Source: Marine Group II euryarchaeote MED-G36
GTDB lineage: Archaea; Thermoplasmatota; Poseidoniia; Poseidoniales; Thalassarchaeaceae
Length of the DNA stretch: 53,657 nt
NCBI GenBank assembly: GCA_002457595.1
Contig: NTJR01000001.1
Span: 1-53,657, forward strand
Direction: 5' to 3'
In this document: piece by piece, positions 1 through 53,657 of the stretch
Layout of the letters: every line of letters begins with the position of its first letter
How positions within the stretch are numbered: the first letter of the stretch is position 1
Translations under genes and position numbers: made by a program
Notes under the pieces: generated by a model
The model's database searches: none
What the model saw: the letters and a program-made list of their open reading frames with translations, nothing else
Told to the model about the DNA's origin: nothing

Positions 1-2
1 TA

Positions 3-1229
3 GAATCCTTTGGAGCAACTAATTGGCAAGACGGAACTGCATTCAATTTCCGTTTCAATACAACATATCTTGCAGGAAACTACACTGTCACATTGAGAGT
101 TACCGACAATGGTGGTCTAATTAGTGAGGAATCCATCAATGTTGAGTTGTATGATTCATCTCCTCCTCTCGTCATCGAGAAAATCCACGAAATTTCAGTT
201 AGTTCCGGAACTCCCTACGAGTTTATTGCCGATGCTACTGATTCTGAATCAATTAATCTTCAATATTCTTGGGATTTTGATATTGACTCGGATGGGATAG
301 ATGAAGATGGCGATACGAGTAATGATGTTGATGCAACGGGTAATCCGGTATCATTCACATTTGAAAACAGTGGGTCATTTGAGGTTGTTTGCACCATTAC
401 AAATGATGCGGGGATTCCATCTCAAATTACATATTTCGTATCTGTAAAAGATTCTACTAATGATAATAGCATATTTGGTATGAATCCATATTTGTTGGTA
501 GGATTGATAATACTGATTGTCATATTCATTGTCGCCTTGGTTGGTCTAATTTCATGGCGAAGAATGACGAATGAACGCCTTAAGTTACTTCTAGCCGAGC
601 AAGAAGCTGCTGACGAAGAAAAACCGAGAGAGTTGACTATTGAGGAACAGAAAGCAATGTATGGTGGCAATTCAGCCTTCAATCAACCCGCTCCAACCCC
701 CTCTGCATCCTCTTTTGGGCAATTCGCATCGGGGATGTCGGGTAGTCCAAATCCAGTTGATTCAATTTCTATTGATGATGCGATAGATGAAGTTGATATT
801 GAAGCCCTCATTAATTCTCCAACTCCAATCGAATCGACTAAGGTTTCTAGTCCAGCAGCAGATTTACTGGCCCAATTTTCTACAGATGAAGACGAGGTCG
901 TTGAGGATGATGTAGTTGAGTTTTCTCATAATAGTGACAATCATGATTCGGAGGAGATGTGGAACTCAGATGTGTCCGAATTCGAAGAAGAAGAACTTCC
1001 AGTTCCACCACCTCCTACTATAGATGAACCTGAAGATGACAATCTAGAAGAAGACAAAAACTTGGATAAAGAAGCAGAGGACTCTTCTGAATTTCAAGAC
1101 GATAGAACAGTTCAACAAGACTGTAGTGATTGTGAACAGAGATTTGAGATTATTCTCCCAGAAGGTCATGATGTTGTAAGAGCCGCTTGTCCTTCATGTG
1201 GCTCCATTCAAACGGTAAAATTAGAATGA
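3..1229 (+). CDS. PKD-domain surface protein with cytoplasmic zinc ribbon (5'-truncated)
   Basis: The reading frame is open to the left edge, so the N-terminus lies outside the window; 408 residues are visible. The outer part is beta-rich, with a PKD-like domain (YSWDFDIDSDG at about 270-300, followed by the typical FENSGSFEV turn). One membrane span (MNPYLLVGLIILIVIF, from position 480) is followed by RR, so the long acidic tail is probably cytoplasmic. The tail ends in two CxxC pairs (CSDC near 1122 and CPSC near 1186), which form a zinc-ribbon-like module. PKD domains usually mediate adhesion or protein contact outside the cell. The ligand is unknown. It is the first of five collinear surface-protein genes. 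A TTG at 93 is an internal codon, not the start. Confidence 0.75.
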   Translation, partial: ESFGATNWQDGTAFNFRFNTTYLAGNYTVTLRVTDNGGLISEESINVELYDSSPPLVIEKIHEISVSSGTPYEFIADATDSESINLQYSWDFDIDSDGIDEDGDTSNDVDATGNPVSFTFENSGSFEVVCTITNDAGIPSQITYFVSVKDSTNDNSIFGMNPYLLVGLIILIVIFIVALVGLISWRRMTNERLKLLLAEQEAADEEKPRELTIEEQKAMYGGNSAFNQPAPTPSASSFGQFASGMSGSPNPVDSISIDDAIDEVDIEALINSPTPIESTKVSSPAADLLAQFSTDEDEVVEDDVVEFSHNSDNHDSEEMWNSDVSEFEEEELPVPPPPTIDEPEDDNLEEDKNLDKEAEDSSEFQDDRTVQQDCSDCEQRFEIILPEGHDVVRAACPSCGSIQTVKLE

Positions 1230-1316
1230 ATTGGCTAATTCATTTCCGTCCAAAGATGAATCATTGAGTGCCCTTGCAGCCCAAGACCCTAAATCGCACC
1301 TGATAGAGGTGATGAT

Positions 1317-4300
1317 ATGAGCAATGGCGCTGTTCGATTGATTCGAACTACGCCGACCGTCAATCTCTCACATACAATTCTCATAGTAGCATTGTTCCTT
1401 CTTCCTACTATTACACCGTTAGTTGAGGTAAACGCCGAGTCCCGAATTGAATCTAAGGATTTTGAAATTCTCAATGAATTATCTACAGTTTTAGAGGAAA
1501 GAAATGAAGTTATTGACTCAAATGCTATTGGACAATTAGCAAGTCCAATGCTTGAGCAACTCAAGTTAGGAATCCAAAATACTTCGGTCGCTGATCCATT
1601 ACACGATATTGATGAAGCATTGGATGAGGTCAGTTTAGTCAATACAAACGCACCGCAAGTAATTCATCCTGAGCCCTATGAATTGCTTACAAATGAGAGC
1701 AGCCGCCCTCCTGGTGAAGTTAGAACAATCTGGACAACTCTTTTCAATTTGACAGACTATGTTATTTGGACTCGTTATATTGACAATGATGGGAATGTCG
1801 TGGAGAAATTTGAGACAATTACATTTACTACAACTTTACTCTCATTCCTCGATTCAGAAACAGAGGCATTCCTCCATCAAGTTGACATTGATGATGATGG
1901 TGATGATGATCTCCAAGTCGGGTTGAGTGTAAGTCTTAACGACCTTGATTTGGATGGTTCAACAGTTTCTGCAGCCGCTCAACTAGATTATCGAATTTCA
2001 GTTCTTCAATCCAGTCTAACCGATTCGGATTGGGATAATTTAGAAACTCTTGAAGTTTCTTTGCTCAAGGCTTTCGCTTATTCAGATGGAATACTAAGTG
2101 AGGGTGAGAGTTATGTTTGGGTTATTGATTCAAAGTTTACCCATACGCCATATGAATTTACACTTGGTGTGGGTCTAGAGCGATTTAATTTTGATATCTC
2201 CGGAGTTGCAGGAGAGTTTTTGAGTAGCATTGCCACATTAATACTCGGACTAGGACTGGGAGATGATAGTAGTGTAACTATAGCTTCAATTGCATCTCCA
2301 TATCAGATTTCGATGGATAATCAGGGTCAAACAGATTGTCCTGATGACTATTCACCAATCGAGTTAACGACTTTACCTTCGAGTGAGATTGGTTGTGGGG
2401 TTACTGCCGGATTTGGTTATGTTCACTTTTCACCACCTGACTCTCAAGATGAGCGTGATGTTTGGGAGGTTGCCTATATTGAAGCAGCAATTCATCCTAA
2501 TCGATTATCAAATATCCTTCCCTCACAAGTGGATGTTACGATCAGAACTGATAGTACTCTGGCGGATGGGACTGGCAGTTTAGGAGAAAATGGCCTCACT
2601 ACAGTTGAATACTGGGCCGATGAAAGAGCAGATTTACACCTGCATTTCCACGAAGATCGCTCTCAGGTTCCACCTGAGAATTCAGATGGAGAATATGGAA
2701 ATCTAACGGATTCAATTGGTTGGTTTAGAGGGATGCCTGCAGGATCTCTCGATGACCAAGAAATTGACAGGATTTTCACAATGCTTGGCTCAAAATCTTC
2801 ACCTGAACTTCCTGGAGGGCAGCCAAGTCGTCTAGGTTTGATTATTGGTGTAAAGAATTTCACAAGAGATTCATCACAGAATGTTGACGACCCAACTCTA
2901 CCTGTGAATCCAGCCTACCCTCCAAAGACTCTGGTTCTAGTGCGCTCAGTAGAGTCTGTTGAGGAAGTTGAGTATAATTCTTGGATGAAACGAGGAGGTT
3001 TATCGACGGATCACCAAAGAATTCAGATTACCGCTATAGGTGTTCCAACGGCATTAGTTCTATTTGGTTCATTTGAATTAGGTGGAACTTCTCAAGCGGA
3101 TACAAGCTTAGATTCTGAACAAAATCTAGATTTCATGTCTAGGATATTCGATGTTGTATTGATAAATATCGTAGACATTTTCTTAGATATTGGAACTATA
3201 ATTAACGATATTCCTTCAGCAACTGTAGATGTAATAAGTGGTGGCGTTGGTGGTTCAGGTGGCTTATCTGGACAAACTATTCATCTTCAGATGCATGATA
3301 ACTGGCAAATTAATCGCGAAGCAACATCAATCGAAGAGATAGGTTTGCAACTTGGATCTAGTTCACACCCAATAATGCCAGGAGATCATCTAATTCTCGC
3401 TACAGATCGCTCACTCGATATGGTACAAGGGGTTGATGGCCCCCAAAAACCTCTGGTAGAAGTTGCTGCAAGCCTCAGGTTTAGTGGATTAAGTTCGTTT
3501 ACTCTTATTGATGATAGAGATGCTGAATCTCAATATGTTCAGCTACTTACACAGGCAAATGAGGAGTTCTCATTCCTATATATCGATCATCTTAGTAATG
3601 ATCTCAATGGTGCTGCTCATCAAGGAGTTTCAATATCGGATATTCCTGATAATATTACAGCAGATTTAACTCCCGAAAGAGCCACTTATTTGGCTAGTTC
3701 ACCAATTGATAGGATAAGTTATACTGGAATTGAGGGTGTTCAAAGACAGGCAGCGCATATACTAGATGTCCCCGCCTCATTTTCAATTGAGTTTGGCGAT
3801 ACAACCAAATTTAATTCATCAACGCCAATTTCAACAATACATGCACAAATGACAAATTCTAGTGAGCCAGTAACAATGAGTGGCGATCATTTTCTTTTCC
3901 ATCATGAACCCAAAGATGGTTCATCAACAATTTCAACTAGAATTTCTGGCTTGCAAGAAGTTGGATGGGTGAGTCCAATTGAATCTGGTGCCTCTGGTCC
4001 ACTTGGTCGTGGTACAGCATTTATGACCACTTCTGGAGATAGAACTCTGAGTATTGATGTCGAACACGCATCAATTGATGGAGAAGATGGACTCTCTGCA
4101 TCTGTACTAATTGATCCATTACCATCTAGTCTTTCAGTGGAGATACCAACAGGTTCTGATAATGAGGGAACTCTAAATATTCCTGTATTGAATACTAGTC
4201 AAGGTGTCTCAGGAATCGCTTTCTTCCTTGGAGGATTAGCGGGACTAGGTCAGTCAGTAAACCAAGTTCTTGCTGGCGTTACCTCTGATGTTGCTTCGGG

Positions 4301-5678
4301 AAAACAGGACGGAAACGGTTCTTTCTCTTATGGTATTGAGCTAGATGCGGACAGTTCTTTTGATCTTATTTTCGATGCCAGTCATGGTAATGGTACGGTA
4401 GAAAGTCCTCCATGGGTTCATGGAATATCTTTCAATTCAGCAAGTTCCGGAATTAGTGATGGATTCCATGTTCGTGGATGGTTGCCTGAACTCCCTCCTC
4501 AAATTGATTTGTCCGTTACTCGTCTACCTACTGAAAAAGGGCAAGATTGGGCTATTCAATTAGGAATGGAGGATTGGAAACCCGTTCGACCCGAATTTAT
4601 GATTAATATCCAGGGAGTAAACGGTCAAGATTTATTGTTTACTCTAGATGGACTAAATGTTGGAAAATCTACTTCTCTTGGTATAGATTCAATATTTGAG
4701 ATACGTGAGACGTCAGGAGGGATCACAGAAGTCACAACCTCAACTCACTACTTTATGTCGAACCGCCTCGATTGGATTCACGCACTTCTAATCAATCGAG
4801 AAGCCGGAGCAAGAACTGAATTTCTTGTTAATGACATTCCCGAATCGATAGATTTGCAAGCTAGTATTGGAACTGCAATTTCTCTAGATATGACCGTCCC
4901 CGAATCATCTAGGCGAGATGGTCCTGCTGTTGATTCAATTATGCTTCAACAAATGCAGTGGATGCATGGAAAATGGTGGCCTGCTACTGTATTCTTGCAA
5001 AATGTTCCAAATTCAATCAGCCTTACAACAGAACCCGATTTGAATTTTGATATCACTAAGAGTCTTGCATTTCAGGGAACTCCAATTCTTGATTTCTCTG
5101 CATCAGAGGAAGGCATGTCTCTATACATTGAAGCCAGTGGTCGAGCAATCAATAGTAGGGGAGACATAATTCTCCTAGCTGAAGGAATGACCGATAGAAT
5201 GGTCATCGCACCAACGGATGACTATGGCTTAGCAATTAGATCAGGCGGGGATGGTGTTGAACGAATTTATCTACGAACAACCAATATTCCAGCTACCCCT
5301 CCAGTAGTTCTAGAGGAGATGGAGGCTTTAGGTGAGAATTTACGTAGTGCTACTATCCATGTTGTTGAAATTGCAGGACCATACAGTGTGATTGATATTG
5401 AAGATGTACAAGGGGGCCGAATTATTGCTTCTGCAAGGGCATCGGCAGAAGTTGAAGGATTAGGTACAACATTCGATCTTAGAGGCGTACTTCTTGACGC
5501 TCAGGTTACAGGAGGAGTTCCTACTGGCACGAGTCTTGGAGTAAATGGTCTGGCTTCCGATTTATCTCTCCTAAATCTTATTCCTGGATTTGAAGGCTCT
5601 ACTCGTCATATTATTGCCCCTGAGCCTTTTTCTTCAGCTATATTTACACTTACTGCGACATTCATTGGAGGTGACTAA
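1317..5678 (+). CDS. Very large secreted protein of unknown function
   Basis: The protein has 1453 residues. An N-terminal hydrophobic segment (residues about 18-33, HTILIVALFLLPTITPL) after a basic region looks like a signal peptide. An acidic calcium-loop-like stretch (DIDDDGDDDLQ) lies near residues 188-199. Several glycine-rich moderately hydrophobic stretches occur inside (for example FLSSIATLILGLGLG and GIAFFLGGLAGLG), but there is no clear C-terminal anchor. I do not recognise a catalytic motif. The ATG at 1317 follows GAGGTGATGAT, a good ribosome binding site. The next gene starts 1 base after the stop and encodes a single-span protein, which could anchor or assist this product (inference). 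Composition is rich in Asp, Ser and Thr, as in its neighbours. Confidence 0.75.
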   Translation: MSNGAVRLIRTTPTVNLSHTILIVALFLLPTITPLVEVNAESRIESKDFEILNELSTVLEERNEVIDSNAIGQLASPMLEQLKLGIQNTSVADPLHDIDEALDEVSLVNTNAPQVIHPEPYELLTNESSRPPGEVRTIWTTLFNLTDYVIWTRYIDNDGNVVEKFETITFTTTLLSFLDSETEAFLHQVDIDDDGDDDLQVGLSVSLNDLDLDGSTVSAAAQLDYRISVLQSSLTDSDWDNLETLEVSLLKAFAYSDGILSEGESYVWVIDSKFTHTPYEFTLGVGLERFNFDISGVAGEFLSSIATLILGLGLGDDSSVTIASIASPYQISMDNQGQTDCPDDYSPIELTTLPSSEIGCGVTAGFGYVHFSPPDSQDERDVWEVAYIEAAIHPNRLSNILPSQVDVTIRTDSTLADGTGSLGENGLTTVEYWADERADLHLHFHEDRSQVPPENSDGEYGNLTDSIGWFRGMPAGSLDDQEIDRIFTMLGSKSSPELPGGQPSRLGLIIGVKNFTRDSSQNVDDPTLPVNPAYPPKTLVLVRSVESVEEVEYNSWMKRGGLSTDHQRIQITAIGVPTALVLFGSFELGGTSQADTSLDSEQNLDFMSRIFDVVLINIVDIFLDIGTIINDIPSATVDVISGGVGGSGGLSGQTIHLQMHDNWQINREATSIEEIGLQLGSSSHPIMPGDHLILATDRSLDMVQGVDGPQKPLVEVAASLRFSGLSSFTLIDDRDAESQYVQLLTQANEEFSFLYIDHLSNDLNGAAHQGVSISDIPDNITADLTPERATYLASSPIDRISYTGIEGVQRQAAHILDVPASFSIEFGDTTKFNSSTPISTIHAQMTNSSEPVTMSGDHFLFHHEPKDGSSTISTRISGLQEVGWVSPIESGASGPLGRGTAFMTTSGDRTLSIDVEHASIDGEDGLSASVLIDPLPSSLSVEIPTGSDNEGTLNIPVLNTSQGVSGIAFFLGGLAGLGQSVNQVLAGVTSDVASGKQDGNGSFSYGIELDADSSFDLIFDASHGNGTVESPPWVHGISFNSASSGISDGFHVRGWLPELPPQIDLSVTRLPTEKGQDWAIQLGMEDWKPVRPEFMINIQGVNGQDLLFTLDGLNVGKSTSLGIDSIFEIRETSGGITEVTTSTHYFMSNRLDWIHALLINREAGARTEFLVNDIPESIDLQASIGTAISLDMTVPESSRRDGPAVDSIMLQQMQWMHGKWWPATVFLQNVPNSISLTTEPDLNFDITKSLAFQGTPILDFSASEEGMSLYIEASGRAINSRGDIILLAEGMTDRMVIAPTDDYGLAIRSGGDGVERIYLRTTNIPATPPVVLEEMEALGENLRSATIHVVEIAGPYSVIDIEDVQGGRIIASARASAEVEGLGTTFDLRGVLLDAQVTGGVPTGTSLGVNGLASDLSLLNLIPGFEGSTRHIIAPEPFSSAIFTLTATFIGGD

Positions 5679-5679
5679 A

Positions 5680-6240
5680 ATGGGTTTACTTGAGAAGATT
5701 AAAAATGCAAAAGGCGAAGATTCTCCTGAAGCCACTGAAAAGGCGCATGAAATCTTACAAATCGTCGGAGAAAGGGTGGAAATCATTCGCCCTACTCGTG
5801 TGATTTTTGCTTCGATTTCTGTTTTATTGATTCTCAGTGCTGTTTTTATTGTCAGTACATGGCTTGTTCCATATGACAGAACCTCAGTAGATGTTGTTTA
5901 CATTCAAGGTGGCTCAGGACATGTAGTTCTAGTTGAGTTGAACAATAAAGGTTCACGATCAATTGAGGATATTACCATGGATATTCGATTTTTGGATGAT
6001 TTAGGGGTGGAAATTGCTCGAACAAGTTTTGTTTCTGAAGAGATTCCAGCACATACTTCAGTAGCGGGAGATGAATTGGAATTACTAATTAGCGGCGAGT
6101 CAGTTTGGGAGAATTATACTATCGAAATTTCTCTTGATTATACCTATGGTGGTGATTCCTATCATGAGAGATTTACACATGAAGTCGGTCAATGGGCTAG
6201 AGAGATGTTCACCGATAAGGCTCCTATTCGATTTTTCTAA
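5680..6240 (+). CDS. Small single-span membrane protein, unknown family
   Basis: The protein has 186 residues. The start is the ATG at 5680, preceded by GGAGGTGAC at 5667-5675; upstream in-frame codons lie inside the previous gene and have no ribosome binding site. The first 45 residues are charged and probably cytoplasmic (KIKNAKGEDSPEATEKAHEI). One membrane span follows (VIFASISVLLILSAVFIVSTWLV), then an outer domain of about 120 residues that looks like an immunoglobulin-like beta sandwich (VELNNKGSRSIEDITMDIRFLDD). The topology is inferred from charge. It is translationally linked to the 1453-residue secreted protein upstream, so the two products may act as a pair. No function can be named. 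Confidence 0.75.
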   Translation: MGLLEKIKNAKGEDSPEATEKAHEILQIVGERVEIIRPTRVIFASISVLLILSAVFIVSTWLVPYDRTSVDVVYIQGGSGHVVLVELNNKGSRSIEDITMDIRFLDDLGVEIARTSFVSEEIPAHTSVAGDELELLISGESVWENYTIEISLDYTYGGDSYHERFTHEVGQWAREMFTDKAPIRFF

Positions 6241-6257
6241 CACGACCTATGGTCGTG
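6241..6257 (+). promoter_or_regulatory. Perfect hairpin before the subtilisin gene
   Basis: CACGACC, loop TAT, GGTCGTG. This 7-bp perfect stem begins right after the TAA at 6238-6240 and ends 16 bases before the TTG start at 6274; AGAGGT lies between. There is no T-tract, so it does not look like an archaeal terminator. It is one of a series of similar elements in this window. Confidence 0.65.
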
Positions 6258-6273
6258 AATCAAGAGGTTACAA

Positions 6274-9200
6274 TTGACCCGAATACTGAAAGGTAGAGTA
6301 TTTCGGGGTCGTTCTATGTCTCAGCGAGCCTCGCTGTTAGTTCTAACAATCCTTCTTCTTGGAATGGCTCCAATTAGTGGAACAATGATTGATGAATCAT
6401 CGACATCAGAATTACCTCTAGATAATACAACTCAGAGAATTGAAATCTCAGCCAACCCAGATTCAATCAGAGATCTTGGTGAATCAAATGTTATCGAAGG
6501 ATTTGAGAGAACTCGTAGTAATACCGCTGAATCCTCTATCGGCGTATATACTGAGATTGGATTTATTCCTTCCGTTCATATTCCTAGTTCATTGACAGTA
6601 AATCGTGCGGATTTAGTGATTGTAATAGTAAATGGTGAAGTTGGAATTTGGGATGCTAGGATTTCAATAGAAGAATCAGCCAATGTCGAAATTAGAACTA
6701 CAATCCCTCCGTCAGGTTTCCTCGTTCAGGGTGATCAGAAAGAGATTTCTAAGTTAGCTGAAATCGATGTAATTGAAGCAGTTCATAATGTTCCCATAGG
6801 ACTTCTTGTTGATCCGATTTTGAGAGTCGTTGATGAAGGCAAAATCATGGTTGAGATTCTGGGTTGGAAGGATGATGAGTTGCAAAGGCATTCAGAACCA
6901 GGTCTAGGTATTGATGCTTCTTTGGATGAAGTCTCAAAAGAATGGATGACCGATTCCTGGAGTCCCGAAGAGGGTCGATTATGGGGCGAAATTAACCTTG
7001 CTGATTTAGGAAAAATTTCTCAACATCCTTCTGTTTCTTGGATTTCTCCTCTGCCTGTGCTTGAACTTCACAATGATAATGCAAGAAACTGGATGGGAAT
7101 AAATTCTGTTGATTCTTACTTTGTTACGGATTTAGATGGCTCTGGACAGACAATAGCAGTTGGTGATTCTGGAATAGATCATGATCATGGCGACTTTGGT
7201 AACAGAATAGTTGCTAGAACATCAGTCACTCCTGGTGATTCGAGTACGGCCGACCCTAGTGATGGACATGGTACCCATGTTGCCTGCACTGTTTTGGGTT
7301 CCGGAATGCGTAGCAGTGGCACATATGCTGGAGTTGCTCCGGCTGCTAGTCTATACTTTCAAGCGATGGAAGACGATGACACAAATTCATTGTATAGTTA
7401 TGGAATAAATAGCATGCTTAATTCTGCTTACAACGATGGCGCACGATTACACACAAATAGTTGGGGCTCTGCAAGTGGACATGGTTCCTACTCAACTCAG
7501 TCAGAAGATGCTGATGATCGTACATCTACTTGGGATCAGTACTGGTCTTACGACGGGATGACAGTCCTTTTTGCCGCCGGTAATGATCGATATACAGGTG
7601 TAACGCCTCCTGCAACAGCCAAGAATGTAATTACCATTGGAGGCCATGATAATCGAGGCAGTGGTTCTCCTGATAGTATGTATTATTCCAGCAGTAGAGG
7701 ACCTACTGATGATGGGCGTATCAAACCCGACCTAGTTGCTCCTGGAGATGGCGTTCGCTCCTGCCTCGCTCAAGAGGCTCAGGACACTGATTCAGGGTGG
7801 TCAAACGACTGGTACCTTGAGTACAGCGGCACTTCCATGGCGACTCCAGCCGCAGCAGGCGCTGCAACTTTAGTACGAGAATATCTGATGGAAGTTGCAA
7901 ATAGGCCTGCTCCTCAAGGTGCTCTAATCAAGGCTCTGCTTATTCTTGGAGCCGAGGATATGGGAACTCGAAACATTCCTAATGATGACGAAGGATGGGG
8001 TCGTGTAAATCTGATAAATTCATTAATTCCGGATAGTGACGAAGGGATTTTCGTAGATGATAGAAATAGAATCAAGAGCGGTCAAACACGTGAATATAAT
8101 TTCGATATTACTAGGTCAGGGGAACCGCTGAAAGTGGTTCTAGCGTGGTCGGATTTCCCCGGCTCGTCTCAATCTAACGCTCAACTTAGAAATGATTTGA
8201 ATTTAGAAGTCACTAATCCTAATGGAAATATGGTCTACAAAGGAAATGTTTTCACTTCAGGTCATTCAATTACCGGGGGTAATTGGGATGATGTAAACAA
8301 CGTCGAAGTGGTTTTGGTTGACTCAGCCTCGACCGGCACATGGACAGTCAGTGTCAAGGATGATTATCATGGAGGCGGCCGAACGTGGCAACCATACTCA
8401 ATAGCCGTTAGAGGGGTAAATGTCAATGATTTGTCGCCGGATCCAACTTTCTCATCAGAAGTTATCATTGATCCTATCGTTCCACAAGTTGGAGAAAATG
8501 TTGAGATTACCGTTACTGTTGAAAATTTAGGAGCGGGGTCAATCCCTGATCTTGATGTAATGGCTAGAGCTGATGGTTCACTAATCTCAAATCAGGTTAT
8601 TTCGTTAATTCCTGGCGAATCAAAGCAAGTTACATGGAATTGGACACCTACACAGGAGGGACAAATTCCACTAGAATTTAGAGTCGACCCAAATGACTTA
8701 GTCGAGGAGACATCTGAATCAAACAATCTTCTAACTCATATGTTACAAGTCAGTGCTCCCGGTGTTAGAGTCAGCTCAAGTGAGGCCTATATTTCTCTTA
8801 GCGATGCTACAGATTCAGTTACTTCATGGGATCTCCAACTAACTAATACAGCACTTTTCGAGACAAATGCTACTATAGAAGCCAGCAATGTAATACGAAT
8901 GAGTGATGGATTAGAATTTGATTGGTTTAAATCCTTCACGAATACAGAATTTAATCTCGCTGCAGCAGAAACTATAGACATTGGATTCACTTTAATTCAT
9001 CCCGCTCCTCCACAACCTGGAACATATCAAATTATGATTACTGGAACGGACATAGAAAACTCTGTTGAATCTATTTTGTCTATTTTCTTTGTTGTGCCAC
9101 TTCTTGCTGAAGCCGATGTCCAAATTAGTGCAGGACAAATTCTTGTCAGCCCATTAGAGAAAACGAATGTTCAATTTTTCGTCACAAATCTTGGTAATGG

Positions 9201-10809
9201 TCCCCAGACATATGATGTTGAATTGATTTCCCCTGCCGGTTGGAATCTTGGTTTAGATTACCTTGGAACTTTTGCTGGCTCTTCTCATGGATCAACAGGA
9301 ACCCTAAGTGTGGGGGAGCAAAGAGCAATCGATGTTACAATAAATCCCCCTGGGGCATTGATTCCCGAGGGTACAATCCTTGATGCAGCAATAAATATTC
9401 GATCAAGAGTCAGTAATGATGTTTGGTCAGTTGATATTCCAATGAGGGTAATTGCAATAGATCAGTTATCGACCACCCCTATCAGTGATGGAATAGAGCA
9501 TCAAGTACCTCCGGATGGAACAATTGAGTTGAAAATAGATTTCCTTAATTTAGGAAACCGCGAATTACAACTTACACCAATTCAACTGGGAATTCCTGGC
9601 GGGTGGACTGTTTTGGAACCGCTTCAGCCTCTAACTCTACCAACGTCTTCTACAACTCAGTGGAGTGTTACTCTACAGGGTAATGGTCTAGCAGAAAGTG
9701 GATTATTTCAACTTCGCTTCACAACAGCTGATGGTGAATTCTATATTGATTGGAATAGGAGTATAGATGTACTTTCAGCTGCTATTCCGATAATTAACTT
9801 CTATCAAGTATCTTTAGCTACTGGTGAAACATCTGATTCTGTACTAGGATTAGGTCAACATCCAGTGGGAGAGCCATTTGATATTTCTTGGATCGTTGAG
9901 AACCAAGGTGCATCAAATTGGAGAGATATAGACACTGAAATTATTCTACCAAATGATGATTGGATTGGAGATTGCGGTTCTCCACCTAGCACAGTTTATT
10001 CTGACTCTAATTATATAATTTGGTGCACGATGACAATCCCTCTATCTGCTGAAGCTGAAACCGGTTATCCTGTGACTTTCCGTATGAGTGGTGAGGGAAT
10101 TTCTATTGAGAATGTCATCAGCCTCCACCCCGCATCAAAATCAGCAGTTTCTTGGGATGTGAATTCTAATGTAAGTGCTCATGAAGGTTGGTCCGAACAA
10201 CTAACAGTTACAGTGCAAAACATAGGTAATGCACCAATAAGTCACAGGCTTGAAGTAACAGCTCCTGCCGGTTGGGATTTATTAATCAATGATGCAGTTC
10301 TGATTCTCCTCCAACCTGATGAATCGACTAATATTAATATTCAATTCAAACCGAATTCAGGTGATGATGGAGTCCTCTCATTTTCGTTGAAAAATGCAGA
10401 CGACATAGATGGTTCAGTTTTCAATGTTGATGTTGATGTTAAGGCGGCAAGAGTAGGTGAAGATTCATCATCTTCAATTTTTATTCCTTTCATCATTATC
10501 CTAGTTATAGTTGCTCTTGGCGGAACAGCATTCTTTGTATCCAGAAAAAGAGGAATTGATATCAGTCAGATTTTTGCTAGTGAAAACCTTTCAAAGATTA
10601 GTGATTCTCTAAATTTAAGTGATTCAACCAGTGGTTCTGGAATAGAATGTTGGGTTTGTAGTAAGGATATTATTGTCGGCCAAGCCTTGGCTTGTGGTCA
10701 GTGTGGAGCTCGCTATCATAGAGCATCCCAAGTGAGTGGTTGTGACATAATTTCTCTGGGCCGTTGTTTGCATTGTAATGCCAAATCCGCTGAGTTAGTA
10801 GAGGCCTAA
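6274..10809 (+). CDS. Surface subtilisin (S8) with CARDB-like repeats, membrane anchor and cytoplasmic RING-like finger
   Basis: The protein has 1511 residues. The S8 catalytic triad is visible: Asp298 in GDSGIDHDHGD, His332 in DGHGTHVA and Ser521 in SGTSMATPAAAG, with the oxyanion Asn in AAGND. Residues 1-280 are the signal peptide and propeptide region. After the protease comes a beta-sandwich of the type associated with S8 enzymes, then a CARDB-like domain (VENLGAGSIPDLDV) and several NEW3-like repeats. A membrane span at about 1404-1427 (FIPFIIILVIVALGGTAFF) ends in RKR. The cytoplasmic tail carries CWVC, CGQC, YH, GC and CLHC (from residue 1459), a RING-like zinc pattern. It probably degrades external protein. 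The start is either TTG 6274, after AGAGGT, or ATG 6316. Confidence 0.88.
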   Translation: MTRILKGRVFRGRSMSQRASLLVLTILLLGMAPISGTMIDESSTSELPLDNTTQRIEISANPDSIRDLGESNVIEGFERTRSNTAESSIGVYTEIGFIPSVHIPSSLTVNRADLVIVIVNGEVGIWDARISIEESANVEIRTTIPPSGFLVQGDQKEISKLAEIDVIEAVHNVPIGLLVDPILRVVDEGKIMVEILGWKDDELQRHSEPGLGIDASLDEVSKEWMTDSWSPEEGRLWGEINLADLGKISQHPSVSWISPLPVLELHNDNARNWMGINSVDSYFVTDLDGSGQTIAVGDSGIDHDHGDFGNRIVARTSVTPGDSSTADPSDGHGTHVACTVLGSGMRSSGTYAGVAPAASLYFQAMEDDDTNSLYSYGINSMLNSAYNDGARLHTNSWGSASGHGSYSTQSEDADDRTSTWDQYWSYDGMTVLFAAGNDRYTGVTPPATAKNVITIGGHDNRGSGSPDSMYYSSSRGPTDDGRIKPDLVAPGDGVRSCLAQEAQDTDSGWSNDWYLEYSGTSMATPAAAGAATLVREYLMEVANRPAPQGALIKALLILGAEDMGTRNIPNDDEGWGRVNLINSLIPDSDEGIFVDDRNRIKSGQTREYNFDITRSGEPLKVVLAWSDFPGSSQSNAQLRNDLNLEVTNPNGNMVYKGNVFTSGHSITGGNWDDVNNVEVVLVDSASTGTWTVSVKDDYHGGGRTWQPYSIAVRGVNVNDLSPDPTFSSEVIIDPIVPQVGENVEITVTVENLGAGSIPDLDVMARADGSLISNQVISLIPGESKQVTWNWTPTQEGQIPLEFRVDPNDLVEETSESNNLLTHMLQVSAPGVRVSSSEAYISLSDATDSVTSWDLQLTNTALFETNATIEASNVIRMSDGLEFDWFKSFTNTEFNLAAAETIDIGFTLIHPAPPQPGTYQIMITGTDIENSVESILSIFFVVPLLAEADVQISAGQILVSPLEKTNVQFFVTNLGNGPQTYDVELISPAGWNLGLDYLGTFAGSSHGSTGTLSVGEQRAIDVTINPPGALIPEGTILDAAINIRSRVSNDVWSVDIPMRVIAIDQLSTTPISDGIEHQVPPDGTIELKIDFLNLGNRELQLTPIQLGIPGGWTVLEPLQPLTLPTSSTTQWSVTLQGNGLAESGLFQLRFTTADGEFYIDWNRSIDVLSAAIPIINFYQVSLATGETSDSVLGLGQHPVGEPFDISWIVENQGASNWRDIDTEIILPNDDWIGDCGSPPSTVYSDSNYIIWCTMTIPLSAEAETGYPVTFRMSGEGISIENVISLHPASKSAVSWDVNSNVSAHEGWSEQLTVTVQNIGNAPISHRLEVTAPAGWDLLINDAVLILLQPDESTNINIQFKPNSGDDGVLSFSLKNADDIDGSVFNVDVDVKAARVGEDSSSSIFIPFIIILVIVALGGTAFFVSRKRGIDISQIFASENLSKISDSLNLSDSTSGSGIECWVCSKDIIVGQALACGQCGARYHRASQVSGCDIISLGRCLHCNAKSAELVEA

Positions 10810-10813
10810 ATTA

Positions 10814-10832
10814 CGCGACCCTATGGGTCGCG
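10814..10832 (+). promoter_or_regulatory. Perfect hairpin between surface-protein genes
   Basis: CGCGACCC, loop TAT, GGGTCGCG: an 8-bp perfect stem starting 5 bases after the previous stop. A second weaker hairpin (GCCC...GGGC) follows at 10842-10855, before the ATG at 10874. No T-tract is present. It shares its shape, but not its sequence, with the elements at 6241, 13740 and 29196. Confidence 0.65.
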
Positions 10833-10873
10833 GTGCCCGAAGCCCTTAGAGGGGCGAGTTTGTCGGCCCTACG

Positions 10874-13561
10874 ATGAATCACGTATCATCGGCTCGGATT
10901 CTATCCGTTCTTCTGGTATTTTCATTACTTTCTCCTATTTCTTTAGCGGAAATTGATCCAAGACTTACCGCTTCTCCAATGGCCCAGGAAGCAGATGTGG
11001 ACGATGCTGCTGAATATGACATCACAGTTCACAATGACGGCGACGATGATATGACTGTCACCCTTACAACTCAGCAAGATGCTAGTAATTGTAATGGTTT
11101 TACTTCTAATATAGAGCAAGTTTCTGGGAGTATAGATGCGGGCTCTTCTGAAACAGTTACGCTCACAGTTACTGTGACTGATCAGGCTGATGGAGATTGT
11201 GAGACCACTGTCAATGCTCAGGCTACACCTTCAGGGGCACCAGGGACTCCAAAGAATGCGGATATCACAGTCACAACCACATCAGGTGATGGAGGTGGCC
11301 TTTATGCAGTGAAACTCACAACTGATGAATTGACAATTGAATATGATGGTCAGAATCAGATAGAGTGGGATGTTGAAGTAGAAAATACTGGCGAGCAAGA
11401 TAATGCACAGATCCAACTTGAAATGACTTCCGACAGCGATTGTGAGTCTGATGAATTAACTGCCGAAGTTCAACCACCTACAGTTACTCTAAATTCGGGT
11501 GACAAAGAAACAGTTGAGGTCACTGTAGATGTGCCTGATGGCAGTTCTACAGAAGCAGGTCAGCACTGTTTCATCATTCTAGCCACAGTAACAAATGACC
11601 CTAATGCTGCTGATCGAGCGTCAGATAATCTTACTCTTCAACTTGATATTCCTGAAGTCAAAGAGTGTGATGGACAACTCTCAACCTCTTCACATAATCT
11701 TGACCCATTTGAATCTGCAACCAATAGTTTCACTGTAGAGAATGTGGGTAATACAGAATGGACAGTGACTATGCAGGCTACATCTGCAGATATTGACATT
11801 AGCGACTGGGTGGATTTTGATAGTCCGAAATCAAAATTACTCTCTGAAACAGGTTCTGAATCTATTCATACTTTTTCTTTCACAACCACACCTGATGATT
11901 CAGCAGAGGCCGATTCTCAGATTGAAATTATGATTCAGGGAATGTCAAACCAGGGAGTTGGTTGTGAGAGAATGCTCGTAATTAGGATAGGGCAGGTCCA
12001 CGAAGCAGAATTATCACTCAGCACAACGGTCTTGTCAAATGTTCAACCTGGTGACTCCGGTACAGTTAGTATCACCATAGAAAATATTGGAAATGGTGCC
12101 GACACATTCTCTCTAACGACTATAGAGATACCTGATGGCTGGCAATCCCAATTTTCATTTTCTTCTGTTACAGTTCAAAGTAAACACAGCTCAGACAATG
12201 AAGAATCAGTAAGTGCGACAATTAATGTTCCACCCGATGCTCTAGCAGGGGACAACCTAGTTACTTTTGGAGTTACAATTAGTGGCTCAACTACGATTCT
12301 TTCAAGTAAAACTCTGACTGTTTCAGTAGCTCCTAATCATGAAATGACTGCAGTCATGACGTCTACTGAACAGAGTGGTTCGACAGGACAGATTGTTCAA
12401 TTTCCTCTTGAAATTACTAATACAGGAAATGTGCAGGATACCTTCATACTGAAAGTCTGTGATCCTAATGATCTGACTGGCTGTAATCCTCCTGAATGGT
12501 CTTCTTCATATTCCGATTCTAGTGGGAATTCTATTTCCCAGATTGTCATTAATTCAGGTGAATCAAAGTCAATATTTCTTGATGTTACAGTCGGTGATGG
12601 GAGAAATGGATATCCGGTCGAAATCTTGTCTCGAGTTAGTATCTATGGAACTGAAGAAAAAATTGAACAGACTGTCAAGGTAATTATTTCTAACTACGTA
12701 TATGGAATGGCAATCTCTCTAGAAGAGCCGGGCTCAAGTGCTAGTGAATTAGATGTCACTCTTCCTCCAGGAGGAGTCACTCAAATTAATTTCTGGGTTG
12801 AGAATGTTGGAAACCATTCCGTAGATGGTGCAGTAATTTCGGTCACAGGTTTGGAATCATCAGTTCTTAGAAAGGTGCTAGTAGATGGAATCGCTATTTC
12901 TGAAAACATTCAAATTCAATTGGGTGAAAGAAAACTAATTACCGTTGAATTGGAGGTTATTGAGGGTCTTAATAGTGGAACTACGGGGATCATTCAGGTA
13001 AGTGCTGCATCTGAGAAAAATGCAGCACAACCGACTTTTGTTAGTCTAATATTTGAGTCAAAGACAATACATAATCTAGTTCTTACCTTAGAAGGTGAAG
13101 ATTCGAAAAAGACCGATGAATCATCTAGCATTGAGTTCATGATTCATGTGACAAATAATGGTAATGTCCTTGAAGAAGTCCAAGTTTTGAGTAGTGACCC
13201 ACTTAGAGGATGGGGTGTGAATATGGTCCCCGAAGAATTTGATTTATCTCCAGGCGAATCAAAAAATGTCACCATTAGAGTGATTCCTCCTGCGGATATG
13301 GTTCAGGATGACACCTACAAATTCACCATAACAGTTCAGCCAAGAGGAATGCCAGTTGCTGGCCAACCTGTTGATTTAGAAGTCACGGCTGAAGTCAGTA
13401 CAGGCCTCGATCTAATCAGTGAAGAAAATAGGAAAATTCTAACATATGGGTTAACAATTATTGGTGGCCTTCTAGTTATGTTTTTGTTTGTTAATGCCCG
13501 TTCCGAAAATAAACGAATAATTAGTGTTCTAGATTCCGAATCAGGAAAAAATGATGATTAG
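10874..13561 (+). CDS. Membrane-anchored surface protein of repeated CARDB/NEW3-like domains
   Basis: The protein has 895 residues. It has a signal peptide (SARILSVLLVFSLLSPISLAE) and then at least five immunoglobulin-like repeats. They show the recurring phrase of the COG1470/NEW3 type: VENTGEQDNA, VENVGNTEWTV, IENIGNGADTF, ITNTGNVQDTF, VENVGNHSVDG and VTNNGNVLEEV, each about 100-130 residues apart. Near the C-terminus there is one span (ILTYGLTIIGGLLVMFLFV) and a short basic and acidic tail. There are no catalytic motifs. Such proteins usually build cell-surface layers or act as adhesion and spacer modules. The same repeats occur in the protease upstream, so the two probably work at the same surface. 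The ATG at 10874 has no clear ribosome binding site. Confidence 0.8.
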   Translation: MNHVSSARILSVLLVFSLLSPISLAEIDPRLTASPMAQEADVDDAAEYDITVHNDGDDDMTVTLTTQQDASNCNGFTSNIEQVSGSIDAGSSETVTLTVTVTDQADGDCETTVNAQATPSGAPGTPKNADITVTTTSGDGGGLYAVKLTTDELTIEYDGQNQIEWDVEVENTGEQDNAQIQLEMTSDSDCESDELTAEVQPPTVTLNSGDKETVEVTVDVPDGSSTEAGQHCFIILATVTNDPNAADRASDNLTLQLDIPEVKECDGQLSTSSHNLDPFESATNSFTVENVGNTEWTVTMQATSADIDISDWVDFDSPKSKLLSETGSESIHTFSFTTTPDDSAEADSQIEIMIQGMSNQGVGCERMLVIRIGQVHEAELSLSTTVLSNVQPGDSGTVSITIENIGNGADTFSLTTIEIPDGWQSQFSFSSVTVQSKHSSDNEESVSATINVPPDALAGDNLVTFGVTISGSTTILSSKTLTVSVAPNHEMTAVMTSTEQSGSTGQIVQFPLEITNTGNVQDTFILKVCDPNDLTGCNPPEWSSSYSDSSGNSISQIVINSGESKSIFLDVTVGDGRNGYPVEILSRVSIYGTEEKIEQTVKVIISNYVYGMAISLEEPGSSASELDVTLPPGGVTQINFWVENVGNHSVDGAVISVTGLESSVLRKVLVDGIAISENIQIQLGERKLITVELEVIEGLNSGTTGIIQVSAASEKNAAQPTFVSLIFESKTIHNLVLTLEGEDSKKTDESSSIEFMIHVTNNGNVLEEVQVLSSDPLRGWGVNMVPEEFDLSPGESKNVTIRVIPPADMVQDDTYKFTITVQPRGMPVAGQPVDLEVTAEVSTGLDLISEENRKILTYGLTIIGGLLVMFLFVNARSENKRIISVLDSESGKNDD

Positions 13562-13702
13562 TAGATGAATTATTCTAACAAAATAGTCGGGTACTACAGT
13601 GTTGAACTAGGTCATGTATTAGGTGTATACTTATTTCACCAGCGCTACTATCTACGTTTTATCTTGAGCACTTAGCCAAAGGTTCAGTCAATACTCACAT
13701 GG

Positions 13703-13712
13703 TTATGCTTAT
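13703..13712 (+). promoter_or_regulatory. Candidate TATA box of the nuo operon
   Basis: TTATGCTTAT. With the usual archaeal spacing the transcript would start near 13734, giving a leader of about 35 nt that contains the whole hairpin at 13740-13756. This is inferred from position only. Confidence 0.3.
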
Positions 13713-13739
13713 GACCGTATTTCAGGTGGGGCAGTCTGC

Positions 13740-13756
13740 CGGTCCCTTAGGGACCG
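13740..13756 (+). promoter_or_regulatory. Perfect hairpin before nuoA
   Basis: CGGTCCC, loop TTA, GGGACCG: a 7-bp perfect stem. It ends 4 bases before GTG 13761 and 13 bases before ATG 13770; the likely ribosome binding site (AGGTG, 13758-13762) lies just after it. Confidence 0.65.
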
Positions 13757-13769
13757 TCAGGTGTGGGCA

Positions 13770-14216
13770 ATGTCAACGGTTCCCGAAGCATACCTTGCAC
13801 TAGCAGTAATGACTCTAGTTGGCATAGGTTTCCCCATAGGTAGCTTTGTCGCATCCCGCTTCTTGAGGCCAACTCCTAGCACTAATGACAAATCCAAATT
13901 ACGTTCTATTTTATTGCCAGGATATGAGACTGATCAGAGTCTGTATGTACGCCGTGATAGCACATACGAGTGTGGTTCTGAACCAGTGGGTGATGCTCAC
14001 ATCAACTTCCACTTCCAGTATTACTGGTATGCCATCATATTCCTTGTATTCGATATTGCAGCCATGTTCCTTATCCTTGGGGGAGTTGTTGCCATACAGA
14101 ACTCCGGTGGAGAAATCGACATCTGGGCCGCTATGACCACGCTTACTGTATTCATTGCAATAATGAGTCTTGGTGTTTGGCATGTTTTCCGCAAGCGTGG
14201 ACGAATCTACATATGA
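13770..14216 (+). CDS. nuoA: Complex I subunit NuoA
   Basis: The protein has 148 residues, a usual length for this subunit. Three membrane spans are visible: the first at residues about 8-26, the second in the stretch FQYYWYAIIFLVFDIAAMFLI, and a C-terminal one (MTTLTVFIAIMSLGVWHVF). The family signature YECGSEPVGDA lies on the loop between spans one and two, and the conserved acidic residue of span two (FD) is present. The subunit sits at the junction of the peripheral and membrane arms, near the quinone channel. The ATG at 13770 is preferred because AGGTG lies 7 bases upstream; GTG 13761 is the alternative. It is the first gene of the nuo operon. Confidence 0.92.
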   Translation: MSTVPEAYLALAVMTLVGIGFPIGSFVASRFLRPTPSTNDKSKLRSILLPGYETDQSLYVRRDSTYECGSEPVGDAHINFHFQYYWYAIIFLVFDIAAMFLILGGVVAIQNSGGEIDIWAAMTTLTVFIAIMSLGVWHVFRKRGRIYI

Positions 14217-14222
14217 GGTGAT

Positions 14223-14822
14223 ATGATGAGCGATGAAATTCAGAATTTTTCTGTCTTTAACAGTCGTATACTCGTAGATACAGTCGGGGATGTTACCGAT
14301 GAGGCTCTGAAAGCTAGTCGGATGAAGGAGGTCATCGGTGTCCTTGGAGGACGCTTATTCAATTGGGGTCAAAGGAAGTCACTATTTCCTTTGCATTTGG
14401 GTATCAAGTGTTGTGCTCTAGAAATGGCAGCAGCAGGCGCTAGCCGCTTTGATGCTGAGAGATTCGGTGTATTCTTTCGCTCAAGTCCGCGACAATGTGA
14501 TGTCCTTTTGGTAAATGGCCCTATTTCGAAGAAATTTGCGGACCCAATAGTTCGACTATGGGAGCAAATGCCTGAACCAAAGTGGTGCATTGCTATGGGT
14601 GAGTGTGCTATTTCAGGTGGCCCCTACTTCCAATCATACAATGTTCTAGAAGGCGTTGATACAGTGATTCCTGTTGATGTGTATATCCCAGGTTGTCCAC
14701 CACGTCCTGAGGCGTTAATCGATGGATTTGGTAAATTGCGTGAGAAGATTATCCGAATCGGAGCAGTACCAAGCGAAGTCCGTCCTATGAACGAGGCGCC
14801 TTTGATTATTGGAGATGAGTGA
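14223..14822 (+). CDS. nuoB: Complex I subunit NuoB (N2 iron-sulfur cluster)
   Basis: The protein has 199 residues. It carries the ligands of the terminal [4Fe-4S] cluster N2, which passes electrons to quinone: the adjacent Cys pair in IKCCALEM, a further Cys in MGECAISGG and the last in PGCPPRPEAL. It also has RQCDVLLVNGP, typical of the family. It belongs to the peripheral arm. The start follows GAGGTGAT at 14215-14222, which overlaps the end of nuoA. Two ATG codons are adjacent nearby (14223 and 14226), so the first residue is uncertain by one. The gene is 10 bases from nuoC. Confidence 0.93.
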   Translation: MMSDEIQNFSVFNSRILVDTVGDVTDEALKASRMKEVIGVLGGRLFNWGQRKSLFPLHLGIKCCALEMAAAGASRFDAERFGVFFRSSPRQCDVLLVNGPISKKFADPIVRLWEQMPEPKWCIAMGECAISGGPYFQSYNVLEGVDTVIPVDVYIPGCPPRPEALIDGFGKLREKIIRIGAVPSEVRPMNEAPLIIGDE

Positions 14823-14832
14823 GGGGATACAG

Positions 14833-15489
14833 ATGGGTAAGAAAGTTTCACCGGCTGCTCAGCAAAAGGCTGCAGAATCTCTAGCATCTGCTATCTCAAA
14901 GATTGATGGCGTCAGTGCTGAAGTGGATACTCGAAGTTCTGGCACTCAAGAACGGCACACAGTCACTGGTACATGTACTCCGGCTTCATGGCGAGGTCTT
15001 GCTGAGGCACTTGCTAGCAAGCACACAGTCGATTATTGTTCTATGATTACAGGCATACATTGGCCAGATGCTTCAGACAAGACCTGGGAAGTCATCTACC
15101 ATTTGCTGCGTACAGGAGTTACAGACCCTGATGTTGTTGATGGCGTTGTTCAACCAAACATAACTAAGGTTAGTGCCTTGAAGGGTGGAAAAGTTCCTCT
15201 TGAAATCCAAATTAGTATTGCTCTACCAGATACTCGAACTCCTTCAGTTGACAGTGTTCAGGATATTTGGGTAGGAGCAGATTGGAATGAAAAAGAGACA
15301 TGGGATCTTGTTGGAATTGACTTTGATGGGCATCAAGGAATGCGCAGAGTTCTCAATCCTCACGAGACTCCAGTAGGATATCATCCTCTTCAGAAGCAGC
15401 ACAAATTGCGTTATCATGGATATGAGGAGATGTATGATGATGCTCAAGGATTCCGAAGGAAGCCAGCAGATGCTGGTAAGGTGAAGTGA
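14833..15489 (+). CDS. nuoC: Complex I subunit NuoC
   Basis: The protein has 218 residues. It contains the 30-kDa subunit signature WVGADWNEKETWDLVGIDFDGH, shown here in two parts as WVGADWNEKETWDL and VGIDFDGH, followed by RRVLNPHE and a C-terminal YDDAQGFRRKP. The subunit is part of the peripheral connecting module with NuoB and NuoD. The start is the ATG at 14833, preceded by GAGGGGA at 14821-14827; longer in-frame starts lie inside nuoB. It is separate from nuoD, unlike the fused nuoCD of some enterobacteria. Confidence 0.9.
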   Translation: MGKKVSPAAQQKAAESLASAISKIDGVSAEVDTRSSGTQERHTVTGTCTPASWRGLAEALASKHTVDYCSMITGIHWPDASDKTWEVIYHLLRTGVTDPDVVDGVVQPNITKVSALKGGKVPLEIQISIALPDTRTPSVDSVQDIWVGADWNEKETWDLVGIDFDGHQGMRRVLNPHETPVGYHPLQKQHKLRYHGYEEMYDDAQGFRRKPADAGKVK

Positions 15490-15498
15490 GGGTTCAAT

Positions 15499-16635
15499 AT
15501 GGCAGAAATGTGGATTTCAATGGGTCCTCAACACCCTATGACCCATGGTCTTTGGACTCTGAAGGTCAAGGTTGATGGAGAAACTGTGGTGGATACAGAA
15601 CCCGATCTAGGATTTATCCACCGTGGTGTCGAGAAGATTTGTGAATCGCGTGATTTCACACAGATTACTACTTATTGCGATAGACTATGCTACGCTAGTG
15701 CGAATACATGGTCACATTCCTACATTTATGCTGCTGAGGATTTACTTGGGGTAGAAGTCCCCGAACGCGCAGAATACATTCGTCTCATTGCTATTGAATT
15801 ACAGAGAATTGCCAGCCATTTGATGTGGCTAGGTGCATATGGTCCCGACATTGGAAATCTATCCGTTATGGTTTGGTGTCTGCGTGAGCGGGAGATGATG
15901 ATGGATTTGCTACAAGAAATGGGGGGTTCTCGTATGCATTATAATTTCCCTCGCGTAGGTGGTGTGAAGCGCGACCTCCCTCATGGATTTGCTCAGAGGG
16001 CACGTGCAAAACTAGCTTTATTCCAAGATCGAATTCAAGAATACGAAGCCCTATTTGATGAGAGCACGGTATTCCTTGTCCGTAGTCAGGGAGTTGGTTA
16101 TGCTAAGCCTGCCGAAATGATCAACCACGGTGTAACAGGACCCAATGTTCGAGCCGGTGGAGTTGACTACGATGTTCGCTGGGCTCATCCCTATTCAGTA
16201 TACAGTGAATTGGATTGGGTACCTGCTGTTGAGCGCTCATCGATTAAGGGTGCAGACTGTTATGATCGCTATCGCGCTCGAATTGAGGAGATGAAAGAAA
16301 GTGCCAGCATGGTCCTTCAGTCTCTAGATAAGATGCCAGGTGGAGCAGAAACATATCACGAACCTGGTGATCCCAAAATTCTCGCTAAGGCTCCATCTAG
16401 GGCACCAGAAGGAACTAGTGGTAGTCACCACTTTGAGGATAGTCGAGGTGAGTCTATGTTCTACCTCGCTGGTGGCGGAGAAGGTAGAGGAAAGATGCCG
16501 TATCGTGTATCCATCCGTTCTCCTATGTTCATCACCATTCCTTACGCAGCCAAGTGTATGATTGGATACAAAGTTGCAGATATTCCTGCCATCATGGGGT
16601 CATTTGACCCTTGTATTGGAGAGACTGATAGGTGA
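15499..16635 (+). CDS. nuoD: Complex I subunit NuoD (quinone-site subunit)
   Basis: The protein has 378 residues, close to the usual length of about 380-400. Family motifs appear in order: GPQHPMTHG near the N-terminus, which carries the quinone-pocket His, then PDLGFIHRGVEKICE, RIASHLMWLG, and the C-terminal GSFDPCIGETDR. It forms the quinone-binding cavity together with NuoB and is related to the large subunit of [NiFe] hydrogenases. The hydrogenase nickel cysteines are absent, as expected for complex I. It starts at ATG 15499 after GTGAGGGTT and is spaced 9 bases from nuoC and nuoH. Confidence 0.94.
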   Translation: MAEMWISMGPQHPMTHGLWTLKVKVDGETVVDTEPDLGFIHRGVEKICESRDFTQITTYCDRLCYASANTWSHSYIYAAEDLLGVEVPERAEYIRLIAIELQRIASHLMWLGAYGPDIGNLSVMVWCLREREMMMDLLQEMGGSRMHYNFPRVGGVKRDLPHGFAQRARAKLALFQDRIQEYEALFDESTVFLVRSQGVGYAKPAEMINHGVTGPNVRAGGVDYDVRWAHPYSVYSELDWVPAVERSSIKGADCYDRYRARIEEMKESASMVLQSLDKMPGGAETYHEPGDPKILAKAPSRAPEGTSGSHHFEDSRGESMFYLAGGGEGRGKMPYRVSIRSPMFITIPYAAKCMIGYKVADIPAIMGSFDPCIGETDR

Positions 16636-16644
16636 GGTGAAAGC

Positions 16645-18168
16645 ATGGCTAGCAGTGATTGGTTGGATATTCGTGGCTGGATGGAGTCACTTGTGAGTTG
16701 GTCAATGGATCTGACTCACGATCTGCTTCCTAGCTCAGATATTGGACTCGGTCCTCTTGGTACATTGAATATTCAAGAGGAATTTGCTAGTGTTCAGAGT
16801 TCTCTTGAGATGTTTATTTTCACAACCATAATGTGTACTGTTGTTTTTGGTACAATGATGATTACACTCATGGTAGTTCCATACATTGAGCGTAAGTTCA
16901 TTGCTCGATTAATGGATAGGATTGGCGCCACAACATCTCTACGCAGCCTTTGGATTGGAGAAGGACACACAACCGCTGGTCACTGGTGGAATCAACTACC
17001 CTTCGGAATGGGCGCTCCTATTGGTTGGCTGAATGGGGTATTGAACTCTGTCTTAGGTAATGATTCAAAGCACATTGCAGTAAAGAGAGTACACAATCGA
17101 GGATACCATGGATTGGTTATCTTCCCTGGATTCTTCCAAGCTCTTGCTGATTTTCTGAAGTTCGCCACCAAAGAGCACATAGTTCCTGCAAAAGCAGATC
17201 GAGTGGTCTTTGAAATCGCACCAGTAATAATTATTGCAACTACGGTTATGGTTTATGCATTCATTCCATTTGGACCTCATATTTGGGCGGCAAACTCAGA
17301 ATTGTCACTTGTATTCATGATGGCAATATTTGGTGTTGCGCCTTTGGGTGTCTTCTTTGCAGGATGGGCTTCCAATAACAAGTATACACTAATTGGAGGA
17401 ATGCGTTCTGCTGCACAACTTACTGCCTACGAAATACCTCTTCTCATCAGCGTATTGGCAATAGCGGTGATATCTGGTTCTTTCAATATTCTTGAGATAG
17501 TAGATTTCCAGATTGAGACTAGTAATACTTGGAACATTTTCATTCTCCCGTTGGGTGCGGCCTTATTCTTAATCACAATGATTGCTGAGGTTGAGAGAAT
17601 CCCATTTGACATGCCTGAGGCTGAGGCCGAACTTGTGGAAGGATGGTGGACGGAATATGGGGGTATTCGCTGGGGTCTAATGTTTGCTGTAGAGATGATG
17701 CGAGCATACGCTGCATGTATTCTATTCGCACTGTTTTTCCTTGGTGGCTGGCAAGTTCCGTTTGAGGATACCTTAGTCGGACTACCTTTTATTGGTGGCG
17801 CATTTGAGTTTCTCGTATCGATAACACCTGGAATTGCGGTCCTTCTTACTAAGGCTTACTTGATGTTCGCATTCTTCGTCTGGGTGCGTGCATCTCTTCA
17901 TCGAATACGTACTGATCAAATTCTAGAATTTGGCTGGAGGTGGCTATTGCCTGCTTCAATAATTAATCTCGCAATTGCCATTTGGCTACGTCTAGAAATT
18001 TGGGATAATGGTTGGCCTATATGGGCAGCTCCGGTTCTTTTCGGTGCATTTGTCATTGCCTTCATCGTTCTTGCTATTGATGAGGACAAAGATGCTCTGG
18101 AACTCAACCGTAGAATGTATCAAACACAAACTCTCAACAAAGCGAGCCCAGGAACACATAGAGATTAG
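16645..18168 (+). CDS. nuoH: Complex I subunit NuoH, long form
   Basis: The protein has 507 residues, longer than the roughly 325-350 of typical bacterial NuoH. The core is clear: VVPYIERKFIARLMDRIGA in the first loop, ADFLKFATKEHIVPAKAD in the quinone-channel loop, and the charged loop ERIPFDMPEAEAELVEG. About eight or nine membrane spans can be counted. The extra length comes from an N-terminal segment of about 50 residues before the first span, an insert after the first loop (residues about 95-140, HTTAGHWWNQLPFGMG), and a C-terminal extension. The subunit links the membrane arm to the quinone site. It is followed by AGGAGGTG, which serves nuoI. Confidence 0.92.
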   Translation: MASSDWLDIRGWMESLVSWSMDLTHDLLPSSDIGLGPLGTLNIQEEFASVQSSLEMFIFTTIMCTVVFGTMMITLMVVPYIERKFIARLMDRIGATTSLRSLWIGEGHTTAGHWWNQLPFGMGAPIGWLNGVLNSVLGNDSKHIAVKRVHNRGYHGLVIFPGFFQALADFLKFATKEHIVPAKADRVVFEIAPVIIIATTVMVYAFIPFGPHIWAANSELSLVFMMAIFGVAPLGVFFAGWASNNKYTLIGGMRSAAQLTAYEIPLLISVLAIAVISGSFNILEIVDFQIETSNTWNIFILPLGAALFLITMIAEVERIPFDMPEAEAELVEGWWTEYGGIRWGLMFAVEMMRAYAACILFALFFLGGWQVPFEDTLVGLPFIGGAFEFLVSITPGIAVLLTKAYLMFAFFVWVRASLHRIRTDQILEFGWRWLLPASIINLAIAIWLRLEIWDNGWPIWAAPVLFGAFVIAFIVLAIDEDKDALELNRRMYQTQTLNKASPGTHRD

Positions 18169-18179
18169 GAGGTGAAAGA

Positions 18180-19166
18180 TTGGACGACTATAACACAGGA
18201 CATCCTCATGCAGTTCCCAATTTCCGTAATTTGGTAATTAGGCCAATGTGGATTACTCTGAAGACAGCTCTTAGAACAGTTCCTTTCCTTGGAAGAGTTA
18301 GTTGGTTGAGGAACAATTACCATGGTCAAGAAGTTGTGATGAGTGATGAATTCACACAGAGCAGAATAGGTGAGGGTCATCTATCTGATGGACATACATA
18401 TGCTGCTGATCGAGAGTCAACAGATCTACTTCCATTCCTTGAGCGTCCAGTGACTGTGATGTATCCCTATGAGAGACTAGAGGATATGGAGCCATGGCTT
18501 TTCGTTCCTGGTAATTACAATGGACGTATTGGAATTGTTTGGGAAACATGTACTGCATGCAAGGCGTGCATACGTGCGTGCCCGAATGATTGTCTCCATA
18601 TGACATCTGAAGTACGTGTGAATGTTCTTGATACTACGGATGATAGTGATGAGTGGCATGGATATGGTACTCAAGTTGAAGCCGGAGGATTTGCAGCAAA
18701 ACCGAAGGAAGATAATCAGAAGGCAGAGTCTTTTGATCTAGTGAATGATCATACTGCTGCACCTCCGGAGTATGATTTCGCTGAAGTTATTGATATCAGC
18801 GGAGATACTGCAACCGTTCGTTGGATGGACGGTTCAGGTATCGAAGACATCTCGACATCGGAGTTGAAACCCGCTGAGACAGATATTGTCAGTGGACGCA
18901 TTGACCTTGGTCGTTGTATGTTCTGTGGTCTATGTGCTGAGGCCTGCCCATTCGAGTCCTTCTTCATGACTAATGAGTACGATGGTATGTCTGGTTATTC
19001 AAGAGAAGATCTCTGGTTAGATGCAGACCGTACTCGCTTGCTTCCTTCAGTCCATCAAGAACGCGTTGACATGGAACTTGCTAAGCGCGCACAGAAGGAG
19101 AAAGATAAGCGCGCCAGGAAGGCCGCCAAGGCCGCCGCCAAGGCCGCTAAAGAAGCGGAGGTATAA
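18180..19166 (+). CDS. nuoI: Complex I subunit NuoI with a large insert between its clusters
   Basis: The protein has 328 residues. Two [4Fe-4S] motifs are intact: CTACKACIRACP (Cys 124, 127, 130, 134) and CMFCGLCAEACP (Cys 246, 249, 252, 256). They carry electrons toward NuoB. In usual NuoI the motifs are about 35 residues apart; here Cys134 and Cys246 are 112 residues apart. The insert is acidic and contains an SH3-like stretch (TVRWMDGSGIEDISTSELKP). The C-terminus is a Lys/Ala-rich helix (residues about 300-328). The start is the TTG at 18180, chosen because AGGAGGTG lies at 18168-18175 with normal spacing and no ATG is near. Confidence 0.9.
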   Translation: MDDYNTGHPHAVPNFRNLVIRPMWITLKTALRTVPFLGRVSWLRNNYHGQEVVMSDEFTQSRIGEGHLSDGHTYAADRESTDLLPFLERPVTVMYPYERLEDMEPWLFVPGNYNGRIGIVWETCTACKACIRACPNDCLHMTSEVRVNVLDTTDDSDEWHGYGTQVEAGGFAAKPKEDNQKAESFDLVNDHTAAPPEYDFAEVIDISGDTATVRWMDGSGIEDISTSELKPAETDIVSGRIDLGRCMFCGLCAEACPFESFFMTNEYDGMSGYSREDLWLDADRTRLLPSVHQERVDMELAKRAQKEKDKRARKAAKAAAKAAKEAEV

Positions 19167-19168
19167 TC

Positions 19169-19438
19169 GTGAATATCGATTTCGAAGCAATTGCGTTCGT
19201 CATCATGGCACTTCTTGCAATATTGGGTGCCCTTGGCTGCGTCTATTCACGTCGAGTTGCCCATTCTCTACTTTCTCTAATGATGACTTTCTTCGCTGTT
19301 GCAGGTGTTTTCGTTTTGGCTCAGGCAGAGATGCTTGCAGCAGTTCAGATTCTAGTCTACCTCGGTTCAGTCATGTTAGTTGTTCAGTTTGGTGTTATGC
19401 TAACTCGTCGGCAAATCCAGGAAGGTGATATCGAATGA
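19169..19438 (+). CDS. nuoJ: Complex I subunit NuoJ, N-terminal half
   Basis: The protein has 89 residues and matches the first three spans of NuoJ: AFVIMALLAILGALGCVYS, then LLSLMMTFFAVAGVFVLAQAEMLAA and VQILVYLGSVMLVVQFGVML. The last one is the conserved third helix with the pi-bulge region of complex I. It starts at GTG 19169 and its stop overlaps the next start by 4 bases. The split into two proteins matches the two J genes of the methanogen fpo operon, so it is an arrangement with precedent and not a frameshift. Confidence 0.87.
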   Translation: MNIDFEAIAFVIMALLAILGALGCVYSRRVAHSLLSLMMTFFAVAGVFVLAQAEMLAAVQILVYLGSVMLVVQFGVMLTRRQIQEGDIE

Positions 19439-19710
19439 AAGCAGTAGGAATGTTCGCCAAATTAGGTGTGTTTGCCTTTGTATTAATTCTCCTTCGAGAG
19501 GTTATGGAGCACCCTATGTGGAGTGGTTCAACACCTTCAACTCAGACAGTCCCCACAACAGTTGATTTTGCTATATCGATTCTCAATGATTGGGCCATCG
19601 TGACTCTAGTTCTTGGACTTCTTCTTGCTATGGCAATGATAGGTGCATCTTATCTCGTCCGAGATGAGCGTTTGGTCAATCTCCTTTACGATATGGGGGG
19701 TGATGAATGA
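19435..19710 (+). CDS. Complex I subunit NuoJ, C-terminal half
   Basis: The protein has 91 residues with two spans: LGVFAFVLILLREVM near the N-terminus and AIVTLVLGLLLAMAMIGASYL. It ends in a short charged tail. It corresponds to the last two helices of NuoJ and is expected to sit next to the first half in the membrane arm. The start ATG overlaps the upstream stop (ATGA) and its own stop overlaps the nuoK start, so the three are translationally coupled. Similarity is weaker than for its neighbours and the call leans on position. Confidence 0.78.
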   Translation: MKAVGMFAKLGVFAFVLILLREVMEHPMWSGSTPSTQTVPTTVDFAISILNDWAIVTLVLGLLLAMAMIGASYLVRDERLVNLLYDMGGDE

Positions 19711-20012
19711 TGATAGAGGCAAGTTGGATTGCTGGCCTTGGCGTCATTCTTTTCGGTATTGGATTAGTTGGGGCTTTTAGTCGCAAAAATGCAATTGTTG
19801 TTTTGATGTGTATTGAGGTGATGCTGAATGCTGCCAACCTCAATTTTGTAGCAGGTGCATTGCATCATGGCTCCGTTGACGGTTGGGTATTCACAGCGGT
19901 GGCAATAGCCATTGCAGCAGCTGAGGTTGCAATTGGGCTAGCAATCCTGCTTTCGCTATACAGCACGCAGGAAACCATATCCCTCGATGAGGCGAATCTG
20001 TTGAGGAACTGA
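19707..20012 (+). CDS. nuoK: Complex I subunit NuoK
   Basis: The protein has 101 residues and three spans, the normal size. The conserved acidic residues of the proton path are visible in VLMCIEVMLNAANLNFV (span two) and AIAAAEVAIGLAILLSLY (span three). It is a proton-channel subunit of the antiporter-like membrane arm. The gene starts with ATGATG, overlapping the stop of the second J gene by 4 bases; either ATG could be used. It is followed by GAGGTGA, which serves nuoL. Confidence 0.92.
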   Translation: MMIEASWIAGLGVILFGIGLVGAFSRKNAIVVLMCIEVMLNAANLNFVAGALHHGSVDGWVFTAVAIAIAAAEVAIGLAILLSLYSTQETISLDEANLLRN

Positions 20013-20022
20013 GGTGAGAGAA

Positions 20023-22317
20023 ATGGGAGAGCATAAGCAGGAGTGGGATCGTCTTCTCTACATCGTACCGTTCCTATTTGTTGTACCATATCTCTACAGT
20101 ACTGGTGCTCATTCAACGGATTATGCTTGGATAATAATTGCGGCTCCATTGGTATTCTTTGCGGTCATAGCTATTGCCGGACAAATCTGGAATGGTAATG
20201 AGACTTGGGTCAATCAACTCAAGGAAGGAGGTGTGCTAGGGTTAGGTGCTCTAGGAATGTCACTTTCAGCAGCACTTTGGATGATTTATGAATATCTTGA
20301 CCACCATGGTCACATCGAAGTTGGTGAACCATGGAGTTGGCTGACATTTGATGTTCTGACCTATGATAGTGAAGGATGGTCCATAGCAGCAACAGGATTC
20401 CATGGAATTGGATTTGGAATCTATCTTGATTCTCTCAGTATAATGCTACTCTTTGTCGCGACCTTCCTCTGCTTCTTGATTTGTTGGTTCGCTATTGGCT
20501 ACATGACTACTGATTCAATCAACGACAACAGTAATCACCGATTCTTCGCTGAATTTGTTCTTTTCAGCATGGGGATGTTTGGAATGGTTCTAGCAGACAA
20601 CTTCCTTTGGTTATTCATATTCTGGGAGATAATGGGTCTTTGCTCATATCTCTTGATTGGATTCTATTATTGGAAGGAGAGTGCTGCTTATGCGGCAAAG
20701 AAAGCCTTCCTGACTACCAGAGTGGGCGATGTTTTCCTAATGATTGGATTACTGATGCTTTACGACATATATGGTTCACTCGACTTCGCAGTTGTCTTCG
20801 ACGATCCATCTACAGGTGTAGGTGGCGCAGTTGTTGAAGCAGCGGCTCTACAAACAGCTCTTCTAATGCTCTTCATTGGTGCTGTAGGAAAGTCGGCTCA
20901 GTTCCCACTTCACGTATGGCTACCTGATGCAATGGAGGGCCCTACCCCTGTGTCCGCTCTAATTCACGCTGCTACCATGGTTAATGCTGGCCTCTATCTT
21001 GTAGCCCGTATGGTTCCATTCGTTGATGTTGGGCACCATGGAGTTGCAGGAATGGAAGACCTCGGACTAATTGTCGCTTGGATTGGAGGGATTACCGCCT
21101 TTATGGCTGCATCAATTGCCTTTGTTCAGAATGATATCAAGAAGGTTCTTGCTTATTCGACAATGAGTCAACTTGCCTACATTTTCACAGGATTGGGGGC
21201 AGCTCTTTGGTTCTTCAATACCGGTAATCATCATGCTGGTGCTCTAGTATTTGGTGGGGCACTCTTCCATCTATTCAATCACGCAATGGCGAAGGGGATG
21301 CTCTTCATGGCAAGCGGCTCTGTAATCCATGAAGTTCACCATGCTCATGATCATCTATCACATGATGGTGAGCATCATGACTTCGATCCGCAAGATATGC
21401 GAAATATGGGTGGCCTAGCTAGTAAACTACCCGTTACAGCGATAGCCATGATGTTTGGTTCAATGTCAATTATTGGCATTCCCCTAATTGGAGGATTCTG
21501 GTCTAAGGAAGTAATTATCTCAAAGACATGGTATGCTTACTTCCACGGCGGAGAAGCCCTTCTAGGGCCTGCTATACTGCTTCTTGCTACCGCTGGGATG
21601 ACTGGCTTCTACATGTCACGCATGTGGTTCATGACTTTCGCAGGTGAGCCAAAGCATGAGTTAGTTGACCATGTCCACGAGACAACTCCATGGATCAAGA
21701 CGCCTCTTGTTATTCTTTCAATAATTACTGCTATCGGAGGATTTGGTTTAGCACTCTATGGTGCCATAGATTGGCTTTCTGGGGAGTCAACACATCTCTC
21801 GATGCACGGTCATACTCTAATTGATCAAATAGTCCATGAGCTTGAACATGCTTTCCTACCAGAGGATTTGCAATTACGATATGTAGGATGGGTTACAATT
21901 TCTCTCTCCTTTGTATTAGGTCCAATTATGGCAGCACGTATCTATGGTGGCTCTCTAAGAAATGGAGAAAAGGCAACACCGTTAGTTCATTGGCTAACCT
22001 CTCTTTCAGGTAAGTTTGGTAGCCAGAATGTCGATGGATTGGCAAATTCACAATTGGCTGAGGCATTACAGAATCGCCTTTACTTTGACGATCTCTACGA
22101 AGGAGTACTAGCACGTACTATAGTGCCCTTTGCTAATTTTGCTGCATGGTTTGACAAGAATGTCATTGATGGAGTCATTAAGCAGATTGAATCTAATTCA
22201 GTTTTTGGTTCGGTTCAAATTCGTCGAATAACAACAGGTAGCGCCCGCGATTACATCCTAATGGCTGCAGTAGGAGCCCTGTGCATATTTGCATTAATCT
22301 GGGGGGTGGGCGCTTGA
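20023..22317 (+). CDS. nuoL: Complex I subunit NuoL (proton-pumping antiporter-like)
   Basis: The protein has 764 residues, longer than the roughly 610-650 of common NuoL. The core motifs are present: FIFWEIMGLCSYLLIGFYYW with its functional Glu, GKSAQFPLHVWLPDAMEGPTP, and KKVLAYSTMSQLAYI. A His-rich loop (VIHEVHHAHDHLSHDGEHH, about residues 435-455) precedes the usual DMRNMGGL. The C-terminus has the lateral helix and last span expected of NuoL. It pumps protons at the far end of the membrane arm. ATG 20023 is preferred over GTG 20014 because GAGGTGA at 20011-20017 has the right spacing only for the ATG. Confidence 0.93.
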   Translation: MGEHKQEWDRLLYIVPFLFVVPYLYSTGAHSTDYAWIIIAAPLVFFAVIAIAGQIWNGNETWVNQLKEGGVLGLGALGMSLSAALWMIYEYLDHHGHIEVGEPWSWLTFDVLTYDSEGWSIAATGFHGIGFGIYLDSLSIMLLFVATFLCFLICWFAIGYMTTDSINDNSNHRFFAEFVLFSMGMFGMVLADNFLWLFIFWEIMGLCSYLLIGFYYWKESAAYAAKKAFLTTRVGDVFLMIGLLMLYDIYGSLDFAVVFDDPSTGVGGAVVEAAALQTALLMLFIGAVGKSAQFPLHVWLPDAMEGPTPVSALIHAATMVNAGLYLVARMVPFVDVGHHGVAGMEDLGLIVAWIGGITAFMAASIAFVQNDIKKVLAYSTMSQLAYIFTGLGAALWFFNTGNHHAGALVFGGALFHLFNHAMAKGMLFMASGSVIHEVHHAHDHLSHDGEHHDFDPQDMRNMGGLASKLPVTAIAMMFGSMSIIGIPLIGGFWSKEVIISKTWYAYFHGGEALLGPAILLLATAGMTGFYMSRMWFMTFAGEPKHELVDHVHETTPWIKTPLVILSIITAIGGFGLALYGAIDWLSGESTHLSMHGHTLIDQIVHELEHAFLPEDLQLRYVGWVTISLSFVLGPIMAARIYGGSLRNGEKATPLVHWLTSLSGKFGSQNVDGLANSQLAEALQNRLYFDDLYEGVLARTIVPFANFAAWFDKNVIDGVIKQIESNSVFGSVQIRRITTGSARDYILMAAVGALCIFALIWGVGA

Positions 22318-23927
22318 TTACTGAAGACCCTCTAACTTTCATTACTCTATCACCTATAGTTGTAGGACTAACTCTTCTGATTCTTCCACAGATAGTACCA
22401 GATAGTGCTTCGGATTACATCAAGAAGATTTCTCGTCCATTATCTATGGGTTTGGCTATTGCCATACTCGGAATTACTACAATGTTATTCCTAGGCCAGA
22501 TAGGTTCGATTGATTGGCTCAATATCGGTCAAGGTTCCTATGTTTTCCAGAGCGAACCAGTCTCAGTCTTAGAGCCAATTGGGGTACGTTGGGTTGTCGG
22601 TGTTGACGCCCTTTCATTCCCAATGGTTTGGTTAACAGCACTTCTAATTCCTATCTCCATGCTCGTTGAATGGGATGCTAAGAAAGGACATTTGTTCTTC
22701 CCACTAATACTCATTATGGAAGGAGCCCTCCTAGGAGTTTTCATTGTTCTAGATTTATTCGTCTTCTATGTATTCTGGGAATTGACTCTGATTCCAATGT
22801 TCTTCCTCATTCTAGTATGGGGTGGTGATGATCGTCGTTATGCTTCTATGAAGTTCTTCATCTACACATTCACTGCTAGTGTTTTGATGCTCATAGGAAT
22901 CTTAGTGATGTACTTCAACACAGGTGATGCAAGCCTTGGTGGAAGTCTCACAGGCCATCACTTCGACCTCGTCGCTATGACTTCACAAGCTGCTGGTGAC
23001 GGCTTGATTGCTAGCGAGGGATTACGCCACTTTGTCTGGATTCTTCTCTTGATTGGGTTTGCAACAAAGATGCCGAGTGTCCCAGTTCACACTTGGCTTC
23101 CCGATGCTCACGTCCAGGCACCTACTGCAGGTTCGATGCTATTGGCAGGTGTCATGCTAAAGATGGGTGCTTACGGATTTATTCGAATCGCAGTAACTAT
23201 CTTCCCTGAATCAACGGTCGTATTCACGCCATTGTTGATTATCTTGGGAATGGCCAGTTTGGTCTATGGTGCTGTAGTTTGTATGGGTCAAACCAATCTA
23301 AAGAGAATGGTCGCATACTCCTCTGTATCACATATGGGATTGATTTTCTTAGGAATCGCAACAATGCAGCCTTTGGGAATCGCCGGAGCACTTTTCATGA
23401 TGTTCGCTCATGGAATCATCAGTCCACTTCTCTTCGCAGTTGCAGGGGCATTCAAGCATCATTATCATACTCTTGAAATTGGTTCGATGAGAGGTATTGC
23501 ACATCACTCTCCTTGGCTAGCTGGGCACATGATGCTTGGTTGGATGGCTAGCCTAGGATTGCCACTATTAGCAGGATTCGTTGCTGAGGTTGCAGTATTG
23601 ATTGCATTCTGGATGACCTTTGGTTGGTTAGTAATATTCCCAGCACTGACTCTTATCATTACCGCGGTTTACTATCTGAACAGTATGCAGAAAACAATCT
23701 TCGAGGGAGGAGATCCACATGTAGGGGTGCTCCCCGGTTCTCTCCACGGAGAAGAACCACGAGATATCACATGGCATGAGAATACAGGAATGTTCATTCT
23801 CGCTGCAATGACGGTGCTCTTTGGAATAATGCCATTCATTTTCTGGGATATGATGTCTGATTGGTCGACAGAGTTTATGCTTGAGACACTTATTGATGCA
23901 ATGAATGCAAAGGGGGTGGAACCCTGA
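22314..23927 (+). CDS. nuoM: Complex I subunit NuoM (proton-pumping antiporter-like)
   Basis: The protein has 537 residues. It shows LFVFYVFWELTLIPMFFLI with the conserved Glu, FATKMPSVPVHTWLPDAHVQAPT with the conserved Lys, and LKRMVAYSSVSHMG. Fourteen or so spans are expected. The probable start is TTG 22314, whose last two bases are the first two of the nuoL stop (TTGA), with GGGGGGTGG just upstream. The protein then begins ITEDPLTFITLSP. It belongs to the membrane arm with NuoL and NuoN. Confidence 0.92.
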   Translation: MITEDPLTFITLSPIVVGLTLLILPQIVPDSASDYIKKISRPLSMGLAIAILGITTMLFLGQIGSIDWLNIGQGSYVFQSEPVSVLEPIGVRWVVGVDALSFPMVWLTALLIPISMLVEWDAKKGHLFFPLILIMEGALLGVFIVLDLFVFYVFWELTLIPMFFLILVWGGDDRRYASMKFFIYTFTASVLMLIGILVMYFNTGDASLGGSLTGHHFDLVAMTSQAAGDGLIASEGLRHFVWILLLIGFATKMPSVPVHTWLPDAHVQAPTAGSMLLAGVMLKMGAYGFIRIAVTIFPESTVVFTPLLIILGMASLVYGAVVCMGQTNLKRMVAYSSVSHMGLIFLGIATMQPLGIAGALFMMFAHGIISPLLFAVAGAFKHHYHTLEIGSMRGIAHHSPWLAGHMMLGWMASLGLPLLAGFVAEVAVLIAFWMTFGWLVIFPALTLIITAVYYLNSMQKTIFEGGDPHVGVLPGSLHGEEPRDITWHENTGMFILAAMTVLFGIMPFIFWDMMSDWSTEFMLETLIDAMNAKGVEP

Positions 23928-23944
23928 TATTTACCACAGAAGAG

Positions 23945-25600
23945 ATGCAGTTGCTATTACCAGAGATGGTGTTGGTCACTGGTATTATTCTCTCAATTTT
24001 GGTGCCCAACTTGGGTGATGCCAAGTTCCGCATACCTCTGACTAGAACTCGTCTACCATTGTTAATTGGTGGAGCTAGATTCAAGGCGACCTCAGATCCA
24101 AGAGTACCTGCATGGATTTCCATGTTTGCACTAACAATCGCCTTGGTCTATTCATACCTTGAAATTGGCTCAACAAGTGGAGAAGTAGGAGGTGTAATCG
24201 AAATCACATCTTTCTCAAGAATGATGTCTTTAGTTTTCTACGCATCTCTCTTGCTTACAGCAGTTGCAACAACTTACAGAATGCCATCTCGCCCCTCTAC
24301 TCGTGTGCCAACTGAGAAGGATTCAGAGAAAATCACAACAGTACTTATCAGTCGCCTAATGGATAATCGTAGACAAGTTGATTTCCATATTCTACTCATG
24401 ATGGTAGGACTCGGTATGAGTCTAATGGCAATGGCGAACAATCTTTTCTTCATGTTTGTAGCTATCGAATTAGCTTCTCTAGCAGCATATGTTTTGGTGG
24501 CTTTCCACAAAGAAGAAGCTACAGGTGGTGAGGCCGGTGCAAAATACTTCATTGTTGGCTCAGTTGCTTCAGCGACGGGAATATATGGAATGTCACTAGT
24601 CTATCTATGGGCTGGAAATCTAGATTTCGATACTCTAGCAGTTGCATGGTCTTCTATGGATGGGTTAGATCCGTTTGCAGTTGTAGGTGTAGGTCTAATG
24701 TTAGTCGCCTTTGGCTTCAAGGTAAGTGCAGCTCCTTTCCATCTAGCAGCTCCTGATGCATATGCTGGAGCCTCGTCTCCTGTAGCTGGAATGCTTGCAA
24801 CTGCCTCAAAGGCAATGGGTTTTGTTGCAATATTCCGCGTTCTAATTGGGGTGGCCATGCCTTCTGAAGGTGAAGCAATCTGGTTCTGTTTACTTGCAAT
24901 AATTGCGGTTATTACCATGACTTGGGGTAATCTTGCTGCTTTAACAAGTGAAAATCCAAAGCGAATGCTTGCCTACTCAAGTGTAGCCCACGCTGGATAT
25001 ATGCTTGCAGCTATCGCTGCAATAGGAAGTGGGCTTGGCGATGAGAATACCACTAAATTGGTATTAATTGCAATCGTTTTCCACTTGACAATTCTTGTTC
25101 TTTTCAAGTTAGGTGCATTCCTTGTACTCAGTTTACTTGAGACTGAGGGAAGAAGCCACAGACTTGAGGACTTACATGGAATGGCTCGTAGAGATCCATT
25201 AGTTGCAGGTTCAATGTTCATCTTTATGCTTTCATTAGCAGGAGTGCCCCCTCTTTCTGGATTCCTCAGTAAGTTACTGATGATTAATGGAATAGTCAAT
25301 ATTAGTGCTGGTTCAGGGAGTGAATCTGTTACAGCAATTCTTCCATGGGTGGAATCTGTAGATATTGTATTCTGGTTAGCCCTTGCTATTGTTCTGAACA
25401 GTGCTATCTCAATATTTTACTACCTCCGACTATGTCTGGTGATGTTCTTTGAAGAACCAGAAAATGCAAAACCACTTCGTAAAGCAGTGCATCTTCGAAA
25501 TTCAATTCTAGTACTTGCTTTGTTAACCGTATTGTTTGGCTTCGGTTCGGGTGCAGAATATCTTCTAGACCTCGTCGATACTGCAGTATCTTCTCTTTGA
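23945..25600 (+). CDS. nuoN: Complex I subunit NuoN (proton-pumping antiporter-like)
   Basis: The protein has 551 residues from ATG 23945. It shows LFFMFVAIELASLAAYVLVAF with the conserved Glu, FKVSAAPFHLAAPDAYAGAS with the conserved Lys, and NPKRMLAYSSVAHAGYML. A loop of about 50 residues after the first span (MPSRPSTRVPTEKDSEK) separates early helices. The ribosome binding site for 23945 is weak. A strong one, GGGGGTGG at 23912-23919, points instead to CTG 23924, which is in frame and overlaps the nuoM stop as CTGA. This mirrors the TTGA overlap of nuoL and nuoM. The gene is the last in the operon. Confidence 0.92.
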   Translation: MQLLLPEMVLVTGIILSILVPNLGDAKFRIPLTRTRLPLLIGGARFKATSDPRVPAWISMFALTIALVYSYLEIGSTSGEVGGVIEITSFSRMMSLVFYASLLLTAVATTYRMPSRPSTRVPTEKDSEKITTVLISRLMDNRRQVDFHILLMMVGLGMSLMAMANNLFFMFVAIELASLAAYVLVAFHKEEATGGEAGAKYFIVGSVASATGIYGMSLVYLWAGNLDFDTLAVAWSSMDGLDPFAVVGVGLMLVAFGFKVSAAPFHLAAPDAYAGASSPVAGMLATASKAMGFVAIFRVLIGVAMPSEGEAIWFCLLAIIAVITMTWGNLAALTSENPKRMLAYSSVAHAGYMLAAIAAIGSGLGDENTTKLVLIAIVFHLTILVLFKLGAFLVLSLLETEGRSHRLEDLHGMARRDPLVAGSMFIFMLSLAGVPPLSGFLSKLLMINGIVNISAGSGSESVTAILPWVESVDIVFWLALAIVLNSAISIFYYLRLCLVMFFEEPENAKPLRKAVHLRNSILVLALLTVLFGFGSGAEYLLDLVDTAVSSL

Positions 25601-25655
25601 TGCTCAACTAAAGGCTCGTAGAATAGGGCATGGTTTCACATAGGGGGCGCTCGAC

Positions 25656-25675
25656 CGACGGCCAATGGCCCGTCG
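25656..25675 (+). promoter_or_regulatory. Hairpin enclosing the aIF1A start codon
   Basis: Arms CGACGG (25656-25661) and CCGTCG (25670-25675), with CC/GG extending the stem around the loop AAT and one bulged C. The ATG at 25665-25667 sits in the loop. It could control translation initiation of an initiation factor, which is an inference. Confidence 0.5.
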
Positions 25676-26213
25676 TGAGGAGCGTGTGGATACCGAGTTG
25701 CTAGCGCGGCTTGAATCCGGCTCAGGAGACCGAATACGCGTTCCCCTTCCGAATAAAAAAATCAATGAGATGTTCGCCATTGCAGACCAAATTCTAGGTG
25801 GACGCAGAGTCCGAGCAGTTTGTGCTGATGGCGAAAGCAGGCTTGCACGAATACCAGGAAAGATGCGCCGACGCCAATGGGTTCGTGAGGGCGATCTAAT
25901 CATTTTACAGCCTTGGGACTTCCAAGATGCAAAGGCAGATGTTCGTATGCGTTACACCAAGACACAGTCAATTTACCTATCACGCAAAGGTGTTCTTCCT
26001 GAGATTGTTGATCTATTCGGTATGTCTGATGATCAATTGAGTGATGATGATGAAGAAAGATATGAGCAAGAGGTTGTGACTCAACCTGAGCCTGTTGAAG
26101 AAGAGGGTGCTGATGACTTGAATGAAGAAGTTGAAGCAGCAGAATCAGAACCTGCTCCTTCCTCATCTTGGGCTGACGATGATGATGATGACATCGACTC
26201 ATTCTTTGGGTGA
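25665..26213 (+). CDS. eif1A: Translation initiation factor aIF1A with long acidic tail
   Basis: The protein has 182 residues. The OB-fold core (residues about 20-105) is clear: INEMFAIADQILGGRRVRAVC, RLARIPGKMRRRQWVREGD and LIILQPWDFQDAKADV. It binds the A site of the small subunit and helps scanning and assembly of the initiation complex. Typical archaeal proteins end near residue 110. Here an extra acidic tail of about 70 residues ends in DDDDDDIDSFFG, which resembles the DIDDI-type C-terminus that eukaryotic eIF1A uses to bind eIF5B. It is followed by the RIO1 kinase gene with overlapping or near-overlapping starts, a known archaeal neighbourhood. Confidence 0.9.
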   Translation: MARREERVDTELLARLESGSGDRIRVPLPNKKINEMFAIADQILGGRRVRAVCADGESRLARIPGKMRRRQWVREGDLIILQPWDFQDAKADVRMRYTKTQSIYLSRKGVLPEIVDLFGMSDDQLSDDDEERYEQEVVTQPEPVEEEGADDLNEEVEAAESEPAPSSSWADDDDDDIDSFFG

Positions 26214-26218
26214 GTCAG

Positions 26219-27100
26219 ATGTCTGATCCTGATTGGGAGGAATTCGATCCCGATTCGATTCTCAAGTCCTCTCGTCAGCATGATTGGATGAATGAAAACC
26301 GATTCAAGCGAATGTTCAGTGATATTGAAGATAAATTACAGGGCGTTCTTGGAAAAGGTCAGTATGATTGGGTAGATCGTCGTGTATTCGATGCGGTTTT
26401 TGACCGCTCCACACTAATGTCTTTGCATAAACTGATGCAGTTGGGTGAAATTGAGACTGTTGATTATCCAATTGCTCGTGGTAAAGAAGCTCACGTTTTC
26501 CATGCAACGACCAATCAAGGTCCTGCTGCAGTGAAGATATTTCATACTACTAATGCAGTATTCAAGAGTCTTGCAAAATATATTGATGGAGATCCTCGAT
26601 TTGGTGGATTGAAGCGTCGTCATCGAGAGTTGGTGAAGATTTGGGTTCGCAAAGAGTATCGAAATATGCTTCGTATGCGAAAACACGGTATTCGTGTTCC
26701 ACTCCCAAGAGCAATTCTCAACAATGTATTGGTGATGGATTTAGTTGGGGATAAAGGAGAACCATCTCCTCGGCTAAAGGACATTACTGTAGATGACCCG
26801 ATGGGTGTTTTTGACGAACTTTTGGAGATTCTTGCCGTATGTTGGCAGAGCTGTGATTTAGCACATTCCGATTTTAGTGAATACAACATTCTCTGGTATG
26901 ATGGCCAGCCTTGGATCATCGATGTGGGTCAGGCTGTTGTTAGTGCTCACCCTTCATCTAACGAATTCTTAGTTCGAGATGTAACTAGACTTGTGCAGTG
27001 GATTAATCGTCAAGGATACGAGGTTCAACTTGCAGATTCACTATTGAGAGTACTCGATGAACCCGTTCCCGAGTACCCACCCCTGCCGGGCGGGGATTAA
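26219..27100 (+). CDS. rio1: RIO1-family atypical protein kinase
   Basis: The protein has 293 residues. RIO1 motifs are intact: the ATP-loop region ARGKEAHVFHA, the lysine in AAVKIFHT, the RIO helix region FKSLAKYIDGDPRF, the catalytic loop HSDFSEYN (Asp218, Asn223) and the metal-binding IDVGQ (Asp235). RIO1 acts as an ATPase or kinase in late maturation of the small ribosomal subunit, which fits its place between aIF1A and a KH protein of the Pno1/Dim2 type. ATG 26219 is preferred, with GGTGA at 26209-26213. GTG 26210, overlapping the upstream stop, is an alternative. Confidence 0.93.
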   Translation: MSDPDWEEFDPDSILKSSRQHDWMNENRFKRMFSDIEDKLQGVLGKGQYDWVDRRVFDAVFDRSTLMSLHKLMQLGEIETVDYPIARGKEAHVFHATTNQGPAAVKIFHTTNAVFKSLAKYIDGDPRFGGLKRRHRELVKIWVRKEYRNMLRMRKHGIRVPLPRAILNNVLVMDLVGDKGEPSPRLKDITVDDPMGVFDELLEILAVCWQSCDLAHSDFSEYNILWYDGQPWIIDVGQAVVSAHPSSNEFLVRDVTRLVQWINRQGYEVQLADSLLRVLDEPVPEYPPLPGGD

Positions 27101-27107
27101 AACGGGG

Positions 27108-27123
27108 AGTCGGCCCGCCGGCT
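27108..27123 (+). promoter_or_regulatory. Hairpin just before the KH-protein start
   Basis: AGTCGG, loop CCCG, CCGGCT: a 6-bp stem with one G-T pair. It starts 8 bases after the RIO1 stop and ends 2 bases before GTG 27126. It has the same layout as the element before the presenilin-like gene, where the hairpin is also directly followed by GTGGAG. Confidence 0.45.
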
Positions 27124-27125
27124 TC

Positions 27126-27854
27126 GTGGAGTTACTTGCTCGTATCCCGAAGGACCGTATTGCGGTGCTAATTGGACAAGGTGGTAAGACTCGTAAGATG
27201 ATTGAGAAGGCTAGTGGTGCATCTCTTGAAATTGAATCAGACACGGGAGATGTATTTGCAGATTGGAATCATCAAGAAGCAGACCCAATTTTGCGAATGA
27301 AAATGCCCGACGTGATTCGTGCCATTGGACGAGGTCTTGCACCGAAACGTGCCGTGAAATTACTCGAAGACGAAGTATTCCTCCGAATGTATGACATCCG
27401 CGAGTGGGTTGGGCGACAACCTAACCAAACACGCCGTATGCGAAGTAGGTTAATCGGCCGTGATGGGAGAATACGTAGCTTGATTGAGGAAATAACACAT
27501 ACTGAGATGGCCATTTATGGTTCCACAGTTCTTGTAATAGGTGACGAAGAAGGACTTGCACTTGCAACTCCAGCTATTGAGAACATCCTCAATGGTGCTG
27601 AGCATGGTAATGTTTTACATGGTCTAGAGAAGGATAGAAAGCGTATGCGGATGCAATCCCGTAGTCTTGATTCCTATGATGAAAAAACCGACACCAAGGA
27701 TACCTTCGACGCTCTGGTTCCAGGACTAGCCGAAGCGCGCCGTCGCCGTGAAAGACGCTACAAGGGTGCACAGGTTGATCCCGAAAATTCAGAGGAGATT
27801 GCAGAGATGCTTGAGCTCTCTGAAGATGAGTCAATTTCCTTTGAAGAGGAATGA
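27126..27854 (+). CDS. KH-domain RNA-binding protein (archaeal Pno1/Dim2-like)
   Basis: The protein has 242 residues with two KH domains. KH1 has ARIPKDRIAVLIGQGGKTRK, with the GxGG loop. KH2 has SRLIGRDGRIRSLIEEIT, with a GRDG loop. A charged tail of about 60 residues ends in acidic residues. The eukaryotic relative Pno1/Dim2 binds the 3' end of small-subunit rRNA and works in the same step as RIO1, whose gene lies directly upstream. The start GTG 27126 is chosen because the first KH strand begins a few residues later. Longer forms would have to start inside the RIO1 gene. Confidence 0.88.
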   Translation: MELLARIPKDRIAVLIGQGGKTRKMIEKASGASLEIESDTGDVFADWNHQEADPILRMKMPDVIRAIGRGLAPKRAVKLLEDEVFLRMYDIREWVGRQPNQTRRMRSRLIGRDGRIRSLIEEITHTEMAIYGSTVLVIGDEEGLALATPAIENILNGAEHGNVLHGLEKDRKRMRMQSRSLDSYDEKTDTKDTFDALVPGLAEARRRRERRYKGAQVDPENSEEIAEMLELSEDESISFEEE

Positions 27855-27897
27855 TGCGAGCCGCCACGCCTAAGCGGGGTTGCTTGCTCGAACACCC

Positions 27898-29178
27898 ATG
27901 ATGAACCATCTTGAAGAGTGGTATGACTATGAACAAACGGTCATCAAGGCCCTTTCTGCAATCATGACCCTGTTCTTTGCAGGTTTTGCTCTGCATGAGT
28001 TAGACATCGAAAATCCCCTATCTGATTTTGTTTACCAATACTATCTCGATCCAATTATTGGTGAATCGACTGGAGATTCTGGTTACAATATGGTCAACAC
28101 AATGACCTATGGAATTGTTCTTGCAATGTTCGCAATTGCTCTTTCGGGTTGGTTGAGGCATCTAGGTATTGATGGCTCGGACATGACATTACTGGCTTTG
28201 CTACCATTTGTTCTCTGGGCAGCCTTAGGTGAAGTAGTTGAAGATGCACAGATGTTTGGAGAGGTTCTTTCGGCTTGGTTTGTAAGCCCAGGTGTACATT
28301 TCCAAACTGCAGGTTGGGTGATACTTTCAGGTGCTGCTGGATATAGTATAATCAATAATAACGAAAATTCAATTCCCAAATTTAAGCGTGTCAATACAAT
28401 CTCAATGGTGCTTATTTCTTCTCAATTCCTTATTTATGGTATTTCGATTAGTGGCAGTAATACTGTTGAGAGTAAAGAAATTGATTTGACACTTTTTGCT
28501 ATTTTCGGAATATTAGGAGTCCTAACTCCAATCTGGTTGAAGGATATTGGAGATTTTTTCGATGATCTTCAAAGGACTGTATATTTCACAGGAGTAGGTG
28601 GAAGCCTCGTTCTCTTTGGCGGTTTGGCTTCCTATATGTCGTGGGCTCCATCTGATCAACTAAATTTCTGGCCTGTTGTAGTAGTCATTGGTTTACCAAT
28701 CGTTGTTGCTTATCTTATGATTCAGCAAGGCCGCGAATCTTCGATTCAACTTGCATCACAGGGAATCGTCGCAGGAATCCTTCCTCCTGGAATGACTGAG
28801 GAAGAATATTTGGCTTCAGAATCTGCAGAGAAAGATCTGATTGAATCACTTAGAACAAAGGCTACGATGGCATATCCTGTGGCTTTTCTTCCAGTAGTTG
28901 GTCAGTTTCTAGATGGAATTGCTACATACATTGGAATAGATTTCTTCAACTATAGTGAAAAACATGTGCTATCTGCTGCGGTAATCGAATTATTTGATAC
29001 AGCAGCAACTTTTGCCGTTCTAAAGTTAGCTATTGGTGGAATTATTTTCTGGTTCTACTCATTAGCAAACTTCGAGCATCGTCAGCAACATCTCCGTCTC
29101 CTCATTGGACTAGCATTGATGGTAGTGGGTATGGCACCCGGTCTACGAGATGTCGGTCGACTAATGCTGGGTGTTTGA
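27898..29178 (+). CDS. DUF63 family integral membrane protein
   Basis: The protein has 426 residues with about ten membrane spans. Features typical of DUF63 are YNMVNTMTYGIVLAMFAIAL near the N-terminus, LLPFVLWAALGEVVEDAQMF, and the C-terminal VIELFDTAATFAVLKLAIGG. The family is widespread in archaea and has no established function. The start is uncertain: ATG 27898 (or 27901) lacks a clear ribosome binding site, while TTG 27880 directly follows GCGGGG. The region 27857-27891 can fold (CGAGC with GCTCG as outer arms). It follows the ribosome-maturation cluster by about 40 bases and may be a separate unit. Confidence 0.8.
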   Translation: MMNHLEEWYDYEQTVIKALSAIMTLFFAGFALHELDIENPLSDFVYQYYLDPIIGESTGDSGYNMVNTMTYGIVLAMFAIALSGWLRHLGIDGSDMTLLALLPFVLWAALGEVVEDAQMFGEVLSAWFVSPGVHFQTAGWVILSGAAGYSIINNNENSIPKFKRVNTISMVLISSQFLIYGISISGSNTVESKEIDLTLFAIFGILGVLTPIWLKDIGDFFDDLQRTVYFTGVGGSLVLFGGLASYMSWAPSDQLNFWPVVVVIGLPIVVAYLMIQQGRESSIQLASQGIVAGILPPGMTEEEYLASESAEKDLIESLRTKATMAYPVAFLPVVGQFLDGIATYIGIDFFNYSEKHVLSAAVIELFDTAATFAVLKLAIGGIIFWFYSLANFEHRQQHLRLLIGLALMVVGMAPGLRDVGRLMLGV

Positions 29179-29195
29179 TTCCGCCTCAATAATCA

Positions 29196-29212
29196 CGACA
29201 TCTATGATGTCG
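29196..29212 (+). promoter_or_regulatory. Perfect hairpin before the carboxylase operon
   Basis: CGACATC, loop TAT, GATGTCG: a 7-bp perfect stem, 17 bases after the DUF63 stop and 47 bases before the ATG at 29260. No T-tract follows. Confidence 0.6.
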
Positions 29213-29259
29213 AATCCATTTAATTGAAGGTATGACGGCAATCTGAGGGGTTGAGAGCC

Positions 29260-30870
29260 ATGGACAGATTGCCGACCCGAGTCGACCGTGGAAGTGCTGA
29301 TTGGCATGGTCGACGAGAATATAATCTCGGTTTAGCAGACCAACTCAAGGAGCATCTTGCAGCAGTCAAGAATGGTGGAGGTGGCAAATATGTCGAACGA
29401 CATAGAAAGCGCGGAAAGATGCTACCTCGAGAACGAATTGCAGAAATTTGCGACCCCGGCAGTCCATTTCTAGAGTTCAGTTCTCTTGCTGCAAATGGTC
29501 TCTATGATGGACGCGCGCACTCAGCTGGAATAGTCACTGGGATTGGGGTTGTACATGGTAAGGAGTGTCTTTTTGTTGCCAACGATGCAACCGTCAAGGG
29601 CGGCTCATACTACCCAATGACAGTGAAAAAACACATTAGGGCTCAAGACATTTCTGATGCTAACAATTTGCCTTGCATCTATCTGGTAGATAGTGGAGGA
29701 GCATTCCTTCCAATGCAGGATGAAGTATTCCCTGACATTGGTCACTTTGGCCGTATTTTTCGTAATCAGGCCGTTCTATCGGGTAAGGGTATTCCTCAGG
29801 TTGCAGCAGTACTTGGCAGTTGCACTGCTGGTGGGGCTTACGTACCTGCAATGTCTGATGAGTCAATCATTGTCAAGGGTAACGGAACCATTTTCCTCGC
29901 AGGCCCTCCTTTAGTCAAGGCTGCAACTGGTGAAGAAGTAAGTGCAGAGGATCTTGGTGGTGCTGATGTTCACACTCGTCAATCAGGTGTTGCTGATCAT
30001 TTCGCTGAGAATGAAGAAGAAGCCTTGCGAATGGTTCGAAATGTAGTTGAAAACTTGAACATTGAGCCGAAGCAGCGTCTTGATGTTAAGCCAGTAGAGG
30101 AGCCTGCCTATGATACTGAAGATTTGATGGGGATTCTTCCTTCAGACAATCGAACTCCTTACGACGTCAAGGAGGTAATAGCTCGCCTTGTTGATGGTTC
30201 AAGATTCCATGAGTTCAAACCACGCTATGGTACAACTCTAGTATGTGGTTTTGCTAGAATTCATGGATATCCAGTTGGTATTGTAGCCAACAATGGAATA
30301 TTATTTTCTGAATCATCTCTCAAAGGTGCTCATTTCATTGAATTGTGTGGCCAGCGCGGGATTCCTCTGATTTTCTTGCAGAACATTACCGGCTTCATGG
30401 TTGGCCGTGATGCTGAATCTGGTGGAATAGCCAAAGATGGAGCAAAATTAGTCACAGCCGTATCTTGTGTTCCTGTGCCCAAATTCACTGTAATAATTGG
30501 TGGGTCACATGGGGCTGGCAATTACGGAATGTGTGGGCGTGCCTATGACCCTCGTTTTCTTTTCATGTGGCCGAATGCAAGGATATCTGTAATGGGTGGT
30601 CCACAAGCGGCAGACGTATTGGCTAGTGTCAAGCAGGATCAGAGAGCTCGAGAAGGACTCCTTCCAATGTCTGGAAGTGAATTGGAAGATTTCCGTCGTC
30701 CTATTCTCGACAAGTATGAAACAGAAGGTTCACCTTACTATTCTACTGCTCGATTATGGGATGATGGCGTTATCGATCCTAGGGACACTAGAGATGTGTT
30801 AGGGCTAGCCATCTCCGCTTCACTTAACGCCCCATTCCCTGATAGTGACTACGGCGTATTCAGGATGTGA
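29260..30870 (+). CDS. mccB: Acyl-CoA carboxylase carboxyltransferase, methylcrotonyl-CoA type
   Basis: The protein has 536 residues and a full carboxyltransferase. It transfers CO2 from carboxybiotin to an acyl-CoA. Motifs diagnostic of the methylcrotonyl-CoA branch are present: [33 protein letters not shown], and [20 protein letters not shown]. The C-terminal half has [21 protein letters not shown] and the second oxyanion region [18 protein letters not shown]. The reaction belongs to leucine breakdown. Start ATG 29260 follows GAGGGGT at 29246-29252. The downstream genes supply a hydratase, biotin carboxylase and biotin carrier. Propionyl-CoA activity cannot be excluded from sequence alone. 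Confidence 0.9.
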
Positions 30871-30889
30871 TAATTTGGATAGAGCAAAA

Positions 30890-31747
30890 ATGAGTGATGA
30901 GAAGCCAACAACCGAATTGTGTTCGCTGAATATCAATGGAGCAGTTGCCAATGTTACTCTGATGCGTAGTGATGTGTTCAATGCATTGAATGTTCAATTG
31001 ATATCTGAATTGGTGGACATCCTATCTTGGACGGAATCAAGATCTGTAGGTACAACACTTTCCTTAACCGATTCAGAAGGCTCGCCTTACCTTCGTGTAT
31101 TGATATTACGAAGTGATGGAAAGCACTTCTGTGCAGGAGCGGACATTAACATGATGCGTGATGCTGGTGCACGTTCTGTGGAAGAAAATCGAGCAGATTC
31201 TCAGCGTCTAGACCGTCTATTCAATTCCCTTTGGTCACACCCCTGTTTCACCATAGGTGCTGCACAAGGAGTTGCTCTAGGCGGTGGTGCTGGATTAGTG
31301 GCCTGTGTTGACCATTGTATTGGTGAACCAAATACTAGAATCGCTCTTTCAGAAGGGAAATTAGGAATTCTTCCTGCAGTAATAGGACCTTATGTCTATA
31401 GAAAATTAGGTAGCGCTCAATTCCGACGTCTTTCAATGATGGCTTCACGTATTGGAGCAGATGAGTGTTTGAGGATTGGTTGGCTGAATGAGATAGTAAC
31501 TTCTCCATTAGATTTTGATGATGCAATATCAAGGGTCACTGCTGATGTAATGACCACTGGTCCAATGGCTGTGGCTGAATCAAAGAGATTGACTATGGCT
31601 TTTGATGGATGGATGTCTACGGATGAAGAACTTCGTCTGTGGACTCTTGACAAGACTACTCAAATGCGTGGTTCCCGAGAGGGACAAGAGGGTTTGTCTG
31701 CTTTCCTTGAGCGACGTAAACCGGATTGGTCTTTGGATTCTGAGTGA
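30890..31747 (+). CDS. Enoyl-CoA hydratase family protein, probably methylglutaconyl-CoA hydratase
   Basis: The protein has 285 residues of the crotonase fold. It shows the CoA-binding and oxyanion segment GKHFCAGADINMMRDAG, the second oxyanion GVALGGGAGLVACVDH, and SEGKLGILPAVIGPYV. The last motif resembles the LGLIPATISPYV segment of AUH and LiuC enzymes, which hydrate 3-methylglutaconyl-CoA, the product of the carboxylase encoded upstream. ATG 30890 is preferred. TTG 30875 is in frame, and earlier codons overlap mccB. An insert of about 15 residues (SVGTTLSLTDSEGSP) precedes the oxyanion segment. Confidence 0.82.
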   Translation: MSDEKPTTELCSLNINGAVANVTLMRSDVFNALNVQLISELVDILSWTESRSVGTTLSLTDSEGSPYLRVLILRSDGKHFCAGADINMMRDAGARSVEENRADSQRLDRLFNSLWSHPCFTIGAAQGVALGGGAGLVACVDHCIGEPNTRIALSEGKLGILPAVIGPYVYRKLGSAQFRRLSMMASRIGADECLRIGWLNEIVTSPLDFDDAISRVTADVMTTGPMAVAESKRLTMAFDGWMSTDEELRLWTLDKTTQMRGSREGQEGLSAFLERRKPDWSLDSE

Positions 31748-31756
31748 GGTTTCTGT

Positions 31757-33310
31757 ATGATTCCGGATTGGATGGTTGGTGCTAATCGCCCATTCGATTC
31801 TATTTTGGTTGCTAATCGTGGAGAGATTGCTGTTAGAGTTCTCAAGGCAGCCAAGGAATCCGGCTTACGTGGTGTTGCAATTTTCTCAGATCCTGATACA
31901 GGCTCACTACACGCAGAGATAGCCGATGAGGCTGTACATCTTCCAGGAACTACGCTTGCTGAGACGTATCTCAATGCAGATGCGATAATTGCTGCAGCGC
32001 GTGATACTGGTGCACAGGCCATACATCCCGGATTTGGTTTCCTTTCAGAGCGCGCCGATTTCGCTAATGCAGTAAATGATGCAGGTTTGATTTGGATAGG
32101 ACCACCTGCAAGAGCCATTGAGACTATGGGTGACAAGATTTCTGCACGCCGTTGTATGATTGAATATGGAGTGCCGGTAATTCCGGGTGAAGAAATTGCA
32201 ATCTCGGTTGGTAGTGATCATCTAGGCGTACTTGCCGCGGCTGCAGCGCGTATTGGCTATCCCTTGTTGCTCAAAGCAAGTGCAGGAGGAGGAGGTAAAG
32301 GGATGCGCTCTGTACACGAACCAAAGATGCTTCGCACTGAGTACGAAGCAGCAGCACGTGAGGCGACAGCAGCCTTTGGTGATGGAACTGTATACGTCGA
32401 AAGACTGCTTACCGGTGCTCGTCATGTAGAGATTCAAATTCTTGCCGATAGTCACGGAAATTGTATTCATCTGAATGAACGAGATTGTTCTCTCCAACGC
32501 CGTCACCAGAAAGTCATCGAAGAAGCACCCTCCCCTGCCGTAACTACGGAAATCCGGGATTCAATGGGTAAAGCCGCAGTTCAAGCAGCACAGGCTGTAG
32601 ACTACGAGGGTGCAGGAACTGTAGAATTCCTACTTTCCAGTAAAGGAGATTTCTTTTTCCTAGAGATGAATACGAGATTGCAAGTTGAACATCCAGTGAC
32701 TGAGATGATTACTGGTATTGATTTGGTACAGAAGCAATTTGAGGTTGCTGCGGGTATGCACCTTGGGTTGACACAATCAGATATCGGTATCACTGGACAC
32801 GCTATGGAGGCTCGTATCTATGCTGAGGATCCATCCAAGGGTTTCCTCCCCGCCATTGGTAGATTGGCAATGTGGCAAGCACCTCAGGGTCCGGGAATCA
32901 GGGTCGATACGGGTGTTCGGGAAGGAGATGAGGTCACAGTCGATTTCGACCCAATGCTTGCCAAATTAATCGTTCATGCTCCTAGTCGTACAGCAGCAGC
33001 AAGGCGTCTTGACATAGCCCTGTCTAACTTACATGCATTGGGGGTAACAACCAACATTGGTTTCATTCGTCAAATGGCTAGTAATCCCACTTTCTTATCT
33101 GGTGGAATAACTACTGATTACCTCGATTCAACTCCTATATCTGAATTTGCAGAACCCGAACCTGACCACGCTACGCTAGTTGCCATTGCAGCTGCAGCAA
33201 ATCGCTTCGGACTTGACCGTGCAGGAACAGGCGGTGTGGAAGCGATAATCGATGAACACACAGGACATTCTGGAGATCCTTTCAGAACTCTTTCGAGGTC
33301 TTTCCCCTGA
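31757..33310 (+). CDS. mccA: Biotin carboxylase subunit of the acyl-CoA carboxylase
   Basis: The protein has 517 residues. It contains the N-terminal biotin carboxylase domain (SILVANRGEIAVRVLKAAKE), the ATP-grasp glycine loop KASAGGGGKGMRSV, the catalytic segment EMNTRLQVEHPVTEMITGID, and the C-terminal domain with GHAMEARIYAEDP. It carboxylates biotin with ATP and bicarbonate. The chain stops before a biotin-carrier domain, which is encoded by the next gene, so the usual alpha subunit is split in two. Start ATG 31757 follows GAGGTTT, 9 bases after the hydratase gene. Confidence 0.92.
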   Translation: MIPDWMVGANRPFDSILVANRGEIAVRVLKAAKESGLRGVAIFSDPDTGSLHAEIADEAVHLPGTTLAETYLNADAIIAAARDTGAQAIHPGFGFLSERADFANAVNDAGLIWIGPPARAIETMGDKISARRCMIEYGVPVIPGEEIAISVGSDHLGVLAAAAARIGYPLLLKASAGGGGKGMRSVHEPKMLRTEYEAAAREATAAFGDGTVYVERLLTGARHVEIQILADSHGNCIHLNERDCSLQRRHQKVIEEAPSPAVTTEIRDSMGKAAVQAAQAVDYEGAGTVEFLLSSKGDFFFLEMNTRLQVEHPVTEMITGIDLVQKQFEVAAGMHLGLTQSDIGITGHAMEARIYAEDPSKGFLPAIGRLAMWQAPQGPGIRVDTGVREGDEVTVDFDPMLAKLIVHAPSRTAAARRLDIALSNLHALGVTTNIGFIRQMASNPTFLSGGITTDYLDSTPISEFAEPEPDHATLVAIAAAANRFGLDRAGTGGVEAIIDEHTGHSGDPFRTLSRSFP

Positions 33311-33319
33311 GGTGATTGA

Positions 33320-33820
33320 ATGGAATGGTGTGTAGGAGAATCCAATTCAAAAATGAGTGCTAAACTCACAGAATCAGAAGGTGTACTCACCCTTTCAGGA
33401 CTGACTAGTGACGGTGTTGATAATTCACATAGTGATGTTAGCATCAGACGTGATGAACACCCGGGTCGTCTTGTTGTAGAAGTAAATGGTGCGGCTCAAT
33501 TTGCTCATGTTGCTAAGGTTGGTGACTCATGGTGGATACATCTCAATGGCCGTATTCATGTGGTGCATGGGCACGAGCCGGGAAGTGCTGATTCGGATGC
33601 AGGCGAGGGTGGTTTAACAGCGCCAATGCCCGGAACAATTCTCGAAGTTCTTGTCAAAGAAGGTCAAAGAGTTCGGGAAGGGCAGGCGTTGCTAGTAATG
33701 GAGGCGATGAAGATGGAACATAGAATTCAGGCTCCACGTGCTGGAGAAGTAGTTTCTGTCAATTTCGTTACCGGTGATCGTGTTGATATGGGTGATACAC
33801 TTGTTGAACTTGGTGAATAA
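33320..33820 (+). CDS. Biotin carboxyl carrier protein of the acyl-CoA carboxylase
   Basis: The protein has 166 residues. The C-terminal biotinyl domain (residues about 95-166) has LTAPMPGTILEVLVKEGQ and the biotinylation site VMEAMKMEH, with Lys131 as the modified residue. The N-terminal 90 residues form a beta-rich region with the sequence HVAKVGDSWWIHLNGRIHVV, like the linker domain of methylcrotonyl- or propionyl-CoA carboxylase alpha subunits that contacts the beta subunit. It starts at ATG 33320 after GAGGTGATTGA, 9 bases after mccA. Confidence 0.9.
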   Translation: MEWCVGESNSKMSAKLTESEGVLTLSGLTSDGVDNSHSDVSIRRDEHPGRLVVEVNGAAQFAHVAKVGDSWWIHLNGRIHVVHGHEPGSADSDAGEGGLTAPMPGTILEVLVKEGQRVREGQALLVMEAMKMEHRIQAPRAGEVVSVNFVTGDRVDMGDTLVELGE

Positions 33821-33832
33821 TTTGGTGTTAAT

Positions 33833-34387
33833 ATGGATTTGAATCGAGATTTTCTTAGATTGTTTACAGGAGTATTTGGTTTATTGGTTCTTCTTTCATA
33901 TGTCTATGGAGTTAGTCGAGCCAATGATGCCCAATCACTCTGGGGTGGAATTCCCTCAACTTGGCAGAATCGAATAGTTCCCTTCATGTTTATTGCAGCA
34001 ATTGGATACCTAATCTATTGGTGGATTGTTCTTTTTCAATTAGAACCTGCCTCATTGGAAAACATGCATTGGCCATGGTCTGATTCTGATGGTTCTGGAC
34101 TACAAAATTTGTTTATTGCTAATGCATTAGTGCTAATCCCCTCTGCACTATGGTTGGAAAGTACCCTCTTTCACATCAATCATCAATATTCATGGACCCC
34201 AATTTTAGTAATAGGAATTCTATTTCTAGTTTCATTGGGAAATTTCCTTATGGGGGCTCTTGCTTATTCCTCTTACCAAGATTCCATTGATGGTTCTAGG
34301 CTTATGTTGGTTGGTAGTCTGATGCTTGCAATCCAATGTATTCTCTTTGATTTCATAATTTGGTCTGCTAAATTTCCGTGGAAATAA
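33833..34387 (+). CDS. Five-span membrane protein, unknown family
   Basis: The protein has 184 residues and about five predicted spans: LFTGVFGLLVLLSYVYGV, IVPFMFIAAIGYLIYWWIVLF, LFIANALVLIPSALWLES, TPILVIGILFLVSLGNFLMG and LMLVGSLMLAIQCILFDFII. Loops are short and I see no ligand-binding motif. It starts 12 bases after the biotin carrier gene and a T-tract follows its stop, so it is probably the last gene of the carboxylase operon. A link to that pathway is inferred from position only. Confidence 0.7.
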   Translation: MDLNRDFLRLFTGVFGLLVLLSYVYGVSRANDAQSLWGGIPSTWQNRIVPFMFIAAIGYLIYWWIVLFQLEPASLENMHWPWSDSDGSGLQNLFIANALVLIPSALWLESTLFHINHQYSWTPILVIGILFLVSLGNFLMGALAYSSYQDSIDGSRLMLVGSLMLAIQCILFDFIIWSAKFPWK

Positions 34388-34411
34388 ATGAAATTGTACA
34401 CGAAATTGCCA

Positions 34412-34426
34412 TTTTTTTTCATTTTT
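34412..34426 (+). terminator. T-tract terminator after the carboxylase operon
   Basis: TTTTTTTTCATTTTT, about 25 bases after the stop of the five-span protein. Archaeal transcription often ends at such T-rich stretches. Confidence 0.6.
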
Positions 34427-34445
34427 CCAAAGCGAATTATGACGG

Positions 34446-34497
34446 CATCGGATTCAATAGTGACCTCCTACTGGCAATATCATGAATGAATTCGATG
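34446..34497 (+). promoter_or_regulatory. Inverted repeat enclosing the DUF4126 start
   Basis: Arms CATCGGATTCA (34446-34456) and TGAATTCGATG (34487-34497) pair over 11 positions, ten Watson-Crick and one G-T, around a 30-base loop that contains the ATG at 34482. Whether the left arm is transcribed is not known. Confidence 0.5.
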
Positions 34498-35069
34498 TAA
34501 TCATTGCTTTATGCATGGGAATAGGGCTCGCTGCAGCCTCTGGATTCAGGGTTTTTCTCCCCCCTTTCCTCCTTTCAATTGCTGTTAGAGCAGATGCAAT
34601 AAATGTCGATTTAACAAGTACCCCATTCGAGTATTTTGATTCAAATGTTGCTGTTATATTGTTAGGTATAGCAACACTTGTTGAATTTGCTGGATATTAT
34701 GTTCCTTGGGTCGACAATTTGCTGGACTCAATTGCTAGCCCTGCTGCTGTAGTTGCAGGTACTGGTATGACTGCCCTAGTCCTTGCCGAAACAGATCCGG
34801 TGATTCAGTGGACTTTGGCAATTGTTGCTGGAGGTGGAGTTAGCGGAGTTGTACAGGGTGCAACTGTCGTGACTCGTGGTTTCTCGACTATGTTTACTGG
34901 TGGATTAGCTAATCCAGTAGTTTCTACAGGAGAGAATATAGCCAGTATTATATTGTCTATTCTTGCAATAGTTATAGCTCCACTTGCAGCCATATTAGTT
35001 GGTATACTGATGTATATGATTGCTAAGAAATGGATGCAAAATCGCTCCAAAGCTCAGGCTAGTGGCTGA
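34482..35069 (+). CDS. DUF4126 family membrane protein
   Basis: The protein has 195 residues. It begins with the family phrase MGIGLAAASGFRVFLPPFLLS and has YYVPWVDNLLDSIASPAAVVAGT and a glycine-rich middle (VAGGGVSGVVQGATVVTRG). Four to five spans are expected, with a basic C-terminus. The family is found in bacteria and archaea and has no proven function. It stands alone: a terminator precedes it, and its 3' end overlaps the convergent serS gene by 16 bases. Confidence 0.83.
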   Translation: MNEFDVIIALCMGIGLAAASGFRVFLPPFLLSIAVRADAINVDLTSTPFEYFDSNVAVILLGIATLVEFAGYYVPWVDNLLDSIASPAAVVAGTGMTALVLAETDPVIQWTLAIVAGGGVSGVVQGATVVTRGFSTMFTGGLANPVVSTGENIASIILSILAIVIAPLAAILVGILMYMIAKKWMQNRSKAQASG

Positions 35070-36334
35070 AGCACGGTCTGACCATTCATGTGTGGTATCA
35101 GGACATCTGGGACTCGAACAGTTCCATCCTCATTCTGATACTGCTCCATAATTGCGACAAGAGCCCGTGAAGTTGCTACAGCAGTCGAGTTCAGAGTATG
35201 AACAGCTGCATTGCCATCAGCAGTTCTGTATCTCATACGGAGTCTGTTTGCTTGATAATCCGTACAATTTGAGCAGGAAACTACTTCTTTGTATGCACCA
35301 GCACCAAACAACCAAGCCTCTAGATCGTATTTCTTTGCAGCAACCGTACCCATGTCTCCTGTGCAAATATTTACAATTCGATAGTGAAGGTCAAGGCTAT
35401 CCCAAAGTTCAACTGCGTTGTTCAATAATTCTTCATGATGGTCCCATGAATCATCAGGATTGCAGATAATTATTTGTTCAATCTTAGTAAATTGATGGAC
35501 ACGCCAAATTCCTCTATCTGACAAGCCATGTGCTCCAACTTCTCGGCGGAAGCATTGCGAAATTCCAACCTGTTTGATTGGTAATTCTGCAGGCTCAATA
35601 ATTTCATCCATCCTCATCGCGGTGAGAGGATGCTCACTGGTGGCGATGAGGTAGTATTTGTCAGGCTCAACACCATACATTACTGTCTCAAAGTCCGCCA
35701 AATCGGTAACTCCTTCGTAAGCCTCTCTATTCATCATCAAAGGAGGTTGGACTAGTGTGTATCCTCGACCAACTAGAAAGTTTGCAGAGTATTGTTGTAG
35801 TGCCATCTCTAGTCGGGCTAAGTCACCTTGTAGGAAGTAGAATCTAGAGCCTGCTACCTTGGCCCCTCTTGCTAGATCGACCCAATTATTTTGTTCAATC
35901 AAATCATTGTGGTTTTTTGCTTCAAATTTCAATTCAACCTTTTCTCCACGTAGGCTGTGAAGAGTATTCTTTTGATCATCTTCCCCCACTGGGACAGATT
36001 CGTGGAGAATATTTGGTACACGCATTCGAATAGAGTCACGCTCAAGAAGACAAGCATCTGCTTTCTCAGTCAATGCATCAATTTCTGAACCAATGCTCGC
36101 AACTTCGGCCATGATCGCCTTGGAAGCAGCCTCATCACCTGATTTCTTGGCTGCAGCAATTCCACGAGCAGCTTCATTCCGCTTCTTGCGCAATTGGTCC
36201 GAATCGTAGCGTGTCTGCCTCCATTCTTCATCCAAACGAATGACAGAATCTATGTTATCATGAGGGATATCGCGCTTGTCATGGTCTGCTCTCAGAACAT
36301 CCGCGTGTTCTCTGAACATCCTCATGTCTAGCAT
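35054..36334 (-). CDS. serS: Seryl-tRNA synthetase, common (bacterial/eukaryotic) type
   Basis: The protein has 426 residues. The start is ATG 36334, giving MLDMRMFREHADVLRADHDKR, the normal SerRS N-terminus; ATG 36364 would add 10 residues and run through a hairpin. Residues about 30-105 form the tRNA-binding coiled-coil arm (RQTRYDSDQLRKKRNEAARG). Class II motifs follow: motif 2 with QCFRREVGAHGLSDRGIWRVH, shown here in part as QCFRREVGAHG, and the C-terminal EVVSCSNCTDYQANRLRMRYR region. It is not the rare methanogen form. It charges tRNA-Ser and, through this, supplies selenocysteine where that is used. It lies 55 bases after the presenilin-like gene on the same strand. Confidence 0.94.
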   Translation of the reverse strand: MLDMRMFREHADVLRADHDKRDIPHDNIDSVIRLDEEWRQTRYDSDQLRKKRNEAARGIAAAKKSGDEAASKAIMAEVASIGSEIDALTEKADACLLERDSIRMRVPNILHESVPVGEDDQKNTLHSLRGEKVELKFEAKNHNDLIEQNNWVDLARGAKVAGSRFYFLQGDLARLEMALQQYSANFLVGRGYTLVQPPLMMNREAYEGVTDLADFETVMYGVEPDKYYLIATSEHPLTAMRMDEIIEPAELPIKQVGISQCFRREVGAHGLSDRGIWRVHQFTKIEQIIICNPDDSWDHHEELLNNAVELWDSLDLHYRIVNICTGDMGTVAAKKYDLEAWLFGAGAYKEVVSCSNCTDYQANRLRMRYRTADGNAAVHTLNSTAVATSRALVAIMEQYQNEDGTVRVPDVLIPHMNGQTVLQPLA

Positions 36335-36337
36335 GTC

Positions 36338-36358
36338 GACCAGCCGCAAGGGCTGGTC
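36338..36358 (-). promoter_or_regulatory. Perfect hairpin before serS
   Basis: Arms GACCAGCC (36338-36345) and GGCTGGTC (36351-36358) with a 5-base loop: an 8-bp perfect stem ending 3 bases before the ATG at 36334. It lies between the stop of the presenilin-like gene and serS. Confidence 0.6.
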
Positions 36359-36389
36359 CTTCATCCTTCAATGAATCGGGAGAAATCTG

Positions 36390-37463
36390 TCACAGGAATG
36401 TGATTGCTTGGAATAACTCAGCAGGTCCAACCGCAATTATTCCACTGATGATATATCCTAAAATTGCACCACCATTTAGTAGAGGAAGACCTGGTTGAGG
36501 ATTTCCTTGAGCCACGAACCACATGAGAGCAACATATCCAACAAGCCCTCCAATTAGAGTTCCAATGCCAACGAATAATTGTGCTAGATAAATATCTCCA
36601 AATGCGTTCCAGATTTCTCCTCCCCAATCTGGAAGGAAAGTGATTGCAGAGATTACTAACATTCCAGGGAAAATAACATCTCCTAATCCCATAAATAGGG
36701 CATCTCTACCTTTTTTCTTGGAAACCAATTCAGCATCATAGACTCCATCAAGAGGTGGTGGTGGAGGGGGTGAGTCAACATCTCTCATGATATCTCCCTC
36801 CTGTTCAAGGAAAGAGTAACCCTTCTCTTTAGGAGCTACCAGTAAGACGGGTAGTTTGAGTCCAATCATTGTATCTGCTAATTCAAGCATATGTTTTGAC
36901 TTATGAACGGCCCAGTAATCGTATATCGCTGCAAGAACCATGAACATAATGATCAAAGTAGGAACAAAAGAAATTCCAATCATCACTATTACACCTGCTC
37001 CGACCATTACGCCAACAGAGTTGACTACCCACCATTCAGGATATTTGTACAAGGCTACCATTGCACCCACTGATATCACAAAAGCACTCAATCCAACACT
37101 GGTAGCTGTAGCCAAACCAACAAGATAGAGGACAATTAGTGTAAATGGTTGAACTGAATAGAATAGACTCATCCAAAGTGCTAGCATTACAATGCCTTTG
37201 ATTAGGGCCTCAAGACCTTTTCTTGCAAGCCATATAATTACGACAGTGAAAACTCCAATCATTAGTAATTCAAAGAGAATAAAACCCGATTTTGTAGTCC
37301 CCTCTTCACCAAAGGCACGAGCTTCTGGAATATTGTATAATGGCTGGATGAAGATGCCTATTGCAATAGTCCCAACAAACATTGCAGCCATACCGGCCAT
37401 CGATTGCCATTGCTCTCGCATCATGTCGATGACACTTTCACTTTCGCCGGACACAGCCTCCAC
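36390..37463 (-). CDS. Presenilin-like (A22) intramembrane aspartyl protease
   Basis: About 357 residues with nine or so spans. The two catalytic aspartates of the family are visible: Asp182 in AIYDYWAV and Asp262 in FMGLGDVIFPG, the GxGD signature. The C-terminal PGLPLLNGGA corresponds to the PAL motif. Between the aspartates lies a cytoplasmic loop of about 70 residues with a Pro run (SPPPPPPLDG). Such enzymes cut membrane-spanning segments. The start is uncertain. GTG 37463 directly follows a small hairpin (37464-37476); GTG 37483 is another option. Longer forms would overlap the divergent folC start at 37531. Confidence 0.85.
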   Translation of the reverse strand: MEAVSGESESVIDMMREQWQSMAGMAAMFVGTIAIGIFIQPLYNIPEARAFGEEGTTKSGFILFELLMIGVFTVVIIWLARKGLEALIKGIVMLALWMSLFYSVQPFTLIVLYLVGLATATSVGLSAFVISVGAMVALYKYPEWWVVNSVGVMVGAGVIVMIGISFVPTLIIMFMVLAAIYDYWAVHKSKHMLELADTMIGLKLPVLLVAPKEKGYSFLEQEGDIMRDVDSPPPPPPLDGVYDAELVSKKKGRDALFMGLGDVIFPGMLVISAITFLPDWGGEIWNAFGDIYLAQLFVGIGTLIGGLVGYVALMWFVAQGNPQPGLPLLNGGAILGYIISGIIAVGPAELFQAITFL

Positions 37464-37530
37464 GAACTTCAAGTTCCATATCACTTTGACCCGTCCCCGA
37501 ACTACTACTAGGTGCGGCTGAGGCGAGTGA

Positions 37531-38748
37531 ATGAACGACCGAGAATGGCTCACACAAAGGCAGTTTGCAGGTATGAGTCTAGGTCTTGAGAGAATTGAAC
37601 CCTTGCTTGAGCGACTTGGCGATCCCCAGTCAAAATTCCCTTCAATTCACGTCGCTGGAACAAACGGCAAAGGCTCTCTATGTGCTCTTCTATCAAGTGC
37701 AGCTTGCGATTCTGGAATCAAGACTGGATTGTTTACAACTCCTCATCTAGTTACTGTTGAGGAACGAATTCGCATAGATGGGAAACCGATTAGTCCAGAA
37801 GAATTTGACAATTACCTAAACCGAATAAGAATGGCTAGTGAAGTCCTTGCTGCCGAGGGTGGCGAAGAACCAACTTTCTATGAGGCGACTTTTGCAATAG
37901 CCATGCTTGCCTTTTCAGATCTTGGTGTCCAACGGGGAATCATTGAGACTGGGATGGGTGGTGCTGGTGATGCAACCAGACTTGTCGATGCCGATTTGTG
38001 CGTGATTACTACAATTTCTCTTGACCACACAGAAGTACTAGGACCTACATTGGTTGATATTGCTAAAGCCAAAATTGGAATCCATAGAGAAGGTGTGCCA
38101 ATCGTTGCACTTCAGCATGAAAATTCTGAGGTTATGGAGGTTCTATCTAGTGTTGGTGATGATATTTGGTTTTATGAATCTGAAAATAATTCAGACCCAT
38201 GGAGAATTTGGAATGAGTTTGCAAACAGAATATGCTTGGTAATGAATTGGAATCCGGTAAACTCGAACACAATATGGCCGGGCAGGTCTCATAATTGGCC
38301 ACCTCAAGAATGGTTTAATCGCAAAGTAAGAATCAGTGCTGCACACAACTTAGAGGGCCTTTGCAAAGAATTAGATCAAACGCAAAAACCCTGCATAGTG
38401 GTTATCGGAATGACCGAGAAGGAGAATTTGGACGAAATACTTTCAGATGTCACATCAGAGATGTGGCACAGCAATATATTCCGTCATATAGTAATTACAG
38501 AACCAACTTCTGGTCGAAAACCAGCAGTTGATGCAGAAATTCTCAAGTCTCTGATTTGTGCAAACAGATTGGATTCTGCATTGATTCGAAGAAATCCAGC
38601 AGAAGCCCTCGAATCAGCAGTGATAATGGCTAATCAAGAGGGTGTTGATGTGTTAGTATTGGGTAGTGTTTATCTTGTCGGTGACATCATTAGATATGTT
38701 GTGAAAAGAGATGGATTGGACCTTTGGGAGCAACTTGTTGTCCATTAG
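37531..38748 (+). CDS. folC: Folylpolyglutamate/dihydrofolate synthase family protein
   Basis: The protein has 405 residues of the Mur-ligase fold. The ATP loop IHVAGTNGKGSLCALLSSA is diagnostic, followed by TGLFTTPHLVTVEERIRIDG and the second family motif FYEATFAIAMLAF. GIIETGMGGAGDATRLVDAD follows as the metal and substrate region, here quoted in part as GIIETGMGGAGDATR. It adds glutamate to folate or dihydropteroate. The C-terminal domain is less conserved than in bacteria (PCIVVIGMTEKENLDEIL). The ATG at 37531 follows GAGGCGAGTGA. It is divergent from the presenilin-like gene. Confidence 0.9.
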   Translation: MNDREWLTQRQFAGMSLGLERIEPLLERLGDPQSKFPSIHVAGTNGKGSLCALLSSAACDSGIKTGLFTTPHLVTVEERIRIDGKPISPEEFDNYLNRIRMASEVLAAEGGEEPTFYEATFAIAMLAFSDLGVQRGIIETGMGGAGDATRLVDADLCVITTISLDHTEVLGPTLVDIAKAKIGIHREGVPIVALQHENSEVMEVLSSVGDDIWFYESENNSDPWRIWNEFANRICLVMNWNPVNSNTIWPGRSHNWPPQEWFNRKVRISAAHNLEGLCKELDQTQKPCIVVIGMTEKENLDEILSDVTSEMWHSNIFRHIVITEPTSGRKPAVDAEILKSLICANRLDSALIRRNPAEALESAVIMANQEGVDVLVLGSVYLVGDIIRYVVKRDGLDLWEQLVVH

Positions 38749-38760
38749 ATGCTAAATGGA

Positions 38761-38778
38761 AGACCTCTCTGCGAGGCT
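38761..38778 (+). promoter_or_regulatory. Short hairpin before the small anchored protein
   Basis: CCTC, loop TCTGC, GAGG, with AG/CT extending the stem past one bulged A. It ends 5 bases before the ATG at 38784. Weak alone; listed because of its position. Confidence 0.3.
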
Positions 38779-38783
38779 TGCAT

Positions 38784-39110
38784 ATGACATCCCAGCCCAA
38801 TGACAAGGTCGAGGTAAAACTCGTCGTCGAGTCGAAAGACACGAGTTCGAAAGTAATCCTTATCATTCTTATTTTGGTGCTATCTGGTCTAACAATTGCT
38901 GTTATTGCAAAAGGTGGTCCTGAAGCATTACTATCAGGTGATGACGGTCGTGGTGTTGGAAATTGTGGAGATGGCATAGATAATGACAAGGGAGGTCAGG
39001 CTGATCGTGACGATCCTGATTGTTATGCAAATCCCAGTGTTTGGGAGGGATATGATCCGAATCGTACTGAGGCCAACAGAGATAACGACCCACCTGGTGG
39101 TCAACCCTAA
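38784..39110 (+). CDS. Small membrane-anchored protein with an acidic calcium-loop motif
   Basis: The protein has 108 residues. A charged N-terminus of about 25 residues is followed by one span (VILIILILVLSGLTIAVIA) and an outer part with CGDGIDNDKGGQADRDDPDC. This Cys-bounded Asp/Asn motif is common in surface proteins of myxobacteria and some archaea and looks like a calcium-binding loop closed by a disulfide. The tail is Pro/Asp-rich. The start ATG 38784 is preferred over in-frame codons that overlap folC. It is followed 9 bases later by the dCMP deaminase gene, but no functional link is evident. Confidence 0.7.
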   Translation: MTSQPNDKVEVKLVVESKDTSSKVILIILILVLSGLTIAVIAKGGPEALLSGDDGRGVGNCGDGIDNDKGGQADRDDPDCYANPSVWEGYDPNRTEANRDNDPPGGQP

Positions 39111-39119
39111 GGTGATTGA

Positions 39120-39557
39120 ATGAGTGAGAAGTGGGATGGTAGATTCTTGAATCTCGCAAAGCACATTTCAGAGTGGTCTAAGGACCCTTCAACTAAGGTT
39201 GGATGCGTTGTCGTTGGTACAGATCGCGAAATACGTTCAACAGGTTTCAATGGATTCCCTCGTGGGATTGAAGATTCAATAGACAGGTTAGAGGATCGTG
39301 AGCAAAAATATCCTCTAATTTGTCATGCCGAGGAGAATGCAATTATGCACGCGGCAAGAATTGGGATATCACTGAAAGATTGTGCTGCCTATGTTACATG
39401 GCCTCCCTGCTCAAGATGTGCACGTTCTCTTATTCAAGCCGGTGTGAATGAGGTTGTCTATCCTTCTAATTCAGAAATACCAGAACGATGGAAAGACGAT
39501 TTTGAAATCGCAATAGGAATGATGGAAGAGGCCGGTGTCAAGGTCCGTTCAGCTTAA
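39120..39557 (+). CDS. dCMP deaminase family protein
   Basis: The protein has 145 residues. The zinc site of the cytidine/deoxycytidylate deaminase fold is complete: HAEENAIMHAA (His ligand and catalytic Glu) and PPCSRCARSLIQAG (two Cys ligands). The N-terminal DPSTKVGCVVVG and TGFNGFPRGIED match dCMP deaminases, which make dUMP for thymidylate synthesis. It starts at ATG 39120 after AAGGTGATTGA. The 3' end overlaps the convergent kinase-like gene by 4 bases. Confidence 0.9.
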   Translation: MSEKWDGRFLNLAKHISEWSKDPSTKVGCVVVGTDREIRSTGFNGFPRGIEDSIDRLEDREQKYPLICHAEENAIMHAARIGISLKDCAAYVTWPPCSRCARSLIQAGVNEVVYPSNSEIPERWKDDFEIAIGMMEEAGVKVRSA

Positions 39558-40099
39558 TCATTGAGCATTCCCCATAGTTCTTCAAGGTCAGAATGAAGAT
39601 CATCAATTCCAGCGTCGTTGACTAATATCATGTCAGCCAAAGCAGCGGTTGCGTCAAGTGCTTGACCCGTCTCATCTTTGGCTTTGACTTCGGATTGCTC
39701 TTGAGCGATGAATGTGTCTTTGTCTGATGGGTCTCCTGTGCGAGCCCGATTCTGAACCCTACCCCAGCGAGATTCCATCCCTGCTCGAATTTCTATGAGA
39801 ATAAAATCCTCCCTTGTTCGAAAAGCCTCTACTTCCCCTGGCGTCCTGATTGAATCGATAACTGCATTATTTCCATCCAGTCTTTCAAGTAGCATCTCAG
39901 CAAGAACTCCAGGCCCTCCTTGTCTTCTGAGTTCTCTCCCTCCTTCGATTAGGGCCTCTCGACTCTCTTCTATTCCTTGAGCCATAAGCCAACTACGAAT
40001 GGAGTCAGAGCAGGATTCACTTGCCAATCCTTTACTGACAAACCAGTTGACAACAGTGGTTTTTCCCGACCCGTATCTTCCAGTCAGACCCACTAACAT
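39554..40099 (-). CDS. UPF0200 / dephospho-CoA kinase-like P-loop protein
   Basis: The protein has 181 residues. The N-terminus MLVGLTGRYGSGKTTVVNWF is a Walker A loop of the nucleotide-kinase fold. It is followed by GRELRRQGGPGVLAEMLLERL and AVIDSIRTPGEVEAFR, which match the archaeal UPF0200 family. The substrate is not known. ATG 40099 gives the standard N-terminus; ATG 40126 would add 9 unusual residues through a small hairpin (40103-40115). Fungal dCMP deaminases carry a related P-loop domain fused to the deaminase, and here the two genes are convergent neighbours, so a role in nucleotide metabolism is plausible. Confidence 0.8.
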   Translation of the reverse strand: MLVGLTGRYGSGKTTVVNWFVSKGLASESCSDSIRSWLMAQGIEESREALIEGGRELRRQGGPGVLAEMLLERLDGNNAVIDSIRTPGEVEAFRTREDFILIEIRAGMESRWGRVQNRARTGDPSDKDTFIAQEQSEVKAKDETGQALDATAALADMILVNDAGIDDLHSDLEELWGMLND

Positions 40100-40135
40100 A
40101 CTCCACTGGGCGTGGTGTTTGTCCATATTGCTTGC

Positions 40136-43132
40136 TCAAGACCAATATCTTCGAGTTTTTGCATATTGTAGTTCTGCGTTGTGTATGGAACGTAGTAGAG
40201 AGACTCGATTTCCACGTATATGTCCTCTAAGAAGTCTAGTTGCAGTTTCCTCGCCCACTCCTCTCCCCATCATTGCAAGAACCGCATCTTGTCCGTGGGT
40301 TCTGATTAATTCTGCATTCTTTTTCATTCGAGCCCTATCTTTTGGATCCTTACTTTCTATCCATCCGACTAGTAGTGATTCCATTCTTTCTGGTGCACAC
40401 GCTCTCATGGTTCCATTACACTTCGGGCATGGCTCAATACGATCTTCCATACGTCCTACACGTTTCCGACTTTTGTCCGAACAATTCAAACAAATTAGTA
40501 CACAACGTTCTGCTAGTAGCCGAGTCTCAAGTCTTTCTCGTAATTGAGCATCTGACCATGCAGGTAATAGTAAGTCACGTTCACTCTTGGGAGATAGACC
40601 AAGAGGTCCTGTTGCTGTGTGTACAATCTTAGCCTCACCATTCTGAATTTCACGAATTAGATCCATCGTTCCCTCGATATCCATACGTTCGTGGAATAGT
40701 TTCGAAAGAGCTTCTTCAACAACTGGTGTGCCCCTATATCGTTGCATTATCCCCTGAAGGTTGACTTTTCTTGGATCCGCTGCTTTCTGTAAAACCCCCA
40801 TCTTGCGAGCGACTTGAACTAGCCTCCATCTTAGTGCTCTTCCATTTGGTATTGTCATCCTCAGAATCGTTTCTAGAGCCTCTGGTGAAGTATTACTAAT
40901 CCACTCAATAACATGCACAGCCTTGGTTCCAGGAACTTGGAAGGCTATTCGATAAGGGTCAACTAGAGTTGTCCCCATTTTCCCTTCTCTCATTGAACCC
41001 ATTGCCTGTATGAAATGAGCCAAAGTTTCATTGATTTTTGAGCCACGACAAGTATTCAGAACTACAGTTTTTTGTCGTGTTTCAACGGTCAATACCTTGT
41101 CTGTTGGTAGATTCTCAGTAGCATCCAGATGTTCAGTTACCGCCCTTAACAAATCATCTCTAGCCACATCAGAAAGAGGATACTCATCAAATTCCAGATC
41201 TCCTTTCTGAGGTTCCATAGCCCCTACAGCAATCGCTGCACTGCGCCTTAGTCTGCCTACCTCTAGTGCAACTTCTATCGGCACAGGAGGCAATTCTCCA
41301 GCCCAAACTGGGGCCTCGCCTGTGTCTGATATTGGAGCGACTAGTAACTCAGATTGTTCTGGATCAGCATCAACAATCATCCATGTTCTTCCAGCCATAA
41401 CAAATCTTCGAGGTCTTCCACCACCATCCTCTCCTAGATTATTCAAAGATAGGACAAATGCCTCATCAACACTACCTAGTGTTTGACGAGTTACAGCATC
41501 TCTAACTCGATATGAGATTTCATCTGGAATCATTGAGAAATGATCTGTTCTATTTCGGCCAAGTCTTCCAGCTGGTGAAAACCAACCATTGGATAGTTCA
41601 CTAGGAACGTGTGGGAGCATTTCTTGAAGCCATCTTTTCTTGTCCTCCTCCTCACTTTCTTCTTCCCATGAAGGCCTCTGTTCGGGAATCTTTGCTCCTT
41701 TTTCGTTAGCCTTAATTGCTAGATTTTCCCATATCCTCGGATGCCAAATTGTAGCATCTGAGTCTTTTGGATCCTCAATCAATCGCAGTAACCAACGATC
41801 ATTGAGCACACGTAATACTGCTAGAGTATCGTCGTGACTCCATTCTGTGAAAATCGATGTTTGTTTGAGAATTTTAGTTACGTCATTTAGTGGCACAAAA
41901 GATCTCTCAGATGCCATTTGTAACATCTGATTAGCAGCTACAATACCTGGATTATACCTCCATTCGATTCCTTCTAGTTCACCGTTCATTGCTCTTCGTG
42001 CAATTACTGCCGACTCCGCGATGTCATCAATTTCCCACGCTAGAATATCACCTTTTCCGGTTCCTCCAAGATGATGCTCTGCCCTTCCTACACGTTGTAG
42101 CAAACGATCAACTGCTCTTGGACTGTTTAATTGGTGAACTCTTCGAATTGTTCCGATATCTATTCCTAATTCAAGACTAGAGGTGCATATTAATCCATGC
42201 AAATCTCCAGCGCGAAGAGCATCTTCCATGTCTCTTCGTGTCTCAGCTGCAAGACTACCATGATGAACTCCAACATTGATTTCAGGAACAATAGCACCTA
42301 GCCTCTGTGCAACAGTTTCGGCTGAAGATCTAGAATTAACAAAGACTAGAGATGGGGGGTCTTCAATCAAAATATGAGCTAGATGCCGAAAGGCTGCAAT
42401 TGATTTTGGTGAAATTGCCCATTCACCGGCGAGTAATTCGTCTTCAGGAGTGGGTGTTTCTCGATGAACAGTAACCTGAGTTGTTCTAGGTGCTGGACCA
42501 AATATTGCTTTTGCATCCTTAGACATCCAACTTGCGACCTCATCAGCATTTCCCACGGTTGCCGAAAGACCGATGCGTTGGAATTTTTTACCAACATTCG
42601 ATAAGGCTGCAATTCTCTCTAATCCAACCAGAAGTTGTGCTCCTCGCTCTGAGGATGCCATATCGTGAACTTCGTCCAAAACTACTGCTCTTACTCCTGC
42701 TAGGTGTTGGCGTAATCTACTTCCGAGTAACATTATTTGTGCAGTTTCAGGGGTAGTTACCAACAGGTTTGGTGGATTACGTGATTGTCTAGTCCGCTCT
42801 TTTTGTGTTGTATCTCCATGTCTTAGACCTACACTAATTCCCAATGGAGAGAGTAATTTCTCTAATCTTCTATCTATATCTCGATTCAAGGCTCGAAGTG
42901 GTGTTATGTATAGGATTGAGAGTCCTTGCCAGTTTTCCTCCAGAGCTCTTGATGCTAGAGGAAGAATTGCGGCTTCTGTTTTCCCACTTCCAGTTGGCGC
43001 AACCAGAATTCTATCTTTACTAGCGACCAGTTCAGTCGCAGAAGCTTCCTGAATAGGAGTTAATTCCCAGCCTCGTTCTTGTACGAGAGCACGTACATCG
43101 GGGTGAAAGCAATCTAGAGCAGAGCCATCCAT
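40136..43132 (-). CDS. lhr: Lhr-type superfamily 2 helicase
   Basis: The protein has 998 residues. All helicase motifs are visible: APTGSGKTEAA (I), VVLDEVHDM (II), GLSATVGN (III), VFVNSRSSAE (IV), TSSLELGIDIG (V) and QRVGRAEHHLGG (VI). The C-terminal half is the Lhr-specific region, with winged-helix and beta parts (VLTVETRQKTVVLNTCRG), and a zinc-like module near the end (CLNCSDKS and CPKCNGTM). Lhr proteins unwind DNA and DNA-RNA hybrids in repair. The start ATG 43132 lies in the loop of a possible 6-bp hairpin (43121-43140). The kinase-like gene follows after 36 bases. Confidence 0.9.
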   Translation of the reverse strand: MDGSALDCFHPDVRALVQERGWELTPIQEASATELVASKDRILVAPTGSGKTEAAILPLASRALEENWQGLSILYITPLRALNRDIDRRLEKLLSPLGISVGLRHGDTTQKERTRQSRNPPNLLVTTPETAQIMLLGSRLRQHLAGVRAVVLDEVHDMASSERGAQLLVGLERIAALSNVGKKFQRIGLSATVGNADEVASWMSKDAKAIFGPAPRTTQVTVHRETPTPEDELLAGEWAISPKSIAAFRHLAHILIEDPPSLVFVNSRSSAETVAQRLGAIVPEINVGVHHGSLAAETRRDMEDALRAGDLHGLICTSSLELGIDIGTIRRVHQLNSPRAVDRLLQRVGRAEHHLGGTGKGDILAWEIDDIAESAVIARRAMNGELEGIEWRYNPGIVAANQMLQMASERSFVPLNDVTKILKQTSIFTEWSHDDTLAVLRVLNDRWLLRLIEDPKDSDATIWHPRIWENLAIKANEKGAKIPEQRPSWEEESEEEDKKRWLQEMLPHVPSELSNGWFSPAGRLGRNRTDHFSMIPDEISYRVRDAVTRQTLGSVDEAFVLSLNNLGEDGGGRPRRFVMAGRTWMIVDADPEQSELLVAPISDTGEAPVWAGELPPVPIEVALEVGRLRRSAAIAVGAMEPQKGDLEFDEYPLSDVARDDLLRAVTEHLDATENLPTDKVLTVETRQKTVVLNTCRGSKINETLAHFIQAMGSMREGKMGTTLVDPYRIAFQVPGTKAVHVIEWISNTSPEALETILRMTIPNGRALRWRLVQVARKMGVLQKAADPRKVNLQGIMQRYRGTPVVEEALSKLFHERMDIEGTMDLIREIQNGEAKIVHTATGPLGLSPKSERDLLLPAWSDAQLRERLETRLLAERCVLICLNCSDKSRKRVGRMEDRIEPCPKCNGTMRACAPERMESLLVGWIESKDPKDRARMKKNAELIRTHGQDAVLAMMGRGVGEETATRLLRGHIRGNRVSLLRSIHNAELQYAKTRRYWS

Positions 43133-43248
43133 CTGACTCTATGCGTATGTGTGTTCGACATGAACCAATGGGTGTTATTACGAACCTATATTTTCTATTT
43201 TCACCAGTCCATCAAGAGAGAACTAACAAATCGGATGAGTCCTACCCA

Positions 43249-44100
43249 ATGATGATGGCGAGACCCCGCAGACGTCTTTTGGCCCCTCTTCGTCGTTGGT
43301 GGATGAGTAAGAGTGATAGCCATTTTCAAATTATCACATACACCACGATTCTGTCTGTTGCAGCAACATTATGGGGATTTTTGTTTCTTTTTATTCTCGA
43401 TGGAACTGCAGATCCAAGTAAATCAGCCTATGTTTCTTGGTCTTGGGCGGCTCTTATTTTCGGAGGACTGATAGCCTTCTATGTTGTACCCGAATTTTCG
43501 ATCTTTTTGAATCAAAAATCTGTTTTGGATTCTATTCTTTCTTTGGATTCTAGACCTGAAGTTCTACGCCGAAGAGGCGAGGCAGAAGAGGCAGCATTAA
43601 TGCTGGGTATTGAGTATCAGAAAACTCTTGTATCTCATTATGAAAGTCTTGGAATCAAAACTTCGGGGAAACTAAGGCACGTTTCTAAATCAATGCAAAA
43701 GAAACAAAAATTGTCAGTAATTGAAGATGAATTAGTTGTTGATTCCGAAAACGAACAAAGTGCATTGATGAAATGGCTGAACACAAGAGATTCTCATCTT
43801 TCACGAATACTTCCTGGTGCTCCAGTCTTGCATGAACTCATTTGGAATAGATTAATATTGATATTTAGTGGATTGACTGGAATTCTTCTTCTATACAATA
43901 TGATGTTTGGATTAGCCTCTATAGATGGTGGTAGTCGTGAATACACTGTTGATTTTACTCTCTTTCTTTCAGGCAATGAATCAATTCATTCCCTTGCTCC
44001 GCATTTTGATGGAGTCAGCATTATTCTTACTGCTACTTCACTTACATTGCTCTACCTAACTAGGCCAGCAGGTGAGATTAAAATCGAGTGGGAGGATTGA
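43249..44100 (+). CDS. Four-span membrane protein, unknown family
   Basis: About 283 residues. A basic N-terminus (ARPRRRLLAPLRRWW) is followed by two spans (TILSVAATLWGFLFLFIL and WAALIFGGLIAFYVVPEFSIFL). A charged cytoplasmic stretch of about 90 residues (RRGEAEEAALMLGIEYQKTL) comes next, then two more spans (LIFSGLTGILLLYNMMFGLA and SIILTATSLTLLYLTR). The start is one of three consecutive ATG codons from 43249; an AT-rich promoter-like stretch lies at 43187-43200. Its end overlaps the ribosome binding site of the signal peptidase gene, so the two are probably cotranscribed. Confidence 0.65.
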   Translation: MMMARPRRRLLAPLRRWWMSKSDSHFQIITYTTILSVAATLWGFLFLFILDGTADPSKSAYVSWSWAALIFGGLIAFYVVPEFSIFLNQKSVLDSILSLDSRPEVLRRRGEAEEAALMLGIEYQKTLVSHYESLGIKTSGKLRHVSKSMQKKQKLSVIEDELVVDSENEQSALMKWLNTRDSHLSRILPGAPVLHELIWNRLILIFSGLTGILLLYNMMFGLASIDGGSREYTVDFTLFLSGNESIHSLAPHFDGVSIILTATSLTLLYLTRPAGEIKIEWED

Positions 44101-44102
44101 AT

Positions 44103-44894
44103 TTGGATAGCAAGATGTTGATGCGAGAGGCCACTTTAGCAATTGGGCTAGTCGTTCTTCTATTGGGCTCCCTGACTATTGCAACCGGAAAATATCCCCC
44201 TATGGTTGTTGTAGAATCTGGCTCAATGATGCACGATAGAGAAAGCGGTTCTGTTGGAGCAATAGATCCTGGTGACTTGATTCTAGTTATGGATAAAAAT
44301 CGAGTTGAAATTGTCACATTGGCTGAAGCAACTCAAGAAGGAAATGAGCACGAAGGCTATGAGAGCCATGGAATGCCCGGTGACGTAATCATTTTCCGAA
44401 AAAATGGAGGTAGCGATACACCTGTGATTCATCGTGCTCTGCTAAAGGCAGTAGCCAATCCTAACGGAGGTTGGGATGTTCCTGGAACTGATGTTGTAGG
44501 GGCGTCCCAAATTACTTTAGAGTTAGATTATGAGTGTTTTCATAGCAATTCTAATCTTCGCATTGAGAACTGGGTTCCTTCCCACGAAGGTTACATCACT
44601 ACAGGAGACAACATATGGAGTAATGGTTGTCAGTATGATCAAATCAGCCTTAGCGATGAAAATGGTCAACTTGTCCAAGCGATCAAAGATGAATGGATAA
44701 TTGGGGTTGCTTCACTTGAGATACCTTGGGTTGGTGCAGTCAAACTCTCAGCATCAGGAACTGCTGGTGCGGTGCCTGGAGCCTCTTGGAGCAGTTTAGC
44801 TCTGCTTGTTTCATTCATCATCGTGGCCCCGATTCTAATTGATATGGTAACTGTTAGATTACAGAAAGATGATTCTTCTGATGAAGAAGAATAA
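44103..44894 (+). CDS. Signal peptidase I, archaeal/eukaryotic (Sec11, S26B) type
   Basis: The protein has 263 residues. It has an N-terminal span (EATLAIGLVVLLLGSLTIATG), then the catalytic Ser41 in VESGSMMHD, His110 in TPVIHRALL and Asp169 in YITTGDNIWS. Using His instead of Lys marks the archaeal/eukaryotic branch. A second span lies at the C-terminus (SLALLVSFIIVAPILIDMV). It removes signal peptides at the outer membrane face, for instance from the surface proteins encoded here. The start TTG 44103 is preferred because GGAGG is 7 bases upstream; ATG 44115 is the alternative. Its 3' end is 4 bases from the convergent site-2 protease gene. Confidence 0.85.
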   Translation: MDSKMLMREATLAIGLVVLLLGSLTIATGKYPPMVVVESGSMMHDRESGSVGAIDPGDLILVMDKNRVEIVTLAEATQEGNEHEGYESHGMPGDVIIFRKNGGSDTPVIHRALLKAVANPNGGWDVPGTDVVGASQITLELDYECFHSNSNLRIENWVPSHEGYITTGDNIWSNGCQYDQISLSDENGQLVQAIKDEWIIGVASLEIPWVGAVKLSASGTAGAVPGASWSSLALLVSFIIVAPILIDMVTVRLQKDDSSDEEE

Positions 44895-44898
44895 ATCC

Positions 44899-46410
44899 CT
44901 AGAAAATTCTTGGTATGACTATTGGAATTAGAAGTATAAGAAGTATGAAGAGGCTGCTCATTGAACTGAGTCTTTCCGCTAAACTTTCAATTCTTATCGG
45001 ATTGGATTTACGCATGAAGAATCGTAGAGTTGAGTGTGTTCCATCTCGAACAATATGCCCCCCGTCGAAAGGAACCATAGGGATTAGGTTTGCAAATCCA
45101 AGTAGAAAATTTATCCAAATTAGCCAGAAGAGGAAATCGAATACTGCAAGCATACCGTCAGTTCCTAGAGTAGAGGCAATAGCACCATCTCCTGCAGAAA
45201 GCATTGCTCTTTCCTCTAATATCATAGTATGACCCTCGTTAGCTATTGGAACACCTAGCATTGCAAATGGTGCAAAAATTGTCTGCACTGTTTTTTCTAT
45301 CGTTGAACTCTCTTCATTGAATAAAAAAGACCATCTATCTGCTGCAGCAGTGCCTTCAGAAACTATCATGCCTACAAATGCATCTCCTTCAAAAATGCCT
45401 AATTCATCGCCTAATAATAGGCTGTATTCTTCAGCATCGCAACTAATTTCTTCCAAACAAGGTCGCATGTAATGATCGTGCTTGTCAGTAAAAACAATCT
45501 CGATATCTCTTTCAGAATTTTCGTTGTCAGAAGGCCTTGGAAGGACTGAAAATAAAGCAGAATCTCCTGCAGAATATGATTCTAATACGCTTGTAAAATC
45601 ATCATAATCATTTATTTCGGCTCCATCAATATGAGTAATTGTCTCATAAGGCAATAGGCCAGCATCTTCCGCGCCGGTTTCCTTGATTATTCCAGTTGCA
45701 TGAACTCCTGGGTTTTCTGCTACGAATCCATTAGCAGTTGCACTAAGTAGAATCAGGACCATCCATGTTGCTAGTAGATTGATTGAGGGTCCTGCTGCGT
45801 ACAATCGCATTCTTTCTCTAAGAGGTGCTCGAACCATTTCCTCATATTCAGGTTCTGCAAAGGCTCCTACAGGCAGAGGGCCAGCGAGTAGAAGTCCAAA
45901 TGAACGAACTTGCATTCCATGTGCTCGCGCTTGAATTCCATGGCTATATTCATGGATAATGAGGGCAATAATCAAGGCTATTAGTGGCCACTTTAGAGGG
46001 ACAAAACTAGTGACTCCAGGGATTAGTAGCAAATCAGTAGCTGGTAGAACTTCTTGTTGTGAAGGTTGCATTGTTGTGAGAATAGCAGTGGCAAATAGGA
46101 GAAAAACAACCAATCCCATCATGCCTAAACATAGCCAAATTGAGAATTCACCGTACCATCTCCAAAATCTGCGAGGATTCGAGACTTTTTCTAATACGTC
46201 TTTGCCGCGATTAGTTCGCAACATCAAGATGATTCCTAAAGCCCGTGATGCGTTCCATTTGTCTAGAGTCCCATTCTGTTCTAACCAAATAAGAGAAAGA
46301 TACCATATTGAAACTAATAACACAGTCCATAAGGGAGCCCATCCATTAATCCAAAAAAGCCCTAGGAGCACAATAAAGAGTAACTGATTGAGACTCAGCC
46401 CTTGCTCCAT
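44899..46410 (-). CDS. Site-2 protease family (M50) intramembrane metalloprotease with PDZ-like domain
   Basis: The protein has 503 residues. The zinc motif HEYSH (His153, Glu154, His157) lies in a membrane span (IALIIALIIHEYSHGIQA). The third ligand lies in the C-terminal NLIPMVPFDGGHI. Between them is a PDZ-like domain (GAEDAGLLPYETITHIDGAEIND) that normally screens substrates, here quoted in part as GLLPYETITHIDGAE. Eight or so spans are expected. Such proteases release cytoplasmic domains of membrane proteins after a first cut outside. The ATG at 46410 sits in the loop of a weak stem (46400-46404 with 46421-46425). It is convergent with signal peptidase I. Confidence 0.87.
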   Translation of the reverse strand: MEQGLSLNQLLFIVLLGLFWINGWAPLWTVLLVSIWYLSLIWLEQNGTLDKWNASRALGIILMLRTNRGKDVLEKVSNPRRFWRWYGEFSIWLCLGMMGLVVFLLFATAILTTMQPSQQEVLPATDLLLIPGVTSFVPLKWPLIALIIALIIHEYSHGIQARAHGMQVRSFGLLLAGPLPVGAFAEPEYEEMVRAPLRERMRLYAAGPSINLLATWMVLILLSATANGFVAENPGVHATGIIKETGAEDAGLLPYETITHIDGAEINDYDDFTSVLESYSAGDSALFSVLPRPSDNENSERDIEIVFTDKHDHYMRPCLEEISCDAEEYSLLLGDELGIFEGDAFVGMIVSEGTAAADRWSFLFNEESSTIEKTVQTIFAPFAMLGVPIANEGHTMILEERAMLSAGDGAIASTLGTDGMLAVFDFLFWLIWINFLLGFANLIPMVPFDGGHIVRDGTHSTLRFFMRKSNPIRIESLAERLSSMSSLFILLILLIPIVIPRIF

Positions 46411-46490
46411 ATTAGTTGGTCAAGGCCACCCACTCTTGAATGTGCTCGAGACGTGATGAACTACTTTACCTTCTACTACTTCCGATAGAT

Positions 46491-46667
46491 GTGAGTGACA
46501 GCGAGGGGCTAGAGAATCGTAAACATATGAGGGAAATTGACCGACTTCGACGTGAGAGTGAAACAATATCTCGATTGCTGATGCAAGCCAGTCTAGTCAA
46601 TGTTAGAACTCAAATAGAGCAGGTTAAATCTCACCTCTCTGAAACCGAATCATTTCTAGAGAGTTAG
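46491..46667 (+). CDS. Small coiled-coil protein, hypothetical
   Basis: About 58 residues from GTG 46491; ATG 46440 would give 75. The product is charged and helical, with heptad-like spacing (REIDRLRRESETISRLLMQAS and QIEQVKSHLSETESFL), so a short coiled coil is likely. I do not recognise a family. It lies between the divergent site-2 protease gene and the convergent hjc gene, ending 14 bases before the hjc stop. Coding status is probable but not certain. Confidence 0.5.
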   Translation: MSDSEGLENRKHMREIDRLRRESETISRLLMQASLVNVRTQIEQVKSHLSETESFLES

Positions 46668-46680
46668 TTGAAAATTTCAG

Positions 46681-47229
46681 TTAACTATTATATTGATTTT
46701 CGATTAATCGTGCTCCATCTGAGCGGCTGATAAGTGCTAAGAATCTGTGTAGAGGCATTCCTTCATGCCAGTTTAGATATGGTGAACCATTACGAGTCAG
46801 AGGTACTTCTGGTATCGCTCTTGCCAGTGTACGCAACTTTCCAGTCAATCCTTCTACTGGCACTTTCATAATAGTCCAACTATCTCCTCTGACTCCCTTG
46901 AGTCTGAATGCATAAAGAGGTAGTAGACCACATTTCTCTCCAGTAGTCTTGAGTGCATCGTATTGTAACTTAGTTCGTCCTGACAAGTATATCTTATCGG
47001 TCTTCGATGATTTTACTTCAATAGGAAAGCACATATCCCCTCTAAGTGCAAGAAGATCCCCAGTACCTTCACTTCCACTTCCAGGGGCCCTGACCACTAG
47101 AAAAGGGCGCTGACAAACTTGTAGTGCACGCGCTCTTTCAACTTCATTACAGGAACGAGTGATTGCTTGAACACCTTTTTTTTCCCCAGCCAGAACAGAG
47201 CGTAATTCACGCTCATATACGCTGCTCAT
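46681..47229 (-). CDS. hjc: Holliday junction resolvase Hjc
   Basis: The protein has 182 residues, longer than the usual 120-150. The resolvase core is present: YERELRSVL near the N-terminus, the variable RAPGSGSEGTGDLLAL with its metal-binding Asp, and FPIEVKSSKTDKIYLS with the ExK pair. Archaeal Hjc cuts four-way DNA junctions in recombination. About 20 extra residues lie between the first helix and the RAPGSG strand, and the C-terminus has an extra 45 residues. The ATG at 47229 lies in the loop of a 5-bp stem (47218-47236). It is divergent from an RNase-H-fold gene and both promoters lie in the 174-base gap. Confidence 0.85.
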   Translation of the reverse strand: MSSVYERELRSVLAGEKKGVQAITRSCNEVERARALQVCQRPFLVVRAPGSGSEGTGDLLALRGDMCFPIEVKSSKTDKIYLSGRTKLQYDALKTTGEKCGLLPLYAFRLKGVRGDSWTIMKVPVEGLTGKLRTLARAIPEVPLTRNGSPYLNWHEGMPLHRFLALISRSDGARLIENQYNS

Positions 47230-47284
47230 ATGCGTAGCCTATTCTCAAGGTTCTTGACGACATCGCTTGTCTATTACTCAAAAT

Positions 47285-47297
47285 GATATATTTTACT
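47285..47297 (-). promoter_or_regulatory. Candidate TATA box of hjc
   Basis: AT-rich stretch reading TAAAATATATCAT on the minus strand. It predicts a transcript start near 47265 and a leader of about 36 nt. Inferred from spacing. Confidence 0.35.
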
Positions 47298-47334
47298 TAA
47301 TATCCCCTCATCCGAATTGAGAAAATGCAGTTTC

Positions 47335-47343
47335 TCTATAATC
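47335..47343 (+). promoter_or_regulatory. Candidate TATA box of the RNase-H-fold gene
   Basis: TCTATAATC. It predicts a start near 47365, so the leader of about 39 nt would contain the left arm of the hairpin at 47392. Confidence 0.35.
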
Positions 47344-47391
47344 AGTAGAATTTCTAGTGATTAGTTAGTAATCATTGAATGCGAGGTCTAA

Positions 47392-47412
47392 CTCTGACAA
47401 ACCGTGTCAGAG
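47392..47412 (+). promoter_or_regulatory. Perfect hairpin at the start codon of the RNase-H-fold gene
   Basis: Arms CTCTGACA (47392-47399) and TGTCAGAG (47405-47412), loop AACCG. The 8-bp stem has no mismatch. The G of the GTG start (47404) is the last loop base, so the start codon is at the base of the loop. Confidence 0.6.
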
Positions 47413-48156
47413 GTGGCTGTACGGACAGATGACTTTCGTTTGGCATACCGATTGCTAAATAGATTGAGAGTTTCAGGTCTACAATATTCTCAGATTGATA
47501 CTTCCCATCCAGTTCCAATCGGGGTCAATTATTGGATAGGTTCTCACGCTGAAGTCCTACTTACCGATGATGGTCGCGGGGTAGGATGTGATATTGAAGA
47601 AATAGATTCTGTAATTGGTTCAATAATCAATAGGATGTATGTTGGAGACCAAGTTCAGCGAATTTGTTTTGGAATTGACCCTGGCCCTCGTCCAGGTTTA
47701 GCATGGTTAGCCGATGGACGACCTGCAGGTTCTATGCAATTGGAATCAGTTGACGCAGTAGTTGACAGAATAACAGAAATATTGCTAGATATTTCTCCTG
47801 CCGAGTCTGTAGTTCGAATTGGTGATGGTGTGAGAACCATATCATCTCGAATTGCAAACGTTTGTCTTGCTCGTGGTTTATCTGTACAATTGGTTGATGA
47901 GCATTCAACTTCGAAAGGATCGCGTCATGATCATATCTCTGCTGCCAGAACAATTAGTTCATTGGAAGGAATTCCAATTACTCAGCGATTACAAGTAACT
48001 CCATCAAAAGGAGAAGTTCGTGAAATTCAGCGTAGGAGTCGCAGAATTTCTGAAGGAAGGCTAACCATTCCAGCAAATTTGGCAAGATCGGTTGCTGTTG
48101 GGCGGCTCACACTAACCGAGGCTGTAAATTTGCATATTGGTAACTTAGACCGCTGA
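47404..48156 (+). CDS. Predicted RNase-H-fold protein (RuvC/YqgF-like)
   Basis: The protein has 250 residues. The central part starts with FGIDPGPRPGLAWLADG, which matches the first strand of RuvC-like and YqgF-like folds with its catalytic Asp. SVVRIGDG follows, then LVDEHSTSKGS, like the DERLTT motif of YqgF, and RHDHISAARTI, which could give the last acidic residue. The function is not known; a nuclease role on branched DNA or RNA is an inference supported by the divergent hjc gene. N-terminal (1-75) and C-terminal (190-250, basic) parts are unassigned. It starts at GTG 47404 within a hairpin and has no classical ribosome binding site. Confidence 0.7.
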   Translation: MSEVAVRTDDFRLAYRLLNRLRVSGLQYSQIDTSHPVPIGVNYWIGSHAEVLLTDDGRGVGCDIEEIDSVIGSIINRMYVGDQVQRICFGIDPGPRPGLAWLADGRPAGSMQLESVDAVVDRITEILLDISPAESVVRIGDGVRTISSRIANVCLARGLSVQLVDEHSTSKGSRHDHISAARTISSLEGIPITQRLQVTPSKGEVREIQRRSRRISEGRLTIPANLARSVAVGRLTLTEAVNLHIGNLDR

Positions 48157-48164
48157 TTTCTAAC

Positions 48165-48806
48165 TCAGGGGTACTTGCCTTTTCTGAAGGCCCTAGTTCT
48201 GTCTATGCCAGGAAACCTATCTTCAGATTCTCGATAAACAGTTTTCATATTATTGAGGAATTGATTATCATTTGTAACGATGAGAACCATATCAGTCCCA
48301 GGATCCTCTCCTTCATCCATCCAAGCTAGAACAATTTCCATTGTCATCCTTGCGCCTTCTCGGTGTGGATATGCGAAAATATCCATACAGATAGGTGGCA
48401 TAACCAAAGTCTCACGCTTTTTTACAGCCTCTATTTGATTGAACATAGCAGCATAGGATTGTTTCAATAGGTCGCGACGAAAGTTATCTTGATTAGGTCG
48501 TCGACAATCAGGTCCTACAACATGAACTAGATTTTCAAAAGGCAAATTGAATCCCGGTGTAGTTACGGCTTCACCTACTCCACACGGCTGTAAGTTCTCC
48601 TTTCTTCTCTCAACTGCAATTTGGTGGGTGAATTCACGAAGTTCAGGACCTGCTTTTTGATGGATTTTCTCATCTAGGCCTTCTCGCCCTGCTAGGCGAT
48701 TGTTAGCTGTCGTAACCAAGAGGTCACCGTCTACTCGCAGAATATTGCCAAATAGTACCCTGACCTGTCCATATTTGCACTCTCGCACGATGACTGTCTC
48801 GGCCAT
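48165..48806 (-). CDS. Macro-domain protein
   Basis: The protein has 213 residues. The macro fold is seen in LFGNILRVDGDLLVTTANNR, then GREGLDEKIHQKAGPEL, GVGEAVTTPGFNL and LVHVVGPDCRRP. These surround the ADP-ribose pocket, including the Asn pair in TTANN. Such domains bind or remove ADP-ribose or related nucleotides. ATG 48806 is preferred over codons further upstream; it lies in a 22-base loop closed by a 9-bp stem (48780-48788 with 48811-48819, one G-T pair). The gene is convergent with the RNase-H-fold gene, with 8 bases between them. Confidence 0.85.
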   Translation of the reverse strand: MAETVIVRECKYGQVRVLFGNILRVDGDLLVTTANNRLAGREGLDEKIHQKAGPELREFTHQIAVERRKENLQPCGVGEAVTTPGFNLPFENLVHVVGPDCRRPNQDNFRRDLLKQSYAAMFNQIEAVKKRETLVMPPICMDIFAYPHREGARMTMEIVLAWMDEGEDPGTDMVLIVTNDNQFLNNMKTVYRESEDRFPGIDRTRAFRKGKYP

Positions 48807-48909
48807 ATAGGTACGAGAGCAGGCCACCCGATATTACCTCATCGTAGGTATAATCTCTAACTTCTATGCCGGCGAAGGCTTAATTCGGTCAACGCCTCTA
48901 GAAGTATTG

Positions 48910-49143
48910 ATGTCAGTAGGTTATGTTCTCATTAATGTCGAGCCTGGCTCTGAATTCTCTGTATTCAACGAGGCTTCAAAGTTGTCATTCATTGTGGATG
49001 CAAATCTTCTCTTCGGAGACCACGATTTGATACTAAAAATTGAAGCCTCAAATATGGGGGAGATTGCTCGTTTAGTGGTTGACTCTATTCGCTCAATTGA
49101 TGGAGTTCTCAACACAAAAACCCTTGCTTGTGCAGAATTATGA
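48910..49143 (+). CDS. Stand-alone RAM (Lrp/AsnC ligand-binding) domain protein
   Basis: The protein has 77 residues. It matches the effector-binding half of Lrp/AsnC regulators without the DNA-binding helix-turn-helix: VGYVLINVEPGSEFSVFNEA, then FIVDANLLFGDHDLILKIEA and IRSIDGVLNTKTLACAEL. Such stand-alone domains bind amino acids and oligomerise, sometimes with full-length regulators. The start is ATG 48910, with TTG 48907 directly before it. A run of six T (49158-49163) follows the stop. Confidence 0.85.
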   Translation: MSVGYVLINVEPGSEFSVFNEASKLSFIVDANLLFGDHDLILKIEASNMGEIARLVVDSIRSIDGVLNTKTLACAEL

Positions 49144-49157
49144 AGTGATTATTGTAA

Positions 49158-49185
49158 TTTTTTGGGGTTACGGAAATCCCCCAAA
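49158..49185 (+). terminator. T-run and hairpin after the RAM gene
   Basis: Six T residues at 49158-49163, then TTTGGGG (49161-49167) and CCCCAAA (49179-49185) form a 7-bp perfect stem with an 11-base loop. It may end the RAM transcript or belong to the MC1 leader. Confidence 0.45.
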
Positions 49186-49248
49186 GGTCCCCTCAGCGGC
49201 GCAGTGAAGCGTTTATCAGCCTCAAACTTCATAATCTCTCTGAGTGGC

Positions 49249-49265
49249 CCACCCTGTGGAGGTGG
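49249..49265 (+). promoter_or_regulatory. Hairpin masking the MC1 ribosome binding site
   Basis: CCACC, loop CTGTGGA, GGTGG. The ribosome binding site GGAGGTGG lies largely in the loop and right arm, 8 bases before ATG 49274, so folding would hide it. Confidence 0.45.
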
Positions 49266-49273
49266 ATAATTCA

Positions 49274-49537
49274 ATGTCTGGCAAAAAATACTTCGTTTTG
49301 ATGGAGGGTGACAATGACACTGCTCAGGTTTTCGTGAGTAAGCAACCCCGCGGTGCTGCTCTGAAAGCAGCAACTCGTGGTCATACCGACATATGTCTGC
49401 GCGAGCGCGGCACGAACAAGGTACATTGCTTCACAGGCTCAACCGCAATGGTACCAAAGCCTGCGAATGGACCGGCTTGGCTCCCAGCCAAGATCAAGAA
49501 GGCCAACGTGAAGAAGACCGGAATCAAGCGCCTCTGA
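49274..49537 (+). CDS. MC1-like chromatin protein
   Basis: The protein has 87 residues and is similar along its whole length to methanogen chromosomal protein MC1: KKYFVLMEGDNDTAQVFVS, KQPRGAALKAATRG, CLRERGTNKVHCFTG and PAWLPAKIKKANVKK. MC1 binds DNA as a monomer, bends it sharply and is abundant in Methanosarcina and haloarchaea. Conserved positions include the Arg and Lys of RERGTNKVH and the Trp of PAWLP. The protein is basic. Start ATG 49274 follows GGAGGTGG at 49258-49265. A T-rich terminator follows at 49555. Confidence 0.9.
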   Translation: MSGKKYFVLMEGDNDTAQVFVSKQPRGAALKAATRGHTDICLRERGTNKVHCFTGSTAMVPKPANGPAWLPAKIKKANVKKTGIKRL

Positions 49538-49554
49538 TTTTCAGGGTGTACCGG

Positions 49555-49568
49555 TTTTTTCTTTCTTT
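49555..49568 (+). terminator. T-rich terminator after MC1
   Basis: TTTTTTCTTTCTTT, 17 bases after the MC1 stop, in the gap between the convergent MC1 and sdhB genes. Confidence 0.6.
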
Positions 49569-49588
49569 AGCACTGATCCACGTAACCT

Positions 49589-49609
49589 CGCCTGGGAAAA
49601 TCCTGGGCG
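49589..49609. other. Inverted repeat between MC1 and sdhB
   Basis: Arms CGCCTGGG (49589-49596) and TCCTGGGCG side (49602-49609) pair over 8 positions with two G-T pairs around the loop AAAAT. It lies in the convergent gap and could fold in either transcript; no function is assigned. Confidence 0.4.
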
Positions 49610-49649
49610 GGGGTAATATCTCATTCTTTGTCTTCCAATGACAATTTGG

Positions 49650-50426
49650 TCAGCGGAGTCCAATTTTCTTAGCAATCATTGCTAGAGGGTCATAATATTC
49701 TGTTACAACTCTCTCTTTTAATGGAATAATTGCGTTATCTGTAATGCTTATTCCAGCCGGACAAACTTCTGTGCAACATCGGGTAATATTGCAATATCCA
49801 ATTCCAAAATCTTCCTTAATTTCTGGAATTCGACTCTTTGTATCTAGAGGGTGCATTTCTAATCCTGCTAATCTAACGAAAAATCTTGGTCCGGCAAATT
49901 CGTCGAACATCTGATGCTCTCTCAGTACGTGGCAGGTATTGACACATAGCATACACTCAATACATCCACGGAATTCCTGAATGCGATCGGCTTCTTCTTG
50001 TTTGAAATTCCAATCTAGTTCTTTAGGTCCATTTACTGGGACCATTTTCTTGTTCATTTCATAGGCCCAAGAAGTATCAGTTACAAGATCCTTGGTAAGT
50101 GGGAATGCTTGCATAGGTTTCACCAAAACGGGTTGACCTTCTGGAGTCTCATCCATGATTTCCTCCATTCGTGTCATACACATGAGGCGTGCTTTTCCAT
50201 TAACTTCAGCTGAACAAGAACCACATTTCCCCGCTTTGCAGTTCCATCGACATGCAAGATCGGGCGCGTGCTCAGATTGAATACGATGAATCACGTCTAG
50301 AACTACCATCCCCTCATCCATTTCTACAGTGTAATCGACCATCTGGCCAATAGGATCTCCGAAGGAATCAGATTTCCATACGACTGAATTCCCTCGAAAA
50401 ACTCTGAAGGTCACTTCTTTAGCCAT
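49650..50426 (-). CDS. sdhB: Succinate dehydrogenase iron-sulfur subunit
   Basis: The protein has 258 residues. The N-terminal plant-ferredoxin domain has the [2Fe-2S] ligands CRWNCKAGKCGSCSAE and a later Cys (ARLMC). The C-terminal domain has CIECMLCVNTC and CNITRCCTEVCPAGI, the ligands of the [4Fe-4S] and [3Fe-4S] clusters. It carries electrons from the flavin subunit to quinone. It starts at ATG 50426 after GAGGACT, 2 bases after the sdhA stop, and is the last gene of the operon. Confidence 0.94.
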   Translation of the reverse strand: MAKEVTFRVFRGNSVVWKSDSFGDPIGQMVDYTVEMDEGMVVLDVIHRIQSEHAPDLACRWNCKAGKCGSCSAEVNGKARLMCMTRMEEIMDETPEGQPVLVKPMQAFPLTKDLVTDTSWAYEMNKKMVPVNGPKELDWNFKQEEADRIQEFRGCIECMLCVNTCHVLREHQMFDEFAGPRFFVRLAGLEMHPLDTKSRIPEIKEDFGIGYCNITRCCTEVCPAGISITDNAIIPLKERVVTEYYDPLAMIAKKIGLR

Positions 50427-50428
50427 AT

Positions 50429-52261
50429 TCAGTCCTCCTCGTGCAAATCATCTGCATCAAGTAATTCTCTTAGTTCTGAATCGATAGGAGGATATTTTCG
50501 GTGTTCGATAGCCATTGTACCATCTAATTGAATCGAAATCACACTGTTGATTTTTCCCCAATGCTTGTAATCAGGTGTTGGAAAATCATCTCTAGTATGG
50601 CCACCCCGAGATTCTTCTCTTTCTAAGGCAGCTAGGGCACACATTCGAGAAACGTCAATCATTGCACCAATTTCCAAGGCTTGGTGCCATCCAGGATTGT
50701 AAATTCGAGAACCACCAGGGCTAGTAATGGAAGCTCGGGACTCAAGTTTATCCAAATCAACTAAAGCTTCTTCTAGCAATTTTCCAGTTCGAATTATTCC
50801 AACTTTCTCTTGCATCATTTCCCGCAGGTCTTCGACGACTTTTGCTGGATTTTCTCCATTCTCACGATTCAAAGGAGCCAATGTTTCGTCAATCACGTCT
50901 GCAATTTCTGTGGCATCAATTTCCTCAAAGTCATTAATCTGACTGGCTCTTAAAGCAGCCTGTTCACCTGCAATTTTTCCGAAAACAATCAAGTCAGACA
51001 GTGAATTACCACCTAAGCGATTAGCCCCATGAAGACCAGTAGCCGCCTCTCCTGCTGCGAATAATCCAGATATTGTTGATTCTTGAGTTTCAGGGTGGAC
51101 CTTCACTCCCCCCATTACGTAGTGTGCTGTAGGTCCAACTTCCATCCGTTGCTTGGTAATATCAACTGCTGCAAGCTCTTTGAATTGGTGATACATGCCT
51201 GGTAATTTCTTCTTTACTTCCTCTGGATCTCTCCAAGAGATGTCAAGATAAGCACCACCATGTTCACTTGCGCGACCTGCCTCTCTCTCTGAATTTATTG
51301 CTTTAGCCACTACGTCTCGTGTGAGTAATTCAGGAGGTCTACGCTTCGTAGCCAGTTGTCCTGAAATTACTTCTTCAACCCACCCTTGTGCTTCTTCCTC
51401 TGTATCTGCAAACTCATCTTTGTACATTTCAGGGACATAATTGAACATAAATCGCTCATCTTTGGCGTTAGTTAGCATTCCTCCTTCACCCCTAACACCC
51501 TCTGTAACAAGTATTCCCTTGACAGATGGGGGCCAAATCATCCCTGTTGGGTGGAATTGAACAAATTCCATGTCTCCTATTTCGGCTCCTGCCCAATATG
51601 CTAGTGCGTGCCCTTCTCCAGTATATTCCCACGAGCCTGAACACACAGCCCAACACCGAGTTATTCCTCCTGTTGCTAATACGATTGTCTTGGCCTTGAA
51701 TACATGCAGAGTACCATTATTTCTGTCATAGGCAAAGCATCCTGTGACTTTTCCATTAGATGTGAAAAGTCGACGAACGGTGAATTCCATGAAAACATCC
51801 ATTCCCATATGAATTCCTTTTTCTTGCAAAGTTCGAATTAATTCTAGACCAGTAGCGTCACCAATATGAGCCAATCTTGGATATGTGTGACCACCAAAGT
51901 TACGTTGGTTAGTTAAACCATCAGGAGTCCTGTCAAAAACAGCCCCCCAAGTCTCCAATTCTCGAATGCGGTCTGGGGATTGTTGAGCATGAATTTTGGC
52001 CATTCGCCAATCATTCAGATATTTACCCCCCTTCATCGTATCACGGAAATGAGTTTGCCAATTATCACGTGGATCCTTATTTCCTAGAGCAGCAGCAGCT
52101 CCACCTTCTGCCATTACAGTATGTGCCTTACCTAGCATTGATTTGCATATCATTGCAACACTCGCGCCGTTCTGGCTAGCTTCTATGGCTGCTCTCAGCC
52201 CAGCTCCGCCAGCTCCTATTATGACAACGTCATGTTCGTGAACAGTATAATCCTCAGTCAT
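50429..52261 (-). CDS. sdhA: Succinate dehydrogenase flavoprotein subunit
   Basis: The protein has 610 residues. The FAD-binding motif is VVIIGAGGAGLRAAIEASQ. The His that carries covalent FAD lies in KAHTVMAEGGAAAALGN. Active-site segments follow: FVQFHPTGM, TEGVRGEGGMLTNAKDERFM (with the catalytic Arg), PTAHYVMGGVKV and LGGNSLSDLIVFG. It oxidises succinate to fumarate in the citric acid cycle. ATG 52261 is chosen because GGGGTGG lies about 8 bases upstream, inside the end of sdhC; GTG 52273 is possible. The order is sdhC-sdhA-sdhB. Confidence 0.95.
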   Translation of the reverse strand: MTEDYTVHEHDVVIIGAGGAGLRAAIEASQNGASVAMICKSMLGKAHTVMAEGGAAAALGNKDPRDNWQTHFRDTMKGGKYLNDWRMAKIHAQQSPDRIRELETWGAVFDRTPDGLTNQRNFGGHTYPRLAHIGDATGLELIRTLQEKGIHMGMDVFMEFTVRRLFTSNGKVTGCFAYDRNNGTLHVFKAKTIVLATGGITRCWAVCSGSWEYTGEGHALAYWAGAEIGDMEFVQFHPTGMIWPPSVKGILVTEGVRGEGGMLTNAKDERFMFNYVPEMYKDEFADTEEEAQGWVEEVISGQLATKRRPPELLTRDVVAKAINSEREAGRASEHGGAYLDISWRDPEEVKKKLPGMYHQFKELAAVDITKQRMEVGPTAHYVMGGVKVHPETQESTISGLFAAGEAATGLHGANRLGGNSLSDLIVFGKIAGEQAALRASQINDFEEIDATEIADVIDETLAPLNRENGENPAKVVEDLREMMQEKVGIIRTGKLLEEALVDLDKLESRASITSPGGSRIYNPGWHQALEIGAMIDVSRMCALAALEREESRGGHTRDDFPTPDYKHWGKINSVISIQLDGTMAIEHRKYPPIDSELRELLDADDLHEED

Positions 52262-52262
52262 T

Positions 52263-53126
52263 TCAGAAACCACCCCAAATCACAATATCAGACCATCCGA
52301 AGAATGAATCAGTGCATGCGTATACATAGAAGTCAGCAAACATAACCCAGAATAGAGAATAGAGAGCCCATTCCTTGTGCTGCTCATTGAATTTGGTTGA
52401 CAATTTCCATAGTCTATACTTTAACCGATTTATAGCAGTGCTAGTCCAATCATTAGAGTCTCCTCCAACAATGTGTCTGAAAGCATGGCAGCCAAAGGTG
52501 TAGCCAGTTAGCATAATCACATTCACTAATAGAATTAGACTACCTACAGTAACACCGTAGGCATGAATTCCCCCTTCGTGGAAATTAACAGACATCCACA
52601 CATCGAAGGATAGGATTGGTAGATATGCCAACATTACATACATGAAATATCGATGTAGATTTTGAACTAGGAGCAGTCCAGTTTCTCCTGAGTATTCATT
52701 CCACGGCTTGGAAACTGCACAACCAGTTGGTTGTTGCATAAATGATCGATAGTATGCCTTTCGATAATAGTAACAAGTAGCACGAAAACCCGCTGGAAAA
52801 ATCAGAATGAACATTGCAGGACTCATCCACCACAGGAACTCAGGTATAGGTCCTCCAAAAGTCCCACTACCTGGAAGAATCAGAGGACTGAAGAGGGGGC
52901 TCAGAACATGGCTGCCATTGGACTCTATCGCCATGGTAGATTGACCAGCACTTCTCCCAAAGTCTTCGAAAATCCAGAAGTCTGCTTCCATGAATCCACG
53001 CCATGTTGCATACAAAATCATGAATCCAAGATAGGCAGCCATAGCGGTCGGACCTTTCCACCATTGATCGACTCTGTCAGTGGCCCCGAAGCCTTTCTTC
53101 AAGGGGAGCCTCATCGTCCTGCCCAT
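52263..53126 (-). CDS. sdhC: Succinate dehydrogenase membrane anchor (large single-subunit type)
   Basis: About 287 residues with five or six spans, much longer than the roughly 125 of classical SdhC. The segments GFRATCYYYRKAYYRSFM, LLVQNLHRYFMYVMLAYLPIL and TFGCHAFRHIVGGDSND resemble the large anchor subunits seen in some actinobacterial succinate dehydrogenases. His residues in QNLHRYF, FHEGG and CHAFRHIVGG are candidates for haem binding. No separate sdhD gene is present. ATG 53126 is preferred because a ribosome binding site (AGGTG) lies in the right arm of a hairpin just before it (53133-53151). ATG 53114 and ATG 53168 are alternatives. Confidence 0.83.
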   Translation of the reverse strand: MGRTMRLPLKKGFGATDRVDQWWKGPTAMAAYLGFMILYATWRGFMEADFWIFEDFGRSAGQSTMAIESNGSHVLSPLFSPLILPGSGTFGGPIPEFLWWMSPAMFILIFPAGFRATCYYYRKAYYRSFMQQPTGCAVSKPWNEYSGETGLLLVQNLHRYFMYVMLAYLPILSFDVWMSVNFHEGGIHAYGVTVGSLILLVNVIMLTGYTFGCHAFRHIVGGDSNDWTSTAINRLKYRLWKLSTKFNEQHKEWALYSLFWVMFADFYVYACTDSFFGWSDIVIWGGF

Positions 53127-53132
53127 TCTATT

Positions 53133-53151
53133 CGCACCTACATGTGATGCG
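53133..53151 (-). promoter_or_regulatory. Hairpin holding the sdhC ribosome binding site
   Basis: On the minus strand CGCATC, loop ACATGTA, GGTGCG: a 6-bp stem with one G-T pair. AGGTG is partly in the stem, and ATG 53126 is 6 bases further on. Confidence 0.45.
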
Positions 53152-53248
53152 CAATGTCTCTTATCCATAAGCAATTGTATTCTAAATGTTCAGAATAGAT
53201 TCAGTGCATGGGTTCAATAATGTGGATGATATATAGAAATTGAAGATT

Positions 53249-53365
53249 ATGTTTGGTCTTGGTGGTGGCGACATTGAAACATCGATTTGCCCGAATTGTG
53301 GATACATGCCCGGGGCATGGCTGCCCGGTCTGCCTTGCACGCAATGTGGAGAACCTTACTTGTAA
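53249..53365 (+). CDS. 38-residue zinc-ribbon protein
   Basis: A short reading frame of 38 residues beginning MFGLGGGDIETSICPNCGYM and ending CTQCGEPYL. The two CxxC pairs (CPNC and CTQC, 15 residues between the pairs) are a compact zinc-ribbon knuckle pattern. It is flanked by AT-rich sequence and ends 9 bases before the tRNA. No clear ribosome binding site is seen (GAAGATT is weak). The pattern is too ordered to be an accident, but the function is unknown. It may share a transcript with the tRNA, since no TATA-like sequence lies at the right distance from the tRNA itself. Confidence 0.6.
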   Translation: MFGLGGGDIETSICPNCGYMPGAWLPGLPCTQCGEPYL

Positions 53366-53374
53366 TCATAATTA

Positions 53375-53449
53375 GCACACGTGATCTAGCGGTAATGATA
53401 CGAGGTTCCCAACCTCGTTACCCGAGTTCAAGTCTCGGCGTGCGTACCA
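53375..53449 (+). tRNA. tRNA-Gly (anticodon CCC)
   Basis: The anticodon arm is perfect (CGAGG, loop TTCCCAA, CCTCG), giving anticodon CCC for GGG codons. The T arm is perfect (CCGAG, TTCAAGT, CTCGG). The acceptor stem GCACACG pairs with CGTGCGT with one G-T pair and one A-C mismatch at position 3-70. The D arm is short (ATC with GAT) around AGCGGTAA. The discriminator A and CCA are encoded. No intron is visible. The acceptor mismatch is the only weak point. Confidence 0.85.
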
Positions 53450-53450
53450 A

Positions 53451-53657
53451 TCAAGCAAGTCCTGAGTAATCTGCTTCCGCTTCTTCCATCTCGATTTCTT
53501 CAACATCCATCTGAGCGAGTTGTAACTTACCAGATAATTCATCGTTGACAGCATGCCAATATGAGTAAGCCTCGATAACCCAAATTCCAGACTCGCGAGT
53601 TCCATTGCCACTACCTTTGACGCCCCCGAATGGTAGGTGCGCTTCAGCTCCAGTTGT
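53451..53657 (-). CDS. Aldehyde dehydrogenase, C-terminal fragment (cut by window edge)
   Basis: The last 68 residues of an aldehyde dehydrogenase run off the right edge. They show the conserved end HLPFGGVKGSGNGTRESG followed by IEAYSYWHAV, as in the ALDH7 and related groups, then an acidic tail with MDVEEIEMEEAEADYSG. The catalytic Cys and Glu lie outside the window, so the substrate cannot be judged. The stop codon at 53451-53453 lies 1 base after the encoded CCA of the tRNA. Confidence 0.85.
   Translation of the reverse strand, partial: TTGAEAHLPFGGVKGSGNGTRESGIWVIEAYSYWHAVNDELSGKLQLAQMDVEEIEMEEAEADYSGLA

Follow-up and report, generated by a model that had tools for sequence, protein, structure and literature searches.

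Results

Four perfect triloop dyads in a Marine Group II contig

The DNA analysed here, called the window throughout, is a stretch of 53,657 nucleotides (GC 43.5%) that represents one contig of an 888-kb MAG, 57% complete, of Ca. Poseidoniales (Marine Group II). Of this source genome (G000), 771 kb were analysed; it is assigned to this group by its nearest named genomes and by its proteins, which include aIF-1A, a Rio kinase, an archaeal presenilin-type protease, FolC and NADH dehydrogenase subunits. The window contains four perfect inverted repeats with a 3-nt spacer, none of which is assigned to a strand: CACGACC-TAT-GGTCGTG (7 bp; 6241–6257) upstream of an S8-protease gene (ATG 6316); CGCGACCC-TAT-GGGTCGCG (8 bp; 10814–10832) upstream of a gene for a secreted protein with an Ig-like domain (ATG 10874); CGGTCCC-TTA-GGGACCG (7 bp; 13740–13756), of a start-proximal subclass, at the gene for NADH dehydrogenase chain 3 (nuoA-like; ATG 13770); and CGACATC-TAT-GATGTCG (7 bp; 29196–29212) upstream of a carboxyltransferase gene (ATG 29260). 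The stems end 58, 41, 13 and 47 nt, respectively, before these conserved start codons, three of the four start 0–17 nt past the preceding stop codon, and the single-stranded DNA of the sites is predicted to fold stably on both strands (−5.2 to −9.5 kcal/mol).

We compared these sites with a second species of the same genus (G016; 1.14 Mb analysed, GC 55.7%). At the orthologous promoter of the 6241–6257 dyad both arms and spacer are identical; for the 10814–10832 dyad the arms are identical and the spacer is TAA; and ahead of the orthologous nuoA-like gene G016 has CGGTCCC with the spacer TAC on the coding strand. The arms of the carboxyltransferase dyad at 29196–29212 are identical in 11/11 sequences of the genus, where the spacer reads TAT, TAC or GAA. 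Eleven base pairs downstream of this dyad, TTGAA (29224–29228, + strand) matches the TATA-like element of the genus, TTSAA, and the sequence flanking it is partly kept in relatives.

The original prediction comprised six strong hairpins and nine weaker ones. All six of the former are present as perfect stems, and the four with a triloop are genuine and not due to chance; the other two, each with an 8-bp stem and a 5-nt loop, at 36338–36358 (strand not assigned; near the seryl-tRNA synthetase start) and 47392–47412 (likewise without strand), were rejected as members of the class, as the comparison with G016 supports them in part at most: G016 keeps only the inner arms of the first and does not keep the second. 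The nine weaker sites are neither palindromes of the triloop kind nor kept as such in G016, and were also rejected.

The window holds two further features of note. A second inverted repeat, GGCAATCTG / CAGATTGCC (29237–29274; 9 bp), encloses the carboxyltransferase start codon (ATG 29260) and decays in relatives, and a small ORF at 48910–49143 has an Lrp/AsnC ligand-binding domain. A search of the window with Rfam covariance models matched only a tRNA, and known RNA families were set aside as an identity for the dyads.

The dyads are enriched in noncoding DNA and usually lie upstream of a TATA-like element

Our broad scans covered the two genomes, G000 and G016, in which genes were called by a simple ORF caller. 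G000 was split for counting into 85.6 kb of noncoding and 686 kb of coding DNA, which contain 47 and 58 perfect stems that are 7 bp or longer and have a 3-nt loop (0.549/kb vs. 0.085/kb); G016 has a similar noncoding excess (0.489/kb vs. 0.143/kb). Inside the intergenic segments of G000, 43 such stems were counted, compared to 5.55 in dinucleotide shuffles of these segments, which define the chance level, and the enrichment suspected from the window is thereby borne out genome-wide. Enrichment is much weaker for loops of 4, 5 and 6 nt (12, 14 and 6 observed vs. 4.75, 3.45 and 4.6).

The hairpins had been described as lying at start codons, which is wrong for most sites: in both genomes many stems are found between divergent genes or, where the genes run in tandem, about 35–75 nt before the ATG. 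These distances rest on gene starts from the simple caller, which puts some start codons in the wrong place and so blurs the anchoring of stems in large gaps. The TATA-like element TTSAA, a motif obtained from 763 upstream regions and common to those of both genomes, is located about 30 nt before the start. At the best-resolved promoters, the TATA-like sequence comes shortly after the stem, which sometimes sits between divergent promoters: TTGTATCAC-GTA-GTGATACAA is followed by CTTTATGAACC at the EF-2 promoter, CGCCCC-GTA-GGGGCG by TTCAAATA at the S13 promoter, and the carboxyltransferase dyad of the window, CGACATC-TAT-GATGTCG, by TTAATTGAA. Such a position would place the stems outside the mRNA that they precede. 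A minority of sites, at gyrB, alanine dehydrogenase and nuoA (13740), are near the start codon and could additionally act in RNA. Regions between convergent genes are depleted of stems (4 vs. 9.5 expected over both genomes, p 0.04; zero in one of the two genomes only), and the longest T run within 25 nt after a stem is 3 nt. By eye, many promoters also have a G-rich stretch like GGTCGGCGGG about 12–20 nt past the TATA-like box (e.g. L115:10060–10140 and L120:5560–5610), which is perhaps an initiator-type element.

The dyads share a closing pair and a loop rule, and have private arms

Stems of at least 7 bp in which a C-G pair closes the loop (C-inner stems) number 78 over both genomes and form the largest class in noncoding DNA, at 27/47 in one genome and 51/72 in the other; many of the noncoding T-inner stems resemble tRNA arms. 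The loops of C-inner stems mostly follow the pattern NNA on one of the strands (GTA 18, ATA 15, AAA 12, TAA 10), and this strand is the coding strand in 23 cases, the template strand in 15 and undecided in 15, so there is no strand preference. Within the arms, T is nearly absent from position −5 (1/78 C-inner stems), and in both genomes it is significantly less frequent at −5 and −2 than in coding palindromes. Apart from C at −1 and the scarcity of T at these two positions, the sites have no arm consensus in common, and a search among the promoters for a half-site shared by a homodimer operator or regulon found none beyond the closing C.

The arms themselves are private to each promoter. When about thirty 6-bp half-sites were tested per genome, nearly all had a single intergenic match; the arm pairs tested, among them those of EF-2, S13 and further housekeeping promoters, are thus essentially unique within a genome. 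Each of nine genus members has one copy of the gyrB arms, which were found in none of the genomes searched from the rest of the order.

The arms persist across the genus and the spacers vary

Orthologous promoters from as many as 17 congeneric species were compared. In 30 of 441 orthologous gene pairs, both members have the same 6-bp halves around a 3-nt spacer, a figure that is 0.0 for mismatched pairs; among the 24 distinct conserved C-N3-G dyads listed, the spacer is identical at only 41/72 positions. The arms are identical in 16/16 sequences for EF-2 (9 bp), 17/17 for an S1-domain gene and 12/12 for gyrB (11 bp), with varying spacers, and alignments of the carboxyltransferase and EF-2/S13 promoters show sequence upstream of the stem that has diverged while the arms hold. 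Even the distance between unchanged arms shifts at two promoters: it is 3, 5 or 6 nt at gyrB, a variation that often arises from the gain of one C-G pair by the stem, while the secE arms are 4 nt apart in 13 sequences but 3 nt apart in G016.

Outside the genus, the dyad is absent or different at the EF-2 and S13 promoters, and at the carboxyltransferase promoter several other genera have instead a C-N3-G stem immediately ahead of the start codon. The type of element therefore spans the order, while the promoters that bear dyads, and the arms, differ between genera.

The genome encodes the gyrase genes gyrB and gyrA, and the region upstream of gyrB in relatives has two such dyads. GyrB of G000 (L099:11503–13461) is itself unusual: it shares 89% identity with the GyrB of G027, a genome of another family, but only about 70% with that of most other members of the genus, a sign of what may be horizontal replacement, and the gene still bears the genus-specific leader palindrome CTGAGGGTTCC-N3-GGAACCCTCAG.

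Exact self-complementarity is the conserved property

We collected all 6-mer pairs 3 nt apart that are identical in orthologous intergenic regions of the two species and have differing spacers. Perfect complements are far in excess (14 vs. 0.1 expected), whereas pairs with one mismatch (2 vs. 1.6) or two mismatches (13 vs. 11.7) are not; the corresponding counts for 7-mers are 11, 1 and 4 vs. 0.0, 0.3 and 2.6. As only perfect complements exceed chance, exact self-complementarity is the conserved property. Compensatory changes were also found in orthologous promoters: TGGGCCC/GGGCCCA is replaced by TGAGCCC/GGGCTCA at ftsZ, CGCCCC by CACCCC in G000 at S13, and ACCATC by ACCGTC at an ABC-transporter promoter, each as a compensated double change. 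Across 97 orthologous sequences of seven promoters, there is one mismatch and there are zero G-T pairs. Within single genomes, tandem regions have 54 perfect stems vs. 2.2 expected and a modest excess of internal one-mismatch stems (47 vs. 28), among which the coding strand has no preference for G-T (10) over A-C (8). The hairpins of the S13 mRNA leader served as a positive control in the same genomes, and show G-U pairs and drifting, covarying arms.

The S13 leader deserves separate mention (L253:1436–1505; contig C18 of G000, ~13187–13256; orthologues L254–L270 and L323–L328). It consists of two RNA hairpins, the second of which usually has a GNRA-like loop, followed by GAACACGGGGGAACCG and the ATG; 5/10 pairs have changed on both sides across the family, and the leader has no match in Rfam. 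From its sequence, it looks like a ribosomal-protein autoregulatory leader.

Discussion

Our computations establish the existence and enrichment of a class of promoter dyads with near-unique arms, a free spacer, pairing conserved only when perfect, strand neutrality, and rules for closing pair and loop. The original prediction had argued that a constant shape with varying arms pointed to structure rather than to one operator, and it was right in this respect: the pairing itself appears to be under selection. The RNA role that it proposed is unsupported. We favour instead a promoter dyad that acts at the DNA level and is selected for self-pairing, probably a supercoil-extruded cruciform that is read by a protein, and we give this explanation about an even chance of being correct.

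The proposed mechanism would operate as follows: perfect inverted repeats of 6–12 bp with a spacer of 3 nt (rarely 4), usually just upstream of the TATA-like box, would be maintained by selection for the capacity of each strand to pair with itself; gyrase-driven negative supercoiling would extrude the repeat as a small cruciform, with two triloop hairpins closed by C-G, one strand presenting an NNA loop and its complement a TNN loop; and a generalist protein, or the pre-initiation complex, would read the cruciform shape and set promoter output. A small cruciform explains why the arms are perfectly complementary, why the loop is short and closed by C-G, and why neither strand is favoured. Extrusion, a binding protein and the direction of its effect are inferred. 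Several observations count against it. The near letter-for-letter conservation of the arms exceeds what pairing alone needs, and some base contacts must therefore matter; the persistence of the arms could reflect both a costly mismatched intermediate and direct base contacts at −1, −2 and −5. The modest excess of one-mismatch stems in single genomes is also against a cruciform, and 7–9 bp is short for cruciform extrusion unless the process is assisted. As other families lack the dyad at the same promoters, it is not essential.

Alternatively, each dyad might be a palindromic operator, i.e. a duplex site for a homodimeric factor that has a half-site of its own and a spacing set at 3 bp. The letter-for-letter retention of arms beside a drifting spacer, the mostly fixed 3-bp spacing, the promoter location, and a depletion of T at −5 and −2 that resembles protein contact all fit such a site, but since hardly any tested arm pair recurs within a genome, dozens of dedicated factors would be required. 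A scan of 19 flanking genes gave no match to a DNA-binding regulator family, and among 150 small proteins the regulator families have at most two members each; Lrp/AsnC has 3 domains. Operators would moreover tolerate mismatches, which conserved dyads do not show in excess (2 vs. 1.6), and predict a fixed inter-arm distance, at odds with the shifts at gyrB and secE. We therefore consider this reading possible but doubtful. A single operator or regulon was rejected because the arms are essentially unique per genome, and an Lrp/AsnC expansion because there are only 3 such domains.

It is unlikely that the dyads work as RNA hairpins, whether as mRNA 5′ leader elements or as 3′ end elements that include 3′ stabilisers of the upstream gene. 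The proximity of many stems to a preceding stop codon, the stems between promoter and start at gyrB, nuoA and alanine dehydrogenase, and the variable inter-arm distance at gyrB are consistent with RNA; the siting of stems ahead of TATA-like elements or in the gap between divergent promoters, the mixed loop orientation (23 vs. 15), and the lack of a G-U signature like that of the S13 RNA leader are not. Nor do RNA 3′ ends fit the lack of T runs longer than 3 nt after the stem and the depletion between convergent genes (4 vs. 9.5), and intrinsic terminators were rejected on the same two grounds. REP-type repeats were rejected because the sequences are near-unique. Template switching at quasi-palindromes, which would leave functionless perfect hairpins as a mutational product, accounts for perfect arms, short loops and sequences that differ from site to site; it is very improbable, as arms that stay unchanged across the genus beside diverged flanks need purifying selection, and neither the promoter location nor the closing-pair and loop rules would be expected.

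Returning to the extruded cruciform, its wider implication, which we put forward tentatively and consider less likely than not, is that extruded DNA hairpins may serve as a general promoter element of a cellular genome: dozens of promoters, many of them housekeeping, would carry private self-complementary sequences whose shape is sensitive to supercoiling and is recognized by one shared reader. The output of core genes, gyrase included, would then be tied directly to DNA supercoiling, and the long-standing question of whether small cruciforms serve a function in cells would become directly testable. A promoter element that conserves pairing and not a consensus would be missed by motif finders. 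Surface ocean water is rich in Marine Group II archaea, and in open-access text we found no literature on such elements, or on transcription regulation, in this group.

Among known systems, the nearest mechanism is that of the early promoters of the bacteriophage N4 virion RNA polymerase, which are gyrase-extruded hairpins with a 5–7 bp stem, a 3-nt loop and C-G closing, in which some stem bases are fixed, the rest are free if paired, and negative supercoiling is needed (PMC4496689). The dyads described here are likewise promoter-linked perfect stems with a 3-nt loop closed by C-G. With respect to the stem bases that are free if paired in N4, conservation here is restricted to perfect pairing and includes compensated changes, yet most arms are static within the genus. 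The N4 promoters share sequence contacts and lie near the start site of a phage polymerase, whereas the dyads have arms private to each promoter, lie upstream of a TATA-like box and belong to a cellular host. As position and shared contacts differ, we would regard N4 as the closest precedent and do not claim membership.

In E. coli and other prokaryotes, inverted repeats that could form cruciforms are enriched both in promoter regions and upstream of start codons, and have arms more conserved than spacers (PMC6060812, PMC13155455). Our dyads resemble them in their promoter enrichment and in arms that are held more than spacers; unlike those repeats, which are of mixed classes and include many terminators, they form one tight class of perfect stems with a 3-nt loop, C-G closing and NNA/TNN loops, each unique to its promoter and conserved between species. 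With REP elements and intrinsic terminators they share the form of intergenic stem-loops, often behind stop codons, but REP elements are repeated copies whereas the dyads are near-unique, and terminators have a T tract that the dyads lack. Archaeal palindromic operators, such as the feast/famine Lrp-type TGAAA-N3-TTTCA, are also short promoter dyads with an A/T-rich 3-bp spacer; such operators have a regulon-wide consensus and tolerate mismatches, whereas the dyads of these genomes, which encode few Lrp/AsnC proteins, have neither a shared consensus nor mismatch tolerance.

Follow-up and report, generated by a model that had tools for sequence, protein, structure and literature searches.

A surface-anchored subtilase of Poseidoniales with a RING-like zinc finger on its predicted cytosolic tail

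Marine Group II (MGII) archaea, which are uncultured, rank among the most abundant archaea of the plankton. As far as the accessible text of a previous study goes, their genomes encode one to four extracellular S8 peptidases each, of which the subtilase described here is one (PMC6864105). The same accessible text contains nothing on the cytosolic tail or on how it is conserved and replaced. A full-text literature search of open-licence papers found no paper describing the tail of this subtilase. For RING fingers, protein-protein interaction has been named as a primary attribute (PMC4678705). The archaeal E3 srfp of Caldiarchaeum is known to need a hydrophobic contact residue, a Trp and a conserved Arg/Lys (PMC5654768). 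Here we consider it somewhat probable that the protein is a surface-anchored subtilase carrying a cytosolic RING-like docking module that is exchangeable and has no ubiquitin-type catalysis.

The window analysed is a stretch of 53,657 nucleotides from the Marine Group II euryarchaeote MED-G36 (GCA_002457595.1, contig NTJR01000001.1), a Thalassarchaeaceae-like (MGIIb) genome that is about 57% complete. Features are listed in Table 1. For the subtilase ORF, the ATG at 6316 is a likelier start than the upstream TTG at 6274, which would give 1511 aa. The protein matches peptidase S8 (PF00082) with E = 7e-44 and 150.6 bits against a cut-off of 21.8, and the triad motifs D284-SG, H318-GT and GTS507-MA (GTSMA at 505) place it in the S8 family. 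Further Pfam matches identify its repeat domains as CARDB (1e-21) and NEW3 (9e-8), and its N-terminus is of signal type. Since SRKRG stands directly after the span, the tail is predicted to be cytoplasmic by the positive-inside rule. A preliminary description had singled out positions 10,480 to 10,809, which cover span and tail, and had proposed a surface S8 protease with extracellular repeats and one span; the Pfam matches, the triad motifs and the span at residues 1388-1406 bear this out.

Table 1. Coordinates of the subtilase, its domains and the neighbouring genes in the window.
Feature	Position	Strand	Basis and remarks
PKD-domain surface protein (ORF1), one span, acidic linker, C-terminal zinc-ribbon tail	93..1229	+	The window may cut off its 5' end
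Exported protein of no recognised family, 1453 aa	1317..5678	+	Signal-like N-terminus; synteny
Small membrane protein, 186 aa, one span near N-terminus	5680..6240	+	Synteny
S8 subtilase, exported, single-span	6316..10809	+	1497 aa from ATG 6316, stop 10809; Pfam S8, CARDB and NEW3 matches; order-wide syntenic orthologues
S8 catalytic domain	7138..8001	+	Triad D284, H318, S507
Single C-terminal transmembrane span	10477..10533	+	Hydropathy scan and sequence; residues 1388-1406
RING-like binuclear zinc finger	10636..10806	+	Ligand codons 10648 to 10776; zinc binding predicted from sequence
Single-span surface protein, 895 aa, NEW3/CARDB-like Ig domains, short tail	10874..13561	+	Synteny

The subtilase gene is a member of an envelope gene cluster that is found throughout the order. 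The cluster order ORF1, 1453-aa protein, 186-aa protein, S8, NEW3/CARDB protein and nuoABCD is the same in both families, and the S8 genes compared in this study are therefore orthologues. The 1453-aa exported protein gave no Pfam or NCBIfam match, and no ubiquitin-system genes were recognised within the cluster. ORF1 keeps its zinc-ribbon tail in place in both families, even where the S8 protein of the same genome has no finger. A fixed envelope gene block beside complex I genes, together with a protease that may carry a docking finger, offers a concrete, expressible target.

The finger follows the pattern C-x2-C-x11-C-x2-C-x4-H-x7-C-x7-C-x2-C, with C1445, C1448, C1460, C1463, H1468, C1476, C1484 and C1487 as putative ligands, exactly as given in the preliminary description, and seven of the 11 Cys residues of the whole subtilase fall within the tail. 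Searches with a profile built from 22 diverse fingers placed a homologous finger in 225 of 293 Poseidoniales genomes, spanning both families and 17 of 22 genera, and in 31 of the 35 most complete genomes; when the subtilase finger alone was the query, 96 of the 148 genomes of the family gave a match. It usually occurs once per genome and nearly always ends an ORF of about 1500 aa. Loss of the Cys and His residues in orthologues would be the main argument against a finger, and they are kept. All eight ligands are invariant at 62 loci, which were collected by finger searches (some in duplicate) and aligned with no Cys pattern imposed. The A, G, A and R of AC..CGAR are invariant across the same loci, and the W after C1 and the Y before H nearly so. 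In one finger (L192, from f2 genomes) the His is exchanged for Cys, which is a conservative ligand change. Mean pN/pS within genus is 0.17 for the finger, 0.38 for the preceding linker and 0.27 for the membrane-adjacent ectodomain, values that are comparative only because synonymous sites are near saturation. Purifying selection is thus strongest on the finger, relative to the linker or the last part of the ectodomain. A chance arrangement of Cys and His is ruled out by the order-wide spread, the invariant ligands and the low pN/pS of the finger.

An expansion of the finger family within the genome was also considered and is ruled out, since there is usually one copy, on the S8 orthologue, and other carriers are rare. 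One of these (L068, genome G101) is a single-span surface protein in which several W-rich, WW-like repeats (YPEGSGxWW) precede this RING-like finger. A related RING/PHD-like finger of canonical spacing ends a 1354-aa ORF of genome G105 (L173), behind a hydrophobic span and a long linker. Secondary matches in ORFs of 430-460 aa (L069-L072) are double zinc ribbons and not the finger of the subtilase. In one g4 genome, a second S8 gene with a finger (L059, G016:C97) groups with g5 in the tree and is probably a contamination of the metagenome-assembled genome.

With a protease on the outer and a conserved module on the inner side of a single span, a regulatory or sensing device is conceivable, in which the finger would perceive zinc or the redox state of the cytosol, or a signalling protein, and act on the protease through the span, or signals would run the other way. 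Eight thiol and imidazole ligands could indeed respond to zinc or to an oxidant. However, the ligand set is a complete structural one with no conserved extra Cys, and no kinase or regulator was recognised in the cluster. The linker that joins span to finger varies both in length and in sequence, up to long Pro-rich or acidic stretches, and a transmission of conformational signals through it is unlikely for that reason. Taken together, we regard a sensing finger as quite improbable.

Judged by its sequence, the finger is RING-like and of the binuclear treble-clef type. The first match of the subtilase finger is Prok-RING_1 (PF14446; E 0.002, 18 bits, below the cut-off of 29.1), then C1, PHD and zinc ribbons. 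Likewise, 18 of 22 Poseidoniales fingers match PF14446 weakly, and no genome of Poseidoniales was over its cut-off among 19 searched. The C4HC3-like ligand order and the CGAxYH core are common to both, whereas the Poseidoniales fingers tested stay below the cut-off, mostly have H-x5-C to H-x7-C where H-x2-C would be canonical, and stand behind the span of a surface protease. The canonical spacing occurs in five of 77 distinct fingers and is seen in genus g15; the rest have H-x4-C to H-x7-C, with all eight ligands there. Several Thermoplasmatota proteins outside Poseidoniales have a clear PF14446 finger at their C-terminal end (KCTLCRGTILPGLDIVVCDNCGAVYHLPCAKRVGKCLKCG, 54.7 bits against the cut-off of 29.1), and most of the Thermoplasmatota fingers compared pass this cut-off. 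Among these other Thermoplasmatota, L133-L137 and L200-L205 are proteins of 1000-1600 aa that end in a clear Prok-RING_1 finger, with no predicted span in the portions read. In hhalign, the Poseidoniales finger aligned with the Thermoplasmatota fingers at 97% over 43 columns and all ligands, and a zinc-ribbon control reached 95% over 25 columns (the first half). As the control scored this high, the hhalign score is inflated by cysteines, and hhalign alone cannot tell treble clefs from zinc ribbons for these fingers.

Other two-site fingers were compared as well. The RING-variant finger of viral K3 has the C4HC3 order in common with the subtilase finger and gave a weak PDB sequence match (E=0.046). 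The spacing CxxC-x11-CxxC-x4-H fits PHD and C1 domains, with weak matches to both, including the C1 domain of ARHGEF2 (E=0.005), but these matches are below cut-offs, and the position of C6 and the spacing of the final CxxC differ. An AlphaFold model had a pLDDT of 70 overall and about 80 over the finger, and a trimmed construct was worse (63). The nearest PDB neighbours of the first model are RING E3 domains, at non-significant values (E 0.06-0.1, prob ~0.9), and the trimmed, poorer model is nearest to rubredoxin-type knuckles; Foldseek gave no significant match for these finger models of moderate confidence. Because of the weak Pfam matches, the score of the zinc-ribbon control and the moderate and inconsistent fold models, we use the label RING-like and not proven RING. 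The resemblance to prokaryotic RING fingers suggested in the preliminary description therefore holds for the ligand set, and it does not extend to the Pfam cut-offs or to a confident fold.

The same description had suggested a coupling of the protease to internal protein turnover, and it is tempting to ask whether the finger is a RING-type E3 that links extracellular proteolysis to internal ubiquitin-like (SAMP) tagging. The ligand order is near the RING-variant/PHD type, the first fold model was closest to RING E3s at the non-significant values given above, and the proposed look for ubiquitin-like genes found ThiF (E1-like) and ThiS/MoaD-like genes in all 15 genomes examined. Both families serve sulfur transfer too. 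The E2 part of the system was not detected: UQ_con gave no match in these 15 genomes, a weak result because the control genomes gave no match either. In RING E3s, the linchpin Arg/Lys stands directly after C8. None of the 77 distinct fingers has Arg/Lys there (the residue is D, G, Q, N, E or S), none has a Trp in the C6-C7 loop that would meet an E2, and the position before C2 varies (I/V/L in 51 of 77, otherwise S/A/G/H/Q). The Poseidoniales fingers thus differ from RING E3s such as srfp and K3 in features on which srfp depends (PMC5654768). Moreover, the conserved cluster has no recognised ubiquitin-system genes, and non-zinc tails stand in for the finger at the same locus. With the hallmarks missing and the finger replaceable by such tails, an E3 role is improbable, and one that couples the protease to SAMP tagging very much so. 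The preliminary description was right about the architecture and probably wrong in its functional suggestion.

The replacements are seen at the syntenic S8 locus itself. In genera g6 and g11 the orthologue ends in ...YPGWLWDPxxEEWVPDPE (W-tail), and in part of genus g3 it ends in a helical-looking ...SMQLQSTGWSASQSKAIIDLSK (LQxTGW tail). In a few f2 genomes the orthologue has no recognisable tail module. For two finger-less orthologues (L161, L162), no finger was found downstream in any frame, and a frameshift hiding it is ruled out by this reading. A tree of the S8 proteins was built after removal of the last 120 residues, i.e., most of the tail, and rooted on two distant paralogues. In this tree, the finger is present in both families, the W-tail is a single change (support 99%), the helical tail is a single change inside g3, and the finger losses are separate. 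The simplest reading is that the finger is ancestral, was replaced twice and was lost a few times; the alternative would be multiple gains. Such an exchange within a single orthologous locus amounts to a natural experiment on the role of the tail.

Replaceability could mean that the tail need only be something folded. The finger could also serve structure or biogenesis: as a zinc knob that folds quickly, it would fix the topology or shield the C-terminus, with no specific partner. Unrelated modules replace the finger, it is missing in the few orthologues named above, and the neighbouring ORF1 has a zinc ribbon at the equivalent place, all of which fits such a knob. However, the invariant non-ligand residues of AC..CGAR and the nearly invariant Trp6 speak against it, as do the replacement modules, which are themselves specific recurring families. 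We consider a knob of this kind unlikely, though less so than a sensing finger. Instead, we favour a docking role. The subtilase would be exported and membrane-anchored, and its finger may act as a two-zinc treble-clef docking module, linking the protease with a partner in the cytoplasm, potentially for positioning, complex assembly or anchoring. The finger would belong to an exchangeable set of small cytosolic C-terminal modules of Poseidoniales surface proteins, from which the subtilase may have taken the PGWLWD tail once and the LQxTGW helical tail once in its place. That it is replaced by knobs common to other surface proteins suggests that it is probably an internal docking tag and not a part of a ubiquitin system.

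These other carriers were sought in G148, a near-complete genome (2.0 of 2.06 Mb read), where the search covered all 15,242 ORFs of 60 aa or more. By hydropathy, a crude measure that includes some artefacts, 90 candidate single-span surface proteins were counted, 70 of them with a cytosolic tail of 25-400 aa. The helical-tail profile had its sole significant match at the C-terminus of a 2125-aa FG-GAP-repeat surface protein (E=7e-14), and the W-tail profile likewise had a single match, to the C-terminus of a surface protein of 1492 aa with a beta-helix (E=4e-8). Matches to a GLPxGWTMEQWxxYG profile lie at the C-terminus, or close to it, in about ten proteins, one of which is a 1600-aa S8 paralogue. 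G148 thus uses a small set of recurring predicted cytosolic tails. The recurrence of these modules on unrelated surface proteins suggests that Poseidoniales surface proteins share and exchange small cytosolic end modules, which we find more interesting than the finger alone. It might be speculated, as a tentative idea to which we give slightly less than an even chance, that a genome-wide tail code exists, i.e., a limited vocabulary of C-terminal modules on single-span surface proteins that is read by intracellular adaptors and exchanged in evolution. Its modules would be the RING-like finger, zinc ribbons, PGWLWD, GLPxGWTxEQW, YPxGSGxWYYR and the LQxTGW helical tail. The logic would be comparable to that of eukaryotic receptor tails and, if true, would represent a new principle of archaeal cell-surface organisation. 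In G148, the one GLPxGWTMEQWxxYGxxWL tail that was scanned had no Pfam match, and the proteins with this motif (within L230-L329) are mostly large and of surface type.
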